Position numbers and translations under genes: made by a program
Notes under the pieces: generated by a model
Told to the model about the DNA's origin: nothing
Database searches by the model: none
The model's input: only the letters and a program-made list of their open reading frames with translations
Shown: positions 1-64,000 of the stretch, piece by piece
Position numbering within the stretch: position 1 is the first letter of the stretch
Layout of the letters: the number at the start of each line of letters is the position of its first letter
Assembly: GCF_005503555.1 (NCBI RefSeq)
Contig: NZ_SCNG01000002.1
Location: 806,001 to 870,000, forward strand
DNA from: Rudaea sp. 3F27F6
GTDB lineage: Bacteria; Pseudomonadota; Gammaproteobacteria; Xanthomonadales; Rhodanobacteraceae
Reading direction: 5' to 3'
DNA: 64,000 nt

Positions 1-548
1 CAAAATACTAACCGCGCCATGAAGTGGTTCATATCGTGGCGTCGTTCGGCCTTCGCCCAATCTGGGTTGTGTTGCTGAAGCTCGACATACAGCTTGTTTA
101 GACGGCTGGTTGCCCGAATGTCTATCGGGTTTTCTTTGATTTCTCGGACGGTTGTGATCCCTGCGAGGGGCAGGAAAAACCCGAAGTGGTCCGGGAACTC
201 CACAAAACCGCAGGAAATGGGCTCGCCACTAACCAGATCCTCAGCTTCCAAGGTCTCACCGTCAGTTGCTAGGACAAACTTCGCCTTCGCCGAGAGCGTC
301 CTGGGACTGTTCTTCAGTGCTCTAAGTGTGCGCCCAACCTCGCCCACCGCACACGTTGCCAGGTGAATGTTGTTGCGCTGCAAGACTCCGCCCAGAACGT
401 CCGACGCGTTTGAGTCTCCCTTGCGCAAGCGCTTGAGCGTGGTCTCCTTGTTTCCGAAGGCTGCCAGGAAGGCGTAAGGAAACTCTGCCCCATCGAAGGG
501 CTGCGCTGCCAGCTCAGTTATTGCTGCCTCAATCTCAACCGCGTTCAT
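1..548 (-). CDS. MmeI-like type IIL DNA methyltransferase, N-terminal part (cut by window edge)
   Basis: The reading frame opens at ATG 548 on the minus strand and runs off the window after 182 codons. The visible residues (MNAVEIEAAITELAAQPFDG..., GNKETTLKRLRKG, PGEVGRTL-like segment, FPDHFGFFLPLAGI, ADDAR-like RRHDMNHFMARL) match my memory of the MmeI_N domain of class I SAM-dependent DNA methyltransferases, the fused restriction-modification enzymes of type IIL. The SAM-binding and NPPY motifs and any endonuclease domain would lie beyond the left edge. It lies 107 bp downstream of umuC on the same strand. Whether the gene is intact cannot be seen. Confidence 0.75.
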   Translation of the reverse strand, partial: MNAVEIEAAITELAAQPFDGAEFPYAFLAAFGNKETTLKRLRKGDSNASDVLGGVLQRNNIHLATCAVGEVGRTLRALKNSPRTLSAKAKFVLATDGETLEAEDLVSGEPISCGFVEFPDHFGFFLPLAGITTVREIKENPIDIRATSRLNKLYVELQQHNPDWAKAERRHDMNHFMARLVF

Positions 549-655
549 GGGTTTCCACGCCTAGCCATCGGTGGCCGCTTGTCTCTCTCGGGTAGCGGCC
601 TCCCCGCGCCCGCGCGCAGGCGCCGTGTCGGGATTATGCAACAGGCGACCGCCTC

Positions 656-1954
656 TCAAGCGCTGACGACGGGCAAATCGCTCCACCGCGTCTTGTAACA
701 CGGCGACAGGTGCTCGCGGTTCATCGACCATCGTCGTTCGCTCAGCCCAGCCGCACCGGGGGCTAGAACACCTCGACCCCAACGCGCTGTCGCGCGGTCC
801 ATGACGGCCATCAATCGGTCGCGGCGCTCATTCTTCACAAGGTCCGCACCGAACAGCATCCCTTGCGCGACCGCTTTCGCGCCGAGCTCCATCAACATCA
901 CGCCTGCCTTGGCGTAACGGTAACCGGGCCGATAGATGTGCCGAACCAGCGCGTGCGCTACGGCGATCAACCGCAGCGTATCGTCGGTCGGCTCCGGCAA
1001 CCTCATCGAGGCCCGGGGTGAATACTGGCGATCCTGCGGCCGAAAACGGTTGGTCTCCAGCCACACGCCAACGGCGCCGGCGACGCTGTCCTGCCTTCGT
1101 AGTTTTTCCGCGGCAGTCGTCATGTGAACCTGGACGGGTTGAGCCAGCTCTTCGAGGTCATTTATGGGGGCCCCAAAACTCCTCGACGAGATGATCTGTT
1201 TCTTGGGCTCGGGCGAATCCAGCCCTTGGCACGCCTCACCGCGCAGCTCACGGACGGTGCGCTCCAGCACGACCGAAAACAGGGCACGCATTCGGGACGG
1301 TCCTGCCGCGCGAAGGTCGGCCACGGTTCGGATCCCGAGCTCCTGGAGCTTCGGCTCTGTTCGCGGTCCGACTCCCCAGACTTCTCCGACCTCGATTCCC
1401 GCCAGCAAATCGGCCAGCGCCTGCTCATCGAGCACCGACAAATCGCAGACGCCCTTCCAAGCCGAACGCTTCTTCGCCACGTGGTTGGCCAGTTTGGCCA
1501 AGGTCTTCGTCGGCCCAAAGCCGACGCACACGGGAAGCCCGACCCACTGCCGAACCCTTTCCCTCATCTCCACACCGATTGTCGTCAGATTCAGCCGCGG
1601 CAAGCGCGTGAAGTCCAGAAACGATTCGTCGATCGAATAGATCTCTTGGTCCGGTGTGAAGGCACTAAGCACCGACATCACACGCTGACTTAGATCGCCA
1701 TACAAAGTGTAATTTGACGAAAAGTGGACAATGCGATGCTCGCGCGCGAGGTCCTTCAGGTGATGCCAGGGCGTGCCCATCTTCACACCGAGATCTTTGA
1801 CCTCCTGGCTTCTGGCAACCACGATGCCGTCGTTGTTCGACAGGACCACGACGGGTCGGCCATTGAGACGCGGCTGGAACAGGCGTTCGCAGGAAACATA
1901 AAAATTATTGACGTCGACCAGGCCGATGCGCCGAGCAGCGGTCTCAACGAGCAT
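656..1954 (-). CDS. umuC: Y-family DNA polymerase V catalytic subunit UmuC
   Basis: A 432-aa protein, close to the usual ~420 aa for UmuC. The N-terminal catalytic motif [14 protein letters not shown] has Asp14, and [10 protein letters not shown] carries the second acidic pair Asp109/Glu110, as in Y-family translesion polymerases. The C-terminal end (RWGRG...ERRW...SPCYKTRW) is the usual UmuC tail (DUF4113). ATG 1954 was chosen because it starts just before the conserved [14 protein letters not shown] block; longer in-frame starts would overlap the upstream gene by ~100 bp. The start overlaps the stop of the DUF2971 gene by 11 bp, so it is probably translationally coupled and is the third gene of the umuD operon. 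Confidence 0.93.
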
Positions 1955-2846
1955 AGCGCTTGAAACGCAACCGGCCGGACCGCGGGTCCATGTGGGCCTG
2001 ATATAGTTTCGGTCGAAGGCCCGTTCGCTTTTCGCGTTCATCGAGCAATGCGAGCATCTGGTTGCGTTGTGCGTCGTCGCACCTCATCCCGAAAATCACA
2101 GCCCTTAGAGCTTCGGGACGATAGGGCCGCCCGTAGTTTGCCCGCTGGGGATCGAATACACGGTATTCGCGCTCGTGATCGTAGTCCGTGGACTTCCTCA
2201 ACAACGTTTCGAGCAACTTCAAGGTATCGCGCTTGGTCATCCAGTCTCTTATGACGGGCGGATCATCGCTATATCTGACGGAGTAACCGAGGAAGGCGGC
2301 GGGATTGCGCGATGGTTCGAACTGCAGCGCAATCCCGCGATGGCCGTCCGCGTAGCCATCCCACACCGAAAGCTGGCGCACTGTTTCGCAAAACGAGCAC
2401 ACCCCTGAGACTTCCTTGTGAAGTTTCACGACGCGCTCGAAGAAGGCGTCGAGTTTCGCTGGGTCGGCCACCATCCCCGTAATGTCGACCTTGCTTGCGA
2501 CAACCCACTTCCGAAACTGGGTGCTGTTCAAGTTGCCCGCCTTTCGAAGGTATTTTTCTAGCTCCTGCCGCCGCGCCACGGCGTCCGTGCTCGTAAACTC
2601 GAAGTGGATGTGGCTGTCCATCGGATCGGTAAACGTCGCCGGCGCCGCCATCCAGATTTCGCCGTCGACCAGCAACGCCCGTAAAACGTTCCACCTATCG
2701 ATGTCCGCCAAGGGCGGCAAAGCGCGGAACTTGTAGATAAGGCGCGGTCCCGGTTCTTTATACTCGCGCCTCCAATAGCGCCGTTTTTTCCACGGCGGCA
2801 CGCCAGGCTTATCCCACGACGCATTCAATCCGAGAAACGAATCCAT
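1944..2846 (-). CDS. DUF2971 protein inside the umuDC operon
   Basis: A 300-aa soluble protein of the DUF2971 type. Recognisable pieces are an N-terminal YKFRALP...[21 protein letters not shown] block (the usual W-x-S/A-x-P-x-x-F-N/T-D-P motif), [23 protein letters not shown] and the C-terminal [11 protein letters not shown]. The biochemical function of this family is unknown; members are common in defence islands. It starts 9 bp after the umuD stop and overlaps the umuC start, so all three should be on one mRNA under the palindrome at 3469-3492. That placement suggests damage-inducible expression (inference). Confidence 0.8.
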
Positions 2847-2855
2847 CGGTGAACC

Positions 2856-3458
2856 TTATAGCGGATGGAGAACACGCGTCGCCACGCCCCAGATTTCCAG
2901 TGTCTCGCCCTCGGCCAGCACTCGCTCTGGGTAGTGCGGGTTGTCGCTGACCAAGGCAATTTTGCCAGCGCGCATCTTCAGCCGCTTGATGACCAGCTCC
3001 CCGTTCACCGTCGCGACCACGACGCTCATGTCTTTCGGTTCCAACGCACGGTCCACCACGATTTCGTCGCCATCGTGGATACCCGCTCCAATCATGGACC
3101 AGCCCTGCGCGCGCACGACGAAGGTGCTCGCATCGTGGCCTTGGCGGATGAGGTGCGCGTTGAAGTCGATGCGCTCCTCGATGTAGTCCTCGGCGGGGCT
3201 GCCAAACCCGGCTGCGACTCGAAAGCCGCTTAGCGGGATGGAGCGCAAGCGCCGGGAACGCTGGACGCCGCGCGGCATGGTTGCGCGCACGCCCTCGTCT
3301 TCGAGGGTGCGGCGATCGCGGTAGGCGGCCAGGAATTCGATGACAGCCGGCGTCTGGCTTTCGGGCACCCGCACCGGATGGGTTGGCTCGCGGTAGGGCC
3401 CTGACCCGGATTTGCGCCCCGCGCCCTCTCGGGCACCACCGTGGCCTTGAGACTTCAT
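2856..3458 (-). CDS. umuD: UmuD-like S24 autoprotease (polymerase V accessory subunit)
   Basis: A 200-aa LexA/UmuD-family protein. The catalytic Ser121 lies in QGWSMIGAGI and Lys158 in ELVIKRL. The predicted self-cleavage site is Ala83-Gly84 in VAAGFGSPA, 37 residues before the Ser, the same spacing as in E. coli UmuD. The N-terminal arm (~80 residues, with GGAREGAGRKSGSG) is about 60 residues longer than in E. coli UmuD. ATG 3458 was preferred over an upstream start because the extra 24 residues are unlike the family and would run through the operator. RecA-stimulated cleavage would give UmuD' to pair with the adjacent UmuC. Confidence 0.92.
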   Translation of the reverse strand: MKSQGHGGAREGAGRKSGSGPYREPTHPVRVPESQTPAVIEFLAAYRDRRTLEDEGVRATMPRGVQRSRRLRSIPLSGFRVAAGFGSPAEDYIEERIDFNAHLIRQGHDASTFVVRAQGWSMIGAGIHDGDEIVVDRALEPKDMSVVVATVNGELVIKRLKMRAGKIALVSDNPHYPERVLAEGETLEIWGVATRVLHPL

Positions 3459-3468
3459 CAGCGCACCC

Positions 3469-3492
3469 CTTGAATACTGTTCAGTAATCAAG
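3469..3492 (-). promoter_or_regulatory. 24-bp palindrome upstream of umuD (candidate SOS operator)
   Basis: Ten of twelve base pairs match around the centre 3480/3481. The core reads TACTG-TT-CAGTA with outer arms CTTGA and TCAAG. It lies 11-34 bp upstream of the umuD ATG and is the only strong dyad there. It does not match the E. coli LexA box (CTGT-N8-ACAG), so the binding protein (host LexA variant or an element repressor) is open. Confidence 0.6.
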
Positions 3493-3555
3493 ATAGCACA
3501 CCCCGCGTCCCAGAAATCGAGACGCAGCACTGACGCCGTTTCCGCCGATGCGTTC

Positions 3556-4164
3556 CTAGGCCAGGACTGAATTCAGCGGCGCCAACGGCGCCGGTGAGGG
3601 CCTACTGGCCTGGCGTATGCGCCACAGCGCCACGGCGAAGAGTCCGAACCCACCCACGAAGTCGGCCGCGATGAAGAGATCGCGGCTGTCTTCTGGAAGC
3701 CAGCCTTTCCAGGGATGTATGACGTAAGCAATCAGAGCGAACCCCATGAGCGCGCCGGCGAGCATGAGGACGCCTACGGCCGGATACACGCTCAAGCGTC
3801 GTGCCGGCAACGGGCGCTCGACCGGCGCGTTGCGCTCGACCGTGGCCTGGAGGCGGTAACCAATCCGGGGCACCGTGGCCAGCACGGTTTGCTGCTCATC
3901 ACCGATAGCCCGCCGCAGTTTCGCCACGGCATTCGAAAGCGCGTTCTCGACGACGACGCGACCCGCCCATGCGGAGTCCAGCAGTTCGTCCTTGCTCACG
4001 ACCTCGCCCGCCCGCCGCACCAAGTGGCCAAGCACTTCAAGCGGCTTGCGCTCCATCGGAACGACTTTTCCGGCGACGCGCAGCTCCCATCGGAGCTCGT
4101 CGAACTCTGCGGCGCCAAAGCGCCAGCGCGCCGGCTCGCTCATGGAGGTGCTTGTTCGGTTCAT
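3556..4164 (-). CDS. Membrane-anchored winged-helix regulator (ToxR/CadC-like)
   Basis: A 202-aa protein. Residues ~12-110 form an OmpR/PhoB-type winged-helix domain (WRFGAAEFDELRWELR, LEVLGHLVRRAGEVVSKDELLDSAWAG, NALSNAVAKLRRAIGD, IGYRL). Two hydrophobic segments follow (about 127-148 and 166-184), so the DNA-binding head should be cytoplasmic and tethered to the inner membrane. The periplasmic sensor part of CadC/ToxR is missing. ATG 4164 has a good Shine-Dalgarno (CAGGAG). It is divergent from the small membrane gene at 4361, which may be a target. The signal sensed is unknown. Confidence 0.82.
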   Translation of the reverse strand: MNRTSTSMSEPARWRFGAAEFDELRWELRVAGKVVPMERKPLEVLGHLVRRAGEVVSKDELLDSAWAGRVVVENALSNAVAKLRRAIGDEQQTVLATVPRIGYRLQATVERNAPVERPLPARRLSVYPAVGVLMLAGALMGFALIAYVIHPWKGWLPEDSRDLFIAADFVGGFGLFAVALWRIRQASRPSPAPLAPLNSVLA

Positions 4165-4360
4165 CGCCTGCTCCTGTGTTCCGGCTGCACGTTATCACGC
4201 GAAATTGGTTGCACCTGCCAAACCGTTCGCGTTTTCGCCCCGAATCGATTCTCGAAATGGAGGACGTGGGAGATCCGTTGGCAATCCGTGAGCGTTACGC
4301 GAAGACCTCCGGCCGACTCGGCGTCACCGTTCGCATCGGCATCCCGCCCTTGGAGAAACC

Positions 4361-4567
4361 ATGAACGTTCTGACCCCCGCCATGCTCCTGGTCGCCTCGG
4401 CCGCGCTCGTTACCTTCACCGCCCTGGCTTCCACCCTCGACCCGCCCGTCGTGCTCGACAGCCGCGACATGCTGGTCATCGCCATCGGCCTCGCCGGCTT
4501 GGCCTTCGGCGCCATGGCGACCCGTCGCTTCATTCGAATCCAGCACGTCCTCGCCGCCGCTCACTGA
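4361..4567 (+). CDS. Small two-helix membrane protein, unknown
   Basis: 68 aa with two hydrophobic stretches (about residues 5-26 and 36-54) joined by a short acidic loop, ending in a basic tail (RRFIRIQHV). A purine-rich TTGGAGAAACC precedes the ATG. It is divergent from the membrane winged-helix regulator. No family recognised; called on start signal, composition and position. Confidence 0.5.
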   Translation: MNVLTPAMLLVASAALVTFTALASTLDPPVVLDSRDMLVIAIGLAGLAFGAMATRRFIRIQHVLAAAH

Positions 4568-4678
4568 CGCGCCCTCGGCATCTCCAACCACTGCGCGACC
4601 CTAGCTACAACGTCCGGCGCTCCACCGGGCGCGGTGCAAAGGATCGCCAACCCTAAACACCTCGTCAAGGAAAAACCC

Positions 4679-5056
4679 ATGAACAAGCACCTTCTTCGTC
4701 TGTTGACTCTTTCGTGTTGCGCTGCCTCCGCGGCCGCGCCGGCCGCTTCTTCGCCCCCCCATTACTTGACTGTCGTGAACGACGGCCAGGCCACCATCCG
4801 CACCTTCGAATTCAAACCCGAGGGCATCAATAAGTGGGAAGCCATCGACGTGGGCGACCAGCGCTCGTCGAGCGATCTCCACCCAGGCGAGAGCGTCCAG
4901 GTCGCGCTCCGTCATGGATGCGTCTACGACCTGCGCGTCACTTTCGCCGACCAGCGCTCGGTCACCGTGACCGAATTCAACGCGTGCAAGGCTTCGACTC
5001 TCCACGCAGGCCACGCACTACGCATGGCCAGGGCACAGAGCGGCCGCCCCGATTGA
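4679..5056 (+). CDS. Small exported protein, unknown
   Basis: 125 aa. The N-terminus (MNKHLLRLLTLSCCAASAAAP) is a signal peptide with a likely cut near residues 20-24; Cys residues in the core mean lipidation cannot be fully excluded but no clean lipobox is seen. The mature part has two cysteines (HGCVYDL, FNACKAS) that could pair in the periplasm. ATG 4679 is preceded by CAAGGAAAAACCC and gives the signal peptide; the frame extends upstream without adding sensible sequence. No family recognised. Confidence 0.6.
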   Translation: MNKHLLRLLTLSCCAASAAAPAASSPPHYLTVVNDGQATIRTFEFKPEGINKWEAIDVGDQRSSSDLHPGESVQVALRHGCVYDLRVTFADQRSVTVTEFNACKASTLHAGHALRMARAQSGRPD

Positions 5057-5070
5057 AAGCTACTTTTTCG

Positions 5071-5095
5071 GCGGCGCCCGCATCCTGGGCGCCGC
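5071..5095. other. Strong hairpin after the exported-protein gene
   Basis: Perfect 9-bp arms GCGGCGCCC and GGGCGCCGC with a 7-nt loop, 14 bp after the stop at 5056. No T tract follows on either strand, so it is not a classical intrinsic terminator; it may act as an mRNA 3' end or processing site. Confidence 0.4.
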
Positions 5096-5161
5096 ATCCT
5101 CGCCGCGCCCCACGCGGCACCCTGAAGACCGAAGCGGCTGAACGGAAACCTGCGCGCGAAG

Positions 5162-5181
5162 AACTGGTAGCGTTACCAGTT
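5162..5181. promoter_or_regulatory. LacI-type operator-like inverted repeat
   Basis: Perfect 8-bp arms AACTGGTA and TACCAGTT around a GCGT centre, ~65 bp upstream of the gene at 5245. TGGTA-N4-TACCA resembles LacI-family operators. A second small dyad GGTAGTTACC is at 5201-5210. No LacI-type regulator is encoded in the window. Confidence 0.4.
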
Positions 5182-5244
5182 GCAGTGTCATTAAGTGCAT
5201 GGTAGTTACCGAATCAGAACCGCTCTAACGAGAAGGCGCAAACG

Positions 5245-5685
5245 ATGTCGTGGGACGACGAAAGCAATGAACTGGACGCGATCACGGCCAACGGCTGGGC
5301 CAACTTGTCTCTTCAAAACCAAGCCGCCGCGCAACTGTCTCGCATGCGCATGACCCGAAAGGTCATCCAATCCGAAATGCTGTGCAGCGAGCTCAACAGG
5401 AAAAACATAAAGCTCGAAGACGAGAACGCAGCGCTCAAGGCTGTGATGTCGGGTTTGCTCGATCGGAATACAGCTCTGTGGCAAGTCGTCGTCCACCTAG
5501 AGAACGCGTGGCAGCCAAGGGGAGCAGACCCCACCGCCCCTGCGTTGGCGGTCCAACCAATGGTGGCTGAAAAACAGCGGGCTCTCGCTTCCGATCCAAC
5601 CTTGATCGCGGAAAAAGAGCGCGTGGCTGCCGAATGGATGAATTGGGGCAAGGCACAGGTTCCGCCGCGCGGAAAACGGCGCTAG
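5245..5685 (+). CDS. Hypothetical protein with central coiled coil
   Basis: 146 aa, no membrane segment or signal peptide. Residues ~35-85 are rich in charged/leucine heptad-like sequence (LNRKNIKLEDENAALKAV), suggesting a coiled coil; the C-terminus is basic (PPRGKRR). GAGAAGG precedes the ATG and the LacI-like operator at 5162 lies in its 5' region. It is codirectional with the Hsp70-like gene 103 bp downstream. No family recognised. Confidence 0.55.
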   Translation: MSWDDESNELDAITANGWANLSLQNQAAAQLSRMRMTRKVIQSEMLCSELNRKNIKLEDENAALKAVMSGLLDRNTALWQVVVHLENAWQPRGADPTAPALAVQPMVAEKQRALASDPTLIAEKERVAAEWMNWGKAQVPPRGKRR

Positions 5686-5788
5686 CCCTCCTCGCCCAAG
5701 GCTTTGCGCATAGGCCCTGGGCACCCGTCACCACCCTAGAGAAGCGCCTACCGCTATCATTCGGTTGGGCTTTCTCCAGGGGATTCGC

Positions 5789-7234
5789 GTGAGGATTGGC
5801 ATCGACTTCGGCACGAGCTATTCGGCGGCTGCCGTCTTCAGAAACGATCGCGTTGAGAAGATACGATTCGCTGCCGGGGATCAGTTCCGGACGGCGGTGT
5901 ATTTTCCGGAAGCCGTCCCGAACATGGACGAGTTCCAGATGACGCCGGAAATTGAAAGAGATTTCGAACGCATTTTGCGCCAAGACAGGAGGCAGGCCAC
6001 CAAGGCTTTCGTCACCGCCACCGCACGCTGGCAAGAGGCGATGAAGCTGCGGGACGAGAATGCTCGGAACAGAGCGCTGGCTCTTCTGACTGAACCCAAG
6101 GCACCCGATGACAATGACCTTCGGAAAATGGCCCTGCGGGTTGCCCGCCAGCATTGGCGCGAAGAGCAAGTCCGAACGGCGAGTGTCGCTGAAGTGGACA
6201 CGTCCCGCGCAGTGTTCGGAGATGACGCCATTGATGACTACCTGGACGCAGGCACTGGCATCCTCATTCAATCGCCCAAGTCCATGCTTGGATTCGATTT
6301 GAACGCCACTGGCCGCGCTCGAATTTTGAACGTGGTGGGCCACATCCTTGAGCACATCCGACTGACGGCAACCAAGCAATTGGGGTCCGCGGTTCACAAA
6401 GCGGTAATTGGCCGGCCTGTTGAATTTCGCAGTTCGCTCGGTCCGGCTGGCACCGAGCAGGCACGGGCACTCATGACCGAAGCAGCCATCAAGGCCGGCT
6501 ACGACGACGACATCGAATTCCTTGAAGAGCCTGTCGCCGCTTCTCATGATTTTCATCGAAAGTGCGAAGAGCGAACCAAGACCTTGGTCGTCGATGTGGG
6601 CGGAGGAACAACCGATTTCGCCTTCGTGGAACTCGGTGGCAGCCGCAAGCCAAACGTCATCAAGGCTCGCGGCTTCCCCATGGGTGGAACCGATGTGGAC
6701 CTTGACCTGGGTCAGCAAGTCATGCCCTTGTTCGGCAGGGATCTGGACGGGGGCGCCCCGGCTCACCACTACGTGGACGCCCTTTCCATTCACAACCCCG
6801 AACGCCAGCGGCAATTTGCTAAGCGCGACTACAAGCAAGAAGAGGAGCCATTCCTCTCTCGGTTACGCGCGCTTCAAAGGACGGGCAACACGCAGAAGAC
6901 GGCGCGACTCATCGAGCAAGCCAAGGTCGAGTTGTCCACCGAGGACCGCCGCCGTATCGCACTGGGGTTCATCGAGAAAAGATTGGCAGCCACCGTCGAC
7001 CAGGCTTCGCTTCTCGACGCCTCCGATCGCCTGCGGTTCAACCTGGAAAAAGAACTCGACAAGCTGCTGGCCGAAATAGGTTGCTCACCGGATGCGGTCT
7101 TTGTAACCGGCGGAATGTCGCGATCACCCTATTTGATCGAAATACTCAAACGCAAATTCCCGAATGCCCGCCGTGTCCGTGGCAACGCTTCGTTCGCAGT
7201 GGTCAATGGGCTCGCCTTATACGCTGCCGGATGA
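5789..7234 (+). CDS. Hsp70-family ATPase (YegD/DnaK-like, no substrate-binding domain)
   Basis: 481 aa from GTG 5789, chosen because CAGGGGATT lies a few bases upstream and the protein then opens with the phosphate-1 motif VRIGIDFGTSYSAAAV. The phosphate-2 motif LVVDVGGGTTDFAFVEL (middle) and adenosine motif VFVTGGMSRSP (near the C-terminus) are present, as is the connect-like block KAVIGRPVEF. The length covers only the actin-like ATPase fold with inserts; the C-terminal substrate-binding domain of DnaK is absent, as in YegD. Client and partner are unknown. A J-domain protein is encoded at 30297 on the same element. Confidence 0.85.
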   Translation: MRIGIDFGTSYSAAAVFRNDRVEKIRFAAGDQFRTAVYFPEAVPNMDEFQMTPEIERDFERILRQDRRQATKAFVTATARWQEAMKLRDENARNRALALLTEPKAPDDNDLRKMALRVARQHWREEQVRTASVAEVDTSRAVFGDDAIDDYLDAGTGILIQSPKSMLGFDLNATGRARILNVVGHILEHIRLTATKQLGSAVHKAVIGRPVEFRSSLGPAGTEQARALMTEAAIKAGYDDDIEFLEEPVAASHDFHRKCEERTKTLVVDVGGGTTDFAFVELGGSRKPNVIKARGFPMGGTDVDLDLGQQVMPLFGRDLDGGAPAHHYVDALSIHNPERQRQFAKRDYKQEEEPFLSRLRALQRTGNTQKTARLIEQAKVELSTEDRRRIALGFIEKRLAATVDQASLLDASDRLRFNLEKELDKLLAEIGCSPDAVFVTGGMSRSPYLIEILKRKFPNARRVRGNASFAVVNGLALYAAG

Positions 7235-7411
7235 GTTGTGTGGAGGACGACGATTAAAGGGGGCCTGTAAATGTTCCGGCGCTGGTCGAAGCTAAAATTA
7301 GATAATCGAATAAAATAAATTGAATCCGGAGGGCTTGCCAGGTCCGGGATCTGTCGTAGATCTGGAGTCATGGGGACTTTTTCCCTTGACAACCAACTAC
7401 CGGAGACTGGC
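7235..7411. other. Intergenic region between Hsp70-like gene and adhesin
   Basis: 177 bp, locally AT-rich (GATAATCGAATAAAATAAAT at ~7298-7317). It holds one copy of the element-wide TTAA-AGGGGGCC motif (7254-7271) and TTGACAACC at 7385-7393, which is only 18 bp from the adhesin start. A promoter for the adhesin is likely here but cannot be pinned down. Confidence 0.35.
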
Positions 7412-8701
7412 ATGTTCTCGATTCGTCGCGTTTCAATCGCCCTGGCCTCGCTGGCCATCAGCGCACACGCGTGGGGCCAGTCGGCTGCGCAGGCCATCGG
7501 TGGTCCAGTGACCGCGCAAGTCCAGCCGCAGCCGCTAACGGCCACACCGTTGTTCAAAGGGCCTTTCACCGCGAGCTTGTCGCCGCAGTTCGCGCGGCCT
7601 GCGGACGACGGGACCTCGCCTCCAGGACAAACCCTGCCGCCAGCCTTCTCGTGCGCACCCGGCTCGACGTCTTGCGCCAACGGCGATGGCACGGCGATCT
7701 ACGGCGGGTCCGACGCATCGTCCAACATCTTCCAGGATCTGAACCCCGCCGGCTCGGGAAGGGTTTCCGGCTCGAATCTCATCTATGGTGCCAACAACAC
7801 CTTGTCCGCTTCCAACGCCGACAACATGATTTCGGGCTGGGGCAATACGGCAGCTGGCAAGCTCGGGAACTTGACGATCACGGGTGAGGCCAACAACGTT
7901 CACTCTGACGATTCCAATATTTCGATCACGGGGTCGGGGAACACCGTCACGGGAACCCAGGGTGAAAACTGGGGATTGAACATCAACGGAGGCAGCAATC
8001 AGGTCGACAGTTCGAGCGGCACGATCGACGGTTCCGTGAACACCGTCAGCAACGTGACCCGCGGAACCATCGACGGGTTTCTCAACAACGTTACGAACGC
8101 CAGCGACACCGCCATTCTCGGAAACGGCAACACGGTTACGAACGATCAAACGATCACCGTGGGCAACGGCAACACGAATACCGCTTCCCAAGGCGTGGTG
8201 GTGGGCAACCACGATACCAACCAGGTCGCCGGCGGGGTAATCCTCGGCAACAACTCGGGACTCGGTGCCGATGCGATCAACAGCGTCATTGTGGGCAACG
8301 ACACCTACACTGACCGGGCGAACACGGTGGACGTCGGCGGCCGAACGATTTCCGGTGTCGCTCCTGGCGTGCTGCCCGACGACGCGGCCAACATCGGCCA
8401 GCTCCAGCAAACGCTTCAGCAGGCCAACGACTACACCACCCAGAAATTCAACGTGCTCAACAGCAAAATCAACCAGGCGGGCGCCGCTTCGTCCGCCCTC
8501 GGTCTCGTGGCCGCCTCCGCTGCCGGCAATCCGTCGGGCAACCGTTTTGCGATGGGCTACGCGAATTTCAACGGCCAGTCGGGAACGGCGATCGCCTACC
8601 AGCACATTTTCAACACGCGCCACCCGATCAATTTCACCCTCGGCGTCGCTTTCGCGGGTAGCCAGCGCACGGTGGGTGGGGCGGTCAGCGTCGGGTTCTG
8701 A
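7412..8701 (+). CDS. YadA-type trimeric autotransporter adhesin
   Basis: 429 aa. Signal peptide MFSIRRVSIALASLAISAHAWG (cut near AWG-Q), then a long passenger dominated by G/N/T/S repeats (GNGNTVTN, VGNGNTNTAS, ILGNNSGLG) typical of head repeats, a VGGRTISGVAPG neck-like segment, a coiled-coil stalk (ANIGQLQQTLQQANDYTTQKFNVLNSKI) and a C-terminal beta-barrel anchor ending in Phe (GGAVSVGF). ATG 7412 follows CGGAGACTGGC. Trimers would be displayed on the outer membrane. On a mobile element it probably assists cell-cell contact (inference). Confidence 0.82.
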   Translation: MFSIRRVSIALASLAISAHAWGQSAAQAIGGPVTAQVQPQPLTATPLFKGPFTASLSPQFARPADDGTSPPGQTLPPAFSCAPGSTSCANGDGTAIYGGSDASSNIFQDLNPAGSGRVSGSNLIYGANNTLSASNADNMISGWGNTAAGKLGNLTITGEANNVHSDDSNISITGSGNTVTGTQGENWGLNINGGSNQVDSSSGTIDGSVNTVSNVTRGTIDGFLNNVTNASDTAILGNGNTVTNDQTITVGNGNTNTASQGVVVGNHDTNQVAGGVILGNNSGLGADAINSVIVGNDTYTDRANTVDVGGRTISGVAPGVLPDDAANIGQLQQTLQQANDYTTQKFNVLNSKINQAGAASSALGLVAASAAGNPSGNRFAMGYANFNGQSGTAIAYQHIFNTRHPINFTLGVAFAGSQRTVGGAVSVGF

Positions 8702-8725
8702 TTTCATGGGGTCCAAGTGGTGTTT

Positions 8726-8753
8726 CGGCAGCGGGTGACCGCTGCCGTTTTTT
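8726..8753 (+). terminator. Intrinsic terminator after the adhesin
   Basis: Stem CGGCAGCGG / CCGCTGCCG (8726-8734 and 8739-8747), loop GTGA, followed by TTTTTT. It ends the plus-strand unit; the convergent relaxase operon ends at 8865. Confidence 0.88.
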
Positions 8754-8864
8754 ATGGGTCCCCTATAAATAAGAACAGTCCCAGATCACCGCAGCACTGC
8801 TACCTGCCCATGCCGCGGGTCTGCCCAGGCTTGCGCAGCCAGGGCTAGCCGGAACGCACTCGCC

Positions 8865-11800
8865 CTACATCCCCAGCCCTTGACCCTGTTGGCGCTTGTG
8901 CTCCCGCTTGTGCGCCGGCCTCGACTTGATACGGGCGATCAATCGCTCTGCGGTTTGTCCCAGCTCTCGAATGAGCTTGCTGAAATTCCGTGCCAGATTC
9001 CGATCCTCGTCCTGCGCAGGCTTCCTACCGCGCAGCGGTTGCCGCTCCTTCTTCACCTGGCCCAACAGTTCCTTCATCCGTTTTTCAGCCACCGCATCTG
9101 CCAGGCGCTGACGCGTCTGACCCGGCCGCCTCCGGTCGTCCCGCGACTGAGCAGTGGGTTGCTCTCCGCGCGCAACAGTCGGCGCCCTCGGCTTGCGAGC
9201 TCGCGCGGCGTCTTGCTTGCGCTTGAGCGCCAGTCGTTCCAGCGCGTTGACCTTGAGCCGGTCTGTGCCGATGCGCTCGGCCAGCACCTCGGGATCGAGG
9301 GCATCGTCATTGCCATACAGGCGATAGTTTTCTTTCATGCGCGTGAAGCTCACCAACACGGACTGCCGGTCGAACATTCCCAGGTTCGCCAGCTGCCTTA
9401 CCTCCAACATGCCTAGTCCTTGAGCTTTATGGTTGGTGCTGGCAAAGCCGTAGCTCACATCGGTGTATCGATCAGCTTCAAACTCCACCAAGTTGTTGTC
9501 TTTCATCGAAATATCACTTTCCAACCGCACGGCGATTTTGGTCCGCCCTTTCGATTGGGTCACGCGCTCGACTACGCCGACATCGCCATTGTCGACCCCG
9601 ATGTCTCGTTCGCCTTTTCCGAACCGAATGCGGTCGCCCACCGCAACCGGCAGGTCGATATCCTTGCCGGCCTCGGTGCCCTTGATCAAAACATCTTCCG
9701 ACTTCAATCGCCCCGCCGTGCGCATGCTGTCGCGAATCTTTCGGTTGAGCAGCGCGACATCCTCGTTCGTGCACCCGAGCACAAGCTTTTCGCGATCGGG
9801 CTTGGTAGAAGCCATATGCTCGCTCACCAGGTTGTCCACGGCATCGGATTGAGTGCGATACGGCGCCAGTTGCCCGTTGGCCTCCAGTCTCTCCAGGATT
9901 TTCTCGCCCAGCGCGCGGTTTTGGGCCCGGCTTCGGATCTCCTGACCCTCCTCGTAGAACGTGCTGGCCGTATCCCGGTCGACCTGGCGCTTCTGACGCC
10001 GAATGCCAGTCAGCCTCGCTTCGCCTACCGCTTCCACGGCAAGTCGAAACGGCGCGCCCGACTCAATCGGCTGCAGCTGCAAGGCGTCCCCCTGAAGCAC
10101 CAGTTTTGCGCCAGCCGTGTCGCAGTGTTGCTGGAGCTGGTCGACCGTATGAGAGCCGGCCATGCCGGCTTCGTCGAGCACCACGACGCTGCGGGGGTGA
10201 AGCACGACCTTGCCGCTTTTCAGTTGCGACAGAAGGGAGCGAGTGGAGTAAGAGGTGATGCCGCTTTCGGACTCAAGCTTCTTGGCTGCCTTCCAACTGA
10301 CCGCGGTGCCAATGACCTCGTGTCCCTGGTCCTCGAAAGCCTTCACCCAAGCGCCACTCGTAAAGGTCTTCCCTGCCCCGGCCACTCCGGTTATCACGCA
10401 CACACCTCCGGTGCCGGTCGTCGCCCATTCAACCACCTTGCGTTGTTCGGGATCGAGCGTCACACCCTTGAGTTGCTCGTAGCTCGCTACAGATTCGGCG
10501 ACCCGAACGGGGTCAAGGCGAACCACTTGGTCCTCGCGCCGCTCCTTGGCGTTTTCAACGATCCGCTTTTCGCGGTCGAGGATCTCTTGACTGGCGAAGT
10601 TGACCTCTCGATGACGGATCGCCAGCTGGTAGCTGGCGTCGTCGGGGTGAAGTTCCGGCGCAGCCACCTGCACCAGCTTGTTACGCACGAGGAAGTTGTC
10701 GACTTCTTGGATCATGGCCTCGGGACTAAGCCGCCCCATCGACTCCAGCGCAATCCGCTCCAGCAATTCACCACGTGTCCATACCGCGTTTTTTTCGTGG
10801 AGCCTTTCGAGGGTCTCCTCATCGGTAACCGCCTCGCCAAAATTATCTTTCAGACCGACGACGGCTTCTGTGGACGCAAAGAGCTTGGGATCTTCGCGCC
10901 GAAGGCTCGCGAACGTCTCACCCCAGATGGCCACGAGCTCCTCGAAAGGTGGCTCCTCTTTTTCCTGGCGCGTCGCCAACGTTGCAGCCTGGGAAGACAC
11001 CCCGGGATTTTGCTTCAAGTATTCGACGATTGCCTCACGTCGCTTTGAAAAAATATCCTCGACACTCTTGTCGATGCCGGCAATCCCAAAATATACATTT
11101 CCAGTGCGCAAGCCGTCCTTGTCAAGCTCATAGCGCTTCTCGATGCCGAAACCCAACTTGCGCATCTCGTAGGCCAAGGTCGCCCGGTAAAATGCTCCTA
11201 CCGTCTTCTGCTGCTTGTAGTGTTCCTCCGCAGAAATCTTTCCCCACTGTCCATCCTCGCCTTGAACGACCGAGTAGCGCAGTGCATGGGTGTGAATTTT
11301 TGGGTCAAGAGATCTGCTGCCAACGTGGTGATGCATCGAGACAACCATTTTGGCGCCGATGACTCGTTTTCCGCCGCGCCCACGCCTCGTCTCAGCATGC
11401 TCTTCCAGATAACCGAGCGCCGCTTTCGTCGCGGTGATGTGGGCATTCATGATTTTGTCGCGCATCTCCGGCGTGGCATCCGCATACGCGACGTCGACCG
11501 CTTTCGTCGTGTGGAAAGTGCAGTCGGCGCCCACACGATGGCCGCCGCGCAAACGCTTCAGTTCGTTGCCGTCCTTGTCGAGCCGCGGGTTGCCATGTTT
11601 GTCCTTGATGACCTCTTCCCGAGGCGGCTGGCCTGCGTTCCGGCACAGTGCTCTTCCGTCTTTGCCGTCAGCGCCAGGCGCGAAGCCGCGGGTCAGCGAT
11701 TTCATCTGCTCTTCTTTGACCTTTCCTTTGAGTCCGAGCGCTTCGGCGCCACCGCCCCACCACTCCGAAGCCGAGACGGCCAATCCGTCTTTGTCGCGGT

Positions 11801-11885
11801 AGTATTCGACCGCGAGCATGTATTGGATGACGGCCTCTCCCCCCTTCGTTTTGCCTTGGGCATTCAGCTCCGTAATCTTCATCAT
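8865..11885 (-). CDS. MobF-family relaxase-helicase (TrwC/TraI-like)
   Basis: 1006 aa. The N-terminal TrwC domain has candidate catalytic tyrosines Tyr22, Tyr28 and Tyr29 (QYMLAVEYYRDKDG) and the metal-binding histidine cluster (SMHHHVGSRSLDPKIHTHAL, about residues 183-202). The middle carries a RecD-like helicase with Walker A (ITGVAGAGKT) and Walker B (VVVLDEAGM) followed by LVLQGDALQLQP. The C-terminus is highly basic. It would nick oriT, stay bound to the 5' end and unwind the strand for transfer. The start overlaps the stop of the coupling-protein gene (ATGATGA), so the two are coupled; AAGGAGAG precedes the ATG. It is the last gene of the operon. Confidence 0.95.
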   Translation of the reverse strand: MMKITELNAQGKTKGGEAVIQYMLAVEYYRDKDGLAVSASEWWGGGAEALGLKGKVKEEQMKSLTRGFAPGADGKDGRALCRNAGQPPREEVIKDKHGNPRLDKDGNELKRLRGGHRVGADCTFHTTKAVDVAYADATPEMRDKIMNAHITATKAALGYLEEHAETRRGRGGKRVIGAKMVVSMHHHVGSRSLDPKIHTHALRYSVVQGEDGQWGKISAEEHYKQQKTVGAFYRATLAYEMRKLGFGIEKRYELDKDGLRTGNVYFGIAGIDKSVEDIFSKRREAIVEYLKQNPGVSSQAATLATRQEKEEPPFEELVAIWGETFASLRREDPKLFASTEAVVGLKDNFGEAVTDEETLERLHEKNAVWTRGELLERIALESMGRLSPEAMIQEVDNFLVRNKLVQVAAPELHPDDASYQLAIRHREVNFASQEILDREKRIVENAKERREDQVVRLDPVRVAESVASYEQLKGVTLDPEQRKVVEWATTGTGGVCVITGVAGAGKTFTSGAWVKAFEDQGHEVIGTAVSWKAAKKLESESGITSYSTRSLLSQLKSGKVVLHPRSVVVLDEAGMAGSHTVDQLQQHCDTAGAKLVLQGDALQLQPIESGAPFRLAVEAVGEARLTGIRRQKRQVDRDTASTFYEEGQEIRSRAQNRALGEKILERLEANGQLAPYRTQSDAVDNLVSEHMASTKPDREKLVLGCTNEDVALLNRKIRDSMRTAGRLKSEDVLIKGTEAGKDIDLPVAVGDRIRFGKGERDIGVDNGDVGVVERVTQSKGRTKIAVRLESDISMKDNNLVEFEADRYTDVSYGFASTNHKAQGLGMLEVRQLANLGMFDRQSVLVSFTRMKENYRLYGNDDALDPEVLAERIGTDRLKVNALERLALKRKQDAARARKPRAPTVARGEQPTAQSRDDRRRPGQTRQRLADAVAEKRMKELLGQVKKERQPLRGRKPAQDEDRNLARNFSKLIRELGQTAERLIARIKSRPAHKREHKRQQGQGLGM

Positions 11886-13699
11886 GGCACGCTCTCCTTG
11901 CGGTTCTGATCGACTGGCGTTTCGGAAAGCTGGGCGAGCAACTGCTCGACCACCGCACCGACCTCATTGGTCGGTTTGGTTTGAGGTTCTGGTTGAACAG
12001 GGACCTTTGGTCCTGACTCAGGCCTTGTCTTGTCCGGCAGCGTCCATGCTGCAGGCACATGAGCCGGCCGCACATTCTTTGGAGCGATGACAGGCCAGTC
12101 GAGCATCAGCACGTCGGGACCGACGCCGGCGACCAGCGCCCGGATGGCGTAGCCCGTTTCCGAAACCTTTCTGCTCACCTGACGCCTACCAAGTTCGGTT
12201 GAAAGAACGCTCGGATCGACGACGGAGCGTGTCTCTTCATGCGCGGTCGGGCCGTTGGAGAAACAGACCCGTTGCCGACCGAACAGCGCTGCCACCTGGT
12301 CACGGTCTTCCGACATTTGCATGCGGCACACCACGTGCGTGCCAAGCATTCCCATCAACGCTTGTGCTTCCTGCTGGTTCATCGCATTTTGCAGCTGGAG
12401 CATGCTTTGGCACGCGGCGACCACCACCACGCCCTTGCTTCTGCCCTTGTCGATGGCTGCTGACACGTTCAGCTTGAGGGCGGGCAGTTCATCGAGGACG
12501 AAGAGAAGCGTTCGCTCCGCTGAGTCCGGCATCGCGGGGTTAATGATGGTCTGCTCCAGAAGCTTGACCATGGCGCCGATGTAGCTGCGCGTGAGCGCCG
12601 CGTCTTGACCGGCTTGAACGATCAACTGGCCCGGCCCACGAAACTCGTCTACGGCCCATTCGCGCAACGAAATCTTCTTCCGACCTTCTTCGTTGCCCCA
12701 GGCGGCTGCAAGGTTATCGATGCAGACGGTGTGGGCAGCAAGGGTTGCGAGAATTCCGAGCGATGTCGGCGAGTCCTCATCACCCATCAGCACCGCGGCC
12801 TTCGGAGCGTGCTCGGTCAAAAGTTCGGCCATTGCCTCGCGGCGGGAGTTCACACGGTCGGCCAGCGCCCCCCAACCCCATTGCGTGCCCCGCTCGATCC
12901 TGAGCGAGGTAATCGCGCCAACCAAAACGGATCGCGCCGCCTCGGGCCAAAACGGGTTGCTGCCTTCCACCGGCAACAGCGTCTGCGCAAACGTGGCCGC
13001 CGCCGCCGGTGTATCGAGGTCGCGCCCGATGTCCCAAATAAGCGACCGAGCATCCCAAGGAGAAATAATAGGGGCCTTAAATTTTTGGGTGAAGTCGCCT
13101 TTCACGTCCAAGCAAAAGAGCTTCGGTCGTTTCTGACGAGGCATTGCGAATATTTGCACGAGCAAGTTCATCAGGATTTGCGTTTTCCCTCCTCCCACCG
13201 CCCCTATTACGAAGAGATGTCGGGTAAACCGGTCCCTGTCCAATTCGAGATCTGGCGCGAGCTTGAGGAAACCTGGCTTACCGCCTCGGTCGGCGACCGC
13301 CGCCGCGCGCGCGGCCTTACGCGCGGCGTCGCCCGACAGCAAGCGCGGGCCGCTCACGTGCCGGAGGCGCGAATGCGGGCGCAGGCCGTAAGCAAACGAA
13401 AGTGACCCGGACAGTAGACCCGCGCCGAGTGAAAGCCATGCCCGGGTCCAGAGTTCGGCGCCTTCTTCCACGACGCCGATGGGATGGAGGGCTTCTCCGA
13501 GAAATCCGAAAAACGAAAGACCTGGGCATTCCCCCAGCAGCGGAAGATCGCGCCATAGCGCGAGACCAATGAAGATGTAGGCGGCGGAGAACCCGAAGAG
13601 GCCCGCTAGCGCGGCTTCGTCCCATCGCCGCACACGCACCGAAGGCGCCAGCGAGGCCGGCGGCGGTCCGAAGCAGTCATGGATAGGTCCGTGGAGCAC
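11882..13699 (-). CDS. VirD4/TraD-type coupling ATPase
   Basis: 605 aa. Two N-terminal membrane helices (about 29-49 and 87-105), Walker A GAVGGGKT at 166-173, and a Walker B LLFVLDELPAL in the C-terminal half, the layout of TrwB/TraD coupling proteins. KLFCLDVKGDF after Walker A fits the family. It would bring the relaxase-DNA complex to the secretion channel at the inner membrane. Downstream overlap with the relaxase and upstream spacing of 3 bp to the next gene show a tight operon. A second, different VirD4-like ATPase is encoded at 15800. Confidence 0.92.
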   Translation of the reverse strand: MLHGPIHDCFGPPPASLAPSVRVRRWDEAALAGLFGFSAAYIFIGLALWRDLPLLGECPGLSFFGFLGEALHPIGVVEEGAELWTRAWLSLGAGLLSGSLSFAYGLRPHSRLRHVSGPRLLSGDAARKAARAAAVADRGGKPGFLKLAPDLELDRDRFTRHLFVIGAVGGGKTQILMNLLVQIFAMPRQKRPKLFCLDVKGDFTQKFKAPIISPWDARSLIWDIGRDLDTPAAAATFAQTLLPVEGSNPFWPEAARSVLVGAITSLRIERGTQWGWGALADRVNSRREAMAELLTEHAPKAAVLMGDEDSPTSLGILATLAAHTVCIDNLAAAWGNEEGRKKISLREWAVDEFRGPGQLIVQAGQDAALTRSYIGAMVKLLEQTIINPAMPDSAERTLLFVLDELPALKLNVSAAIDKGRSKGVVVVAACQSMLQLQNAMNQQEAQALMGMLGTHVVCRMQMSEDRDQVAALFGRQRVCFSNGPTAHEETRSVVDPSVLSTELGRRQVSRKVSETGYAIRALVAGVGPDVLMLDWPVIAPKNVRPAHVPAAWTLPDKTRPESGPKVPVQPEPQTKPTNEVGAVVEQLLAQLSETPVDQNRKESVP

Positions 13700-13702
13700 G
13701 GC

Positions 13703-14038
13703 TCACCTCGGTGCCTTGGAGACAAGCTCGGATGGCCACGAGGCGACCATGGTCCGCGTCAACGCATCCAAACGAGTCCAGGCCGCCCGTTGCGCCACGA
13801 GCATTTCGACCACTTGGCCAGCCATTTTGCGAACGGTAGAAACGTCGATGACTCCGGAATCTGCCGCTTCAGCAAGGAGCTGTTCGGCTTCTGCAGCCGC
13901 ACCGTTTCGCGTAGCAAGCGCCCGCACACGAGCGCCCGACCCGGCCGGCGCGCGCAAGGCTTCTTGAGAAGCCGAACATGCACGCAGGGCTGATCCGAGG
14001 AAAGCGTTGAGCAAAAGCACATCGCAGCTCACTTTCAT
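13703..14038 (-). CDS. Small protein in the transfer operon, unknown
   Basis: 111 aa, alanine-rich, mostly helical by composition, with no clear membrane segment. It sits 3 bp upstream of the coupling-protein gene and on the same strand, so it is almost certainly cotranslated. A mobilisation-accessory role is possible by position only. The Shine-Dalgarno is weak (AGGAAATGTTTCTGA). Confidence 0.5.
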   Translation of the reverse strand: MKVSCDVLLLNAFLGSALRACSASQEALRAPAGSGARVRALATRNGAAAEAEQLLAEAADSGVIDVSTVRKMAGQVVEMLVAQRAAWTRLDALTRTMVASWPSELVSKAPR

Positions 14039-14074
14039 TCAGAAACATTTCCTATGTCATTCAGTAGCACTGGG

Positions 14075-14443
14075 TCAGCCGCTCGGCGCCTGACCGCGCC
14101 GAGGCCGAGGGCCTGCCCACTTCGGTCGTGGCGCGGACATCCGCAGCCGCTCTTCCTGGGCGGAACGCGCGCTACTTTCCGACACGTCGCTACCATCAGG
14201 CTCCCCAGGCTCCTCACTCGCCACGGCCGGAAACCGCACATCATCAACGTGCTCTTCTTCCATTTCTTTCATGGTTTTCTCCAGTTGATTGTTCTTCGGG
14301 CATCCCGCCTCGCTCTCGGAATCCACCGCCCCGCGATCTTCGTTCGCGACGCTCCGGTGTCCGTCTCGCTCGAACGAATCCAGCCCGTCGAACAAGTCGT
14401 CGGATTGGACCGTCACCGCCGCGCTCGACATGCCGAGCAGCAT
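14075..14443 (-). CDS. Small charged protein in the transfer operon, unknown
   Basis: About 122 aa from ATG 14443 (ATG 14431 is an alternative). The central part is very acidic (KEMEEEHVDDV, SEEPGEPDGSDV) and the C-terminus basic and proline-rich (RLRMSAPRPKWAGPRPRR). The frame stays open further upstream but would then overlap the L,D-transpeptidase gene by 240 bp, so a start at the transpeptidase stop is preferred. No family recognised. Confidence 0.45.
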   Translation of the reverse strand: MLLGMSSAAVTVQSDDLFDGLDSFERDGHRSVANEDRGAVDSESEAGCPKNNQLEKTMKEMEEEHVDDVRFPAVASEEPGEPDGSDVSESSARSAQEERLRMSAPRPKWAGPRPRRGQAPSG

Positions 14444-14445
14444 CT

Positions 14446-15147
14446 TCAGGAAGCCGCCAATAGCTGCCACGTCGCTTGCTCCATGTTGGGTTGTCGCCCC
14501 CCGCGCAATTCGAACCAGTCCGGCGCCGTGCATACGGCCGGCTGAGGCGGACGGACTTGAATGCCACAAGAAAGCGATGGTGCGTTGCCGAGCGCAGGGT
14601 CCGGCCCGTCGATCCACATCAGTGCGCCTTCGACGCCGCTCTTGTCCAGCCGGTCGAAAACGCCCGGGTCCACAGCCGGGCACCCAAGCGACCGCCCTGG
14701 ATGGCCGTAGCTTCGCTCTTGCACATAGGACGATGGATGAAAAACCACGTGCCTCGCTCTGGCAGCATCGTTGAATCCGACGTCCAAGCCATCGAGGGAA
14801 TAAGCTCGGCGGCCCTCTGCGTTCGCGAAACGCTCTGCGATTCGATAGAGCCCAAGGCTCGTCATGCCACTGTCTAGGAGGTTTCCGAATTTGGACGGCA
14901 TACCATCGTCTTTCGGGTCCGATCCGGAACCGTGGGCGACCTTAGACTTGACGATCACCGTCGGATTTTCGGGGTCACTTAAATCGAACGCCCAAAGGCG
15001 CTGGCGGGAGCTGGGCAAGCTCATGTCAACGACAATCAAACGCCTGGTAGCCCTGCCCTCCTCGGACGCATGACATTCGTAGGCCGCTTGAGCTCGTTCG
15101 GCGACAGCAGGACTCATTGCCGGCGCAGCATGGGTAAGATCGAGCAT
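14446..15147 (-). CDS. Murein L,D-transpeptidase family protein (YkuD_2-like)
   Basis: 233 aa. The catalytic motif is S153-L-G-C156-P-A in HPGRSLGCPAVD, with His137 in ARHVVFHPSS, as in the murein L,D-transpeptidase catalytic domain family. Such enzymes remodel peptidoglycan cross-links. ATG 15147 is preceded by AAGGAGTCAAGC and by a strong promoter at 15188-15216, so this is the first gene of the coupling-protein/relaxase operon. No signal peptide is visible, which is odd for a periplasmic enzyme; export by another route or a non-canonical role is open. Confidence 0.8.
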   Translation of the reverse strand: MLDLTHAAPAMSPAVAERAQAAYECHASEEGRATRRLIVVDMSLPSSRQRLWAFDLSDPENPTVIVKSKVAHGSGSDPKDDGMPSKFGNLLDSGMTSLGLYRIAERFANAEGRRAYSLDGLDVGFNDAARARHVVFHPSSYVQERSYGHPGRSLGCPAVDPGVFDRLDKSGVEGALMWIDGPDPALGNAPSLSCGIQVRPPQPAVCTAPDWFELRGGRQPNMEQATWQLLAAS

Positions 15148-15164
15148 GCTTGACTCCTTGAGAA

Positions 15165-15216
15165 TAAAAGGTCCCCTCTTATTATCAGGAATAAGCCGTG
15201 AAATATGGGTTGTCAA
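15165..15216 (-). promoter_or_regulatory. TTGACAACC-type promoter plus GGGG-CC motif, transfer operon
   Basis: On the minus strand -35 TTGACA (15211-15216), 17-bp spacer, -10 TATTCC (15188-15193), then AATAAGAGGGGACC (15171-15185) between -10 and the L,D-transpeptidase ATG. The position of the motif downstream of -10 fits a repressor operator. Four other promoters of this type occur in the element. Confidence 0.7.
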
Positions 15217-15263
15217 GGGTATGCTCATCTAAAGATATCTCGCTTCTTGTCGGCTGATTAAAA

Positions 15264-15285
15264 GAAGCCCGCTTCTGCGGGCTTC
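15264..15285 (-). terminator. Terminator after the DWL-repeat gene
   Basis: Stem GAAGCCCGC / GCGGGCTTC with loop TTCT; on the minus strand it is followed by TTTTAATC. It ends the 21508-to-15306 transcription unit, just upstream of the promoter of the next operon. The same hairpin recurs at 32234-32255 after the paralogous gene. Confidence 0.78.
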
Positions 15286-15305
15286 GTTCTCGATGTTGTC
15301 GAATC

Positions 15306-15803
15306 TCACATTCGCATCCGTAGGCCGCGCTCCTGGACTTGTTCCGGTTGCCGCTCCGGCTCGACGTTGGGGTCGGGACGGGTGCGCATCCGCAACCAAT
15401 CAGGTTTGTTCTCTTGCGTTTCCCTGGTTTGTTCGGTGGGCCGCGATCGCATCGTCAACCAATCACGCGCGTCTTGCTTTTGTTCCGCAGCCTGCTCCGA
15501 TGGGCGGGAGCGCAGCTTTAACCAATCCTCCTTTTTCGGTGCATGCGAACCCAGGCGCGCGTCTGCCTGCTCGTCCGGGGTCCAATCTTTTGCCTTGCCG
15601 GCATGCGACAAACTCACGCCTCCGTATCCGAAGTCGCCTCCTGCTGCCACGCCATTAGACTGACCTTGACGCTGCTCATCCGCCCCGCCTGAACGCCCAG
15701 ATTTCGTTAGATGGGCTTCGGCCATGCGGCTGCGTCGGGCTTGCAGGCGAGCCGAAAGCCCTTCGATAAATCCCTGTTCGAGGTCAACGTCTATCGCACT
15801 CAT
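15306..15803 (-). CDS. DWLxxRSRP-repeat tail protein, paralogue 1
   Basis: 165 aa, hydrophilic, no membrane segment. The C-terminal half has three copies of a D-W-L-x-x-R-S/T-R-P motif at 93-101, 114-122 and 135-143, spaced exactly 21 residues, followed by a tail ending in RMRM. The last ~55 residues are almost identical to the end of the protein at 32277, and one copy of the motif ends the RHH protein at 21089. The start overlaps the stop of the 880-aa ATPase by 4 bp, so the two are translationally coupled and probably work together. Function unknown; a docking tail is my inference. Confidence 0.72.
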   Translation of the reverse strand: MSAIDVDLEQGFIEGLSARLQARRSRMAEAHLTKSGRSGGADEQRQGQSNGVAAGGDFGYGGVSLSHAGKAKDWTPDEQADARLGSHAPKKEDWLKLRSRPSEQAAEQKQDARDWLTMRSRPTEQTRETQENKPDWLRMRTRPDPNVEPERQPEQVQERGLRMRM

Positions 15804-18442
15804 TTCACTCCCCCTGTCGAGCTCGGCTTGCTGGCGACGGAATCCGCCTTACTACCAACCTCCGATGCATTGCCTGTGTTGTCAACCGACTGCGGCTCCT
15901 CAAATTTTGCGATGGCGCAAAGATCCCTGCGAGGAACGCCGCCGCGCATCACTTCAATGACGGCGACATAGGGCTCCTTCAGATCCGCCGCGTCGGCGTC
16001 AATGAAGATTGGCTGCATCTTCCATTCGCCCCCGCGCGCCACCGCAAGCGTGAGATTGCTCTCCATGTCATACCCGCTGGACGCCCCCGCCGTGCCTCCG
16101 TTGGGCAGGGCAATGGGAGCACGCTGCCCAATGTCTTCCGCGAACGTGCCTGCACCCAATCGCCGCCGCCGGTTATAGAACTTCCTGGCCGGGTGGTGCG
16201 GGTCGGCTAGCGGACTTTGGGCCAGCATTTTCCAGCCGTTCCGGTAGTCAATGGCCACTCCACGCGAGCCGAAGATGAGCGACCAAGACGTCCCAAGCTG
16301 TTCCTGGAACCACGCCATCGTTTTAGCCGATGTAGTAAAGGTTGCCCTTGAGCGAAAGTTGCTAAGAAACGCTCTGGTGCCGACTTCCCCGAGTTTCTTC
16401 TCAAACTCTTCGATGCTTTGTGTAGCGTAGATGCAGATGCACCCCATTGAGCGCCCCTGCTGCGTCATGACCTGGTCGGCTTCTCCCACTCCGATTTCTT
16501 GCGCTTCGTCGACCAAAATGGCAACGGTTTTTTCCCCGCGAATCTTCCAAGGGCTCATCTTGCCTGGCTCTTCCTCAGGCCCGCGAAGGCGAAGTTTCGT
16601 CGTCACGCGCGCCTTCACCAGCGCCTGAATGACTTTTCCCGCCTGCCCGTATTGCGCCGTCGGAACTAGGATACCGATGGCCGCGCCTCGCAAGCAGTCG
16701 GTTGGGTCCACACCTGTTTCGGCGCTCGCCCACGGCTTCAGATCTTCGTTTTCCGTGATCGGCCGAAGCCAAGAACAAAGCGTTTGGTAGATACCACCGC
16801 GCGTGTCTTTGGGCATGCCTGGGATTGATCTGATGTAAGTCAGGGTGTCGGCGATATTGAATCGCCCAGGTTGTGCCACCTCGTGTGCCAAGGCGTTCTT
16901 GACCACGGTCACGGCGTTCTCAAGGCTCTTGATGTCCTCCGTAATATCTTGCTGGATGAATGCTGCAACTTTGCCGATCTCGCTGTAGGTCCAGCGCCAC
17001 TGAACCTCGAAAGGTTCGTCCGCTTCGGCTGACGGTTCCACCTCGCCTTCAGCGATCTCGTGCTGCTTCTTTTCTTTCAGCAGTGTCTCTCGGATCTTTT
17101 CCGACCGAACCAGGGCATCCAGGAAGACCGCCGCATGAAACAACATCGTGCTCGCCGAAGAGACGAAGAAGCCGTGGTTGCTCGTGCCGCTGTTGGTCAC
17201 GTCACCCTGCACGTTGAAAACTTGATAGATTGCGTCTCGAATTTCATTCGGAGACAGGCCTTCCACCAAAGCCAGCGTGGACACTTTCGGTCGAATGATC
17301 CGATAACCGGGCCAGTTAGTGAAAATCGCAGGAAGCACTCCTTTCCCGTCGAGAACGAGCATCCCACCCATTTTTGATTTGAAGTAATTCCACGCGATGA
17401 TGCTGAGCAGGTTGCTCTTCCCCGCTCCAGTCGTTCCAAAACAAACAAAATGCGTGGATAGGTCGTTCAGGGACATCACCATGGGCATCCCGGGGTCTGG
17501 CGCGAAGGGATCGAAGCGTTTCGTGAAGACGCCTTTCGAGTCGCCGAAGTGAATGACAGGGCTTAGGTCTCTTTCGACGTTTTTTGCTTGCTTCAAGCGC
17601 GCGTCATACCCGCGATCGGCAGGGCCAATGGTTTCCAGAAGGCAGGTGTTGCCCTGGTGTTCCAAGCGAAGCCAGCGTCGCACCATGCAACTGCGCGCAT
17701 AGGCGGGTGCAAGGCAACAAGCCGTCGCAATCCAAAACAGTTGGGAGAGGCCCGCCGGCAGCAGGGCCGAGATCGTCTGAAGCAGGAGCAAGCCCGCGAG
17801 CCACTTTGCCACGAGCCTCAGGCGATAGTTGTTGATCACCACAGCGGCCAGACACAGGACGACCGTGGCAGGAAATAGCCACGCCATGACGCCCACGGAC
17901 CCGGGCAGCTGTGCCAATAACCCTACGGATTGGACGCCAAAAACAGGAAGCAAGACGCCGAACACCGCAGCAAGAATCGTCCACATCCGGCTGGTAATGT
18001 TCGATATGACCACAATGACGCCGGCCGCAGCGATTAGCGGCAGCACGAGCCCTGCCGTGCCCAGAAGAGCTTGCCCAAGAGCGGCGAGCACAGAGAGCAC
18101 AGGCAGCAGCGCGAACAGGATGGGCGTCGAGGCCGACAGGAACCCGACCTGCGCGTCTTCGGGGAGCATGCGACCCGCAATTCGATGGCCCGACCGCAGA
18201 CCAAACAGCCTCGGAAGTTTGTCGTGGAGGTCGGCGGCCAGGAAAGCAATCTTCGGCACGTCCCAACGCTCGGTTATGTCAAAGGCTTCCGCCTTGGCTT
18301 CCTTGATGATTTCTTCGAGGGGAAGCCACGCCGAGGGCAGAAGACTGCGCAACAACGCGCGCGTCGATCGTTGATTCGCACCGTCTTGCGGAGTCGTCGT
18401 CGCAGCGCCGGCTGACCCGGTTGGAACTTGGCTCGTGTTCAT
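15800..18442 (-). CDS. Large polytopic VirD4/TraG-like DNA-translocating ATPase
   Basis: 880 aa. Residues ~101-250 hold about six hydrophobic segments. Walker A is GTTGAGKS at 336-343 and Walker B is VAILVDEAQE around residue 640, the HerA/FtsK/VirD4 pattern; ATQSIEEFE after it matches the sensor region of coupling proteins (YATQS). The extra membrane segments and long N-terminus distinguish it from the 605-aa coupling protein at 11882. It lies in an operon with a small membrane protein, a large bitopic repeat protein and an RHH protein. It may power transfer of DNA or protein through the inner membrane; which one is unknown. Confidence 0.82.
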   Translation of the reverse strand: MNTSQVPTGSAGAATTTPQDGANQRSTRALLRSLLPSAWLPLEEIIKEAKAEAFDITERWDVPKIAFLAADLHDKLPRLFGLRSGHRIAGRMLPEDAQVGFLSASTPILFALLPVLSVLAALGQALLGTAGLVLPLIAAAGVIVVISNITSRMWTILAAVFGVLLPVFGVQSVGLLAQLPGSVGVMAWLFPATVVLCLAAVVINNYRLRLVAKWLAGLLLLQTISALLPAGLSQLFWIATACCLAPAYARSCMVRRWLRLEHQGNTCLLETIGPADRGYDARLKQAKNVERDLSPVIHFGDSKGVFTKRFDPFAPDPGMPMVMSLNDLSTHFVCFGTTGAGKSNLLSIIAWNYFKSKMGGMLVLDGKGVLPAIFTNWPGYRIIRPKVSTLALVEGLSPNEIRDAIYQVFNVQGDVTNSGTSNHGFFVSSASTMLFHAAVFLDALVRSEKIRETLLKEKKQHEIAEGEVEPSAEADEPFEVQWRWTYSEIGKVAAFIQQDITEDIKSLENAVTVVKNALAHEVAQPGRFNIADTLTYIRSIPGMPKDTRGGIYQTLCSWLRPITENEDLKPWASAETGVDPTDCLRGAAIGILVPTAQYGQAGKVIQALVKARVTTKLRLRGPEEEPGKMSPWKIRGEKTVAILVDEAQEIGVGEADQVMTQQGRSMGCICIYATQSIEEFEKKLGEVGTRAFLSNFRSRATFTTSAKTMAWFQEQLGTSWSLIFGSRGVAIDYRNGWKMLAQSPLADPHHPARKFYNRRRRLGAGTFAEDIGQRAPIALPNGGTAGASSGYDMESNLTLAVARGGEWKMQPIFIDADAADLKEPYVAVIEVMRGGVPRRDLCAIAKFEEPQSVDNTGNASEVGSKADSVASKPSSTGGVK

Positions 18443-18463
18443 TGAATACCCCTGGCCCTATTC

Positions 18464-18928
18464 TTAGTGAGAAGGTTTGGACTGGCCCGCGTCGCCGCAA
18501 CGTTTGCGGAATGCGGCAAATTGTTCTGGCTTTAGCTGCGTGGTGCCGTAGCGTTTCACGAGTTCCTCGCAGTCGACGTTCGCCAAGTCTCTATCCAGAG
18601 CAGACTGTTCTATCGATACACTCACGCTATGGAAGACAGAGCCCACACCCCGAATCCCCACCAGCGCTAGCATGCCGACGAGGGAAAGGATGAAAGCCAA
18701 GGCGGTTGCCGTCCAAGCTGCGCGCTGGAAGAGGCGGATGCGTAGTTCGTTCACGACCAGCCGCCCGCGCACCTTCGCGTCCTCGACGTCTACGATCGCT
18801 CGATCTCCGGGTTGAAAATAAAAATCCCCGAACTCTTCATTGAGCCCAAGCCGCTCATGGCTGGCAATCAGGCGACGTCCGAGAAAATCGAGCAGCAGCG
18901 ATGTCAGCGAGTAATTGGCATTCTTCAT
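18464..18928 (-). CDS. Bitopic membrane protein of the ATPase operon, unknown
   Basis: 154 aa from ATG 18928. An N-terminal soluble part (~1-75), one strong membrane helix (about 80-105, AAWTATALAFILSLVGMLALVGI) and a C-terminal domain with two cysteines (VDCEELVKRYG, RKRCGDAG) likely in the periplasm. The longer frame start at 18979 was rejected because it would reach into the hairpin at 18978. It is 21 bp upstream of the 880-aa ATPase gene. The C-terminal E-L-V-x-R-x-G-x(n)-C layout recalls the Cys repeats of the 601-aa neighbour. Confidence 0.62.
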   Translation of the reverse strand: MKNANYSLTSLLLDFLGRRLIASHERLGLNEEFGDFYFQPGDRAIVDVEDAKVRGRLVVNELRIRLFQRAAWTATALAFILSLVGMLALVGIRGVGSVFHSVSVSIEQSALDRDLANVDCEELVKRYGTTQLKPEQFAAFRKRCGDAGQSKPSH

Positions 18929-18977
18929 AACGTTTTCCCCTGTCTCTATCCTTTCTACGACGAGTCCCGGACCTGGC

Positions 18978-19003
18978 AAGGGGGCCCGTTAAAAGGCCCC
19001 CTT
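18978..19003 (-). terminator. Hairpin between the repeat protein and the downstream genes
   Basis: Perfect 9-bp arms AAGGGGGCC and GGCCCCCTT with an 8-nt loop; on the minus strand it lies right after the 601-aa gene and ~50 bp before the next start. The poor T tract suggests partial termination or mRNA processing that lowers downstream expression. Its arms also match the element-wide GGGG-CCC motif. Confidence 0.5.
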
Positions 19004-19006
19004 AAT

Positions 19007-20812
19007 TCAGTGCCCGCCCAGGTGAAGCTTTTCATCCAGACGCCGCGCCGCACAGCTGAACGCGTTGCAGGTTTCGAGGCTCACTGGGGCTTGCGCCACG
19101 GGCGAGCACGTGGAAAGAGTCGCTTTGGCAGAAAAGTGGCGATCAGCGGAAAACACCGCGAGCACCGACCCGTCCGGAAGTGGACCGGACGCCCACCCAC
19201 CGTTGGCGTCAGTCGTCAACGTCGCGTTCACCGCGATGCCCTGCCCCGTGAGCGATACCGTGGCTCCGGACAAAGGCGTGCCGTCCTGGCTCACGACCGC
19301 ACCTTTGATGACGCATTTCTTGCCATCTGACCCGGACGTGGTCACCGTCGTGGTGATTGCTCCGCCGCCTTTCGCCATGACGAAGCCGTTCCGCGTCGCC
19401 GTGATGAGGCGAGCCGCCAGGCAGCGAGAGGCCACGCCCACCGCATCACGCTGGGCGGGCGTCATGTCCACCACCGTCTTGCCGTTGCTCGAATTGATAT
19501 CGAGCAACCGGGCCTCGCACGTCGCACGGTCAATGGACCCCGTCGCGACCGCCACCGGAGACGCGGGAGCTGACTTGGGGGCGGGCGTTCTTGCTACCGG
19601 TTCGGACTGGGTGGCCGGCGCGGCTTTCGGCGCCGACTTCTGTGCCAGGCCATAGCCACGCGCGTCGGCAACGAGCGGAGCGGGAGACAGGCCCAGGCAC
19701 GCGTAGCCAAATTGCGTCCAGTCCTGTTCACGCACCGTGAGTGCTCGCTTCAGTTCGTGGACGCGATTGAGGCTGTCGAGCCCGAGAGCGCACGTCTGCG
19801 CCGTGGCAGTCGGCGGAACCGGAGGCACCACCTCCGCCAGCCCTTCGCTCGATGCGCGCGTTGGCGCCGTCGAGGCCATTGGTTCCGAAATGGGCGCCGC
19901 TTCCGCTGCATTGAATGGAGTCATAGGCGCGCGGCTCGCACTCGCTCCACCAGCCTCTGCCAATTTTTGGCAAGCCGCCTGAAATTTGTTCCATTCCTGG
20001 ATGCCTTCGACCTGGCCACTCGCCTTCAACCGCAATTGGTTGAAAATCGGAAGGCGGGCCGCACACGTCTCCGGCGTTGCTTGCTCTGGAGACGGCGCCG
20101 GTTCCAATGTCGGTTGACGTCGGGCGATGTAGGATCCGTAGTTGCCGTCGAAAGGCAGTCGAGTCAAACCGAGGCAACGGGCAGTGAACGCATGCCATGC
20201 ATTGAGTCGGGCCAAGTCGCTTTTGTCCGGACTCAGGTTTTGCGCCCCTTCGTTGATCGATGGGATTCCTGCCACGCAGGTTTCAGCCGTCACGGCCTGG
20301 GGTGGCCAGGGCGCACCGGGCACCGCAATCGGTGCGCTGCTAACCGGCGATGTCCGAGCCTGTCCCGCATTCGCAGTCGTGCCAGTCGGTCCCGCGGCGG
20401 CGATCGTCGATGCGGGCGCCGGCACCGCTTCCTTCAGATGTTGTTCGACCTGTTCAGTGCTGTTTCTCCCTTCGACCGCGCCCTGCTCCACCAGCCGATG
20501 CCCGTTCCATAGGATGAGCCCGATCGCCACTAGGGCGACCGCGGTCGCGCTGCCCCACCAACGCAGGACAAGCGGCCAACGGATTTGTTTCGACTGCGCC
20601 GCAACTCGTTTGCTGTTTTCTGCGGTCGCCTGTTTGACTCGCTGGACCAGCCGTTCTCCTCGCTGATTGAGATCAACGGCAACGTCGCGCATGTTTCGGA
20701 GCCCTTCAAGGATCTCCGGCGCCGCGACTTTGTCATCAGGATGCTGACCATCGTCCGAAGGTCCCGACAGTTCGTCGAAGTTGAAAAGGTCGTTTTTCTT
20801 GTCGGTGTTCAC
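19007..20812 (-). CDS. Bitopic protein with four Cys-bounded repeats and a carboxypeptidase-regulatory-like end
   Basis: 601 aa. An acidic cytoplasmic N-terminus (~80 aa), one membrane helix (about 83-103), then a long Ala/Pro-rich periplasmic part. Four ~45-residue units start with T-C-x(3)-L/I-x(3)-N and end with a C-L/Q-x-L-type cysteine (TCVAGIPSIN...ARCLGL, TCAARLPIFN...AACQKL, TCALGLDSLN...YACLGL, TCEARLLDIN...SRCLAA). The C-terminus has a CarboxypepD_reg-like fold (IKGAVVSQDGTPLSGATVSL). It may span the periplasm as part of an envelope complex with the ATPase; no named family recognised. Confidence 0.68.
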   Translation of the reverse strand: MNTDKKNDLFNFDELSGPSDDGQHPDDKVAAPEILEGLRNMRDVAVDLNQRGERLVQRVKQATAENSKRVAAQSKQIRWPLVLRWWGSATAVALVAIGLILWNGHRLVEQGAVEGRNSTEQVEQHLKEAVPAPASTIAAAGPTGTTANAGQARTSPVSSAPIAVPGAPWPPQAVTAETCVAGIPSINEGAQNLSPDKSDLARLNAWHAFTARCLGLTRLPFDGNYGSYIARRQPTLEPAPSPEQATPETCAARLPIFNQLRLKASGQVEGIQEWNKFQAACQKLAEAGGASASRAPMTPFNAAEAAPISEPMASTAPTRASSEGLAEVVPPVPPTATAQTCALGLDSLNRVHELKRALTVREQDWTQFGYACLGLSPAPLVADARGYGLAQKSAPKAAPATQSEPVARTPAPKSAPASPVAVATGSIDRATCEARLLDINSSNGKTVVDMTPAQRDAVGVASRCLAARLITATRNGFVMAKGGGAITTTVTTSGSDGKKCVIKGAVVSQDGTPLSGATVSLTGQGIAVNATLTTDANGGWASGPLPDGSVLAVFSADRHFSAKATLSTCSPVAQAPVSLETCNAFSCAARRLDEKLHLGGH

Positions 20813-20842
20813 TGCCTATCTCCCCAATTATTGTTCAGTGCT

Positions 20843-21070
20843 TCAGACGTCGTTTCGTTCGCGGATGGCTTCCACCGCTCCGACCACCATCGACGGAAGC
20901 GTGAGGAGGCCAACCACGGCCATGACGCCGGCAGCGATCAGACCCGGCACCCCGAACTGCGGCCCGAGCGCGACGAAAGCGATGACGACAACGATGCCGC
21001 CGAGTTGATCCATGACCGACCCGCGAAAGCGGTCGTGGGCTTCCAGCATTTCATTCAAGAGGCGATACAT
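20843..21070 (-). CDS. Small two-helix membrane protein of the ATPase operon
   Basis: 75 aa with hydrophobic segments at about 24-42 and 44-64 (GGIVVVIAFVALG, GLIAAGVMAVVGLLTLP). ATG 21070 is 18 bp after the stop of the RHH gene and followed by the 601-aa gene 30 bp later, so it belongs to the operon. Size and topology resemble small conjugation inner-membrane proteins; no family assigned. Confidence 0.58.
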   Translation of the reverse strand: MYRLLNEMLEAHDRFRGSVMDQLGGIVVVIAFVALGPQFGVPGLIAAGVMAVVGLLTLPSMVVGAVEAIRERNDV

Positions 21071-21088
21071 ACCGTTCTCCGTAAACTG

Positions 21089-21508
21089 TCAGATGGTTTC
21101 GGGGCGTGACTTTTTGGTCAGCCAGTCGTCTTTGCCTTGTTGGCTGCTCGGCTGCTTTGGCGTATCGGTGGCGGCGACGCGCTCCACCTGGTCGCCGGTG
21201 AGAGCGGCCCTTAGGACGGCGAGCACTTGCTGCAATTCTTTTTTTTGCTCTGTGCGTGCGAGTGCCGTTTCCTCGCGCACTACTTCCAACATCTCTTGGA
21301 TGGCGAGTTCGAATCTGCCGGCGTATCGGTCGAACGCTGCCTCAGCTACTTCAGCCGCGATGACACCAGTGTCGAGTCGGTTCGTCAGGGTCTGGCGCAG
21401 AAACTCGGCGGCGGACAGACGCCGGCTCTTGGCCTCTGTCCTTACCGCAGCGACCAGCTCGGTGTCGGCCCACACGACGAGCTGGCTCTTTGCTGTTTTC
21501 GTTCGCAT
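21089..21508 (-). CDS. Ribbon-helix-helix protein with C-terminal DWLxxKSRP motif
   Basis: 139 aa. The N-terminus fits an RHH fold (a short strand QLVVWADTELVAAVRTEAK, then RRLSAAEFLRQTLTNRL), followed by a long charged helix likely to form a coiled coil. The protein ends with K-D-D-W-L-T-K-K-S-R-P-E-T-I (motif at 128-136), the same motif repeated in the tails of the proteins at 15306 and 32277. It is the first gene of the ATPase operon and faces the candidate oriT, so an oriT-binding accessory/regulator role is likely (inference). Confidence 0.72.
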   Translation of the reverse strand: MRTKTAKSQLVVWADTELVAAVRTEAKSRRLSAAEFLRQTLTNRLDTGVIAAEVAEAAFDRYAGRFELAIQEMLEVVREETALARTEQKKELQQVLAVLRAALTGDQVERVAATDTPKQPSSQQGKDDWLTKKSRPETI

Positions 21509-21941
21509 CGTTCCTTCTCTTCGCAGGCTTCTAATTCCACGGTAATCAAGATCGGCGACCTGGCAAGTGCACGAGGCGAATTTGGCTCTGCCAAAGGCTT
21601 TCAGGCGATTTTGTTTCTATTTTTGGTGACAGCTCGCGTCGGCTCTTGCACCGGCTCGAAGCCTTGTGCTGGCTCGCTATTGACGTTGTTTTAGGGCAAA
21701 GCCCTGCACACCTCGGGTGCGAGAGGTGTGTTGCTACTCGGCGGCCAAGTCATACAAGCTCAAACCGACGAGTCAGCCATCCCAACGCATGCCACGGGAG
21801 CCACATTCGTTTCTTTTGCGGGCTCCGGGTGGTGCGGGAAAAGCGGTGACTCATGCACTTTGGCGACCTCACGCTCTTGCCAGGTCGCGCTTCTGTTCCA
21901 TAGTGAGAGTTAGCTCTATTTCACTTGAAGAGGTGCTCGAA
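21509..21941. other. Non-coding region between divergent RHH genes
   Basis: 433 bp between two divergent RHH-type genes. It holds the candidate oriT (21691-21735) and a run of GGCTC-containing short repeats at ~21630-21680. No convincing coding frame; the divergent promoters must lie here but no clear -35/-10 pair stands out. Confidence 0.5.
21691..21735. other. Candidate oriT
   Basis: Inverted repeat CACACCTC (21707-21714) / GAGGTGTG (21723-21730) with an 8-nt loop, directly preceded by the smaller dyad GGGC-AAA-GCCC (21694-21704). It lies in the non-coding gap beside an RHH gene that heads the transfer region, the usual layout of oriT. The nic position cannot be read off. Confidence 0.5.
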
Positions 21942-22229
21942 GTGGCAAGCTCTGTTCGCAATCGAAGGCACGTGTGGCGGCAGGTTCACAAAGACACACG
22001 GGCTCGCTTGGATGTTTCTTTGCCTCGGGCTTTGCTCGATGCTGTTCACAAGGCCGCCGCGACTTCGAAGATGAGCACGGCCGGTTTCGTTGCCGCTTCG
22101 CTTCACGCTGCTCTGCCCGAAGCCAACCGAACGGCCTCACGTATGCACGAGGTCGAAGCGCTGTATGCCGTCCGCTTCCTCCATCGTCCCGCGCGCTCCG
22201 GGATCTTCAAGCGCACCAAGTCGACTTGA
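21942..22229 (+). CDS. Small RHH-like DNA-binding protein
   Basis: About 95 aa from GTG 21942, chosen because GAAGAGG lies nine bases upstream; the frame is open back to 21717 but that would cover the candidate oriT. The core RARLDVSLPRALLDAVHKAAATSKMSTAGFVAASLHAAL is like an RHH/CopG domain. It is divergent from the RHH gene at 21508 across the candidate oriT, so it may bind there. Basic C-terminus (HRPARSGIFKRTKST). Confidence 0.5.
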   Translation: MASSVRNRRHVWRQVHKDTRARLDVSLPRALLDAVHKAAATSKMSTAGFVAASLHAALPEANRTASRMHEVEALYAVRFLHRPARSGIFKRTKST

Positions 22230-22332
22230 GGAAACCTTGGTCATGCGCGCTCAAGCCGAACCCGTTTTTCAACCCTGGCAAACCGTGGACCCGATCGAGG
22301 GTCAGCTCTGGGGGACATCATGGGCCGCCGGG

Positions 22333-22434
22333 AAGAGGCTGCCGGTAGACGCGTTACGTCACCGGCAGGCATCCGCACACCATGAGTGAGGGCCCCTCTT
22401 ATTCCGCGGACAAGAGGCTGCCGGTAGACGCGTT
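22333..22434. repeat. Two 23-bp direct repeats, 79 bp apart (third partial copy at 22951)
   Basis: Identical copies at 22333-22355 and 22412-22434 beginning AAGAGGCTGCCGG and ending ACGCGTT; a third copy matches 19 of 20 bases at 22951-22970. The second and third copies encode RLPVD in the frame of the 22382 gene; the first is upstream of it. Near the ParA cluster they could be partition or regulatory sites. Confidence 0.5.
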
Positions 22435-23110
22435 CTGTTCGGTCGTGTCGAAAATTCGGCAAGCCAAACCGACCCAGATCCGCGGGGCGATGCTCAAAGC
22501 GGTCATGCGTCCTGGTGCAAAGTGCTGGCTGTGCGGGCAACCCGCTGTGATGGCAGAGCCCGTGATTCCCGAACGCGCCGGGGGTGCGGTCGTGATACAG
22601 AACATGGTCCCGGTTTGCGCGGCATGCCGGCGGGAACGGGGGGCCAGGGACGCGTTGGAATGGGCCGAAGAAAAACGCCGGCGCCTGTCCGTCGCGCAGC
22701 TCCAGTATCGCGATGAGGCCCTCGCGTTCGCTAGTCAGCATCCCGTTCTGAAAAAGTATACCCGCTCGATGGAGGTGTGCCGGGAGCACCTGTCGCAGAC
22801 CCGGTGGACCCATGCTCGCGTGCCCGTGGTGTTCGCTCTGGGGTCAGCCGATGTGTTCGTGGCCTGCGCAGTGCCGGCCTCCGCTTACTCGGTCGCTCTG
22901 TTGCTTTCGGCCCGGCAAGCCGGAGGCGAAGTGCTCACGGATGGCGTGATGAGGCTGCCGGTAGACACGTGGGAAAGCTGGGCGCGGGAATGGATTGAGC
23001 ACCACGCGGTCTTCAATCGAGTGCGCGTCCCGGGCGATGCGCCCGGGGATCCCGAATGGTCAAAAGTATACGGCGGCATCGCGGCGACGCGTGCCGCCAA
23101 AGCGGCTTAG
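22382..23110 (+). CDS. Zinc-finger protein with degenerate HNH-like core
   Basis: 242 aa. C48-x2-C51 and C79-x2-C82 frame an HNH-like segment (CWLCGQ ... EPVIPERAGG ... IQNMVPVCAACRRERG). The Asn74 and second Cys pair fit, but the usual D/E-H pair before VIP is Glu59-Pro60, so catalysis is doubtful. A zinc-binding structural or DNA-binding role is more likely. The peptide RLPVD occurs twice (12-16 and again near residue 190) because a DNA repeat lies in the gene. A later start (Met37) is possible, since the GGGCCCC motif at 22389 is usually intergenic here. It converges with the RHH/ParA genes, overlapping by 4 bp. Confidence 0.6.
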   Translation: MSEGPSYSADKRLPVDAFCSVVSKIRQAKPTQIRGAMLKAVMRPGAKCWLCGQPAVMAEPVIPERAGGAVVIQNMVPVCAACRRERGARDALEWAEEKRRRLSVAQLQYRDEALAFASQHPVLKKYTRSMEVCREHLSQTRWTHARVPVVFALGSADVFVACAVPASAYSVALLLSARQAGGEVLTDGVMRLPVDTWESWAREWIEHHAVFNRVRVPGDAPGDPEWSKVYGGIAATRAAKAA

Positions 23111-23622
23111 CGGCGTTTCTTCGCCGCCGGCTTGGCCGGTTTGCGGGGCGACTCGGGCTGCTCGCGGTCATCCCGGTTGACTACCAGGGTCTGCTTCCGA
23201 CGTTTCAGCTCTTGGAGCGCCCAAGCCACCAGCGCCGACACCGCGGCGGTGTAGAGCCGGCCGTTGGTGGCTTCGATGAGTTTTGAGCGGACCGATTCAG
23301 GCATGCTCACGCGCACGCGGTTCTCGCGCGAGACGAAGGTCTTCATCTCCACCCGCCCCGCTCCGGCGACGAGCTTGAATGCAAAATCGCGTGCCCCGGC
23401 CGGCCGGCCGCGAGGCCGCTTGCGTGCTGCTTTGGCCGCGGCACGAAGGGTCTTCACTTGAACGTCGAGCCACGAAGCACCCTTGCCAATCTTCTTGGGT
23501 GCCCCCTTGGAAACGACACGAGCCGCCTTCTTCGGGGCGGCTCTGGCGGGCTTGCGCACGATCGCTTTGGGCGCCGGCTTGGCACGTGCCTTGGGTTTTC
23601 TAGTGGCGCTTTTGGTGACCAA
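23107..23622 (-). CDS. Lysine/alanine-rich protein with RHH-like end, ParA partner
   Basis: 171 aa. The first ~75 residues are histone-like (many K, A, P, R). Residues ~98-145 (SRENRVRVSMPESVRSKLIEATNGRLYTAAVSALVAWALQEL) resemble an RHH domain, and the end is again basic. It overlaps the 3' end of parA by 16 bp on the same strand, the position of a centromere-binding partner. By family habit such proteins bind the partition site and stimulate ParA; no ParB (KorB) domain is seen. Confidence 0.62.
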   Translation of the reverse strand: MVTKSATRKPKARAKPAPKAIVRKPARAAPKKAARVVSKGAPKKIGKGASWLDVQVKTLRAAAKAARKRPRGRPAGARDFAFKLVAGAGRVEMKTFVSRENRVRVSMPESVRSKLIEATNGRLYTAAVSALVAWALQELKRRKQTLVVNRDDREQPESPRKPAKPAAKKRR

Positions 23623-24214
23623 CTCGACCTCCGTCTGATAGCACGTGCTTCACCAGTGCGTCGATTTCAGCACGGGCCTCATCGGCCTTGAGCAGATGCG
23701 CGTCCTCATCATATACCGACGTTCCCCGACTGAAAGCGGTGGGGAACACCGCGCGGTCTCGGACCACCTGGACATCGCCCAGCGCCTGCAGCGCCGCGCG
23801 GTGCCCTGACAGATCCGGACGCCAGCGGTTGGCGACCACCAGGCAACGCTTGCGCTCTTGCGCCAATCGCTGTCGACCCAGAATGACCGACGTCAGGCTC
23901 ACGGCGTCTGCGGTCGCCGGCATGATAACGAGCGGCGCGGGCAAGGGCACGGTGCGTGGACCCGTCGCATGGTCGTAGATAATCCAATCATAATCTTCGG
24001 TGTTCGAAGGCGTGCCGCGTGCCACGCGGAAACGAATGGTTCGGCCCAATTCGGTCCCGACCGAGTGCCACAGCTCGGAGCCGCCCTGCGGGTCCGAATC
24101 CACGAGCACAACCTTCAAGCCGTGCTTGGCGAGCCCCGCGGCGAGGTTCACAGAAAGCGTGGTCTTGCCCGCTCCACCGCGCCCGGAAGACCACACGCTC
24201 ACCCGGCGCGTCAT
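23600..24214 (-). CDS. parA: ParA-family partition ATPase
   Basis: 204 aa, the size of short ParA proteins without an N-terminal HTH. The deviant Walker A is GRGGAGKTT at 11-19 (the usual signature Lys is Arg12; catalytic Lys17 kept), followed by VVLVDSDPQGG and a YDWIIYDHATGP Walker B region. It should segregate or position the element while extrachromosomal. Its start overlaps the ankyrin gene stop by 4 bp and its end overlaps the basic RHH gene, giving a three-gene operon from the promoter at 24739-24767. Confidence 0.88.
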   Translation of the reverse strand: MTRRVSVWSSGRGGAGKTTLSVNLAAGLAKHGLKVVLVDSDPQGGSELWHSVGTELGRTIRFRVARGTPSNTEDYDWIIYDHATGPRTVPLPAPLVIMPATADAVSLTSVILGRQRLAQERKRCLVVANRWRPDLSGHRAALQALGDVQVVRDRAVFPTAFSRGTSVYDEDAHLLKADEARAEIDALVKHVLSDGGRVGHQKRH

Positions 24215-24693
24215 GCGGCAACCCTCGCCACGAGCCGGCCGTGCCCGCTGCCAACCCGCCGGTTACGTCCTTCTGCGATCTCGAAGTCCTCCTGCCAAGC
24301 CCCGCTTTCGGCGTAGGCAAGCATCACGTTCCGCAGCGCCCCCGGCGCAAAGCCCTCTCCCCATGCCGCAGGCATGGCGCCCTGGAAGTCTCGCGCCCGC
24401 GGGTTGGCGCCGGCGGCGAGCAACTGCTCGCAAATCCGCTCTTCTCGGGCCGTCTCTTTGAACAGCGTCCGGCGGTGGGCGTAGCGGCGCACGCACAGGT
24501 GGAGCGGGGTCAGCCCGAAGAAGGAAACGGCGTTCGGATTTTCGCCTGCGGCGAGCATCGATCGCACGGCGGTTTCGTCGCCATCGAGGACGGCCAGGTG
24601 AAGCCGCGTCGGCGCCCGCCCTTCGCTAGCCGGTCGATCGCCTTCCGGCCAGAGGCCGGTGTGAGGATTACTTGTCGCCGAGTCGGGGGTCAT
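24211..24693 (-). CDS. Ankyrin-repeat protein heading the parA operon
   Basis: 160 aa with two to three ankyrin repeats (TRLHLAVLDGDETAVRSMLAAGENPNAVSFFGLTPLHLCVRR... and EQLLAAGANPRARDFQGAMPAAWG). Soluble, no signal peptide. Overlaps the parA start by 4 bp. Ankyrin proteins head three transcription units of the element, all with the same promoter type. The partner protein is unknown. Confidence 0.78.
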   Translation of the reverse strand: MTPDSATSNPHTGLWPEGDRPASEGRAPTRLHLAVLDGDETAVRSMLAAGENPNAVSFFGLTPLHLCVRRYAHRRTLFKETAREERICEQLLAAGANPRARDFQGAMPAAWGEGFAPGALRNVMLAYAESGAWQEDFEIAEGRNRRVGSGHGRLVARVAA

Positions 24694-24718
24694 AGCGGCT
24701 ACTCAGTGAAGGGTTAAT

Positions 24719-24788
24719 GGGCCCCTCTTAATGCGTTACAGTTAATCCCCCAAAGCATGGTTGTCAAGTATTTGCAGGGGCCCCTATT
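24719..24788 (-). promoter_or_regulatory. TTGACAACC-type promoter with two flanking GGGGCCC motifs
   Basis: Minus strand: -35 TTGACA (24762-24767), 17-bp spacer, -10 TAACTG (24739-24744). One TTAAGAGGGGCCC motif (24719-24732) lies downstream of -10 and another AATAGGGGCCCC (24777-24788) just upstream of -35. It drives the ankyrin-ParA-RHH operon; the second motif also faces the divergent lipoprotein gene. Confidence 0.7.
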
Positions 24789-24846
24789 GCCAGGTCCATG
24801 AAACGCCCTTACAAAATGAGAAGCAGCACCACAAAGGAAGAGCGTC

Positions 24847-25188
24847 ATGCGTCAATGCCTTGTCATCCTCATCTTCGCCCTGGCCGCTTGCAGCCAGAGT
24901 CAGGCGCCCGTTCCCGTTGACAATCCACCGGTTTCTGCTCAGGCCGCGACCGCGGCGTTGTCCGATGCGCTGAGCCAGCGCGCTGCATCCGTGGTTCGTG
25001 CCGACGGGAAGCGGCCGGCGCCTGTGCGCGTGGAGCACGTGGAGCTTTCCGGATGCCAAGCCGGTGCCCAGCTCGTCTGCAAAGTCGAGTTCGACGCTGG
25101 CGACCACTGGTCGACGCGGGTGGCCTTCTGGCAAACGCCGAACCCCAAACATCCCTGGCGCGCCATCATCGTCGGAGATAAGCCATGA
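24847..25188 (+). CDS. Small lipoprotein next to prepilin
   Basis: 113 aa. Signal sequence with lipobox (LAAC, Cys15). The mature part has two cysteines that may pair (LSGCQAG, QLVCKVEF). AAAGGAAGAGCG precedes the ATG. The stop overlaps the prepilin start by 4 bp, so the pair is coupled. A role in pilus assembly or subunit stabilisation is possible from context; no named family recognised. Confidence 0.65.
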   Translation: MRQCLVILIFALAACSQSQAPVPVDNPPVSAQAATAALSDALSQRAASVVRADGKRPAPVRVEHVELSGCQAGAQLVCKVEFDAGDHWSTRVAFWQTPNPKHPWRAIIVGDKP

Positions 25189-25841
25189 ACACGAACGTCC
25201 GCGGCTTCACCCTGGTCGAAATCGTGCTTACGCTGGGCGTCATCGCGGTGCTCGGTATTGCCGCCTTCATCGTATACCCGATGGTGAACGACGCGCGCCA
25301 GGGCAAAATCGACCGGGAGTTCTTGATGGCCGCAAGCACGAACATCATCAGTGCCTTTCAAGGATCTCATCAGTTCGGGCCCAACCACGACACCGACGAT
25401 TCCTTCTTGTCCGACCTTCAATACGGCGGTCAGCTCGCGTGGGCGTTGCCGGGCCAGCTGTGCCACCCGTGGTCCGACACTTCCAAAGTGCCTTACCTGT
25501 GCAACGACGCGTTCGGCCATCCGTTCTATTGGTCGACGATGTCGCTGGGCAACCCGGATGGCACGCTCAATCCTTTCCAGCTCCAAGCGACCTTTTCCGA
25601 CTTGTCGGCGACGCAATGTATCCAGCTTCTTCAGAACGGCGTTCATGCATTTGGCGCGCAGCAAATCGAGATCGTGCGCTCGGGTGAGCAAACGGTATGC
25701 GTCCAGCCTTTCACGGATCCTTCGAAATTGGTGGCCGCCTGCACGAGCAGCGACTTCGTCGACCAAATCCAAATCGAGTGGGACCCCTGGGGGCGCCCCT
25801 ATTGGATGAGCCCCGAATACGGCTGGTGCCAGGAACCTTAA
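25185..25841 (+). CDS. Type IV prepilin (short leader)
   Basis: 218 aa. Leader MNTNVRG, then the processing site G7-F8 with Glu at +5 (FTLVEIVLTLGVIAVLGIAAFIVYP), a classic type III signal followed by the N-terminal pilin helix. The C-terminal part has several cysteines (QLCHPW, YLCNDA, TQCIQL, TVCVQP, VAACTS, YGWCQEP). Similar in size to conjugative or major type IVb-like pilins. No prepilin peptidase, pilus ATPase or secretin is encoded in the window, so assembly would need host or distal genes. Confidence 0.85.
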   Translation: MNTNVRGFTLVEIVLTLGVIAVLGIAAFIVYPMVNDARQGKIDREFLMAASTNIISAFQGSHQFGPNHDTDDSFLSDLQYGGQLAWALPGQLCHPWSDTSKVPYLCNDAFGHPFYWSTMSLGNPDGTLNPFQLQATFSDLSATQCIQLLQNGVHAFGAQQIEIVRSGEQTVCVQPFTDPSKLVAACTSSDFVDQIQIEWDPWGRPYWMSPEYGWCQEP

Positions 25842-25863
25842 CTCTTAACCCTCGGAGGAAGCA

Positions 25864-26271
25864 ATGAAAAGCGAAGCGAGAACATTCAACGTCAAATCGG
25901 TCGGCACGGACTTTCTCCAGATTTCCTCCAGCGACCTTTTATTCGCCTTCGAACAACTCGAACGTGGTGGTTTGCCGGTGCGCGTCGTGTTCTCTCAGGC
26001 CACCGAGGATTCGGCTTTTCGTCCAAGCTCGCCCTTGTCCAAAGGATTGGTCGCCGCCCTGCGGTCGGATCCATCGCTGGCAAACAAACGGCGCAGGAAA
26101 GAACTCGTTGCGCTGGTGAATCGCGACGCCGGCCCCTTCACAAAGGGCCAGGTAACAGTTCGCCTTAACAGGCTAAAGGTCACAGCAAAGGGCGAGCAGC
26201 ATCTGTTCGGTGATCCAGTCAAACACCGAACACCAGCGCCTCCAGGTCTCCTCTTGGGCGGCGTGGTTTAA
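25864..26271 (+). CDS. Hypothetical protein downstream of prepilin
   Basis: 135 aa, soluble. CTCGGAGGAAGC gives a strong Shine-Dalgarno 22 bp after the prepilin stop, so it is in the same unit. The middle contains a basic KRRRKELVALVNRDAG stretch. No family recognised. Confidence 0.55.
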   Translation: MKSEARTFNVKSVGTDFLQISSSDLLFAFEQLERGGLPVRVVFSQATEDSAFRPSSPLSKGLVAALRSDPSLANKRRRKELVALVNRDAGPFTKGQVTVRLNRLKVTAKGEQHLFGDPVKHRTPAPPGLLLGGVV

Positions 26272-26319
26272 GGCAGCTGGTTTGAAATTTTTGAAGGGCG
26301 CAAAGGGATCGTCGACGTC

Positions 26320-26694
26320 ATGAATAGGAAGACATTTACCGCGGCGGAGCGGGTAATGCTTTACGCTTTCTCCAAGTCCTCTCCGCCCGCGGCCGCAACC
26401 CGCGCACGGGCACGTCACCGTGGCATTCGCCAAGTCCAGCATCTATTCGCGACGTTGGACCGCAAGTCCGTGCGTGCCGTTTCCCATGCGTTGAAGCATG
26501 CGTCGCGCCGTGAGCGCCTGCGGTTAGAATCGGTGCTCTCCCTGTGCGGGGGAAAGTCGCTCAAGGAAACGGCAGCGAGCCTCGATGTGTCGCTTGCCTC
26601 GGTCAGCCTTTGGGTAGCCCGTTTCAAAGCCCGCGGCCTGGCTGGCTTGGCCGACAAGAAAACAAGGGTTCGAACCCGGAAAACGAAAGCATGA
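26320..26694 (+). CDS. Helix-turn-helix protein (transposase-like HTH)
   Basis: 124 aa. Residues ~55-115 (HASRRERLRLESVLSLCGGKSLKETAASLDVSLASVSLWVARFKARGLAGL) are a helix-turn-helix like those of IS630/winged-helix homeodomain-like transposase N-termini, but no catalytic domain follows. It is related to the repeats of the next gene, whose start overlaps its stop (ATGA). Probably DNA-binding or regulatory. Confidence 0.65.
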   Translation: MNRKTFTAAERVMLYAFSKSSPPAAATRARARHRGIRQVQHLFATLDRKSVRAVSHALKHASRRERLRLESVLSLCGGKSLKETAASLDVSLASVSLWVARFKARGLAGLADKKTRVRTRKTKA

Positions 26695-27341
26695 GTGAGA
26701 AGACGATCAGCGCGTCCGAGCGTCAGGAGCTGGCCCGCATCGCGGAAAAGGGGCCGGCTGACGCGCGCGTGCGCGCCAAAGCCGTGCTTGCGTTTCTCAA
26801 CGGCGACAGCCAGCCGGTTGCCGCCGTGAAGCTGGGCGTCCATCCGCAAACCGTCCAGCGGTGGCTGCGGCGCTTTCGCGCCGGTGGCGCGCGCTCGTTG
26901 ATCACGGCAACACGCGGCACGTCGATCGCGCTGTCTTTCGGTGCCCGCCAGGCATTGGTCAATCGGATGGGTGAGTCGAAGGCGCCACGCGAGAAGCTGC
27001 GCCTTGAGGGGGTGCTGGCCCGTTCAACGGGCGAAACGATAAAAAGCATTGCTGCGCGGCTTCAGGTCGCTGACATGACAGTGGTCGAGTGGTTGAGGGC
27101 TTACAAGAAGCACGGCCTGGACGGCTTGGTGGAAACCATGGCGCGCTACAAGCAGCCGAAGTGGAGCCTCGCCGCCATCGATAAAGCGATCGCGTCTTCG
27201 TCGGGATCCGAAAAGGTCGAGCTCGAAATCTTGAAGGCCCGCACCAGCGGCGAGTCGCTGGCTTCGATCGGGCAACGTCTCAACCTTTCCCGCCAACGGG
27301 TTCACCAGCGGTTGAAGCGCTACCTAAAGCCGGTCAGCTGA
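26691..27341 (+). CDS. Protein with three homologous helix-turn-helix units
   Basis: 216 aa from ATG 26691. Three HTH blocks: DSQPVAAVKLGVHPQTVQRWLRRFRAGGARSL, ETIKSIAARLQVADMTVVEWLRAYKKHGLDGL and ESLASIGQRLNLSRQRVHQRLKRYL, each preceded by a similar helix with R-L-x-G-V/I-L. The first two have the W-L-R-x-[FY]-[RK] end typical of transposase HTHs. It looks like a tandem duplication of the domain in the preceding gene. No catalytic motif; a multi-site DNA-binding regulator is likely. Confidence 0.65.
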   Translation: MSEKTISASERQELARIAEKGPADARVRAKAVLAFLNGDSQPVAAVKLGVHPQTVQRWLRRFRAGGARSLITATRGTSIALSFGARQALVNRMGESKAPREKLRLEGVLARSTGETIKSIAARLQVADMTVVEWLRAYKKHGLDGLVETMARYKQPKWSLAAIDKAIASSSGSEKVELEILKARTSGESLASIGQRLNLSRQRVHQRLKRYLKPVS

Positions 27342-27343
27342 CC

Positions 27344-28159
27344 TCACTTCCAACGGTCGAACTCCACCGTCACCAGGTCGCCGCCGGCGCACGCCGCGGC
27401 AACCCCTGTTGCGTTGCTAGGATCGACCACCTGCCCGCCCACCAGGACGCGGTTGAACGAGGGCCCCGTGTTGGCTACGAGAGCCGCGCACGCGCCACTC
27501 GGCAAGTCCTGTGTGAGCACCAACGCGCCGTTTGGCTTCGCGCCGTCGGCGTGGCCCAGCGTGATGGGTTGCTCGAAGCCGTTCACCGGCCCGGCCGGCG
27601 TGCGCCCATTTTCCGGAAGCCAGCCTTCAGCCACGGCGGACTCGGTAGTAAGGTTCCGGTAGTCGCCGCTCGCGGCATACGCGCGCTCGGCTGCGGTGAC
27701 AATGGCCACCACCGTCTCCGTAGTCGTTTCCAAGTTGGCCGCGTCCCGTGCGTGCCCGTAGAAGCCGAACACGCCGGCCGATAGAACGACACTGGCCGCA
27801 ATCGAGCACAGCACTTCCACCAGGGTGAAGCCAGCGGAACGGGAGGCGCGGCGCGCGGCGTCGATGGAGCCAGCGCGGCGGATCCAGCGCAAAGCTCCTC
27901 GGTTGCCGCGTGCGCGCGCCCAGTCTTCGGGAGTGAGCCCCTTATTGTCGGGCTGGAACGGATTGCCGCCTCGGCGGAGCAAGACACCCACCATCGCGGC
28001 ACTGCGTCGGTCGCCAGGGACCGTGGCCCAGTGAAGGGCGTTTCGTCCGTGGTCATCCGGCTCATTGGGGTCGGCGCCCTCGGCGATGAGCCGGCGGACG
28101 AGGGTTGAGCGGCCGTCAAAAGCGGCGCGGTGAAGGTCGATGTGTGCAAGAGAGGTCAT
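27344..28159 (-). CDS. Ankyrin-type IV prepilin fusion
   Basis: 271 aa. Residues ~1-95 contain ankyrin repeats (HIDLHRAAFDGRSTLVRRLIAEGADPNEPDDHGRNALHWATV..., VLLRRGGNPFQPDNKGLTPEDWARARG). A prepilin signal follows at 110: RSAG110-F111-TLVE115-VLCSIAASVVLSAGVFGFYG, with Glu at +5, then a pilin-like C-terminal domain with two cysteines (SGACAAL, AAACAGG). Normal leaders are 6-30 residues. ATG 28159 was chosen; an upstream ATG falls in the -10 box. If peptidase cuts after Gly110, the ankyrin part is released into the cytoplasm. Convergent with the HTH gene, 2 bp apart. Confidence 0.8.
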   Translation of the reverse strand: MTSLAHIDLHRAAFDGRSTLVRRLIAEGADPNEPDDHGRNALHWATVPGDRRSAAMVGVLLRRGGNPFQPDNKGLTPEDWARARGNRGALRWIRRAGSIDAARRASRSAGFTLVEVLCSIAASVVLSAGVFGFYGHARDAANLETTTETVVAIVTAAERAYAASGDYRNLTTESAVAEGWLPENGRTPAGPVNGFEQPITLGHADGAKPNGALVLTQDLPSGACAALVANTGPSFNRVLVGGQVVDPSNATGVAAACAGGDLVTVEFDRWK

Positions 28160-28199
28160 CTTCAGTTCTATGTTGACGGAGCTCTGTGCTCCTGAATTC

Positions 28200-28227
28200 A
28201 ACATAAGCCGCACACTATGGTTGTCAA
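28200..28227 (-). promoter_or_regulatory. TTGACAACC-type promoter for the ankyrin-prepilin gene
   Basis: Minus strand: -35 TTGACA (28222-28227), 16-bp spacer, -10 TATGTT (28200-28205). Downstream a small dyad GGAG-CACAGA-CTCC lies where other promoters of this type have the GGGG-CCC motif. Confidence 0.65.
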
Positions 28228-28452
28228 GTGCATGGCGATCGCGCGCGTTGGCTGGGTTCCCCAGCCCCCGCGCGCGATGAAGAGCGCGGGTGGCAGAAAA
28301 GAAGGCGGGGCTTACGCCCCCTAGGGAAGAGAATAAGAGAGCCCCCATAACTCTCATGCTCGACGATCTGGGTAAACTTTGATTGGCCTGGATGTGTTTC
28401 GATGCCCACAGCACTAAGCTGTAAACTCCTTCTTCTTTTCTCAACATCGCTC
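28228..28452. other. Intergenic region before the nuclease gene
   Basis: 225 bp. It has a GC-rich palindrome GGGGC-TTAC-GCCCC (28309-28322) and an AGAGCCCCCATAACT segment resembling the element-wide motif (~28348). No coding frame supported. The promoter of the plus-strand nuclease gene should be at ~28370-28440 but is not clear. Confidence 0.35.
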
Positions 28453-29265
28453 ATGGCCAAGACCCTCTACGAAAAGACCACCCGCGCCCTCGTCAGAGAC
28501 ATGCTCGCAGAACTCGGCCTTCAGCCGGGCCAAGTCCTGACGACCACCCGCGCCCTGGAATGGTTCGGACAGCGTTACCCGAAAATCCAGGAGCCGACCA
28601 TTCGCGCTCATTTGCGCCAGGCTTCCACGAACGAACCGAGCCGTCTTCACCACCCGCCCATCACATCGGCCGATGACCTGCTTTTCAAGATCGGACGAAG
28701 CCAATACCGGCTTTATGAGCCGGGAAAGGATCCGGCCCCTATCCATGACCTCGTCGAAGGCGACGTCGCGCGTGAGGAAGAACTGGAACAGGAGCGAGAA
28801 GCCGAGGACGAGGCTGACTTAGAGGATGAGGCCCGCGCCGCGTCGTCCAGCGAGTTCCTGCTTGAAAAAGACCTCCAGCGCTATCTGGCGGAAAACCTTT
28901 CCACGATTGAGCCAGGCCTCGTGCTTTACGAGTCCGACGGCATGCGGGGATTCGAGTTCGAAGTAGGCGGCCGCCGGATCGACATCCTCGCGCTCGACAA
29001 GTCTGGATCGCTCGTGGTCCTGGAATTGAAGGTGTCCCGCGGGTATGACCGGGTTGTCGGCCAATTGCTCCGTTACATGAACTGGCTCCGCTTGAACGTG
29101 GCGGCCCAAGGTCAGCGCGTGCGCGGGATGATCGTGTGCCGGACGATGTCGGAGGACTTGAGGCTGGCTTGCGCGAGTATCGGCGACGTAGAGCTGTTCG
29201 AATATTCCCTTTCCGTCACCGTCAAGAAAGTCCCACCGCTGGATCTTCCCAAACCCCAAGAATAA
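28453..29265 (+). CDS. NucS/DUF91-like PD-(D/E)XK nuclease
   Basis: 270 aa from ATG 28453. The N-terminal ~95 residues look like a winged-helix domain (RALVRDMLAELGLQPGQVLTTTRALEWF...IRAHL). An acidic linker (105-128) follows, then the nuclease fold with Asp177 (RRIDILALD) and Glu191-x-Lys193 (VVLELKVSRG), the pattern of the C-terminal domain of NucS/EndoMS. EndoMS-type enzymes cut mismatched DNA; a stand-alone enzyme on a mobile element may be a defence nuclease. It faces an Abi_C gene tail to tail. Confidence 0.75.
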   Translation: MAKTLYEKTTRALVRDMLAELGLQPGQVLTTTRALEWFGQRYPKIQEPTIRAHLRQASTNEPSRLHHPPITSADDLLFKIGRSQYRLYEPGKDPAPIHDLVEGDVAREEELEQEREAEDEADLEDEARAASSSEFLLEKDLQRYLAENLSTIEPGLVLYESDGMRGFEFEVGGRRIDILALDKSGSLVVLELKVSRGYDRVVGQLLRYMNWLRLNVAAQGQRVRGMIVCRTMSEDLRLACASIGDVELFEYSLSVTVKKVPPLDLPKPQE

Positions 29266-29280
29266 GAGGGCCCTATTAAC
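29261..29280. promoter_or_regulatory. Near-palindromic AATAAGAGGGCCCTATTAAC motif
   Basis: Between the convergent nuclease and Abi_C genes, overlapping the nuclease stop codon. It is the most symmetric copy of the element-wide motif, GGGCCC flanked by AATAAGA on one side and TATTAAC on the other. At this place it is more likely a terminator region or a structural site than an operator. Confidence 0.5.
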
Positions 29281-29306
29281 TCACGCGCGACGATTTCACC
29301 GCGTCA

Positions 29307-30122
29307 TCAAAACGGTAGCTCATCGTCGAAATCAGGAGGGCTTTTGGCAGCCCTGGCCGCCTTGATTCGAGTGTCCAGGGCGCGCAGAAACCGAACGGAC
29401 GCGGCCACGTGGTTGAAAATGAGCAAGCTTTCGTCGTAATTCAACGTCGGGTTGTCGTGCGCAAGGCTCTGGTTGTTTCGGACGTCGTTGAAAGCCTCCA
29501 GCACCGAGATGCTGGACTTGAGGATCCGAGAGGTCATCTCCGACTCAAGGTGCCCCGCCTCCTTGAGCTTCTTCACGTAGCCCCCGAAGAGCGCATGAAG
29601 GGCGGTGTCCTTCGCCGCGGCCGACCCCTGCTCCTCGCACAGACTTCGGATGAAGCGCACCACGAACGTGTGCAGGCGGTCGAGCGCCGCCCCGGGCTGG
29701 TCCCCCTCGATGGCCTGGCGAACCTGGGAAGCAAGTAGTTCGAAATCCTTACCGTCTCCGGCCCCCACGAGGGCGTCGAGCTCTCCGATGGCGCCGCCCT
29801 GTTTCAGGCGCTCAGCGATGGCACGACACTGGACGGTGAGCTCCGCATCCTTCGCAAACTCGGGAACGTCAGCGGAGAAGTCAATGAGGTCGCCCAGAAG
29901 CTTGCCGACAACGGGGTTGCTCTCAACCTTCCAGAACGCCCGAAGACAGTTCGCCTTCGACCCGCTGTGATCTCGCATATACACGTCTTCGTAGATCGAC
30001 CGCCGGACACTTTCCGTGACGAATTCGGAGAAGCTGCGGTTTGAAAAATTGAGCACGTAACCGCTGCCCATGCCGAACAAGCGCTCCAGCTTCCCCCGCT
30101 CGGTGTAGGTCAGATCGGCCAT
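29307..30122 (-). CDS. Abortive infection family protein (Abi_C)
   Basis: 271 aa. The C-terminal ~130 residues (LHTFVVRFIRSLCEEQG...LFGGYVKKL...FNDVRNNQSLAHDNPTLNYDESLLIFNHVAASVRFLRAL) match the Abi_C domain, a HEPN-like helical domain with the R-N-x(3)-S-x-A-H-x-N motif of HEPN-type RNases. The N-terminal part is helical. Likely acts by RNA cleavage in phage-infected cells (family inference). Tail to tail with the nuclease gene. Confidence 0.82.
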   Translation of the reverse strand: MADLTYTERGKLERLFGMGSGYVLNFSNRSFSEFVTESVRRSIYEDVYMRDHSGSKANCLRAFWKVESNPVVGKLLGDLIDFSADVPEFAKDAELTVQCRAIAERLKQGGAIGELDALVGAGDGKDFELLASQVRQAIEGDQPGAALDRLHTFVVRFIRSLCEEQGSAAAKDTALHALFGGYVKKLKEAGHLESEMTSRILKSSISVLEAFNDVRNNQSLAHDNPTLNYDESLLIFNHVAASVRFLRALDTRIKAARAAKSPPDFDDELPF

Positions 30123-30296
30123 CGAATCCCATCGCCAATTGGTGCTCAGCGTTGGAAGTATAAATGCAAGCTGACCCCAGCTCGCTGAGGTTGCTCTAGT
30201 TGAGCCCCATCAGAGCCGCTGCCGCATGCCGGCCCCGGCGGTCTCCGTGGGGACTTCCTGGCCCAACATCACCGCTGACAGATCGGTTTGATGTAT
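30123..30296. other. Intergenic region upstream of Abi_C
   Basis: 174 bp between two minus-strand genes. No coding frame and no clear terminator for the J-domain gene. TATAAATG around 30156-30163 is AT-rich and may lie in the Abi_C promoter. Confidence 0.3.
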
Positions 30297-30932
30297 TCAT
30301 TCGGACACTCCTCGGGCCTCACAAAACGCCGCCCACGCTTTCTGCAGCTCCTCAAATTCTGCCGCGCTCCCCCCGCGGTCCGGGTGCCTCTCTCCACGCA
30401 GCTTGCGATAACGCAGCCGGACAACGTCCACCGTGTCGATCGGAGCGCACCCCAACACCACGTGCCAGGCACGCGCCGACTCGGGCGCAGGCAGAGCCGC
30501 AAAGCCGCTGTAGGCCCGGTCCAGAATTTCAGCGCTTCCGTGCCGCTCGATAGAGCGCAGCGCGTCGAGCGTGGCGGCGATGGCCGCGAGGTTGTCGGCG
30601 ACGCGCAGGTAGCGGTCCACCGCCATGCAGCGGGCTCGCCCTTGTTCGTCACGCCAGTAAACCGCTACGCCAGGGTCTGCCGGTTCGGACTGGGCCGAGC
30701 GCGGAAACCCGTCGCGGCGCAGCTCCAAGTTCGTGGACACGACCACCTCGCCCACGCCTAGGCCCATGCGGGCGATTTCGGCGCGGACGCGGCCGACACC
30801 GTCAGCGATGGTCAGGCCTTGCTGAAAGCCGGAGTGGCCGGCGCGCTTGCTGAATCGGGCCGCGCCGCGTCCGTGCGCTTCGGTGCGTTTCCAGCCGACC
30901 GGCCAGGTGAGGGGGAAGGCGGGGATGGTCAT
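30297..30932 (-). CDS. J-domain protein
   Basis: 211 aa. The C-terminal ~60 residues are a J domain (APIDTVDVVRLRYRKLRGERHPDRGGSAAEFEELQKAWAAF) with the HPD motif at about 186-188. The N-terminal ~140 residues are unique (TIADGVGRVRAEIARMGLG, VVVSTNLELRRDGFPRS, GVAVYW). Proteins of this shape are common on plasmids and integrative elements. It may stimulate host DnaK or the Hsp70-like protein at 5789. The TTGACAACC-type promoter lies 74 bp upstream. Confidence 0.82.
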   Translation of the reverse strand: MTIPAFPLTWPVGWKRTEAHGRGAARFSKRAGHSGFQQGLTIADGVGRVRAEIARMGLGVGEVVVSTNLELRRDGFPRSAQSEPADPGVAVYWRDEQGRARCMAVDRYLRVADNLAAIAATLDALRSIERHGSAEILDRAYSGFAALPAPESARAWHVVLGCAPIDTVDVVRLRYRKLRGERHPDRGGSAAEFEELQKAWAAFCEARGVSE

Positions 30933-31005
30933 GGCTGGCCACCCTTTGTGTCGGTGTTGGAACGTTTCATAGATATACCCGGCTTGATTGTTGAAGTCTT
31001 GACCA

Positions 31006-31056
31006 AAACTAAGCCAGATATTGAGGTTGTCAATAGATCTTAGAGGGACCTATTAT
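31006..31056 (-). promoter_or_regulatory. TTGACAACC-type promoter with upstream GGGACC motif
   Basis: Minus strand: -35 TTGACA (31028-31033), 16-bp spacer, -10 TAGTTT (31006-31011). The motif AATAATAGGTCCCTCTAAG (31041-31059 on the minus strand) lies directly upstream of -35, a different position from the other promoters. Drives the J-domain gene. Confidence 0.65.
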
Positions 31057-31119
31057 TGTCAATCCGCCTGAAATTCCGTTCCATGTGGAACGATCGTCGA
31101 GAGAAACGAAGCAAAAAAA

Positions 31120-31142
31120 GAGCGCCGTTAACAGCGGCGCTC
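31120..31142 (-). terminator. Intrinsic terminator after DUF4942 gene
   Basis: Stem GAGCGCCG / CGGCGCTC with a 7-nt loop; on the minus strand it is followed by TTTTTTT. It ends the DUF4942 transcript 44 bp after the stop. Confidence 0.9.
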
Positions 31143-31185
31143 AAAGGGGCAAGCATGATTTAGCATACCGATAGAAATTGTGGCC

Positions 31186-32088
31186 TTAGAGCCGCCGCCT
31201 CCCCCGCCTACGAGCCTTCCCCAGCCCTTCACGGTTATCCGCTAAGGCGCCCGGGTAGTGCTTCGCGATGATGACGTTGAGGCGGTCGACGAGGTCCATG
31301 CGTTTGAATCGGACGTGCGCATTGCCGTTTCGGAAAAGCTTCAGGTCGAAATAGTCTCTCCAAGCCTCGCCATCGAGGATGCCCTGTGCAATTCCAGCCG
31401 AAACGCTCTGGCGATAATCTGGCTCGGGCTTTCCGTCCAACAGCGACAGGGTCCGCAACACATCGTCGAGCTCGTTTCCCTTCCCATCGCCGAAATATTT
31501 CTTACTCAAATGGCACCATCTCGCGACATTCCGCAACACGAGCTTCTGGCCGAAGGCCACCGGAGAGTTTGAACGGTAGTCCCAGGAGAGGCTGCGAAAG
31601 AGAGAGACGATGCCGCGCTCGACCATCTCTCCTCGCGCCCGGTAGAGCTTCTCAAACATTTCCTCCACCGCGGCGCGGGTGAAGGGGGGCATCTGCGGCT
31701 CCCCGCCGAGTCTCGCTTTTGTGCTTCGGCGCACCTCGTCTTCATTGAACGACTTATTCCAAGCGTCTCTAGCCTCGGCGTCCATGAAAGTCCAAAGACC
31801 CGATCGCTTCATCAGCGACTGCCAGCTGGCGCAGTCGTATGAGATTTGAAACCTTTCAAACAGGCTTCCGATCAATTCGTCATGTTGTTCTGGACGGCAC
31901 CATCTGCTGTCGAAAAGATCTGGGCCATGCGGCAACTCGAACAGCGTCCGAATGCTCGCGCGGGCGATCTCGAAGTGCCGCTCACGCTCTTCGAGCATGT
32001 CGGCGAGCGAAACGCTCGGCGTGATGCCCCCGGCCTTCTCGTCACCGCCGCCGGCGGGGAACCTCGTCAATGTGTTTTTGTCTGTCAT
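31186..32088 (-). CDS. DUF4942 domain protein
   Basis: 300 aa. The C-terminal half (RNVARWCHLSKKYFGDGKGNELDDVLRTLSLLDGKPEPDY...EAWRDYFDLKLFRNGNAHVRFKRMDLVDRLNVIIAKHYPGAL) matches DUF4942 as I remember it from plasmids and integrative elements. It ends with a very basic tail (KARRRGRRRL). ATG 32088 has CAGGAGCAAAC in front and the conserved leader L1 at 32102-32170. Function unknown. Confidence 0.8.
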   Translation of the reverse strand: MTDKNTLTRFPAGGGDEKAGGITPSVSLADMLEERERHFEIARASIRTLFELPHGPDLFDSRWCRPEQHDELIGSLFERFQISYDCASWQSLMKRSGLWTFMDAEARDAWNKSFNEDEVRRSTKARLGGEPQMPPFTRAAVEEMFEKLYRARGEMVERGIVSLFRSLSWDYRSNSPVAFGQKLVLRNVARWCHLSKKYFGDGKGNELDDVLRTLSLLDGKPEPDYRQSVSAGIAQGILDGEAWRDYFDLKLFRNGNAHVRFKRMDLVDRLNVIIAKHYPGALADNREGLGKARRRGRRRL

Positions 32089-32101
32089 GTTTGCTCCTGA
32101 T

Positions 32102-32170
32102 GGGGCCGCCAATCGGCACCCGTTGGAGCAAAGCTCTGGGGAAAGTGGAGGCGCGGGAAGGAAAGACTTT
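32102..32170 (-). promoter_or_regulatory. Conserved 5' leader L1 (DUF4942 gene)
   Basis: On the minus strand it starts with AAAG-N-CTTTCCTTCCCG, then a CACTTTCCC box, then a hairpin with loop GATT (GCC-GATT-GGC closed by GGG/CCC), ending 13 bp before the ATG. Four other genes (48683, 49261, 50345, 51078) have the same arrangement. Confidence 0.7.
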
Positions 32171-32233
32171 GCCGCCCGCCGGCGCCAGCGGCGCAACGAG
32201 GGCTTGGCCAAGAGTTTCTTGTCGCCTGATTGA

Positions 32234-32255
32234 GAAGCCCGCTTGTGCGGGCTTC
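32234..32255 (-). terminator. Hairpin after DWL-repeat paralogue 2
   Basis: Stem GAAGCCCGC / GCGGGCTTC with loop TTGT, the same stem as at 15264-15285, 21 bp after the gene stop. The T tract on the minus strand is poor (TCAATC). Confidence 0.6.
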
Positions 32256-32276
32256 GTTCTCTTGTTGTCGTCGGCG

Positions 32277-32927
32277 TTACATTCGCATCAGAAGGCCTCG
32301 CTCCTGAACTTGTTCGGGCTGCCGCTCCGGCTCGACGTTGGGATCTGGGCGGGTGCGCATCCGCAACCAATCGGGTTTGCTCTCTTGCGTTTCCCTGGCT
32401 TGTTCAGTGGGCCGCGATCGCATCGTCAACCAATCCGGTGCTCCTTGCTTTTGGGGCAGCTCCGGCTCGCGCATCCCCTGGTCCGAACGAATGACCGTTG
32501 ACTGTTCATCGTCTGTGATCGCCGAACGCTCGGGATACGAGAATCCGGCGTGCTGAAAGTCACCGAGTCGCGCCGATTCCACACTCGACAACTGGCTGCG
32601 CTTCTCATACCAAGCTTGAAACGCGGCCGATTCTGCCCGGGCCTCAGCCAACGTGTGTGGCTGAAAATCGGTGTGATGGGGGATCTGTGAAAGCTCTTGG
32701 ACGCCATCGACAAAGCGACGTTCGATGATTGGCGAACCAAACTTCCCCTGATGTTCGCGGGCAAACGTGGCGACAAAATCCATCTGGCGATAATCGTCAT
32801 CGAGCGTGGCCTTGGCAGCCTGCCGGCCTTTCGGACCGTCGGCGAAGTCGCCGTGTTCGATGGGTCGCTCCAACGGTTCGCCCTGGGCGTCGGTGAGGGT
32901 GCGGATAAAAAGGCGTGGTTGTTTCAT
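32277..32927 (-). CDS. DWLxxRSRP-repeat tail protein, paralogue 2
   Basis: 216 aa. The N-terminal ~150 residues are unlike paralogue 1 (MKQPRLFIRTLTDAQGEPLE..., FVATFAREHQGKFG). The C-terminus has two D-W-L-x-M-R-S/T-R-P motifs at 165-173 and 186-194, 21 residues apart, then a tail nearly identical to that of the 15306 protein and ending in LLMRM. ATG 32927 follows TTGGAGACTCCC. So one tail cassette is attached to two different N-terminal parts. Function unknown. Confidence 0.72.
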   Translation of the reverse strand: MKQPRLFIRTLTDAQGEPLERPIEHGDFADGPKGRQAAKATLDDDYRQMDFVATFAREHQGKFGSPIIERRFVDGVQELSQIPHHTDFQPHTLAEARAESAAFQAWYEKRSQLSSVESARLGDFQHAGFSYPERSAITDDEQSTVIRSDQGMREPELPQKQGAPDWLTMRSRPTEQARETQESKPDWLRMRTRPDPNVEPERQPEQVQERGLLMRM

Positions 32928-33000
32928 GGGAGTCTCCAAAAAGGTCAAAGGGAAGTCTCGATACCATGACCGACGCTTTTCTGTGGCCCGGCTACTCGAA

Positions 33001-33060
33001 ACTCACTACCCCCGATGGGGAACCGGAATGAAGTCCTTTACTCACTACCCCCCGAAGGGG
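33001..33060 (-). promoter_or_regulatory. Two tandem tetraloop hairpins in the 5' leader of 32927 gene
   Basis: On the minus strand CCCC-TTCG-GGGG (33040-33060 copy) and CCCC-ATCG-GGGG (33001-33020 copy), each followed by GTAGTGAGT, 39 bp apart. The first has the very stable UUCG tetraloop. Tandem copies in an mRNA leader suggest translational or stability control, or a protein-binding array. Confidence 0.5.
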
Positions 33061-33117
33061 ACCCTTGAAGCTACTAAAGTCAGCTTCCCACAAAACGCCC
33101 GAACGTCAAGATTCGGA

Positions 33118-33136
33118 GGATGACATGATGTCATCC
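33118..33136. promoter_or_regulatory. 19-bp perfect palindrome (operator-like)
   Basis: GGATGACAT-G-ATGTCATCC, 9-bp arms around one central base, just upstream of the putative -35 box for the 32927 gene. The element encodes an XRE regulator (37267) and several RHH/HTH proteins that could bind it. Confidence 0.6.
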
Positions 33137-33216
33137 ACTTTATAGGGCCCGCTTTAATAGCGGGATACTGCCAACCGCGTTTTCCGCTCTCGCGTTCTGT
33201 GCCTCACCCACGAAAA

Positions 33217-33236
33217 AGCCGGCTCTTCACCCGGCT
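33217..33236 (-). terminator. Terminator after DUF6573 gene
   Basis: Stem AGCCGG / CCGGCT with an 8-nt loop, followed on the minus strand by TTTTTCG; 30 bp after the gene stop. Confidence 0.72.
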
Positions 33237-33265
33237 CTTCTCTTCCCTCTTCTTTTGCTTTGCTC

Positions 33266-33664
33266 TCAGTCCTCGCCCGGCTCCATGATGGTTATCACGG
33301 GCTCGGCTTCATCCCCTGGCCCGATTGCCATCACCAACGTCACGCGCGTCGCCCGCCGATGACCACGCTCGACCCGTCGCAGCTCGAACTGCACCCGACT
33401 GCCATTGCTGTTTCGCTTTTGCCTTGCCGCCAGCCCTGCCATCCACAGAACGTCCCAGAGCCGCCCCGCTTCGTCCTGGGGCATGCCCGTCTTTTTCGTA
33501 TCGGCCTCGCTCCACTCGACGCAATCGCCCCACGCCGCAGAAGTCAGTGCCACTGGGATCTTGAACCCCGCCTCTCTTGCCATTTCGCTCACGTCCACCA
33601 ACACCCCGTCAGCGATTGCCTGTGCGCGTGTATACGTGTGGACAATGTCGCGTTGCTCGAACAT
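33266..33664 (-). CDS. DUF6573 family protein
   Basis: 132 aa from ATG 33664 (GAAGAGGAGAGAGTC in front). The N-terminal DIVHTYTRAQAIADGVLVDVSEMAREAGFKIPVALT, followed by WGDCVEW, QDEAGRLWDVLWM and a basic-then-acidic end (PVITIMEPGED), fits a small plasmid/ICE family I recall as DUF6573. Function unknown; likely cytoplasmic. Confidence 0.72.
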   Translation of the reverse strand: MFEQRDIVHTYTRAQAIADGVLVDVSEMAREAGFKIPVALTSAAWGDCVEWSEADTKKTGMPQDEAGRLWDVLWMAGLAARQKRNSNGSRVQFELRRVERGHRRATRVTLVMAIGPGDEAEPVITIMEPGED

Positions 33665-33987
33665 GACTCTCTCCTCTTCAGTGGTCGTTGGCCCGGTTCC
33701 CGGGCAGCGGTGTGAACCGCTCCCGGATGGGAGCCAAACCGGCCGCAGTGAGGCGCGGTCAAGGAGGGCGACGTCAGGAGCAAGCCACGGCTGGCGCGGG
33801 CTGGAGCAAAGCGACGACTCGGGCCGTGGCTGGCCCTTGACCGAACAAGCCGTGCGGAGGCGTTGAACGCTCTGGCGCGTGGCCACGCGCCGCTGGGCTT
33901 CCCCGCTATTTCTTCACGTCGTCGGCAAGATTCGCGAGTGCCTGTTCCATTTAGTCGTCGAGATCGCGCAGGCCGAAGTGATCGGTC
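33665..33987. other. Leader region of DUF6573 gene
   Basis: 323 bp between two minus-strand genes. On the minus strand it contains a GGGAGCGGTTCACACCGCTGCCC-like set of dyads (33699-33731) and GGGCCAGCCACGGCC (33823-33837). Its layout (structured GC-rich leader ending in a strong Shine-Dalgarno) resembles the other leaders but it lacks the CTTTCCTTCCCG box. No gene supported. Confidence 0.35.
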
Positions 33988-36900
33988 TCACGGACACGTG
34001 CCGCTCAAGCCCGGTCCCGGGCCGAGCACGTTCAGGCCGGTGTTGCCGCCCGTGTTGAAGATGTCGACGTATTGCGGGATGACGCCCGGGATGGCCGGCG
34101 AGCACGAGCCCGGGAGGTTGTTTGTCGAGCTGCTCGACACGAACCGCGGTCCATACGAACACACGCTCGTGATGCCGTTCCACTTGATGGTGACTTGGAA
34201 CGTCGAGTAGTAGTTGCCCTGCGCGTTGAGCTGCGGCGCGTTGAAGTTGCCGCAGCTGCCCTGCGTGCCGGACGGGCACGAGTTCGAGCTGCACGTCTGT
34301 CCGGTCATGCCGCTGCCCGGCGCCGAGCAACCCTTCCAGCTGACATACGTGAACGGGCTCGACGGGCTGGCGCACACCGGCGGTGGTGCCACACACGCGC
34401 CAGGCGGAGCCGTCGCTGGCGACCACGGTCCTGTCGTGGGCGTGACCGTTCCGACCGGCGACGAGCAGGTGTAATCCGTCGTCTGAGTCTGCGTCCACGA
34501 GCCGGTCGTGTTGATGGGGCACGCGCCCGGTCGCGTCGCCGTCGAAGGCGGCGGCGCCGAACAGGCCGGCGCGCAAGATTGCGGTGTCGACGTGCTGTAA
34601 GGCGTGCCGACGACAGGACCGACCGGCGTCGAACACGAGAAGTTTTTCCCGGTCGTCGTCGTCCCGCTCGTCGTGCCATACGGCGCGTTCGAAGCAAGCT
34701 GACCTGGGGGGCACGGTGTCGGGTTGGTGGTCGCCGTCGGCGGCGGCGCCGAGCAAATCGGCGAGCAAGACTGTGGCGTCGACGTGCTATACGGCGTGCC
34801 AACGACAGGGCCGATCGGTGTCGAGCACGAGAAGTTTTTCCCGGTCGTCGTCGTTCCGCTCGTCGTGCCATACGGCGCGCTCGAAGCAAGCTGACCTGGC
34901 GGGCACGGTGTCGGGCTGGTATTCGCCGTAGGCGGCGGCGCGCTACACGCGGGCGAGCAGCTCTGCCCTATCGGTGCGCTCCATGCGCCATACGAAGGCG
35001 GGCCGAGTGGGCCGACGGGCGTAGAGCACGTCTGGTTGACGCTGCGCGACTGCGTGCCGCTCGTCGCGCCATACGGCGCGGTCGAAGCCAGCTGGCCTGG
35101 GGGACAGGGCGCCGCGGCCGTCTGCGTCCCACTCGTCGGCGAGCACGTGGGTGAGCACGAACCAGGCGTCGTCGTGGTGAAAGGTGTTGCGGTCACCGCG
35201 CTGACGGGCGTCGAGCAACTGTAAGTGATGCCCGATGTCGTGGATCCACTCGTCGTGCCATACGGCGCGGTTGAAGCAAGCTGGCCTGGCGGGCACGGTG
35301 TCGGCGTGGTGGTCGAAGTGGGCGGCGGCGCCGAGCAAATCGGCGAGCAGCTCTGCCCAGTCGCCGCGCCCCACGGACTCACGGTCGGAACAACGGGCCC
35401 CACCGGGGTCGAGCAAGCGTAGCTCGTGGTCTGGGTTTGCGTGCCGCTCGTCGTGCCATACGGCGCGGTCGAAGCCAGCGTTCCTGGTGGGCATGGCGCT
35501 GCGCGCGTCGCAGTGGTCGTAGGCGGCGCCGCGCACACCGGCGCACACGATTGCCCGCTCACCACCCACGCGCCAGCTGACGGCGGATTGAGCGGCCCGA
35601 CCGGAGTCGCGCACGAGTAGGTCGTCGTTTGTGTTTGAATGCCGCTGGTCGGGCCGTAGGGCACGGTGCTCGCCACCGTCCCCGGGGGACACGGCGCGGC
35701 CACCGTGGTCGTCGACGACGGCGGCGCGATACACGCAGGCGAGCAGCTTTGGCCGGTTACGGTCCACGGCGGATTCGACGGCGCGCCAAGCGGGCCGACG
35801 GGCGTGGCACACGTCTGCGTGTTGATCCGGGACTCGGTTCCGCTCGTCGCGCCATACGGCGCGGTCGAAGAAATCGTCCCCGGCGGGCATGGAGCTGGAG
35901 CGCTCTCCGCCGTCGAAACCGGCGTGCACGCGGGCGAGCAGCTTTGACCGCTCGGCGCGCCCCACGCGCCCGTTGCTGACGTCACCGGTCCGACGGGAGT
36001 CGAGCACGAATACGTGGTGGTCTGGCTCTGCGTTCCACTCGTCGCTCCATACGGCGCGCTTGAATCGAATTGCCCTGGTGGACATGGTGCGGCTCGCGTT
36101 GCCGTCGTCGGCGCCGGCGCGGCGCAAACCGGCGCACACGATTGCCCGGTGATCGTCCAGGACGGATTGGACGGCGCGCCGAGCGGGCCGATGGGCGTGG
36201 CGCACGCCTGCGAGTTGACGCGCGATTCGGTGCCGCTCGTCGAACCGTAAGGCGCGGCGGAAGAAACTTCCCCCGGTGGACAGTTGGCGGGAGCGCTCTC
36301 CGGCGTGCTCGTGCCGGTGCAAATCGGCGCGCACGAGAACGTCGGCGACCATGCGCTCCAAGGCGTCCAGCTGACGGTGCCGCCGCCCGAACAAAATGCG
36401 TTGCGTGCGCTCGTCTGCGGAGCGCTGGCGAGGTATTGATAGGGGCCCGCGTTCGAGATGAGCTCGCCGGATGGGCAGTTGAAAGTTTGGGTTTGCGTCT
36501 GGCCCGGCGGCAAGCTCGTGGAGCAGCTGTTCGGCCCCAGTGGATTCGTCGTCGCGCCGTAAATGAAATCGACCTCCGACGCGGGAGCGGCCGCGCACAA
36601 GCGCGTGAGCGTCGGCATGTCGATGGCGTGCGTGGACGTGTTGAGCACGCTGGTGCCGCCGACTTGGACATCGTAGAAGCCGGCGCCGGCGTTCATCGCG
36701 AAGTTGGCGCACGCCGAACTGCCCACGTTGGCGTAGGCGATTTTGAAACCATTATTAGAACTCGCCGGCGCACCGTTGACCGACACCGGTGCGCTCGACA
36801 CGGTGACCGCCCCGCCCCAGGTGTTGATGACGCTGCCGCTCGGAAGCACCATCTGCGACGGAAACACCCGCCCTGCCATGGCGTCGTCGTTGGTCATGCC

Positions 36901-37161
36901 CTGGAAGCCGCCACGGCTGCTGTAAACGCGCACGACGCTTTCAGCCACCGTGCCTACATTGTCGACCTCGCGATCGACCTGGGCGCCTGTCTCGGCTTTC
37001 TGGTAAAGCATGTAGCCGCCAGCCAGGACGGCGACCGAAACAGCCGATACGAGGAGGAGTTCGACGAGTGCCAGGCCCTGGGGCGCTCCGTGCAAAGCGT
37101 TATGAACCGCGGTGGGCAGCGGTGCCGGAACAGGACTACGCGACACGGAACAAGGGCGCAC
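33988..37161 (-). CDS. Giant PilV-like prepilin with about ten Cys-rich repeats
   Basis: 1057 aa from GTG 37161 (CGGAG seven bases upstream; a stronger AAGGAGG lies 21 bp away). Prepilin site Gly29-Leu30 with Glu34 at +5 (LALVELLLVSAVSVAVLAGGYMLY). Residues ~65-280 form a pilin-like domain; ~281-930 hold about ten repeats of ~65 residues with the pattern C-x(13)-CPPG-x(4)-S-x-PYG-x-TSG ... C-S/A-TPVGP ... GQSC-x-P; the last ~125 residues form a distinct Cys-rich end. This resembles the minor tip pilin PilV of conjugative thin pili, with a very long adhesive stalk. It would be exported by a type IV pilus machine not encoded here. Confidence 0.8.
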   Translation of the reverse strand: MRPCSVSRSPVPAPLPTAVHNALHGAPQGLALVELLLVSAVSVAVLAGGYMLYQKAETGAQVDREVDNVGTVAESVVRVYSSRGGFQGMTNDDAMAGRVFPSQMVLPSGSVINTWGGAVTVSSAPVSVNGAPASSNNGFKIAYANVGSSACANFAMNAGAGFYDVQVGGTSVLNTSTHAIDMPTLTRLCAAAPASEVDFIYGATTNPLGPNSCSTSLPPGQTQTQTFNCPSGELISNAGPYQYLASAPQTSARNAFCSGGGTVSWTPWSAWSPTFSCAPICTGTSTPESAPANCPPGEVSSAAPYGSTSGTESRVNSQACATPIGPLGAPSNPSWTITGQSCAPVCAAPAPTTATRAAPCPPGQFDSSAPYGATSGTQSQTTTYSCSTPVGPVTSATGAWGAPSGQSCSPACTPVSTAESAPAPCPPGTISSTAPYGATSGTESRINTQTCATPVGPLGAPSNPPWTVTGQSCSPACIAPPSSTTTVAAPCPPGTVASTVPYGPTSGIQTQTTTYSCATPVGPLNPPSAGAWVVSGQSCAPVCAAPPTTTATRAAPCPPGTLASTAPYGTTSGTQTQTTSYACSTPVGPVVPTVSPWGAATGQSCSPICSAPPPTSTTTPTPCPPGQLASTAPYGTTSGSTTSGITYSCSTPVSAVTATPFTTTTPGSCSPTCSPTSGTQTAAAPCPPGQLASTAPYGATSGTQSRSVNQTCSTPVGPLGPPSYGAWSAPIGQSCSPACSAPPPTANTSPTPCPPGQLASSAPYGTTSGTTTTGKNFSCSTPIGPVVGTPYSTSTPQSCSPICSAPPPTATTNPTPCPPGQLASNAPYGTTSGTTTTGKNFSCSTPVGPVVGTPYSTSTPQSCAPACSAPPPSTATRPGACPINTTGSWTQTQTTDYTCSSPVGTVTPTTGPWSPATAPPGACVAPPPVCASPSSPFTYVSWKGCSAPGSGMTGQTCSSNSCPSGTQGSCGNFNAPQLNAQGNYYSTFQVTIKWNGITSVCSYGPRFVSSSSTNNLPGSCSPAIPGVIPQYVDIFNTGGNTGLNVLGPGPGLSGTCP
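34374..36321 (-). repeat. ~195-bp tandem repeats inside the giant prepilin gene
   Basis: About ten in-frame units, each coding CPPG...PYG-TTSG...C-STPVGP...GQSC. Units 8 and 9 are nearly identical, units 1 and 3 form another similar pair and units 2 and 5 share much sequence, so unit exchange by recombination is likely. Confidence 0.8.
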
Positions 37162-37266
37162 GGCGCCACTCCGAAAAAACTACCTCCTTAAGGTATTGAT
37201 CGGAATCCGCATGTCGTCAATGTCTGCCGGCAGCGCGCAAAGGCGCTCCAGGATTAGCAGGCCGAG

Positions 37267-37710
37267 CTACTTCTTAGCTTGAGCCAGGCGTTCGGCCACT
37301 GCCCGCTTGCCCATGGCGCGCACCGCGGCAATGGCCGGAAGCTGGGACCGACGCGGCGTGGTTTTCTTCTGTTCCCACCCGTAGACGGACTGCCCGGAGA
37401 CGCCCAGCAACTTGCCCATCTGCTCGGCAGAAATCCCCAGGCGTTCACGCAGAGCGCGAAAACCGTCGGCACGAAAACGAAAACCCGCCTTCCCTTCCGG
37501 TTCGGGACGCATCACCGCCGCCGTGGCTTTTCCGCCGTGCTTGGCCAGCGCTTTCAAGGCCTTCTCCGTCTGAAGCTGCTGGCGCTTCAACGCAGCGATA
37601 TCTTTGCGCTGACGGGTAGATGCCCGCTGTAAGGCGGCGGTTTGGCTCTTCAATTCGCGCCGGGCGAGCCGCACGATTTCATCTTTCAACAGTTTTGCCA
37701 AATTTGGCAT
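37267..37710 (-). CDS. XRE-family transcriptional regulator
   Basis: 147 aa from ATG 37710. An N-terminal coiled-coil-like arm (residues ~1-60, basic and Gln/Leu-rich) precedes a Cro/C1-type HTH (FRALRERLGISAEQMGKLLGVSGQSVYGWEQKKTTPRRSQLPAIAAVRAMG). It may be an element-wide repressor; candidate targets are the GGGG-CCC motif or the palindromes at 33118 and 38989. The Shine-Dalgarno is weak. Confidence 0.82.
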   Translation of the reverse strand: MPNLAKLLKDEIVRLARRELKSQTAALQRASTRQRKDIAALKRQQLQTEKALKALAKHGGKATAAVMRPEPEGKAGFRFRADGFRALRERLGISAEQMGKLLGVSGQSVYGWEQKKTTPRRSQLPAIAAVRAMGKRAVAERLAQAKK

Positions 37711-37786
37711 TGCCCAAGGTCCGGAGTGGCGGCATTTCAGTTTAACACTGCCCGCCACCCCCTTCCGTGCCCTACCCGCGCCCAGT

Positions 37787-38086
37787 TCAGCCATTGGCGA
37801 AGTCGGGATCCTCGAAGAACAGTTTCAGCACTCCGTCTTGGTGGAAGCGCGTGAAGCCGCAGCGGTGAAGCAATGCGTGGAGCTCCGCCAAGTCTTCGTA
37901 GTCGGTCTTGCCGTTCGCGTCGTGGTAGAGGCCCTGGTTGCCCACCAGGCGCCAAATGGTCTTACCGCCCGCCACAGGCGTCGATTGGACGCGCGCCGCC
38001 GCCGGCGCCACGACTGCCATGCGCTTGAAGTCGTCCTCGGTCATTGCTGCATTGTGGATTTTATTATTTTGTTTATTTTTACTCAT
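37787..38086 (-). CDS. Hypothetical protein
   Basis: 99 aa. TTAAGGAAAATAAAATG gives a strong start. N-terminal Asn/Lys-rich arm, then MAVVAPAAARVQSTPVAGGKTIWRLVGNQGLYHDANGKTDYEDLAELHALLHRCGFTRFHQDGVLKLFF. No membrane segment. The family is not recognised. It lies between RadC-like and XRE genes on the same strand. Confidence 0.58.
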   Translation of the reverse strand: MSKNKQNNKIHNAAMTEDDFKRMAVVAPAAARVQSTPVAGGKTIWRLVGNQGLYHDANGKTDYEDLAELHALLHRCGFTRFHQDGVLKLFFEDPDFANG

Positions 38087-38186
38087 TTTATTTTCCTTAA
38101 GTTAGTTTTTTGAGGTTTCAAAGGCCTCTTTCTATGTAGCGACCAGAAAATCGCGTGAACCGCGATGATTCCGCGGCCTCCTGGAA

Positions 38187-38204
38187 GGGGCTCATACGAG
38201 CCCC
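38187..38204 (-). terminator. Hairpin at the end of the RadC-like gene
   Basis: GGGGCTC-ATAC-GAGCCCC overlaps the stop codon region of the RadC-like gene. No T tract on the minus strand, so termination is uncertain. Confidence 0.45.
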
Positions 38205-38683
38205 CGCTGCGCCAAGGACACGTGATCGGTGGCGCCGCACACGAAGTGGTCGAGCACCCGGCAATCGGCATAGCCCAGCGCCGTCTTGAGCTCGCGGGTG
38301 ATGTCGATGTCAGCCTGGCTCGGCTCGCTGACCCCGGAGGGGTGCTGATGGGCCAGGATGACGGCTGCTGCGTTGTGGTGAAGGACCCGACGGAGCACCT
38401 CGCGGATGGGGACGCTGCAGGCGGCGATGCTGCCGCGGAAAAGTTCTTCAATTGCCAGGACTCGGTGGCGCTGGTCGAGGAAGACACAGGCGAAGACTTC
38501 GAACGGATATTTGGCCAGGCGCATCCGCAGGTATTGCGCCGCGTCTTCGGGGCGGCTTAGGCAGGCATCTCGAACGAGCCTTTGCTCCAGCAGTCGCTCG
38601 GCGGCTTCGAGCACGTCTTGGTCGGTGATGGTGTGCCCCAGGCGGTAATTGCCCAGCAGGTCTCTGACGATCGAGGTTTCCAT
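38192..38683 (-). CDS. RadC/JAB-domain protein
   Basis: 163 aa from ATG 38683 (GGGAGAAGAAA in front). The MPN+/JAMM motif is H-Q-H-P-S-G-x(4)-S-x-x-D (LAHQHPSGVSEPSQADID) with an upstream Glu in IEELFRGS and ending DHFVCGATDHVSLAQRGL. Proteins of this type are frequent on plasmids and genomic islands next to antirestriction genes; their exact reaction is not established. It lacks the N-terminal HhH region of chromosomal RadC. Confidence 0.88.
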   Translation of the reverse strand: METSIVRDLLGNYRLGHTITDQDVLEAAERLLEQRLVRDACLSRPEDAAQYLRMRLAKYPFEVFACVFLDQRHRVLAIEELFRGSIAACSVPIREVLRRVLHHNAAAVILAHQHPSGVSEPSQADIDITRELKTALGYADCRVLDHFVCGATDHVSLAQRGLV

Positions 38684-39025
38684 TTTCTTCTCCCGTCGGC
38701 GCACGGTGCGCCGGTGGAGTTCGGAAGGCACCGTCACTAGGCGGGCTGCGCACCCGCAGGGCCGCAGCGCAGAGGAGGACAGACCTGTTGCGCGGCACGC
38801 CGGCGGTGCCCGAATGCGCTCTAAGGCGAACAGCCGACGGGAGATGGAAACCGCTCCGAGCCTGCGCTGTCACCAGACCTGGGCACATGCCTCACCGATA
38901 CGCTGGAATAGGCCGCTTGCTGGTGCCGGCACCGCTGTTACTGCCTATGCGCCGGCAAGAATCCGCGAATCATAAGTAAAGGTGAGATCCTGGAATTCGC
39001 CAGGCTCGAACTGAAGGAAATCGAC
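38684..39025. other. Divergent promoter region (RadC-like / 39026 gene)
   Basis: 342 bp between divergent genes. It holds a strong hairpin CGGCGCA/TGCGCCG next to the RadC-like start (38696-38714) and a 16-bp dyad CCTGG-AATTCG-CCAGG (38989-39004) 22 bp before the 39026 start, an operator-like site. No gene supported. Confidence 0.4.
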
Positions 39026-39262
39026 ATGAATAGAATCGACATCTACCCTCTCGCCCGCGGCGTCTTCGCATTCGTCCCGCACGGCAATCCCCTACCGCCG
39101 TCGCTCGCCCGTCACGACGGCAGGCCCGTCAGGCGGATGAAAACCGTCAGCCTGAACAAGCCAGGAAGTCGAAGCGGGTTGTCCGAAAAAGAGCGCCTCG
39201 CGGCGCTCGATCAGATAGCCGCCAGCGGCTTTGCGATCGTCGGGAAGCCCAAGGCGAATTGA
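39026..39262 (+). CDS. Small hypothetical protein
   Basis: 78 aa, basic. GAAGGAAATCGAC precedes the ATG. N-terminal DIYPLARGVFAFVPHGNPLPP, C-terminal LSEKERLAALDQIAASGFAIVGKPK. No family recognised. The dyad at 38989-39004 lies in its promoter region. Confidence 0.55.
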   Translation: MNRIDIYPLARGVFAFVPHGNPLPPSLARHDGRPVRRMKTVSLNKPGSRSGLSEKERLAALDQIAASGFAIVGKPKAN

Positions 39263-39315
39263 CGAGCATGGCGCCCAGCTGCGAAGCGGCTGGGCGCTTT
39301 TGGCACGCGTTCGCG

Positions 39316-39609
39316 TCAGCGCTTAGGCGACTTGCGAGCGCCAGCTTTTTTGGCGGCGCTGGCTTTCTTGACGCCTGTGGTTTTCTTGGATGGTGCCTTT
39401 CGCTTTGTAGTTTTTGGGGGCGCAGTGCTTGGTGCTTCGCTTCCCCACGCCTTCTTCAGGTGATCCGAGAGCTCCCGGAATTTCGGCGCCCGCATGAACA
39501 GTTGGCGAGCCAGATCCACTACCGAGGCTGCCTCCGGCTCTTTGCTTTCAGCTTTTCCAGCGGGACGCGCCTTGCCCTTGGTGCCTTGTCGCTTATTCGA
39601 GGTGGCCAT
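39316..39609 (-). CDS. Histone H1-like Lys/Ala-rich protein
   Basis: 97 aa from ATG 39609. Very basic with a Lys/Ala/Pro-rich C-terminus (KTTKRKAPSKKTTGVKKASAAKKAGARKSPKR) like bacterial H1 homologues, and a short helical middle (VVDLARQLFMRAPKFRELSDHLKKAWG). Probably binds DNA non-specifically. Confidence 0.6.
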   Translation of the reverse strand: MATSNKRQGTKGKARPAGKAESKEPEAASVVDLARQLFMRAPKFRELSDHLKKAWGSEAPSTAPPKTTKRKAPSKKTTGVKKASAAKKAGARKSPKR

Positions 39610-39628
39610 TGGGTGTAAGAGGTCCGTG

Positions 39629-39682
39629 ATGATCACCGGAAAATACCTTGCGCGAGCTCTCGGTGCAATCGAAGCAACCGCC
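39629..39682 (-). pseudogene. Remnant copy of the 3' end of the gene at 43626
   Basis: 47 of 54 bases match 43641-43694. On the minus strand it still reads C-F-D-C-T-E-S-S-R-K-V-F-S-G-D-H-H, against C-L-D-C-T-D-S-S-R-K-V-I-S-G-D-H-H in the intact gene. Only this C-terminal piece remains, between the GmrSD-like stop and the H1-like gene. Confidence 0.55.
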
Positions 39683-39693
39683 TCGCTCATCAT

Positions 39694-41547
39694 TCAAGCA
39701 AAGGTTGCGATGTCCGGCCACACACCCACCAGGAGTTTCAGCAGATGTGTCGAACGCCGTTGAATCGCCACCTCGCCCCACTCGTCGGCATCGCTGCCGT
39801 GGAAATACTGGGTCAGGTTGAGCTTGCCGTATTTGAGTAGCTCCGGGCGCTTGTCGGCCCACGCCGCGTTCTGAAGCGATGAGTTGAAGCTGCCGGTGAT
39901 GAGCGTGAGGTTGCCCAAGGAGTTGAGCAACATTCCCCGCCTCACGATAGTCTTTTGCTCGGTGATGGGATCAGCCGTCACACTAGCAGGCAGAGGCCAG
40001 TGCTTTTGCCACGTCTGTGGCATGACGTGCTCGATGGTGAGCTTTTCGGTCAACGGCAACACGGGACTTTTCTTTGACTGGCTGGCCTCCTCCACAGTTT
40101 CGAGAACAGCGCGAACCTTGTATTGCGCGATGCGATCGTAGAGCGGCTGTTCGAGGACGAACGTGGCCAGCTCCATGTCGTTGGGAAACTTTGTGCTTTC
40201 CCCTGTGCCCTTGGCCAGGTGCGCCGCCACCGCGTTGGCGCTCAGCGCGGGGGCGACCGCCTTGATGAGATCGACGAACAAGCGGTTGTAGTTTTTGCTG
40301 GTCCAGTTCGTGACCAACCGGCGCATAAGGAAGGATTCGAGCACGAGGAGAACGCGATCGAACTCCGCCTTCTTGTCGGGCATCAACTCGGCATAGGCGA
40401 ACAGCAAGAACGGAAAGATAGTCGCTGTGTCGATGGCTTGGAGCAGCCGGAGGAACCGGGCGAGTTCGACGTGGTCGCCTGGCACGTAGAATTTGAAGAA
40501 CACGTCGGCGTATTGCGCCAACTTTTCGATGTGCCCCGCCGCGTCCTTCGGCTGACCCGGCTCATCATCTTCCACGAACGACTTGAACGCGGTGAAGAGG
40601 TGGTTGCTCCGCACCTCGTCCTGCGTCATGAGCGTCAGGTAGTGGTTCACGAACAGGTCGATGCGCGGGCGTATGAGGCGGCCCTGCTTGACCTCTTCGC
40701 GCCAAAAGTCCGTCTCGAAGCGGGACCAGTGGTCCTCGTAGAGCGTCTCGACGTCGGCGTTCTGGGTGCGGGCCTTGCGAAACAAGTAATTCTTGATGAG
40801 ATCCGCCGGCAGCAAGTCGGCACCGCGTGCGTTGAGCGTTTCGAAAATGACCTGCGTTTCGTCCTCGGGGCCAAGGTCGATGACGACAAGTTGCAAGCCC
40901 GCTTTGACGACGGACCAAACGGCATCGAGGCGGTCGTCCACCGTCTTTGTGGCAAGCGCAGGCTTGTCGTCGTCTTCGTCCAACGCACCCCGCAGCCAGT
41001 CGTCAAGCTTGAGGTGGAAATAGCGGTAGGCGCCGACCAAGTTGCTCTTGGCCACTTCGGGTTTGGCCTTCACGGCCTTGTCGACGTCGTTCAACGACCC
41101 GCAGGCGTGGATGGATTGGAACGCCGGCCGGTCGCCGTTCGTCGGCCAGAGTTTGTATTTCTCTTCCTTGTCCTCCACACGCGACGCGTCGTTTTCGACA
41201 AGGCCGGAAAACCGGTCGCCGAATTTCGTTGATCCGTTGGCCCTGGCGAGATTGCGCGCTGCCAAGAGGAAAAGCTGCAGGGTGGTGAAACGTTGCTGGC
41301 CATCGATGACCTGGCGCGTCTCGATCGATCCCGCAGAATGCGGGAGCTGTTCAAGGACGATGGCCCCCAGGAAGTGCGCCTTGGCTTTGGCGCCCAGCAG
41401 TTGGCGGTCGAGCAGTGCTTGGATGTCCTCCCAAAGCGGTTCCCAGTTCTCGGCTTGCTTCCAGACGTAGGGACGCTGGAAAAGCGGCACCTGGAAGAAC
41501 ACATTCGGATCGAAAATCGCTTCCAGCTGGCGGGTATGGGCATCCAT
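39694..41547 (-). CDS. GmrSD-like modification-dependent restriction protein (DUF262 + DUF1524)
   Basis: 617 aa. The N-terminal DUF262 nucleotide-binding domain has PLFQRPYVWK and the D82-G-Q-Q-R86 motif (RQVIDGQQRFTTLQLFLLA). The C-terminal DUF1524 nuclease domain has the HNH-like I-E-H-V-M-P-Q-T-W and L-G-N-L-T-L-I-T-G-S-F-N motifs. Single-chain proteins of this build are type IV restriction enzymes that cut DNA with modified bases, using an NTP. It would protect the host from phages with modified cytosines. On its own transcription unit. Confidence 0.88.
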   Translation of the reverse strand: MDAHTRQLEAIFDPNVFFQVPLFQRPYVWKQAENWEPLWEDIQALLDRQLLGAKAKAHFLGAIVLEQLPHSAGSIETRQVIDGQQRFTTLQLFLLAARNLARANGSTKFGDRFSGLVENDASRVEDKEEKYKLWPTNGDRPAFQSIHACGSLNDVDKAVKAKPEVAKSNLVGAYRYFHLKLDDWLRGALDEDDDKPALATKTVDDRLDAVWSVVKAGLQLVVIDLGPEDETQVIFETLNARGADLLPADLIKNYLFRKARTQNADVETLYEDHWSRFETDFWREEVKQGRLIRPRIDLFVNHYLTLMTQDEVRSNHLFTAFKSFVEDDEPGQPKDAAGHIEKLAQYADVFFKFYVPGDHVELARFLRLLQAIDTATIFPFLLFAYAELMPDKKAEFDRVLLVLESFLMRRLVTNWTSKNYNRLFVDLIKAVAPALSANAVAAHLAKGTGESTKFPNDMELATFVLEQPLYDRIAQYKVRAVLETVEEASQSKKSPVLPLTEKLTIEHVMPQTWQKHWPLPASVTADPITEQKTIVRRGMLLNSLGNLTLITGSFNSSLQNAAWADKRPELLKYGKLNLTQYFHGSDADEWGEVAIQRRSTHLLKLLVGVWPDIATFA

Positions 41548-41611
41548 CGCGGTTGAAAGTCCTTAGGGAGGGGGCGAGTATATCGCCGAGCCCGCCTTAC
41601 CCATCAAGCTC

Positions 41612-42241
41612 GTGCCAGACCTTAACCTCTACGAACGCTCCGCTACCCTCGCCCAGGAACTGTTCGCGCTCACCCAACACCTTGAGCTGGCCAACGACAG
41701 CCCACGGCTAACGGCGAGCGCCGTAGCAGTTTCTCTGGCGCATGAGCATTGGGATGGACTGCGTCCGCTGCTGGCGTCGGGAATGCTTCCGTCGGCAGTG
41801 GTGGTTCACCGCGCGCAGTTCGAGGCCACCGTTCGTTCCATCTGGCTGACCTATGCGGCGACGGACGGCGACGTGGCCAAGCTCAGCGCGGACCTCAACG
41901 TCGAGACGGAACAATCAGCGAAGAACATTCCTTCGGTTTTCGCCATGATGGCGTCGCTTCCCGGCAAGGCTCCGCCGCAGGCCATCGAAGCGTTGGGGCG
42001 CTTCAAGGACAACTCGTGGCGTGCCCTTACCTCCTACGCGCACGCCGGTATCCACGCCATCAGCCGCCATCGAGACGGCTACCCTGCTGGCCTCTCCGAA
42101 AATCTGCTGAGAAACGCAAACGGCCTGGGCGTGGTTGGCTACTTCCAGCTCGTGGGTATCTGCGGCCGGCAGCCGCTCCAACACGACATCCTTGGCATCA
42201 CCGCCCGCTTCACCGAGTGTTTGCCAGACCCGATTAAGTAG
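41612..42241 (+). CDS. Hypothetical helical protein (DUF6988-like)
   Basis: 209 aa from GTG 41612. Mostly helical: LYERSATLAQELFALTQHLEL, VVVHRAQFEATVRSIWLTYAATD, FKDNSWRALTSYAHAGIHAISRH. The R-x-x-x-x-x-x-R-S-x-W and S-Y-x-H-x-G-x-H pattern recalls abundance of HEPN-like unknowns (I recall DUF6988); not certain. Divergent from the GmrSD-like gene, so perhaps a defence-associated accessory. Confidence 0.58.
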   Translation: MPDLNLYERSATLAQELFALTQHLELANDSPRLTASAVAVSLAHEHWDGLRPLLASGMLPSAVVVHRAQFEATVRSIWLTYAATDGDVAKLSADLNVETEQSAKNIPSVFAMMASLPGKAPPQAIEALGRFKDNSWRALTSYAHAGIHAISRHRDGYPAGLSENLLRNANGLGVVGYFQLVGICGRQPLQHDILGITARFTECLPDPIK

Positions 42242-42339
42242 GGCCCTTTTATTGTCATGATTCGGGAACTTTTTCGCGAATTCGTTGTCTAAGATTCACA
42301 CGGCCAGAACCGGCCGGATAACAACAATAAGGAACCACC

Positions 42340-42561
42340 ATGCAACACTTCTTCAAACGCAACGAGCGCCCCGAACAGAACGACATCGTTCTCGCCTACT
42401 TCACCGAGGAAACGGGTCCGGAAATCGGGAAATACCAAGACGGCAAGGTCGTGCTGTCGGACGGCAAACGAACACGCGACTGGAACGACGTTGCCCAATG
42501 GCGACGCTCGGACGTCAACGACCCGTCCAGCTTGGTCACCAAGGACAAGCCCGCCGGCTAA
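42340..42561 (+). CDS. Small hypothetical protein
   Basis: 73 aa, acidic/polar; AATAAGGAACCACC precedes the ATG. Contains DIVLAYFTEETGPEIGKYQDGKVVLSDGKRTRDWNDVAQWRRSD. A GGGCCC motif (42239-42254) lies ~85 bp upstream. Its stop overlaps the convergent ligase stop by 4 bp. No family recognised. Confidence 0.55.
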   Translation: MQHFFKRNERPEQNDIVLAYFTEETGPEIGKYQDGKVVLSDGKRTRDWNDVAQWRRSDVNDPSSLVTKDKPAG

Positions 42562-43556
42562 GCGGACTTCTTTCGACTCTCCCGGCGCAAGTCCTGGACC
42601 TTCTTGTCCAGTCGAAACGCCTTGAACGCGGGTTGCCGCAGCAACCCTTGCCCACCGACGCCTTGGTAAAACGCTTCGAGCACGAGCTCGGGCTTGATCC
42701 AGATTGCCAAGGCTCGGTCCTTGCGTTCCATCAGTGTGATGTTCGCCGGCGGCTCGTCGACGATCATTGTGTTGACCCGCTTCCGCAACGTTTTCAATTC
42801 CTCGTCTTTGAACCCGGTGCCGACACGCCCACAATAGACGAGCTGCCCGTCGAGGTATTTGGCGAGCAACAGCGCGCCAATGCCCGATCGCGAACCCTTC
42901 GGCTCGGTGAAGCCCACCACGACAAACTCGTCCGATGGGCGGCCCTTCACCTTGACCCAGGCACCGCTTCGGTCCCCGCGGTAATGACTCTCCACGCGTT
43001 TCGAGACGATGCCTTCAAGGCCTGCCTTGGTCGCCTGCGCGAACACGCCGGCGCCGGGCCCCACCACGTGCTCGGAGTAGCGCAGCAAGGGGTGCGGGCG
43101 ACGCTCGATCAAGTCTTTGAGCAAGCGCTTGCGCTCCACCAGCGGAACGGCACGCAGGGATTGGCCGTCCAAATGAGGCAGGTCAAAGAGGACGTAGACG
43201 GCCGGCTCTTTCGTTTCGGCCGACAGGCGGGATTGGAGCGCGTTGAAGTCGTCCCGCCCATCGCGCAGCACTACCATCTCGCCATCCAGTTGCGCGCTTT
43301 TCAGTTTCAGCGCCGCCACTGCCGCCGCGAGCTCCGGCACCTTGCGTGTCCACTCGATGGCATTGCGCGACCACAGCCGCACGTTGCCGTCGGCAACCGC
43401 GGCGACGATGCGGTAGCCGTCCCATTTCGTTTCGTGCAGCCAGTCGTCGCCCCGCGGCGGTTCCTTCTGCGACCGGCAAAGCTCCGGAGCAAACGCACCG
43501 TCGGTGATCGTTTCAGCCCGCGCGCCGGGGGGCGCCTTGACCTTCCGCGCGGCCAC
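42558..43556 (-). CDS. ATP-dependent DNA ligase, LigD ligase-domain type
   Basis: 332 aa. Adenylation motif K44-W-D-G-Y-R in ETKWDGYRIVAAV, then SAQLDGEMVVL (motif III region), VLFDLPHLDGQSLR, EGIVSKR (motif IV) and WVKVKGRPSDEFVVVGF (motif V), with the OB domain after it. This is the ligase domain of bacterial NHEJ LigD without polymerase or phosphoesterase domains, and no Ku gene is visible. Seals nicks with ATP; it may serve element repair or circularisation. Confidence 0.92.
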   Translation of the reverse strand: MAARKVKAPPGARAETITDGAFAPELCRSQKEPPRGDDWLHETKWDGYRIVAAVADGNVRLWSRNAIEWTRKVPELAAAVAALKLKSAQLDGEMVVLRDGRDDFNALQSRLSAETKEPAVYVLFDLPHLDGQSLRAVPLVERKRLLKDLIERRPHPLLRYSEHVVGPGAGVFAQATKAGLEGIVSKRVESHYRGDRSGAWVKVKGRPSDEFVVVGFTEPKGSRSGIGALLLAKYLDGQLVYCGRVGTGFKDEELKTLRKRVNTMIVDEPPANITLMERKDRALAIWIKPELVLEAFYQGVGGQGLLRQPAFKAFRLDKKVQDLRRESRKKSA

Positions 43557-43625
43557 GACTGCTAAGAGGCCAACAGGTGTTCGGGGAGACGCGGAGCGTC
43601 GGCGTTTGTGATGGCAATCATGAAG

Positions 43626-43892
43626 TCATGCTTTCGGATGATGGTCACCCGAAATTACCTTGCGCGAGCTATCGGTGCAATCGAGGCATTCGCCTTGCGG
43701 CTTATGGTCACTCACGGCCCGGACCGCGGTCTCGATATCCGATAGCGTCAATCCTTCGAGAATGCCGGATGGCATTACTCGAATGAGAAATGGCCAAGGC
43801 CCGTGAGTCTCCATATCGGGGAGGGAGCCCATTCCGTCCCAGATCAATACGCCGTCCTTCTTAGCCAGCTTCGCCATTTTCGAGGCATTCAT
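43626..43892 (-). CDS. Small hypothetical protein with C-terminal Cys pair
   Basis: 88 aa; GGGAGAGATGGAAA precedes the ATG. Contains KLAKKDGVLIWDGMGSLPDMETHGPWPFLIRVMPSGILEGLTLSDIETAVRAV and a tail C-L-D-C-T-D-S-S-R-K-V-I-S-G-D-H-H. A degraded copy of the tail is at 39629-39682. No family recognised. Confidence 0.55.
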   Translation of the reverse strand: MNASKMAKLAKKDGVLIWDGMGSLPDMETHGPWPFLIRVMPSGILEGLTLSDIETAVRAVSDHKPQGECLDCTDSSRKVISGDHHPKA

Positions 43893-43911
43893 TTTCCATC
43901 TCTCCCAGAAG

Positions 43912-44217
43912 TTAACCGTTGCGCCTTGCTTTCCATTCTTCGACCGCCGCGTTCACGTCGTCGGCTTCGGTCGGTCCCTCAAGTCGAAGGCCGGCGTCGA
44001 GCAAAGAGCCGACGATGGCGCGCAGCTCGACTTTTGCCGCTGCCTCGTCCGCATACGTGTCCTGCCAGCGCGTCGCGCTCCATCCGAGCATGAGGCCGGA
44101 CAGGCCAACCTCGGGGCGCGGCGGATCAGGACGGGACAGCAGGCGACGCACAGTCGGCGTGTCGCCGGCAAAACAGGCATTCAGCAAACAACGCTCGTCG
44201 AACGGCAGGAGGGCCAT
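43912..44217 (-). CDS. Ankyrin-like small protein
   Basis: 101 aa from ATG 44217 (GGAGGGCC close upstream). FDERCLLNACFAGDTPTVRRLLSRPDPPRPEVGLSGLMLGWSA is an ankyrin-type repeat, followed by LRAIVGSLLDAGLRLEGPTEADDVNAAVEEW. Starts 5 bp after the stop of the previous ankyrin gene, so they form an operon from the promoter at 44847-44875. Confidence 0.62.
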   Translation of the reverse strand: MALLPFDERCLLNACFAGDTPTVRRLLSRPDPPRPEVGLSGLMLGWSATRWQDTYADEAAAKVELRAIVGSLLDAGLRLEGPTEADDVNAAVEEWKARRNG

Positions 44218-44222
44218 GGCGG

Positions 44223-44570
44223 TTACATCCGCGGCCGCGGTCGAAGAGCCGCAGGGGCAGCCTGGGGTAGCAAATCGCTCCACCCTTGCTGGGCCAGGCG
44301 ATGGAACTCGGACGAGGCCGCCCGTCCGAAAATATTCATGCGCTCGATGTCGGCGCCGGCGGCGACCAACAGGGCGACGCTTTCGCGCACCACGTCGTGC
44401 TGGTCAAAATTCTTCACCGCGCTCACAGGGGCGAGCAGGCAGTGGAGCGGCGTTCGGCCGAGCGAGTCTTCGCGGTTCGGATCGTCGCCGAGCGCCAACG
44501 CCCGAGCGATTTGCGCCGGACTGCGCCGCATGGCAGCCAGGTGGATGAGAGAAGAGCCGGTGGTCAACAT
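44223..44570 (-). CDS. Ankyrin-repeat protein
   Basis: 115 aa. Two repeats: SLIHLAAMRRSPAQIARALALGDDPNREDSLGRTPLHCLLAP and RESVALLVAAGADIERMNIFGRAASSEFHRLAQQG. Soluble, Arg/Pro-rich end. Part of the operon that starts at the TTGACAACC-type promoter. Confidence 0.75.
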   Translation of the reverse strand: MLTTGSSLIHLAAMRRSPAQIARALALGDDPNREDSLGRTPLHCLLAPVSAVKNFDQHDVVRESVALLVAAGADIERMNIFGRAASSEFHRLAQQGWSDLLPQAAPAALRPRPRM

Positions 44571-44597
44571 GACGGTAGTCCTTGATGGGCTAACGGA

Positions 44598-44795
44598 TTA
44601 GATGCGGCGCCGAGCTGGCGCTGAGCGCCCGGCGTTGATCGACCCGGACAAGGCTTGTGCCTGCTTCTGCGCGAGCGCATGGAGGACTCGGCGGGTTACC
44701 AAGGCTTGTATCGCTTTGCCTGCCGCTTGATTTGACTTGCTCGTTGTGGAGGGTTTCCAGCAAGCAATATAATGAGAACATCCGATAGTAAGCAT
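44598..44795 (-). CDS. Possible small first gene of the ankyrin operon
   Basis: 65 aa, basic, with SNQAAGKAIQALVTRRVLHALAQKQAQAL helical part. It begins ~50 bp downstream of the -10 box at 44847 and ends 27 bp before the ankyrin gene. Weak ribosome-binding site; the call rests on position and open frame. Confidence 0.35.
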   Translation of the reverse strand: MLTIGCSHYIACWKPSTTSKSNQAAGKAIQALVTRRVLHALAQKQAQALSGSINAGRSAPARRRI

Positions 44796-44810
44796 CGTGG
44801 CACCTGTTTT

Positions 44811-44875
44811 AGGGGGGCCCTATTAACGAGGGGCCTTCTTGGTCACCAGTTAAGCAGCGGGTTGCTGGTTGTCAA
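44811..44875 (-). promoter_or_regulatory. TTGACAACC-type promoter of ankyrin operon with GGGCCC motif
   Basis: Minus strand: -35 TTGACA (44870-44875), 17-bp spacer, -10 TAACTG (44847-44852), then GTTAATAGGGCCCCCC (44812-44827) downstream of -10. -10 sequence is identical to that of the parA operon promoter. Confidence 0.7.
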
Positions 44876-45273
44876 GAGCATTTGCGAAGGTTCAGCTCGC
44901 TCTCCATCGCAGCTTTGCTCCTCACCGTGACTGCTGCACGCGCACCACCCGATACCATCCATGCGCAGGGCTCACGTTTTCCGTCGGTGTCGAAGTCGAA
45001 AGGGTCCCCGCCTTCATAGACCGCAACAGCCGAAGGCTCGTCGGAGAGAACCGCGGCGCGCAACGCCTTGAGCTGCGCGCCCAATGCTGCCAGAGCCACC
45101 GCGTCGAGATCGCCGCCCAGCCAGAGCCCTTCGCGCCCATCAGCTTCTACAGAAATTTCCCATCGCCCCGCCACCGCGCCAGCACGTCTGTCTTCACCAA
45201 ATGCTTGGTATGCACGCGCCAAGGCGGAAGCTTTCGCCCTGGGCGCGGCGTCCATTACCCGGATCGTTTTCAC
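44872..45273 (-). CDS. Hypothetical protein coupled to the primase gene
   Basis: 133 aa. Start overlaps the primase stop by 4 bp (ATGA), so it is translationally coupled. Contains RAKASALARAYQAFGEDRRAG, WEISVEADGREGLWLGGDLDAVALAALGAQLKALRAAVL and two-Cys end. No family recognised; perhaps an accessory of replication. Confidence 0.58.
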   Translation of the reverse strand: MKTIRVMDAAPRAKASALARAYQAFGEDRRAGAVAGRWEISVEADGREGLWLGGDLDAVALAALGAQLKALRAAVLSDEPSAVAVYEGGDPFDFDTDGKREPCAWMVSGGARAAVTVRSKAAMESELNLRKCS

Positions 45274-46790
45274 GGCATGCTCCGCGCGTAGGGTTTGACG
45301 CCGTTGACATGGAGATAAACGAGGCGCGGTTTTTTCGAGTCAACGGCTTCAGAGACCTGACCCGCCATCATGTCATCGGAGTTTTTTCCGAGGTGGTTGT
45401 AAAGCCGCGTCCAAAATTCATTGTTCTGAACGGCCTTAACATTGGTGTTCAGGCAGAACTGATTGTAGTCCTGGTAGACGTCTTGACGCTTCGTGCGCAC
45501 TTCGGGGTCATGACGCACCGAATTGTCCTCGATGTATTGAAGGACGTTGTCGGCAGCGTATTTCTGAGTGCGCGCGAGCGCCTGGACTGCGGCGGGCAAT
45601 GGGTTTGGGAAGTTGCCACGCGATTCGAGACGGACGGCGCCTTCAAGCACCCAATCCAGAACCTGTGCCATCTCCTCTGGGTTTTCAGTAATGAGCTTGT
45701 GGTAATCCACAACGCGCTCATTGGAAAAGCGGTCCATCTGCACGAGGAAGGGGATGGGCAAGACCTTGGACCAGAAACCATAGGAATGGTCGGTAACACG
45801 CAATGCCTTATTGATTGCAAGAAATAGTGAGGCACGGGGGACAATCGTCCGGTAGCCGCCACTTTTTTCTTCGACCGAAATCGGGTCACGCGACACGATG
45901 GCCTTCATGATTTGCTCGACATCGCCTCCCAGAAAGTCCGGACACTCCGACACGGTCGCCAGCGTCGCACCGACCAGTTGAGTCATGGCAAACCGTCCGT
46001 CCAAATGACGGAGCGAGAGCGCCTGATTGCGCGGATGGAGCTGCCGAAGGATGTGAAGCAAAGTGGACTTTCCGTTGCTTCCTTCGCCCTGGAGCCAAAA
46101 GCATTTCTCAAAAGTGCGTGAGAGCACGGTCGAACCGACGGCCTCCTGGAGCAGGCCTCGCACGTCGAGATCCGGCATAAAGAGGTTGAGGTATTTTCCG
46201 AAGGCCCCGCTGGGACTCACTGGCCGTGGTGTGTAGGTGCCATCAGCAGCCACACGACTCGCATCGAATACAGCCGGCACGACATAGGTGAGCCCAACGT
46301 CTTTGCTCGGCTTCTCTGCCTTGAGCGATACTTTCCCCGCCTCGTCCGTCACGAGCCTCAAGTAGGCTCCTCGCACACCGATTACGGTCCCTTGCTGGGA
46401 CGTGTTGACCCACTTCTCCTTGCTTTCGGAGGCCAGGAGTGTGGCGGTAATCGAGGCGCTCTTGGCTCCTTGAGCGGAGCACTTGTTCGGGCAGAACGAT
46501 TTGAGCCACTGAAGCGCGTGCGCGTGAGCCTGCTCGGTTTTCAATACCTCCCAATAGGCCTCACCGTTGACGTCTCGCCATCGGTAAACCGTTCGGTCAA
46601 TTTCAGATCCCTCACCCGCACCGGCTCTTCCACCGATTCGCAAATCCGAGTCGGCGAAAAAGGAGTCGGCATAGCGCAACTCGAACGACGGGCCACCCCG
46701 GTTCTTGGAAGCCGGGAATTGGACAACGTTTGATGCTTGACCGCCTTTTTTTGGGCGGCCCTTGACTGCAAAGCCTTCTGGGGCGAACAT
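45270..46790 (-). CDS. P4-type primase/helicase (D5 family) replication protein
   Basis: 506 aa from ATG 46790 (CTAGGAGCAAAAAC in front). The C-terminal helicase has Walker A GEGSNGKST at 235-243, TLATVSECPD (B motif region) and IVPRASLFLAINKALRV sensor, the SF3 helicase of the phage P4 alpha/D5 family. The N-terminal part (TVYRWRDVNGEAYWEVL...AHALQWLKSFC) is not a recognisable primase core, so priming ability is uncertain. It should melt the origin at ~47.15-47.41 kb and drive replication of the excised element. Confidence 0.88.
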   Translation of the reverse strand: MFAPEGFAVKGRPKKGGQASNVVQFPASKNRGGPSFELRYADSFFADSDLRIGGRAGAGEGSEIDRTVYRWRDVNGEAYWEVLKTEQAHAHALQWLKSFCPNKCSAQGAKSASITATLLASESKEKWVNTSQQGTVIGVRGAYLRLVTDEAGKVSLKAEKPSKDVGLTYVVPAVFDASRVAADGTYTPRPVSPSGAFGKYLNLFMPDLDVRGLLQEAVGSTVLSRTFEKCFWLQGEGSNGKSTLLHILRQLHPRNQALSLRHLDGRFAMTQLVGATLATVSECPDFLGGDVEQIMKAIVSRDPISVEEKSGGYRTIVPRASLFLAINKALRVTDHSYGFWSKVLPIPFLVQMDRFSNERVVDYHKLITENPEEMAQVLDWVLEGAVRLESRGNFPNPLPAAVQALARTQKYAADNVLQYIEDNSVRHDPEVRTKRQDVYQDYNQFCLNTNVKAVQNNEFWTRLYNHLGKNSDDMMAGQVSEAVDSKKPRLVYLHVNGVKPYARSMP

Positions 46791-46853
46791 GTTTTTGCTC
46801 CTAGTTTGTATACGCAACCCTGCCCTGGTCGGCGGGGTTGTGCTTTTTTGGCT

Positions 46854-47051
46854 TTAGGCCGCTTTTTCCTGGCGCAGTCCCGACTGCCTCGCCAAGTAAC
46901 CCAGCAACAACTGCCGCACGAGCTCCGTTCGTGTCCGTCGCTGGCTAGCCGCTTCGCGGTCCAACCGGTCGATGAGAGTGCGGTCCAGTCGCATTGCCAC
47001 CATCTTGTTTTGCTTTGGCCGACGGACCATCAGTGGGCTCACGTTGTTCAT
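46854..47051 (-). CDS. RHH (CopG-like) regulator
   Basis: 65 aa: NKMVAMRLDRTLIDRLDREAASQRRTRTELVRQLLLGYL is a ribbon-helix-helix domain. ACTGGAGAAAAGT precedes the ATG. Directly upstream lie two ACGTAT direct repeats spaced 11 bp (47082-47098), an operator-like site. Probably controls the primase gene and itself; typical copy-control position beside an origin. Confidence 0.8.
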   Translation of the reverse strand: MNNVSPLMVRRPKQNKMVAMRLDRTLIDRLDREAASQRRTRTELVRQLLLGYLARQSGLRQEKAA

Positions 47052-47433
47052 TACTTTTCTCCAGTGCTGCAGACGTCGATACGTTGTCTATACGTTTTCG
47101 ATGCAATCAGAACATTCGCGAACGTCAAGCCCCACCCATAGTTGGCGCCGGAACAGGGGGGTGTTCCCGCCTGTTCCCGGAAAAATCCTTTTGAATCAGA
47201 GTCAGCACAGGCCTCACATACCTCACAGGGGTTTGCATGAGTTTGTCGAAAAGCAGGAGGACTCCTTACCTCGCGAAACTCCATTGCAAACCGCAAATGC
47301 GCCTACCCCCTGTTCCGCCGTTCCGTTGGGATTTTTCACCACTAACTTCCTGATTGAATTCTGGTTACAGCGGAACAGGGGGCGTGTTCCTGAAAGACCA
47401 CGCCCCTGTTCCGATCCAGCTATCGAAGGCCAA
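47052..47433. other. Non-coding replication region
   Basis: 382 bp without a supported gene between the RHH regulator and the N6-methylase gene. Contains the ACGTAT repeats (47082-47098), the GGAACAGGGG iterons (47148-47413), tandem CCTCACA (47211-47228), inverted GTTTGCA/TGCAAAC (47230 and 47285) and an AT-rich stretch (47330-47370). Confidence 0.6.
47148..47413. other. Candidate replication origin with GGAACAGGGG iterons
   Basis: GGAACAGGGG at 47150-47159 and 47372-47381 on plus, and its complement at 47307-47316 and 47403-47412; the shorter TGTTCC also at 47162-47167, 47172-47177 and 47385-47390. Inverted pairs (GGAACA...TGTTCC) recur. Phage P4 alpha binds GGTGAACAG iterons; here the ~2 kb-distant P4-type protein makes the analogy fitting. 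Confidence 0.6.
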
Positions 47434-48210
47434 TCAGCCGGTTCGGAGAGTTTCGGCAAGCCTCCGTTCCTTTTCACCCAAGCGACGCAGCAATTCCAAG
47501 CCCGCGATGTGCTGTTGCACATCTCGCCGCATGCTCCAGTGCAACGGGGGGCCTTCGAGAGTGAGACCGTCGCCAACGGAGATGTAAACGACTCCGACGA
47601 CGACGCCGTGAGCAATCTCGTTCGCAAAAATCTGCGTCGCCGTCATGAGCGAGCAAAGCGGGTCAAGGTCATTCCCCTGAAGAACCATGCCCCAAACCCC
47701 CGCAGAACCCTCCACCTGTAAGCGCCTGCGAATGTGAGCCAACAAAAGCGCACCTGCCCCACAGGATGGGTCTAGAACCTCATACAGTGTTGGTCGCATT
47801 GGGGTTGCGCGGTCGAGAAACCGTGCGGCCCCCGTTGCGAGGTTAGGAGGTGTGAAGAATTGGGCCAGTTGTCTTGACCCAATTGAGTGCTGGTGCATGT
47901 CACCAAGAATGTCCGCAAACGGCTCCGCGCGCACCACGGCGTCGAGGTAGGCGCTCGCCGCTTCAACGGAGGGCTCGTCGATGACGTTCCGCTCTTCCAG
48001 AAAAAAACCAAAATCGAACTCCGGTAAAGCCGCCAAACCATACTCATCGGAACCTGCCGACCTCGCTTGGTGAAGCGCGTTCGTCAACGCCGTCACGGCC
48101 ATCCGGCACGTGATGCCGAGTGCATCACGCAGCTCGATTCCCTTCACATGCGCCAGCTGCTCGATGGCGCGCTGTAGTTTCTTAACTGGTTGTTGTTCTT
48201 TCTGGCTCAT
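47434..48210 (-). CDS. N6-adenine DNA methylase-like protein, no visible NPPY motif
   Basis: 258 aa. Contains RQLAQFFTPPNLATGAARFLD and the SAM motif I VLDPSCGAGALLLAHI with GNDLDPLC (motif II), as in type I M-subunit methylases. After GDGLTLEG the usual catalytic NPP-Y/F motif is not present; the protein ends ~45 residues later. It may be truncated, or a SAM-binding family member without methyl transfer. The following gene's stop overlaps its start by 4 bp. Confidence 0.68.
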   Translation of the reverse strand: MSQKEQQPVKKLQRAIEQLAHVKGIELRDALGITCRMAVTALTNALHQARSAGSDEYGLAALPEFDFGFFLEERNVIDEPSVEAASAYLDAVVRAEPFADILGDMHQHSIGSRQLAQFFTPPNLATGAARFLDRATPMRPTLYEVLDPSCGAGALLLAHIRRRLQVEGSAGVWGMVLQGNDLDPLCSLMTATQIFANEIAHGVVVGVVYISVGDGLTLEGPPLHWSMRRDVQQHIAGLELLRRLGEKERRLAETLRTG

Positions 48211-48683
48211 GGCGAAACCTCCGCCACATCTTCCCGTCCGTTAATGTAGTTTTCTACAGCGCTTTCGATTTCGGACTTGATTGCGAGATCCATAAACAAC
48301 ATCCGCGGCAGGGACCTGTCCGGTTGGGCCGGAGCCATCAACGCGAGGAGTTGAATTTCCGTGCCGATGAAGTTTACAAAGAATAAATCGGCGTCCGTCC
48401 ATGTCTTATTCACCCTTTCGACGGACTGATAGCACGCCTCAATTGCTTCAAATGGGAAGCTCTTAATTTGAGACTGCCCGAGGGCTTTAATGATCTCCCT
48501 GGTCAGCCTCGGGGTTGCGGCGAGGCCAATGACCGTATGTTGTGGACCAAACCGAAATTTCTTAAGCGGACCTCCATTCCATCCTCCTTCTCTAACAGTG
48601 ATGGACACTCTGGAACCAAAATCCCGTTCGACCACGCCGAGCATCAGTTCATCAAATTTCGCCGCGGACATATAGGTATTCAT
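48207..48683 (-). CDS. Hypothetical protein behind leader L2
   Basis: 158 aa from ATG 48683 (AAGGAGAAAGTC). Contains AAKFDELMLGVVERDFGSRVSITV, FRFGPQHTVIGLAATPRL and FVNFIGTEIQLLALMAP, likely a mixed alpha/beta soluble fold. Preceded by the conserved leader at 48702-48774. Function unknown. Confidence 0.6.
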   Translation of the reverse strand: MNTYMSAAKFDELMLGVVERDFGSRVSITVREGGWNGGPLKKFRFGPQHTVIGLAATPRLTREIIKALGQSQIKSFPFEAIEACYQSVERVNKTWTDADLFFVNFIGTEIQLLALMAPAQPDRSLPRMLFMDLAIKSEIESAVENYINGREDVAEVSP

Positions 48684-48701
48684 GACTTTCTCCTTTTTAG
48701 A

Positions 48702-48774
48702 AGAGGCACCACCAATCGGCAACTCGTGGAATCGAAGATTTCGGGAAAGTGGCCGCGCGGGAAGGAAAGGCTTT
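48702..48774 (-). promoter_or_regulatory. Conserved 5' leader L2
   Basis: Minus strand: AAAG-C-CTTTCCTTCCCG, a CACTTTCCC box, and a GATT-loop hairpin (TTGCC-GATT-GGTGG, closed by GAG/CTC), 19 bp before the ATG 48683. Confidence 0.7.
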
Positions 48775-48889
48775 CGGCAGCTCCCCTGGTTCCCCCGCTT
48801 GATTGCCTTCGGTCGCGCCGCGGATTGCTGAGGCGCCCCTCGATGGTTCCTGCGTTGATGGCAGCGATGAGGCGATTGAACGCTCACTG

Positions 48890-49261
48890 CTAGACTCCAA
48901 AAGCTTCACTTAGCGCGTCCAACAGATACGGACACCCGACCAAGGCCTCGACGAAATCCTGCGTCGTGCCTTCCTGCTTTGCCGCCTGCTCGGCGTGGAC
49001 CTCCGGGCTTCCTTTCCAGTATTTGGCGGCTTCTTCGCCGGCCTCCGTGAAATATTCCTCGAACGCTTCATCATCGAGACGGAACCATGCGCGCGCGCCG
49101 GCGAGAGCTGCCCGTAACGCCTCCTGGGAAAGCCCTTCCATCTCTTCGAGAACATCAAGCTCGTAGCGGTCGAGCGGTCTCCTTAGAGCGGGGCAAATAC
49201 TGCCCCGCCCTTCCACAAGGCTTAGCACGCTGCTCAGTTTGTCCATTTCACTTTGTTTCAT
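48890..49261 (-). CDS. Acidic hypothetical protein behind leader L3
   Basis: 123 aa, pI clearly acidic (DRYELDVLEEMEGLSQEALRAALAGARAWFRLDDEAFEEYFTEAGEEAAKYW). Starts within the 3' end of the methyltransferase gene (14-bp overlap), with GGCGGAGAAAATC ribosome site and leader L3. Acidic DNA-mimic antirestriction proteins look similar in composition, but no family is assigned. Confidence 0.58.
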   Translation of the reverse strand: MKQSEMDKLSSVLSLVEGRGSICPALRRPLDRYELDVLEEMEGLSQEALRAALAGARAWFRLDDEAFEEYFTEAGEEAAKYWKGSPEVHAEQAAKQEGTTQDFVEALVGCPYLLDALSEAFGV

Positions 49262-50345
49262 GATTTTCTCCGCCTAAAAGGGGCCGCCAATCGGCACCCT
49301 GTGGAAGCGAGGCTTTAGGGAAAGTGGGCGTTCGGGAAGGAAAGGCTTTGCTCGGGTTCCGGCCGCTCTTGACATCGGCCAAGGCCAGGTCGAGCAATTT
49401 TTTTGCGGTTCCATAGTCGAGTCGGCGTCGGTAGAGACCGTCGCGACGCAAGCCCTTGAACGCGGTGAGCAAGGAGTCCCCGCTCCGCTCCCGAAAGCGA
49501 TTCAGCCAGTGATTGGCGGCGGCGATAACGTCGCGCTCCATGCCGCGGGGGCATCCAGCAATACGGGTGATTGAACGCGACTTCCCGCTCACGTCGCCTC
49601 CGGGGATCTCCTCGCCGGAAACGAAAGCAATGCTCGCCCCAGCTAGGTTGTCGAGAGCGCGCAAACCGACGCTTCCCCCGCTCGCATTGAATTTCCATCG
49701 GTGTGCGGCAGGAGCCGCCGGCAGCACGTTCTTGAGTTGGCTATACGGCCCGAGCAGTCGGTCGCCGCTCCATACATCAAAATCCCCGCATTTTCCCGGC
49801 ACGAACAGGGCCAGACAAACTGGATGCTCGGTGTCGTGGAACATGGGCTCGGCCAGGGAGACCACGCTGTGTAAGCGGTCGTGAAACAGGCCTGCGGTGA
49901 TGAACGATTCCGGCACAACAGCGGCCACGAAATCGCAGTGCTGGAGCATGACGTCCAGTGCAACCTTGTAGAGGTCGTCGTGCGCAAAGGTAGGAAACTC
50001 TAGGCCTCGCCGCGTGGCAGAGTTTTTCGCCAGATACGGCGGGTTCGTGACGGCAACGCGGAACCCTCCGGGAAAGTTCTTCAACGAATCGCCGCGCCGG
50101 ATGGCCCAACCTTCGGCGAATTGCGATTTGGGTTCAATGTCCCAGCACGCCCACGCAGGCAACCATCCTGCCTGCGCGGCCAGGCGCACGATGTGGTTGT
50201 CCCCCGCAAACGGTTCGATAACCGCCCGGTCGTCCGTGGGCAACAAGCGCCGCCAACGTTTGAACGCCTCGTGGTGGAATGGGTTTCCGCACGTGAAATA
50301 CTGTCCAAGCCTCCGCTTGTTCGAATTGGCCTTCGTGGTTTCCAC
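49248..50345 (-). CDS. N6-adenine DNA methyltransferase (Eco57I-like class)
   Basis: 365 aa from GTG 50345, chosen for GAGGAGCAGACG in front. RRLGQYFT at the N-terminus, motif I VIEPFAGDNHIV, and catalytic N-P-P-Y in VAVTNPPYLAKN. The last ~35 residues (AFPSRTPTFPK..., GADWRPL) are encoded by leader L3 of the next gene, so the tail exists only because the leader is read through. No cognate restriction gene nearby: likely protects the element from host restriction. Confidence 0.8.
   Translation of the reverse strand: METTKANSNKRRLGQYFTCGNPFHHEAFKRWRRLLPTDDRAVIEPFAGDNHIVRLAAQAGWLPAWACWDIEPKSQFAEGWAIRRGDSLKNFPGGFRVAVTNPPYLAKNSATRRGLEFPTFAHDDLYKVALDVMLQHCDFVAAVVPESFITAGLFHDRLHSVVSLAEPMFHDTEHPVCLALFVPGKCGDFDVWSGDRLLGPYSQLKNVLPAAPAAHRWKFNASGGSVGLRALDNLAGASIAFVSGEEIPGGDVSGKSRSITRIAGCPRGMERDVIAAANHWLNRFRERSGDSLLTAFKGLRRDGLYRRRLDYGTAKKLLDLALADVKSGRNPSKAFPSRTPTFPKASLPQGADWRPLLGGENHETK
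49280..49349 (-). promoter_or_regulatory. Conserved 5' leader L3 (inside the upstream gene's 3' end)
   Basis: Minus strand: AAAG-C-CTTTCCTTCCCG, CACTTTCCC and the hairpin GGGTGCC-GATT-GGC-GGCCC, 18 bp before ATG 49261. It overlaps the last ~35 codons of the methyltransferase gene. Confidence 0.68.
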
Positions 50346-50364
50346 CGTCTGCTCCTCGCTTCGG

Positions 50365-50433
50365 AGCGCTGGCAATCAGCGCTGAAGCGGGGCAAGCAAT
50401 CGGGAAAGTGGAAGTGCGGGAAGGAAAGTCTTT
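50365..50433 (-). promoter_or_regulatory. Conserved 5' leader L4
   Basis: Minus strand: AAAG-A-CTTTCCTTCCCG, CACTTTCCC, then a perfect hairpin AGCGCT-GATTGCC-AGCGCT. The stem sequence differs from L1-L3 while pairing is kept. 19 bp before GTG 50345. Confidence 0.7.
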
Positions 50434-50452
50434 CCCCACCGCGAAAAAGAAA

Positions 50453-50472
50453 ACGGCGCCTTTCGGCGCCGT
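50453..50472 (-). terminator. Intrinsic terminator after the Dam-like gene
   Basis: Stem ACGGCGCC / GGCGCCGT with a 4-nt loop; on the minus strand followed by TTTCTTTTTC; 28 bp after the stop at 50500. Confidence 0.88.
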
Positions 50473-50499
50473 CTTAAATTGAACGTTTACACGTTCCGT

Positions 50500-51078
50500 T
50501 TACGCTGCTTTTTTCCTGCTCCTGGACTTCGCCCCTTTCTGCCACACGCCAGCCTGATCCGTGCCAAGCAGGATGAGACGACCTTCGATAGTCCCTGCGT
50601 TGACCGCAGCAACGAGGCGCCCGCGAGCCTTTTCCCCGTAAGCGATCGCAACCGACGGGCTGACCGCGGCGTTCTTTTCCAGTCCGTCTGCGTCGCTGAA
50701 CTTCAAGCGCGACGCGAAGAAAAAAATCGCCGTCGTGTTGGGATGACGAAAAACGTTCTGGTGGAAATAGCCGGTTTCAGTGCGAGCAAAGATGAGCGTG
50801 ATGCCGTTTCCATGCTGTGCCGCCTTTGCCATCCATTCACCCATCCCTTTGCCGTAGGGCGGGTTGTGGAACACAAACGACTCCTTCGGCCAAGGCGTCG
50901 TGAGCCCGTTATCGCTCGGGCGCAGCATACGGGTTGCTGTGCGCCAAGGCATACCCGACTCTGGCGTGGCCGGATCCAGGTCAAACGGGCCCAGTGCCTC
51001 GATCAACGACCGCGGCGTGAGCCACGTGGTCGTTGTCGTGGCGTTGGGATTGCGAAGTGGCACTGTAAGTGCGCTCAT
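50500..51078 (-). CDS. Phage-type N6-adenine methyltransferase (Dam-like)
   Basis: 192 aa from ATG 51078 (CAGGAGAAAGTC). Typical DNA N-6-adenine-methyltransferase phage family layout: WLTPRSLIEALGPFDLDPATPE near the N-terminus, D/N-P-P-Y-G (FHNPPYGKGMGEWM) in the middle, TLIFARTETGYFHQNVF and AIFFFASRLKF later. Methylates adenine in an unknown sequence. Own leader (L5) and terminator, so a single-gene unit. Confidence 0.88.
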   Translation of the reverse strand: MSALTVPLRNPNATTTTTWLTPRSLIEALGPFDLDPATPESGMPWRTATRMLRPSDNGLTTPWPKESFVFHNPPYGKGMGEWMAKAAQHGNGITLIFARTETGYFHQNVFRHPNTTAIFFFASRLKFSDADGLEKNAAVSPSVAIAYGEKARGRLVAAVNAGTIEGRLILLGTDQAGVWQKGAKSRSRKKAA

Positions 51079-51099
51079 GACTTTCTCCTGTTCCAAATA

Positions 51100-51168
51100 G
51101 CACCGGGAATCGATGCCTTCGGATGAGGAGGTGATCGGGAAAGTCGGAGCCCGGGAAGGAAAGGCTTT
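51100..51168 (-). promoter_or_regulatory. Conserved 5' leader L5
   Basis: Minus strand: AAAG-C-CTTTCCTTCCCG, CGACTTTCCC, and a hairpin GCATC-GATTCCC-GGTGC with one G-U pair. Stem bases differ from L4 while pairing is kept. 21 bp before ATG 51078. Confidence 0.68.
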
Positions 51169-51187
51169 GGGTGGTCGTGCGTCCGGC

Positions 51188-51967
51188 TTACCCGGACTCT
51201 TTCGCCGTCTCGGTCAGGGCCAGGATGGATTCGACGGCGGCGGTATACAAGGCCGCCCAGGGCGCGCGTTCGTCGGGGTTGAGCCAGACGCGACGGGTGA
51301 TTGCCTCGTCCAACGAAACGTTTTCGATCTGCCCGCCGTCGCCCAGGATCTTGGCGAGTTCTGGCACCGAGAGGGAATGACGGACTGCAAAGCAGGCGAT
51401 TGCGCCGCTCGGGGAAATGATAGTCATCAGAACTTTCTGGACCGCGCCCACATCGCCGCCGGCCTCCCGGTTAGCGAGCTTTATGAGGTCCCTTTTAATT
51501 CTTTCGTCACGGGTCAGCGGGCCCTTGCCTTCCTTCTTGCGTGTCACGCGAGTAACCGCGGCGTCTCTCCACACGGTCTGGACGTGGTGCTCAAAGTCCT
51601 TGTTCCACTGCGCGATATCAACATGTATGACGCGGCGTTCTTTCCTCTTGCTGATCCGTTTCGGCTGAGCGCCCTTAAAAACCCCCGTCTGCCTGCTGCT
51701 CATTGCTCCTTTAAGCAACATTGCCCCCCGGTGCGTAGTCTTGACCGGAATCCAACGAATTGGCTTGAAATTTTTCTCTCGGTAAGCCAAGCCGCTGACG
51801 GTTCTCAAGCGGCATCGAACTGCGGCCATGTAGGGCGGCATCTTATGGTCGTCCGGAAGCAACGTCACCGCGTTCACCAGTGCGTCGAAGCCATCACCCA
51901 CCCGCTTATTCTTCAGCTTGATCAGGATTCTTTCTCGGTGTGCGATCCAGTTATCGATTTCCGGCAT
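51188..51967 (-). CDS. Hypothetical protein of the integrase-proximal operon
   Basis: 259 aa from ATG 51967, 2 bp before the previous stop. Basic middle (KGAQPKRISKRKERRVIHVD, TRVTRKKEGKGPLTRDERIKRDLIKLANREAGG), acidic end. No membrane segment. No family recognised. Third gene after the integrase. Confidence 0.6.
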   Translation of the reverse strand: MPEIDNWIAHRERILIKLKNKRVGDGFDALVNAVTLLPDDHKMPPYMAAVRCRLRTVSGLAYREKNFKPIRWIPVKTTHRGAMLLKGAMSSRQTGVFKGAQPKRISKRKERRVIHVDIAQWNKDFEHHVQTVWRDAAVTRVTRKKEGKGPLTRDERIKRDLIKLANREAGGDVGAVQKVLMTIISPSGAIACFAVRHSLSVPELAKILGDGGQIENVSLDEAITRRVWLNPDERAPWAALYTAAVESILALTETAKESG

Positions 51968-51969
51968 GC

Positions 51970-52461
51970 CTAGAGCCTCTTGCAGCGTGCGCCCGGGTGG
52001 TCGGGCTTCCCGCATTTCGGGCAACGCTCGGCGCCGGCCGCCGAGAACAGCCCGTCCAACGCGAGCGCGGACGTTTCCGCTGCCCGCGCTTCACTCTCCC
52101 TCAGACTGCTTTGCACAGCGCCATCGAGCGTAGCGTGGTAGTTCTTTCGCGTGGCCTGGTCAGCCCATGGGTGCGAAGCCAGCACCTCGGTCAAAGAGTG
52201 GAAGACAACGGCGTGCCGCTCGCCGGCGAGTGCTTCTAGCCATTCGTCTTGCGTGACGGCCAAGGCGTGCCCGACCACGCGGCCCGCGCTCACCACCCAG
52301 GGCTCAGGCCGCATGGTGTCGGCCACGAGCGCAAACAGCGGCGCGTCGGCGTCTTCATGTTCTTCTTCAAATCGCTTGCGCCATTTCTTGAGCGCCGGAA
52401 CACGGGCGGCCTGGTCCGCGATATCGCGCGGCTGCCGTCGGATGGTGAGATGCTCGCCCAT
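51970..52461 (-). CDS. Hypothetical protein with CCHC zinc knuckle
   Basis: 163 aa from ATG 52461 (a TTG at 52488 is an alternative start). The C-terminus has an exact CCHC zinc knuckle, C-P-K-C-G-K-P-D-H-P-G-A-R-C (C-x2-C-x4-H-x4-C), a nucleic-acid-binding motif rare in bacteria. The rest includes RVPALKKWRKRFEEEHEDADAPLFALVADTMRPEPWVVSAG and HPWADQATRKNYHATLDGAVQSSLRES. Possible single-strand nucleic-acid binding. Confidence 0.65.
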   Translation of the reverse strand: MGEHLTIRRQPRDIADQAARVPALKKWRKRFEEEHEDADAPLFALVADTMRPEPWVVSAGRVVGHALAVTQDEWLEALAGERHAVVFHSLTEVLASHPWADQATRKNYHATLDGAVQSSLRESEARAAETSALALDGLFSAAGAERCPKCGKPDHPGARCKRL

Positions 52462-52505
52462 GGCCCAGATGGTGACCGGCTCGCCCAATCGCCGTCAACG
52501 GGCTC

Positions 52506-53009
52506 TCAAGTCTGCTGCTTGCCAGGCTCCGGCACGGATTGCCGCAGGTCGTGCTCAAGACGAACGGCGCGGTCGCGCTGTTCCTCCCTGTCGGCCAATC
52601 CGCGCAGCGCTTCCGTGTAGGTCGCCACCCAGGCCGATCGTTGTTCCAAGTCGGCCCACGCTCGGTCGAAGGCCTCGGGCAATGTCAGGATCTCCACCGA
52701 ACACTCTTCGGCGACCTGGTCGAACACCTCATCGTCGATGGTCAGCAAATGTCCCAGCAGTGCGCCGGCGTCGTCGATGGCCCACGGTTGCGGCGCAAAC
52801 AGCTGGGCCGCGGTGTCGAAGACGAAGCGCTTGCCGCTGAGAATCAGCTTCTCCAGCACAGTTGCCGTGTGGCGATGGCGCAGCATCGCCGCAGACCTGC
52901 GCAGCGTCTGGATGTCATCGAGCAGACGGTCCTTGGCTTCCTCACGCCGCCGCGCGATGGTCTCCGCGGCGCTTTCTGGTCGTCTTCTTGCTTCCACTGG
53001 GCCTGGCAC
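52506..53009 (-). CDS. Hypothetical helical protein overlapping integrase
   Basis: 167 aa from GTG 53009, overlapping the integrase 3' end by 68 bp. Charged and helical (AAETIARRREEAKDRLLDDIQTLRRSAAMLRHRHTATVLEKLIL), with a Gln/Glu-rich C-terminus. Coupled by overlap to the integrase; an excision-related role is possible but there is no HTH motif. No family recognised. Confidence 0.55.
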   Translation of the reverse strand: MPGPVEARRRPESAAETIARRREEAKDRLLDDIQTLRRSAAMLRHRHTATVLEKLILSGKRFVFDTAAQLFAPQPWAIDDAGALLGHLLTIDDEVFDQVAEECSVEILTLPEAFDRAWADLEQRSAWVATYTEALRGLADREEQRDRAVRLEHDLRQSVPEPGKQQT

Positions 53010-54858
53010 GATAAAGGGGCACCTTTAATTCTGGATCGTCCCGCTCATCGAGCAGTTGGCGGTCAGACCCCTTCAGGATATTCCAAGCGCGGGGGCTGGT
53101 GCGAACGATCGCCTCGTCGACCTTTTCCATGGCCTCGCGCAGCTCTGGCCATTCTTGCTCGGAGTATCGCTCGGACACCTTGGCCATTCCGCTGCCGTCG
53201 TCGGGCTTGTGATGATGGAGGAGCTGGCTGACGACGTTGCCGGGCAGGAGTTTTGCGGCAAAGCGTCCCATCGTGCGCCGGAAGTCGTGCGGCGTCAGGC
53301 CGATGTCGATTTCCTTGGCGAGGTTGAGCAACCCCGCGTCCTCACGCACCGTGGTGAGCAAGGACTTGCTGTCCGAGTAATACCCGTCCTTGGCCTTGGG
53401 GTTGCGCGCCGGAAACACCCACCGCCGCGCGTTATCCAATCGCCACTGGGCGCGCTCGTGCAACGCAACGGCCTTGGCTCGTTTGATGTAGTCGATGGTC
53501 TGCTCGCGCACTTTCGCCGCCTGCTTCTTCCCCCGCTCTACCTGGCGTTCCAGGAGCTGCTCAACTTCCTTGCGGGCGGCCGCCCGCCACCGCAGCACCT
53601 TTTCGGCAAAATAGGCCACCGGTAGCAGCTGGAACTCGCCGCTCTTGGTGTCGTGGAGGAAGACCTGCGACCCGCGCAGTCCGGTGGTCGGGTTCCTGAC
53701 ATCCGGACGGGGGGCCAGCCAGGCCCACGAGGCCAGTTGCAGGTCGAGCTCGTCCTTCGAGCAGCTGTCATACCATCGAAGGCGTGCGCCCTCGTTTCGG
53801 CGCGTGCCCCAGAGCAGCATGAGTAAACAGTAGTCGATGGCGGTGGAGTTCGCGCCGCTTTTCATGTCGCGACGTGCCAGCAACGACTTGAGCACGTTGG
53901 GAAGCGACTTCTGCCCAGTCTGGGTGTCGTCGACGCCCAGCGGGTTCCGAACCCTCGCCGCCTCGTAGTGCTTGCGCAGGTCCCGCGTCGAGCGGAAGAG
54001 CTTTGTCTCGATGAGGACGTCGAACGGGTTGTGGAACAGCACCGGTGTCCTGTTCTCGCGCGTGGCGTTCTTCCGCTCCGCAGCCAGCACGCGCTCGACC
54101 CCGCGCCGAGCATCGCTCATGGTGTGCTCGGCGGCGGCCAGGCCGGCCGCGTAGGCCAGCTCCACGGTTTTTCCGGTCAATCCTAGTTTCGTCACGAGCT
54201 CGCCGCGTTCCAACTCCCACCAGGGACCGTGACGCTTGAGCTTGGTTCGCGCTGCTTCCGGCAGACGGTTCGATCGCAACATGGCCGAGTGCCTAAGGCG
54301 ATTCCAGCCGTCCGTCACTTCCTTGTCTGTCAGCTGAGCGATCTCCTGGGAAGCCAACCCGACCTCGGGCCGCTCCAGGCGTGCCAGCGAATCCCTTGCG
54401 CCATCGACGCCGGCGGACTTCACCTTGCCGCGGCCCTTGAGGCTGGTGAGGTGCTCAATGTAACCGCGCATCGCGTCGCCCACGGTTGCCGACTTCGCCA
54501 GGCGAGTTGCCGCCACAAGGCGGGTGCGCTCGCGGGGATCCTCGCCCGTCTGACGTATGTGAATCTTGTGCTCTTGCGCGAGCAGCTGCGCGTCCTTGAC
54601 GGTCAGCAAATTCACCTCGCCCAGCGATATGCGAACAGCCTTTTTCCCGATGCGCGTCCGGAGCTCATAGAAGCCGCCCTTCGGGCCCACGTAGACAGTC
54701 AGTCCTGTCCCGTCCAGCACGAACCGGTAGGGTTTCCCTCCAGGGTTCTCCACCATCACTGTTCCGCCTTTGCGGTTCAGAGCCGGCCTCGTGTCGACGT
54801 TCAACTCTCGCAGTTCGCGAGTGGTCAGGTGATACTTCTCGCCCGTGCCCTTTGCCAT
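52942..54858 (-). CDS. Large tyrosine recombinase (element integrase)
   Basis: 638 aa. Catalytic residues: first Arg in LLWGTRRNEGARLRW, H-D-F-R-R in LTPHDFRRTMGRFAAKLL (box II His/Arg), and a Tyr in VSERYSEQEWPEL. The middle carries extra sequence (~residues 390-470, a long coiled coil-like KEVEQLLERQVERGKKQAAKVREQ segment) not found in ordinary phage integrases. Start at 54858 lies 187 bp from mutS, marking the right end of the element. No tRNA gene adjoins it; the target may be the intergenic region or the 5' end of mutS. Confidence 0.93.
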   Translation of the reverse strand: MAKGTGEKYHLTTRELRELNVDTRPALNRKGGTVMVENPGGKPYRFVLDGTGLTVYVGPKGGFYELRTRIGKKAVRISLGEVNLLTVKDAQLLAQEHKIHIRQTGEDPRERTRLVAATRLAKSATVGDAMRGYIEHLTSLKGRGKVKSAGVDGARDSLARLERPEVGLASQEIAQLTDKEVTDGWNRLRHSAMLRSNRLPEAARTKLKRHGPWWELERGELVTKLGLTGKTVELAYAAGLAAAEHTMSDARRGVERVLAAERKNATRENRTPVLFHNPFDVLIETKLFRSTRDLRKHYEAARVRNPLGVDDTQTGQKSLPNVLKSLLARRDMKSGANSTAIDYCLLMLLWGTRRNEGARLRWYDSCSKDELDLQLASWAWLAPRPDVRNPTTGLRGSQVFLHDTKSGEFQLLPVAYFAEKVLRWRAAARKEVEQLLERQVERGKKQAAKVREQTIDYIKRAKAVALHERAQWRLDNARRWVFPARNPKAKDGYYSDSKSLLTTVREDAGLLNLAKEIDIGLTPHDFRRTMGRFAAKLLPGNVVSQLLHHHKPDDGSGMAKVSERYSEQEWPELREAMEKVDEAIVRTSPRAWNILKGSDRQLLDERDDPELKVPLYRARPSGSKKTTRKRRGDHRAAA

Positions 54859-54887
54859 GATGAAGAGACCCCACGGTTGTGCCCAAG

Positions 54888-54977
54888 TGTGTCCACAGGG
54901 AAACCGCGAAATTCGCGTTTTTCATGGACACATGGATATTAGGTCATTTTGTTCTCCCATGACACAAAATGGACACA
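54888..54977. promoter_or_regulatory. TGGACACA octamers and dyad upstream of integrase
   Basis: TGTGTCCA at 54888-54895, TGGACACA at 54925-54932 and 54970-54977, and a 13-bp palindrome CGCGAA-A-TTCGCG at 54905-54917. They look like arm-type or regulator-binding sites of the recombination end; the core att sequence cannot be read without the other end. Confidence 0.55.
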
Positions 54978-55044
54978 CCGAGGGGCCTTTTTTGAAGAAT
55001 TCGGGAATGCTGAACCTTCCGATACGCGATCGAGATCGAGCTAA

Positions 55045-57723
55045 GTGACTGATTTGCCGCCAACCCCACCCATCGAGCCCCGGCACCAAGAACATACGCC
55101 GTTGATGCGCCAGTATTTCAGCGCCAAGGCGGAGTATCCGGACACGCTCGTGCTCTTCCGCATGGGCGATTTCTACGAGCTGTTCTACGACGACGCGCGC
55201 AAGGCCGCGCGCCTGCTCGACATCACCCTGACCCAGCGCGGCGCGTCGGCCGGTGCGCCGATCCCGATGGCCGGCGTGCCGTTCCACGCGGTCGAAGGCT
55301 ATCTCGCCAAGCTGATCAAGCTCGGCGAGTCGGTCGCGATCTGCGAGCAGATCGGCGATCCGGCGGCGGCGAAAGGTCTGGTCGAGCGCAAAGTCGTGCG
55401 CGTGGTCACGCCGGGCACGGTGACCGACGAGGCCCTGCTCGAAGAGCGCCGCGACAATCTTCTCGTTGCGATCGCCGCGGGCAAGACGAGCTATGGCCTC
55501 GCCTGGGTCGATCTCGCCGGCGGCCGTTTCCTGCTCAGCGAAGCGGCGAACGCGGAACAGCTCGCCTCCGAACTCGCACGCCTCGCACCCGCGGAAACCC
55601 TGGTCAGCGAAGACGTCGCCTGGCCGAACTTCGTCTCGTCCCTGCCCGGTCTGCGCAAGCGCGCGCCGTGGCATTTCGACACGGAGACGGCACAGCGCCA
55701 GATCACCAAATTTTTCAATACGCGCGACCTGTCCGGATTCGGCATCGACAATATGCCGCTCGCGATCGCCGCAGCCGGCGCCCTGCTCGGCTACGTCAGC
55801 GAGACGCAGAAATCGGCGCTGCCGCATCTGTCCGGACTCGCCGCCGAAAATCCGAACGAGACGATCGCGCTCGACGCGGCGACACGGCGCAATCTCGAAC
55901 TCGATACGCACCCGAGCGGCCGCCACGAACACACCCTGCTCGGCGTGCTCGATGCGACGATCACACCGATGGGCGCGCGCACGCTGCGCCGCTGGCTGCA
56001 TCGGCCGCTACGCGACCGCGAAACCCTGCGCCGCCGTTATCAGGCGATCGAGAACCTGATCGAGCAGCGCCGCTTCGACAGCCTGCGCGAAGTACTGCGC
56101 GGCGTCGGTGACCTCGAACGCATCCTCGCGCGCGTCGCGCTGCGCTCGGCGCGGCCGCGCGATCTGTCGACACTGCGCGACGGCCTGCTGTCGCTGCCGG
56201 CCCTGCGCGCCGCGGTCACTTCTGCGCGCATTGCCGGCGGTGAAGATCGAGAAGCGGCCGCGGACTCTGTTCAATTCGGTTCGCCGCTGATCGAATCGCT
56301 GCTGGAACGCATCGGCGAGCACACCGAAACCGCCGAACATCTTGCCCGCGCCGTGCTCGAACAGCCGCCCGCGCTGCTGCGCGACGGCGGCGTGATCCGC
56401 GAGGGCTACGACGCCGAACTCGACGAGTTGCGCACGCTGTCGACCAACGCCAATCAATTTCTGATCGATCTCGAAGAACGCGAGAAAGCCGCGACCGGCA
56501 TTCCGACGCTCAAGGTCGGCTACAACAGCGTGCACGGCTACTACATCGAGATCAGCAAAGGCCAAGCCGACAAGGCGCCGACCCACTACACGCGGCGGCA
56601 GACGCTCAAGGGCGCCGAGCGCTACATCACCGAAGAACTGAAATCGTTCGAGGACAAGGTGTTGTCGGCGCGCGAACGTGCGCTGATGCGCGAGCGCGCG
56701 CTGTACGAAGCCCTGCTCGATGTCCTGATCGAACGCCTCGCTGCGCTCAAACAAGCCGCGTCGGCGATCGCCGAACTCGACGTGCTCGCCGCACTCGCCG
56801 ACCGCGCCGACGCTTTGAACTGGCGTGCGCCGCGCCTCGTCGATGCGGCCGCGGTCAAGATCGTGCGCGGCCGCCATCCGGTCGTCGAGCAGGTACGCAG
56901 CGATCCGTTCGAGCCGAACGATCTCGTCTTCGACGGCGAGCCCGAACGCGGCGGCCGGCGCATGCTCATCATCACCGGTCCGAACATGGGCGGTAAGTCG
57001 ACCTACATGCGCCAGAACGCGTTGATCGTGCTGCTCGCGCATATCGGCAGCTTCGTGCCCGCGGACTCGGCCGAGATCGGGCCGATCGACCGCATCTTCA
57101 CGCGCATCGGCGCAGGCGACGATCTGTCGCGCGGGCAATCGACCTTCATGGTCGAGATGAGCGAGACGGCGAACATCCTGCACAACGCGACCGAGCACAG
57201 CCTTGTGCTGATGGACGAAGTCGGCCGCGGCACCTCGACCTACGACGGCCTTGCCCTGGCCCAGGCCTGCGCCGTGCAGCTCGCGACCAAGAATCGCGCT
57301 TTCACCCTGTTCGCGACGCACTACTTCGAACTGACCGAACTCGCGGCGGCGTATTCCGGCATCGCCAACGTGCATCTCGACGCGGTCGAGTACGACGACC
57401 AGCTCGTGTTCATGCACGCGGTCAAGGAAGGCCCGGCCAGCCGCAGTTTCGGCCTGCACGTCGCCGCGCTCGCCGGCGTACCCAAGGCGGTGATCGCCGA
57501 TGCGCGCAAGCATCTGGCCGCGCTGGAGCGTTTCGGCCAGATCCAGGGCGCGCAACGCGCATCCGCATCGAACGCGGTGGAAAAAGAACCGTCGCCGCAA
57601 ATGGGCCTGTTCGAACTTGCCAAGCCGAGCGCGGTCGAAGACGCGCTGCGCGAGGTCGACGCGGATGCGTTGACGCCGCGCGCGGCGCTCGATCTGCTCT
57701 ACCGCCTCAAAGGTTTGATGTAG
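55045..57723 (+). CDS. mutS: DNA mismatch repair protein MutS
   Basis: 892 aa from GTG 55045. N-terminal mismatch-recognition motif F-Y-E-L-F (RMGDFYELF), ATPase Walker [12 protein letters not shown] and signature [14 protein letters not shown], and D-E-V-G-R-G-T-S-T. Full length; a short C-terminal region follows ([40 protein letters not shown]). It begins 187 bp from the integrase gene; its original promoter may have been displaced by the insertion. Weak ribosome site (GATCGAG). Confidence 0.98.
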
Positions 57724-57746
57724 GCGCAACACACCGCACCTGCATG

Positions 57747-57850
57747 TCCGTCGTTGCCGCGAAAGCGCGAATCCCGCTTCTGATCCTGCTCTTCGCCGAA
57801 GAGCATTGAGAAAGAATCGGATTCCCGCTTTGGCTCGAATGACTGGATGA
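57747..57850. repeat. Intergenic repeat of the GCGAAAGCGGGAAT type
   Basis: Between mutS and gspN. CGTTGCCGCGAAAGCGCGAATCC at ~57749 and an inverted partner GGATTCCCGCTTTGGCTCGAATGAC at ~57808 read as the dispersed VIPAKAG(I)Q-type chromosomal repeat of gammaproteobacteria; degenerate. Confidence 0.6.
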
Positions 57851-57901
57851 GAGCGCATCCGCAACAGATTAGAATTCGCACATTCCAATGGAAGCCCGCC
57901 C

Positions 57902-59269
57902 ATGCGCCGTTTTCTCGTCGTCATCCTGCTGCTGATCGTGGCCGCCGCCGCGGCGATCTATTTCTGCCCGGCCAGCATCGGCTACCGCTATCTGATGAAG
58001 CCGTCGAAGACGGTCGTCCTCTCGGACCTCAGCGGCACGATCTGGAACGGCCATGCCGCGAGCATCGCCGTGCACGACCGTCCGCTCGGCCAGCTCGACT
58101 GGCAGTTGCACTTCAAGCCGCTGCTCGAAGGCCGCCGCGTCGCCGACTTCAGCATCGCGGGCGATGCGCTCAAGGCGCAGGGCACGCTGACGCGTTCGCC
58201 TGCCGGCAACACCTTCGACAATCTGAGCTTCAGCCTGCCGGCAAGCGCCGCCGCCGGCATGCTGCACTTCGAAGGCAAGGCTGAAGGCGACATTCAGGGC
58301 ACGGCGAGCAGCCTGACCCTGCTCGACGGCTGGCCGACTCAATTGCGCGAAGGCAAGTTGCGCTGGGACAAGGCCAAGCTCGCCGAGACCGATCTCGGCG
58401 CCATCGATGCCGCGTTCGACACGGCCGCCGACGGCAATATCGCCGGCACGCTCAAGAACACCGGCGGCGCGGCGCAATTCAACGGCGCGATCAAGCTCAA
58501 ACCCTCGCGCGACCTCGAACTCAACGATCTTTCCTACAAGCTGCCGGCACCGCTCGCGGCGACGCTGCTGCGCATGCCGAACGCGAAACTCACCGGCGAG
58601 ATCGATGGCCAGCTCGCCCACATCCTGTTGCGCAGCGGCTCCGCGCCGGCCGAAGCGCGCGGCAATCTGCACTGGAACGACGCGGCGACGGCGAGCGTCT
58701 CGCATGAGTTGCTCGGCAACGTCGAAGCCACGTTCGACACGGCTGCCGACGGCGGCGTCGCCGGCACGCTCAAGAACGCCGGCGGCAGCGCCCAGCTCGC
58801 GGCGAAATGGAAGCTCGGCGCCGACCGCGCGCTCGAACTGAACGACGCGACGCTCAAGTTTCCCGCATCGCTGCTGACGCCGCTGATCCACCTGCCCGGC
58901 ATCGAAGTCAGCGGCGACGTCGACGGCAACTTCGCCCGCCTCGCCCTGCGCGACGGCCTGTGGCCGAGCACGGTCGCCGGCAAGCTGGTCTGGCACGGCG
59001 TCGCCGTGGCCGGCGCGCGCCAGGCGACGCTCGGCGATCTCGAACTGAATCTCGGCACCGACCCCGACGGCAGCATCATCGGCGTGCTCAACGATCTCGG
59101 CGGCCCGCTGCAGATCAACGGCACGTTCAAGGCGACGAAGACCGCGTACGACGCCGCCGCGCAGCTCACAGCACGCGGCGACGCGGCGATTGCCGCCGCG
59201 CTGCGCAAGGTCGGCACGCCGCAGCCGGACGGATCGACGATCGTCCAGGCCAAGGGCGAGTTCAAATAG
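57902..59269 (+). CDS. gspN: T2SS GspN-family protein with triplicated domain
   Basis: 455 aa. N-terminal membrane anchor (MRRFLVVILLLIVAAAAAIYFCP), then LSDLSGTIWNGHAASIAVHDRPLGQLDWQLHFKPLL, the typical GspN opening. The rest contains two similar ~105-residue units (starting FDTAADGNIAGTLKNTGGAAQ and FDTAADGGVAGTLKNAGGSAQ) and a shorter third (LGTDPDGSIIGVLNDLGGPLQ). GspN contributes to type II secretion in some bacteria. The internal repetition is unusual and makes it longer than the usual ~250 aa. Confidence 0.72.
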   Translation: MRRFLVVILLLIVAAAAAIYFCPASIGYRYLMKPSKTVVLSDLSGTIWNGHAASIAVHDRPLGQLDWQLHFKPLLEGRRVADFSIAGDALKAQGTLTRSPAGNTFDNLSFSLPASAAAGMLHFEGKAEGDIQGTASSLTLLDGWPTQLREGKLRWDKAKLAETDLGAIDAAFDTAADGNIAGTLKNTGGAAQFNGAIKLKPSRDLELNDLSYKLPAPLAATLLRMPNAKLTGEIDGQLAHILLRSGSAPAEARGNLHWNDAATASVSHELLGNVEATFDTAADGGVAGTLKNAGGSAQLAAKWKLGADRALELNDATLKFPASLLTPLIHLPGIEVSGDVDGNFARLALRDGLWPSTVAGKLVWHGVAVAGARQATLGDLELNLGTDPDGSIIGVLNDLGGPLQINGTFKATKTAYDAAAQLTARGDAAIAAALRKVGTPQPDGSTIVQAKGEFK

Positions 59270-59393
59270 CGCGCGGCGTTTGCGCGGCGCGCTAAGAGGA
59301 TTCGGCCTGTCCCTGCCGGTTCTCTATCGCGCCGCAAAGCCGCGGGCTTGATCAATCGAACCCTTAATTGCGCCGGGCCGATAAGCCCGCGTG

Positions 59394-59810
59394 CTACATC
59401 GCGTCGATATCGCCGAGCGCGATGATCAATCTGCGCGCGCGCTTGTCGGGCTTGGTCGGCGGCTTCGCGTAGCCGGTGCGTTCGAGGCGGCGGCGTTCGG
59501 CCGCTTCGGCGCGAGCCGCGCGGCTCGCCTCACTCTCCCGGTACAGCGCCTGCGCCGCCGCAGCCGGGCCGCGCTGACCGTGTACCCCGACAACTTCAAT
59601 TTCGAAGCGCTCTTCTCCGCGCACGATATCGAGGCGGTCGCCGATATGCACGGCTTTCGCCGGCTTGCCTGCGCCCTGATTCAGCTCCACCTTGCCGCCT
59701 TCGATCGCCTTCTTCGCCAGCGCACGCGTCTTGAAGAAACGCGCCGCCCACAGCCATTGATCGAGCCGCACCGTCTGCGGCGATTCGTTCGCCTGATTCG
59801 TCATCGACAT
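59394..59810 (-). CDS. hslR: Heat shock protein 15 (S4 RNA-binding)
   Basis: 138 aa. S4 domain VRLDQWLWAARFFKTRALAKKAIEGGKVELNQGAGKPAKAVHIGDRLDI, then a basic tail (RRRLERTGYAKPPTKPDKRARRLI). Hsp15 binds free 50S subunits carrying nascent chains. Start MSMTNQ; the next Met (MTNQ) is an alternative. Confidence 0.93.
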   Translation of the reverse strand: MSMTNQANESPQTVRLDQWLWAARFFKTRALAKKAIEGGKVELNQGAGKPAKAVHIGDRLDIVRGEERFEIEVVGVHGQRGPAAAAQALYRESEASRAARAEAAERRRLERTGYAKPPTKPDKRARRLIIALGDIDAM

Positions 59811-59889
59811 CGATTACCGTTCAGCATTCGGCCATCCACATGGGCCGCATGTGCATAGACTAGCGCGTCGCAGGTCTCGCAAAAAGTTC

Positions 59890-60981
59890 TCACAGTTTGC
59901 GTTCGAGCTCGACGCTGCGCGGAACGGCAAGACCGCCGTAGCGCTCGTCGAGCGCCTGCAGCCGCTCCTGCGCTTCCTGTTTTTTGCCGGAAGCGACCAG
60001 CGCTTCGACTTCGCGCAACTGCGCATCGATTTCGTGCGCGCGCCGATCGCGGCATGCGGCCAGTTCGACCGCATCGGTCTTGCGCGGCGCGGCCAGTGTG
60101 CTCAGCGCATGTTCGAGCGCGGCGGCATCGAGCAACTCGTGGCCGCGGCCGCGCATCTCCTGCGTCTGCAGGTGGGTGATGCACAGCTTGCGCGCCGAAT
60201 CGCGGCTGTGCGCATCCGCGGCAAGGCGTTCGTCGTCTCGACTGCCGGTGACGTAGACGAGACGCGTGCCTTCCTCGAACTGACGGAACAATTCCGGCGC
60301 CGGCGGCGGTAAGGCCGCGCTGCCGAACGAGTCGCTGCCCGCGTTCAACACCGCGCCGCGGAACACGTCGGGAAACGCCAGCGCCACGCGCAGCGCGACG
60401 CGCGAGCCGCCCGACAAACCGCCGACGTAGGTGCGCGCGGGATCGAGCGGATAAGCCTTGGCGACATTGGCGTAGCCGAGCAGAGCGAGCGGAATGCGCC
60501 GCGAGAACACGTTCGCGACATTGCCCGATTGGGCAGCGGTCACGCAGATCATGCCGAGGCGGTCGAGCACCGGCAGCCAAGCCGGCGGAATCGCCGCTTC
60601 GTCCATCGGCGCAATCCAGACGAGCAAGCCGTAGCTGCCCGACGCCGGCGGCTCTTTCGGCACGTACAGGGCGAACTGCTCGCGGCCGAGATCGACACTC
60701 TGCGCCTGCGCGGCGCCCTGGCCGGCCTCGGTCAGCTTCTCGCGCAGGCGCAGCGCGAGCAGCGGGCGGAACAGCCGGTCGATCAGTTCGGCATTGCTCG
60801 CGAGCGGCGAATAGTCGTTGAAGACGACCGCGTTCTGCATACCGACCGGTGCGGCGGCGAAGCAGCACACGTTGAAAACCAGCATCACGCCACCGAGCAT
60901 CCGCGCGCGCCGCCGAGCGCTGCAGCGCATGCGCTTGCCCAGGCCGACGCCGATCGCGTTTCGAGCTCGCATCTTGTGCAT
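59890..60981 (-). CDS. Exported alpha/beta-hydrolase (esterase-like)
   Basis: 363 aa from ATG 60981 (CGGAGCGATA in front). Signal-like N-terminus with a long basic region (RMRCSARRRARMLGGVMLVFNVCCFAAA). Catalytic Ser in the G-L-S-G-G-S motif (TYVGGLSGGSRVALRVALAFP) and GSRDDERL with later Asp/His; YGLLVWIAPMDEAAIPP oxyanion region. PHB-depolymerase-like esterase. Neighbours a PD40 protein on the same strand. Confidence 0.72.
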   Translation of the reverse strand: MHKMRARNAIGVGLGKRMRCSARRRARMLGGVMLVFNVCCFAAAPVGMQNAVVFNDYSPLASNAELIDRLFRPLLALRLREKLTEAGQGAAQAQSVDLGREQFALYVPKEPPASGSYGLLVWIAPMDEAAIPPAWLPVLDRLGMICVTAAQSGNVANVFSRRIPLALLGYANVAKAYPLDPARTYVGGLSGGSRVALRVALAFPDVFRGAVLNAGSDSFGSAALPPPAPELFRQFEEGTRLVYVTGSRDDERLAADAHSRDSARKLCITHLQTQEMRGRGHELLDAAALEHALSTLAAPRKTDAVELAACRDRRAHEIDAQLREVEALVASGKKQEAQERLQALDERYGGLAVPRSVELERKL

Positions 60982-61052
60982 TATCGCTCCGCGCGGACGG
61001 GCGCGAAACTCGCTCGCGCCGGCTTCTCCGACGCGAGCCAGGAGACCGACGC

Positions 61053-62033
61053 TCAGTCGGCGATGCCGTGTGCGTGCAGCACGTCCGAGATATCGAAGCG
61101 CCAGATATTGCGCGAACCGTTCAGCGGGCCTTCGAGCCGGCGGGTCAACGACGCGGTGTCGTCGAGCAGCTTCGGAAACTTCACTTCGGCGACGCGATTG
61201 CTCGCCACGTACAGCTCGCCGAAACCGCGGCCGAGCGTCGGCGCGTTTTCCAGGTACTTGCTGTTGACGTCGCCGCCGAGGTGCTCGGGCTTGCCCCACT
61301 TGCCGTCCGGGTCGCGGAACGCGATATAGATGTCCGCGCGGCCAAGCGAGTCGCCTTCGTTGCCGGCGTAGACGAGAAAACGCTCGCGCGGATCGACCGC
61401 CGGGTCCATGCGATTGCGCTTGATCTCGCCGAGGTCGAGCCGCTCGGGATTCGCGTAGCCGTCGCCGTTCGGACGCGCCACGTAGATTTGATAGGCATCG
61501 CCGGAATCGTCGCGGTGCGCGGAAAAATACAGATCGCCGTTCGCCGCGAGCGACGGATTGTAGATCTGGTTGCCGCGGTTGATCTCGCCGTCGACATGCA
61601 CCGGCCGGCTCCAGGCGCCGTTGTTCTGGCGCTCGACGTACCACAGGTTCTTGCCCGGGAAATGCTGGCCTTGCATTTCCACGGTCAGCGGCGGATCGCC
61701 GGGCTTCGACGGCCGGTTGGAAACGAAGTACAGGCGCTTGCCGTCGGGCGTCAGCGCCGGTTCGGAGTCGTGCCACATGCCCGAGAACGCGGCGACCTTC
61801 GGCGCGCTCCAGCCTTGCGCCGTACTGCGCGATTCAAGAATCGTGTCGTCGGACTCGTTGAGATCCGAGCGCATGAAGTAGACGGTCTTGCCGTCGGGCG
61901 TGAACGTCGCGGTCGTTTCCTGGAATCCAGTCGAAACCGCGCCCGGAGCGAACAACTCTCCCGCCCGTGCGCCAAGCGCACACACCAAACCGATCGCAAG
62001 GCCGCAAAAGCGCGCGGTCGCGCACAAAACCAT
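61053..62033 (-). CDS. Periplasmic WD40-like (PD40) beta-propeller protein
   Basis: 326 aa. Signal peptide (MVLCATARFCGLAIGLVCALGARAG). PD40 repeats: TATFTPDGKTVYFMRSDLNES, EPALTPDGKRLYFVSNRPS, NPSLAANGDLYFSAHRDD, DPAVDPRERFLVYAGNEGD, APTLGRGFGELYVASNRVA. A TolB-like six-bladed propeller; interaction partner unknown. Confidence 0.85.
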   Translation of the reverse strand: MVLCATARFCGLAIGLVCALGARAGELFAPGAVSTGFQETTATFTPDGKTVYFMRSDLNESDDTILESRSTAQGWSAPKVAAFSGMWHDSEPALTPDGKRLYFVSNRPSKPGDPPLTVEMQGQHFPGKNLWYVERQNNGAWSRPVHVDGEINRGNQIYNPSLAANGDLYFSAHRDDSGDAYQIYVARPNGDGYANPERLDLGEIKRNRMDPAVDPRERFLVYAGNEGDSLGRADIYIAFRDPDGKWGKPEHLGGDVNSKYLENAPTLGRGFGELYVASNRVAEVKFPKLLDDTASLTRRLEGPLNGSRNIWRFDISDVLHAHGIAD

Positions 62034-62212
62034 CGTCTTCTCCCTAGATTCGATCGCGAGCGGACTGTGCGGCCGGCGAGCGATTTCGACATGTGCCGAA
62101 AGTTAGGCCCCTGCTGCGCACGCCGCCCGGAAGCCGCCACAATTGGGTCTGTTAGCCGCCGCAACAACGCGATAAAAAAACGCTCCCGGACCGCCACTCA
62201 AGAAACCCGACG
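62034..62212. other. Divergent promoter region
   Basis: 179 bp between the PD40 gene and the beta-lactamase gene; promoters for both should lie here. No strong dyad seen. Confidence 0.35.
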
Positions 62213-63127
62213 ATGAAACGTTTGCCTCTGCCCCTGATCGCCCTGCTGTCGACCGTCTGCACCGACGCCGCGTTCGCTGCCGACGATCCGCTGACCCGCC
62301 CCGTGCCGGCCGACAAACTGTGGACTACCCCGCACGAACCGCAACACATTTACGGCGACACCTACTACGTCGGTTCGGCCGGCCTGAGTTCGGTGTTGAT
62401 CCGCACCGACGAAGGCCTGATCCTGATCGACGGAACGCTGCCGCAGTGGGCGCCGCAGATCGAGGCGAACATCGCCAAACTCGGCTTCAAGCTCAAGGAC
62501 ATCAAGTACGTGCTCAACTCGCACGCGCACTCCGATCATGCCGGCGGCATCGCCGCGATCGTGCGCGACAGCGGCGCGGTGGCGATCGCGAGTCCGTCCG
62601 GCGCCAAGGCGCTGCGCGACGGCCACGTGGTCGCCGACGATCCGCAGGCGTCAGATACCGAGATGGCGAGTTTCCCCGCCGTCGCGCGCGTGCGCGAAAT
62701 CGCCGACGGCGAGGTCGTGCGCCTCGGCAAAGCCGCGGTCACCGCGCATTTCACGCCGGGGCACACGCCGGGCAGCACGACCTGGACCTGGACGTCGTGC
62801 GAAGGCGCGAAATGCCTCAACATCGTCTACTCGGACAGCATCTCGGCGTTCGCCTCCGACGGCTTCCGTTTCCAGGCCGACGCGACGCACGGCGATCTCA
62901 CCGCCTTGTTCCGCAAAAGCATCCAGACCGTCGCCAACCTGCCCTGCGACATTCTGATCTCGACGCATCCCGACGCGTCCGGCACCGACGAGCGCCTGGC
63001 GAAGCTCGCCAAAAAACGCGAGCCGAACCCGATGATCGACGCGGGCGCGTGCCGCCGCTTCGCGGCGAAGTACGACAAGATGCTCGACGAGCGCATTGCC
63101 AAGGAAAACGCGGCGAAGGCGAAATAG
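62213..63127 (+). CDS. Subclass B3-like metallo-beta-lactamase
   Basis: 304 aa. Signal peptide (MKRLPLPLIALLSTVCTDAAFAA). Zinc motif H104-A-H106-S-D108-H109, later PGHTPGSTTWTW with His and CDILISTHPD, the B3 layout (HxHxDH plus His, His). GDTYYVGSAGLSSVLIRTDEGLILIDGTLP matches B3 enzymes of Xanthomonadales. Chromosomal, unlinked to the element's genes. Confidence 0.88.
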   Translation: MKRLPLPLIALLSTVCTDAAFAADDPLTRPVPADKLWTTPHEPQHIYGDTYYVGSAGLSSVLIRTDEGLILIDGTLPQWAPQIEANIAKLGFKLKDIKYVLNSHAHSDHAGGIAAIVRDSGAVAIASPSGAKALRDGHVVADDPQASDTEMASFPAVARVREIADGEVVRLGKAAVTAHFTPGHTPGSTTWTWTSCEGAKCLNIVYSDSISAFASDGFRFQADATHGDLTALFRKSIQTVANLPCDILISTHPDASGTDERLAKLAKKREPNPMIDAGACRRFAAKYDKMLDERIAKENAAKAK

Positions 63128-63150
63128 CCGCGGGCCGCGGCGACACGCCG

Positions 63151-63894
63151 TCAGGCAACGACGGCGAGTCTCTGCGGCTCGGGAATGCCGGCGAAAGCTT
63201 GCTTGAGGCCGTCGTTCCAAAGCCGGCCGAGCTCGCGGAAATACGGATCGTTCTCCTCGATGCGATGCTGCCGGCTCGCATCGAAGCTGTCGAGCGGATA
63301 GACGAGCAAGTCGATCGGCAGGCCGACCGAAATATTCGAGCGCATGGTCGAATCGAACGAGACGAGGGTCAGCTTGATCGCGTCGTTGAGCGCGAGATCA
63401 GGCGAAATCACGCGGTCGATCACCGGCTTGCCGTACTTGGTCTCGCCGTTCTGGAAGAACGGCGCTTCGTCGGACGACTCGATGAAATTGCCTTCGGAAT
63501 AGACCAGGAACAGACGCAACCGCTCGCCGGCGACCTGGCCACCAACGATGAAGCTCGCCGACGCGTCGATGTTCTGCGCACGCAGATATTCGCCTTCGCG
63601 CTGGCGCGTGTCGCGCAAGGCATTGCCGAACAGCTCGGCGACATCGTAGAGCGAGCGCACCGAATAAATGTTCGGCTTGTCCGGCGATTCCAGCGCCACG
63701 CGCTCGATCTGGTTGATCGCTCCCTGCGAGATCGAAAGGTTGCCCGCGGACAGCGCGACGATCACGCGGTCGCCCTGGCGGGAAAACACATGCAGCTTGT
63801 CGACGCGGGAAATATTGTCGACGCCGGCATTGGTGCGCGTATCGGACGCAAACACCATACCGGCACCGAGCTTCATCGCAACACAGTAGGTCAT
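63151..63894 (-). CDS. Anbu/proteasome-type protease
   Basis: 247 aa from ATG 63894. N-terminal MTYCVAMKLGAGMVFASDTRTNAGVDNIS, with Thr2 as likely nucleophile after Met removal, SRVDKLHVF, ALSAGNLSISQGAINQI and FIVGGQVAGERLRLFLVYSEG, as in Anbu (T1 family, HslV-related). Intracellular; function not well known. It should form a ring or helical assembly. Confidence 0.85.
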   Translation of the reverse strand: MTYCVAMKLGAGMVFASDTRTNAGVDNISRVDKLHVFSRQGDRVIVALSAGNLSISQGAINQIERVALESPDKPNIYSVRSLYDVAELFGNALRDTRQREGEYLRAQNIDASASFIVGGQVAGERLRLFLVYSEGNFIESSDEAPFFQNGETKYGKPVIDRVISPDLALNDAIKLTLVSFDSTMRSNISVGLPIDLLVYPLDSFDASRQHRIEENDPYFRELGRLWNDGLKQAFAGIPEPQRLAVVA

Positions 63895-64000
63895 TGGCAA
63901 TCGGGTGACGAAGATTTTGTTTGGAGCGGATTTTATCTTTCCTTCGCCCATCGGGAGAAGGTGGTGCGCGGCGCCGGATGAAGGACAGGTATCTCAACTA

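Follow-up and report, generated by a model that had tools for sequence, protein, structure and literature searches.

Five genes preceded by one leader sequence

Five genes on the minus strand of the window (the whole 64-kb stretch of DNA analyzed) are each preceded by a copy of one leader, which reads in 5' to 3' order AAAG-N plus a box pair, a GATT-loop hairpin, a Shine-Dalgarno (SD) site, and the start codon. Genes and leaders are lettered a to e:

31186..32088, minus strand: gene a, DUF4942 protein, ATG start at 32088 (PF13708, E = 2.5e-42, query one codon short, from 32085)
48207..48683, minus strand: gene b, 158 aa, no family match
48890..49261, minus strand: gene c, 123 aa, acidic (pI 4.4, net charge -13), no family match
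49248..50345, minus strand: gene d, DNA methyltransferase, GTG start at 50345 (phrog_18657, E = 6.1e-44)
50500..51078, minus strand: gene e, Dam-type N6-adenine methyltransferase (PF05869, E = 1.2e-8; phrog_111, E = 9.5e-31)
32139..32170, minus strand: leader a, AAAG-N plus box pair CTTTCCTTCCCG...ACTTTCCC (box match 32139-32165)
48743..48774, minus strand: leader b, AAAG-N plus box pair (box match 48743-48769)
49318..49349, minus strand: leader c, AAAG-N plus box pair, within the 3' end of ORF d (box match 49318-49344)
50402..50433, minus strand: leader d, AAAG-N plus box pair (box match 50402-50428)
51137..51168, minus strand: leader e, AAAG-N plus box pair (box match 51137-51163)

The first-pass annotation had described these genes as a DUF4942 gene, two adenine methyltransferases, and two genes of unknown nature, in agreement with the family matches obtained. 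For gene d, the protein query comprised 366 residues and began one codon early (50348); its phrog_18657 match ends at residue 332, and the last 33 residues of the gene are encoded by leader c. Gene b is followed and overlapped by a methyltransferase-like ORF (47434-48210). The same element carries a MOBF relaxase and a coupling protein; it is apparently an integrated conjugative element and probably moves between bacteria. The window also encodes an HTH protein, at 37267-37794.

The five leaders have in common the consensus AAAG-N-CTTTCCTTCCCG-NNC-NNC-N-ACTTTCCC with fixed spacing. Five matches to the box pattern, each of 27 nt, were found in the window and none in 100 dinucleotide shuffles, bearing out the earlier observation of five leaders with a common AAAG/box sequence and a GATT hairpin downstream. 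The box holds two copies of CTTTCC, 20 bp or about two helical turns apart. Identity across the five leaders is 0.88 in the 32 nt of AAAG plus box, 0.45 in the next 17 nt, and only 0.26 in the 32 nt upstream, so that the unit starts sharply at AAAG. From the end of the second box to the G that opens the loop the distance is 25, 26, 26, 25, and 26 nt in leaders a to e, and from this G to the start codon it ranges from 26 to 34 nt. All five copies are placed and oriented alike with respect to the SD and start codon.

A hairpin with an invariant loop start

Between the box and the SD, each leader can form a hairpin:

32102..32121, minus strand: leader a hairpin, loop GATTGGC (32108-32114), arms GGGTGCC/GGCCCC
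48703..48725, minus strand: leader b hairpin, loop GATTGGT (48711-48717), arms GAGTTGCC/GGTGCCTC
49280..49299, minus strand: leader c hairpin, loop GATTGGC (49286-49292), arms GGGTGCC/GGCCCC
50365..50383, minus strand: leader d hairpin, loop GATTGCC (50371-50377), arms AGCGCT/AGCGCT
51099..51117, minus strand: leader e hairpin, loop GATTCCC (51105-51111), arms GGCATC/GGTGCT

The stems drawn previously were GCC/GGC, AGCGCT/AGCGCT, and GCATC/GGTGC. The hairpin itself stands; a 7-nt loop, GATTNNN, describes each of the five better, with the arms revised as above. It is weak in leader b, which as a whole has another minimum-energy fold; in leader e, its basal stem extends to the SD. The loop start GATT has an identity of 1.00 across the five leaders, and the arms one of 0.60. 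Exchanging arms between leaders always weakens the hairpin: among 120 permutations, the native pairing has the most favorable energy. Leaders b, c, and e contain G-U pairs (five of 32 paired cells, 40 cells in total), which the other strand would show as A-C mismatches and which favor the mRNA strand.

The claim that pairing is kept by selection on structure held for the energetic preference of each arm for its own partner; covariation proved weaker than implied. The covariation score of the real stems was reached by 30 of 500 shuffles and their count of double-changed pairs by 133 of 500, and one slid register equals or exceeds the real one on double-changed pairs. Moreover, the fold of the whole leader RNA has z < -2 in two of the five leaders and z > -1 in the other three. 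Pair counts are modest evidence for selection on the hairpin, and we regard such selection as only moderately supported. Since no copy of the sequence was found outside this element, there is no independent evolution against which covariation could be tested.

The SD looks buried by the predicted leader fold in three of the five leaders. The cost of opening it is 7.8 kcal/mol in a, 8.6 in d, and 9.1 in e, which places all three among the highest 7.2% of 166 starts; by shuffling, the burial in d is only weakly supported (reached by 29 of 200). In b and c burial is unremarkable, with 55 and 105 of 200 shuffles reaching it.

Promoter and terminator signals

A search of 48300-52600 and 31900-32500 gave no promoter of the sigma-70 type. 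One terminator-like element lies just upstream of leader d:

50450..50475, minus strand: terminator-like hairpin (11 pairs) followed by a T run

Sixteen nucleotides separate it from the downstream AAAG of leader d. If functional, it would imply that gene d is transcribed from within or next to its own leader; as a class, terminator-like sites are not above chance in the region (six versus 5.5 in shuffles). The -10 element of flagellar sigma factors is GCCGAT; a reading of the leaders on this model was dropped on inspection by eye, the matching bases differing in d and e.

No relative of the leader sequence in the searches made

The exact box pattern has no match in the 5.70-Mb genome beyond the five leaders of the window, and among 197 genomes of the family it occurs only in this one. 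In GTDB r220 contigs it was found in 10 stretches, in single copy each and once with the 27-nt spacing; having inspected the contexts of all 10, we take these as chance matches. The leader sequence had no match in IMG/VR, and blastn with one of the five leaders gave three partial matches in plasmids, covering 33%-42% of the query, and none in phages.

A covariance model built from the leaders scored them at 77.9-91.3 bits in their own genome, where the next match reached 14.2 bits (150 of 1364 first-look candidates scored). Across the phylum, 15 of 398 genomes gave matches at E <= 0.01: the own genome with its five copies, and 14 others with one each at 19.4-28.1 bits. We take these 14 for chance (alignments inspected for 10 of them); the best adjoins similar GGAAAGG repeats. 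Across the order, only the own genome of 398 gave a match at E <= 1e-4. In both searches about 12 first-look candidates were scored per genome, so weak relatives could be missed. Seventeen stretches of sister elements yielded one weak match, of 14.2 bits. The module is absent from every relative searched.

Homologues of gene d occur in four of 274 genomes of the class, the own genome included, and the box, allowing up to three errors, is absent near those of the other three. The region around one of these homologues (L021) has a G+C content of 36%. Plasmid searches returned no relative of gene b and 31 records for gene e; plasmid relatives of gene e, of the DUF4942 gene, and of the relaxase are all below 60% identity. 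In IMG/VR no relative was found of genes d, b, and a (queries for a and d off by one codon). No Rfam family matched the window at the gathering threshold, and nothing relevant appeared at E up to 5, 10, or 1. The radC RNA (RF01754) is a motif found before genes of foreign DNA; the leaders were not identified with it, as it had no match in the window. A search of genomes with RF01754 gave no signal anywhere, not even in controls, and so carries no weight.

Some sister elements carry analogous leader sets

We scanned element regions for 11-mers shared upstream of SD-bearing starts, with conditions on strand (same strand) and distance that were set after a first run on six regions without them. 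Four of 11 element regions were positive (the window and the sister regions G069a, G009, and G051), versus none of six chromosomal controls; no leader set was found in the other seven of 10 sister regions, and in the unconditioned first scan G032a showed one mixed-strand word. The first-pass annotation had held that a lack of further examples in related elements would speak against the leaders: no further example of the sequence turned up in the searches made, and the arrangement recurs, with other sequences, in three of the 10 sister regions. Like that of the window, these three sets span several genes, are private to their element, and keep the same spacing to the start codon.

All 18 sister leaders that we read contain TTGnn-N17-TAnnnT, beginning 71-84 nt (once 103) before the start codon, and an element-private dyad, beginning 35-44 nt (once 67) before it. 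The TTGnn-N17-TAnnnT pattern occurs in none of the five window leaders, whose box begins 77-86 nt before the start codon. The sister sets combine a sigma-70-like promoter with a dyad. In the window leaders the arms are variable and the loop start is conserved; in G069a, by contrast, the arms of the dyad are conserved and its center variable (0.97 versus 0.57 in nine of 12 pattern sites; the three GGGGTG-type sites left out are two on the plus strand and one at 44075), and this dyad looks like a DNA operator. In G051, the three exact matches among seven inexact palindrome matches were aligned, and in G009 five further GGGAGCCC sites outside the set were left out. Listing dyads yields many chance ones, and the listing was used only for reading single genes. 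A gene of 222/224 aa, 82% identical between G069a and G051, carries a different palindrome in each: GGGGTG..CACCCC in G069a and GTGATCG..CGATCAC in G051.

A putative early-gene module and its alternatives

We suggest, with slightly better than even confidence, that an early-gene (establishment) regulon is controlled here through the five leaders, a promoter/leader module private to the element and supplemented by an RNA hairpin. The copies would form one control module placing five separate transcription units under a putative regulator. The first-pass proposal of a shared control element before the five genes is supported: two of these encode DNA methyltransferases and one a DUF4942 protein, and the element also has a MOBF relaxase and a coupling protein. 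The set most likely comprises early genes of the element, for example methyltransferases to mark DNA on entry. As for the invariant box, a role as DNA is most likely: its position corresponds to that of the -35/-10 promoter in the sister elements, and it would be the site through which the element's regulator controls access of RNA polymerase. Because the leaders have no recognizable sigma-70 promoter, this promoter role is assigned by position only; should the box be the promoter, the transcript may lack the strand with which the SD pairs. The hairpin, at its fixed distance downstream, would lie at the start of the mRNA. Its GAUU loop is conserved and its stem varies, suggesting a second step at the RNA level, possibly translational, through burial of the ribosome-binding site at least in a, d, and e.

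A purely RNA-level arrangement, in which CU-rich boxes and the GAUU hairpin both belong to the mRNA and are bound jointly by one element-encoded protein or RNA, in a layout comparable to that of nut sites or translational operators, seems to us possible though on the unlikely side. The fixed box-to-loop distance beside a variable distance to the start codon looks as if box and loop were read jointly, and the invariant loop start, the best pairing of each arm with its own partner, and the G-U pairs also fit; yet direct repeats spaced some two helical turns apart are typical of a DNA site, the box pair has no exact antisense match elsewhere in the genome, three of the five whole-leader RNAs fold no better than shuffles, and the terminator-like site before leader d, if functional, leaves scant room for a promoter upstream of the box. 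That the leaders descend from old duplications of one promoter region, with no present regulatory role beyond ordinary transcription, we consider improbable: copies confined to one element and without relatives in the searches would be expected, but the spacer and arms have fallen to 0.45-0.60 identity while the box remains at 0.88. This conservation of the box against a drifting spacer, together with the constant placement of all five copies relative to SD and start codon, also makes it quite improbable that the leader is a recombination or insertion unit (a cassette boundary or mobile repeat) that stands before genes by happenstance, even if leader c replaces the expected end of gene d, the family match stopping beside its start. 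This replacement does make the unit look transplantable.

The least probable reading is a single-stranded-DNA promoter of the Frpo/ssi type, active on the entering strand, which the first-pass annotation had listed as an option and which is not supported. Early expression is plausible for methyltransferase genes of a conjugative element, and the plus strand of leaders a and d is stable as folded DNA (z = -2.06 and -3.87); that of b, c, and e, however, folds no better than shuffles (z = +1.02, +0.69, and +1.05), the stem is about 6-11 bp, and the leaders have no sigma-70-type promoter. According to PMC11541004, Frpo imitates a double-stranded promoter, its fold containing -35 and -10; no such fold was seen in the window leaders.

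Comparison with known establishment regulons

Establishment regulons in general are marked by one sequence that recurs before the ribosome-binding sites of unrelated genes on a single conjugative element, and the window shows this layout. In the ArdK/CUP regulon of R388 and pKM101, as described in PMC9723621 and PMC6289460 (the latter citing Delver and Belogurov 1997), a plasmid-encoded regulator acts on early-establishment genes through a conserved direct-repeat motif at each promoter, with five separate promoters in R388. Similarly, the window has one repeat-bearing motif before five separate units of putative early genes. The repeated motif described there, TTGACA, adjoins the -35 of a mapped promoter, whereas the window has CTTTCC boxes, no sigma-70 promoter that could be recognized, and a hairpin between box and SD; reading the leader regions by eye, we found no TTGACA on the leader strand. 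PMC8708921 describes EGeRS1 (pLS20) and EGeRS2 (p576) of Bacillus plasmids, present in several copies upstream of unrelated genes or operons, as is the window sequence, and with sets that differ between related plasmids. EGeRS1 is described as 420-750 bp long, predicted to fold, with multiple inverted repeats and no constitutive promoter found, in contrast to the window leader of about 85 nt, with its low identity upstream of AAAG. EGeRS2 has strong promoters, TTATCCC dual motifs, and a ribbon-helix-helix repressor; its TTATCCCnnTTATCCC dual motif is absent from the leader regions read by eye, and the window box differs in sequence. By analogy, our best reading is that the window module resembles the ArdK/CUP and p576 regulons while differing in sequence.

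If the early-gene reading is true, shared leaders would name an element's early-gene set from sequence, including small acidic or unknown proteins without a family, and so offer a simple route to candidate anti-defence genes. More tentatively, we can picture, as a possibility rather than a probability, a family of elements with an immunity-like private code: each would put its own tag on its early genes, with a regulator that spares those of others, and the tag could be swapped while the coding sequence is kept; here the code would be a two-layer switch, box and GAUU hairpin being read together and translational control added to transcriptional. Such private tags would explain coexistence or exclusion between related elements, and the specificity of regulator for operator would become testable by leader swaps in reporters. 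The G032a homologue of gene e, at 47% identity, is preceded by another hairpin, which is likewise predicted to bury the SD (opening cost 10.3 kcal/mol, top 3.6%; z = -3.57).

Five leaders share a box and lack relatives in the genomes searched

All five leaders proposed in the first-pass annotation were found, on the minus strand. Each carries the box pair CTTTCCTTCCCG...ACTTTCCC, with a constant 27 nt, present in five copies in the window and in none of 100 shuffles. AAAG-N stands ahead of the box in 5/5 leaders, the box starts 77–86 nt ahead of the start codon, and it holds two CTTTCC hexamers spaced 20 nt, both invariant; alignment columns 34 (A), 38 (C) and 40 (T) are invariant as well. Identity between leaders is 0.88 for AAAG plus box, 0.45 for the next 17 nt and 0.26 upstream, a contrast which argues that they are not simply the result of recent duplication.

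Leaders (box position, strand) and the genes behind them
Near 32139, minus: leader a, DUF4942 gene (PF13708, E 2.5e-42)
Near 48743, minus: leader b, gene b
Near 49318, minus: leader c, gene c, acidic product
Near 50402, minus: leader d, DNA methyltransferase gene (phrog_18657, 6.1e-44)
Near 51137, minus: leader e, Dam-type methyltransferase gene (PF05869, 1.2e-8)

Genes b and c had no family match in Pfam, NCBIfam, PHROGs or PADLOC; gene b is overlapped by a methyltransferase-like ORF (47434–48210) whose Pfam match is under the cut-off. The gene content suggests that the five genes are expressed early. The element also encodes a TrwC relaxase, a TrwB-type coupling protein and, at 52942–54858, an arm-binding domain as in integrases (27.4 bits, cut-off 27), from which we infer that it is integrated and conjugative. 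A GmrSD-type (type IV) restriction enzyme at 39694–41547 lies fairly near several methyltransferases. Elsewhere in the window, CCATACGGCGCG occurs seven times at 34676–36058 as a coding repeat, inside a 1057-aa ORF (33988–37161) with a PilS N-terminal match, and ORF 27344–28447 shows an unusual domain pairing, with a PilS/type IV pilin N-terminal region placed after ankyrin repeats.

The rest of the host genome is free of the box pair (exact pattern) and of the leader as described by a covariance model, which scored the five at 77.9–91.3 bits and the next best at 14.2 (150 of 1364 candidates scored). Among 197 family genomes the leader pattern was found in the host alone, as was the model among 398 order genomes; across the phylum, 15 of 398 genomes had matches at E <= 0.01 (about 12 candidates scored per genome in both sets). 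The 14 besides the host gave single matches of 19.4–28.1 bits, judged to be chance (10 of 14 alignments seen). A covariance-model search, as the first-pass annotation had proposed, yielded no accepted copy outside the host in either set of 398. The leader sequence was absent from IMG/VR, and plasmids and phages gave nothing useful for it. Within the searches made, it has no relative.

Hairpin and Shine-Dalgarno sequence

Downstream of the box, a stem with a 7-nt loop, GATTNNN, forms in 5/5 leaders, with 32/40 cells paired across 8 positions (5 of these G-U). It had been claimed that the stems differ while pairing is kept. Energies bear this out: of the 120 ways to assign the 3' arms to leaders, the true one summed to the lowest energy, for short and long arms alike. 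Pair counts are less decisive, the observed number being reached by 12, 12, 16 and 4 of 120 permutations at 5, 6, 7 and 8 positions. Covariation is weaker than that claim implies: the covariation score was matched by 30/500 shuffles, and both the 81.8% of cells paired in aligned columns and the two pairs changed on both sides by 133/500. Tests of pairing and covariation are biased in favor of the hairpin, which was drawn from the same five sequences. Slid registers fell below the real one in pairing and covariation, although a slide of −1 equaled it in double-changed pairs (2) and exceeded it in such cells (3 versus 2). Folding of the whole leader beat that of shuffles for d (z −3.40) and e (z −2.99) and not for a, b and c (z −0.88, −0.07, +0.71); the plus strand folded as DNA, in pieces about 20 nt longer, was good in a and d only.

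Freeing the Shine-Dalgarno sequence (SD) would cost 7.9, 5.8, 4.5, 8.7 and 9.1 kcal/mol in leaders a–e. With the upstream part shuffled, this cost was reached by 9, 55, 105, 29 and 1 of 200, and the fractions at or above it among 166 reference starts were 0.072, 0.163, 0.289, 0.066 and 0.060; these starts are SD-bearing ATGs of mechanically called ORFs of at least 120 aa in five element regions, some of genes a–e included. Predicted SD burial is thus supported in a and e, less firmly in d and not in b and c, and it depends on where transcription starts. In a sister element (G032a, L061:16662–16740), a homologue of gene e, 47% identical, has an unrelated hairpin with the SD within an 8-bp stem.

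Transcription and origin of the leader unit

No sigma-70-type promoter was found in 48300–52600 or 31900–32500. Ending 16 nt ahead of the AAAG of leader d is a terminator-like hairpin (50475–50450; 11 pairs and a T run), in a region where such sites are no commoner than in shuffles (6 versus 5.5). Leader c sits within the 3' end of ORF d (49248–49352), so that leader c encodes the last 33 residues of methyltransferase d; the family match of d ends at residue 332 (366 submitted), adjoining the start of leader c, and placement of leader c may have cost gene d its original end. The position of leader c and the end point of this match suggest that the unit was transferred whole and brings a transcription start with it.

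Some sister elements carry leader sets of their own

At E <= 1e-60, 9/197 family genomes, the host among them, have a relaxase match; matches in the others are 33–43% identical. We took 60–80 kb around all 10 sister places, plus 6 chromosomal control regions, and scanned them without a motif for 11-mers that recur at similar distance in three or more same-strand start regions bearing an SD (conditions made stricter once 6 regions had been scanned). The scan was positive in 4/11 element regions, including the window, and in 0/6 controls. It yielded this box alone in the window and other sequences in G069a, G009 and G051.

Leaders in sister elements
G069a, L064–L065, joined 15797–39569, minus: nine gene-proximal leaders with GGGGTG-n4-(C/A)ACCCC, mostly small ORFs behind; candidate operator set
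G009, L069, joined 42796–49311, plus: a similar promoter, then GGGAGCCC-n5-GGG(CA/AG)CCC, in five leaders; small proteins
G051, L079, joined 24711, 26024, 29802, variants 23736, 31098: leaders with GTGATCG-nn-CGATCAC
G069b, single gene: dyad AGATATGC-n4-GCATATCT

We read 18 sister leaders (9 in G069a, 5 in G009, 3 in G051, 1 in G069b). All 18 contain a promoter pattern TTGnn-N17-TAnnnT (TTGCG or TTGAC in 17, TTGAT once), beginning 71–84 nt ahead of the start codon (one at 103), followed by an element-private dyad beginning at 35–44 nt (one at 67). Ten of the 14 genes behind the G069a and G009 leaders were scanned and none had a Pfam match, the six scanned ORFs behind G069a leaders included. 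Net charge is −13 or below in 4/11 sister proteins, and in 3/5 proteins behind the G009 leaders. An acidic protein of 222 aa in G051 (24779) and 224 aa in G069a (38510) is 82% identical between the two, each copy with its own element's dyad.

A proposed private establishment-type module

Precedents exist: R388 has an ArdK regulon whose five promoters bear repeats (PMC9723621), and pLS20 and p576 each have an establishment regulon (PMC8708921); in the parts of these papers covered, the sequence and layout of the window leaders appear in none. Open-licence literature, at the level of listings, showed nothing relevant on the box letters or on leaders of this type in integrative elements except PMC8708921.

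The sister promoter pattern occurs in 0/5 window leaders. The geometry matches: the sister promoter lies at 71–84 nt and the box at 77–86 nt, and the dyad spans about 44 to 19 nt ahead of the start codon, the window hairpin about 42 to 14. The box may by its position be a promoter. Conservation differs in kind. In the G069a dyad the arms are conserved and the center varies (0.97 versus 0.57), as in a DNA operator, whereas in the window the loop start is kept (1.00) and the arms vary (0.60), as in an RNA. From this geometry and conservation pattern we propose a private establishment-type module, in which the box would be read as DNA and the hairpin as RNA.

In a further region, G032b (L088 and L089, joined 22701 and 55901), AGAGAGA...TCTCTCT dyads stand ahead of two starts and are possibly another private set.
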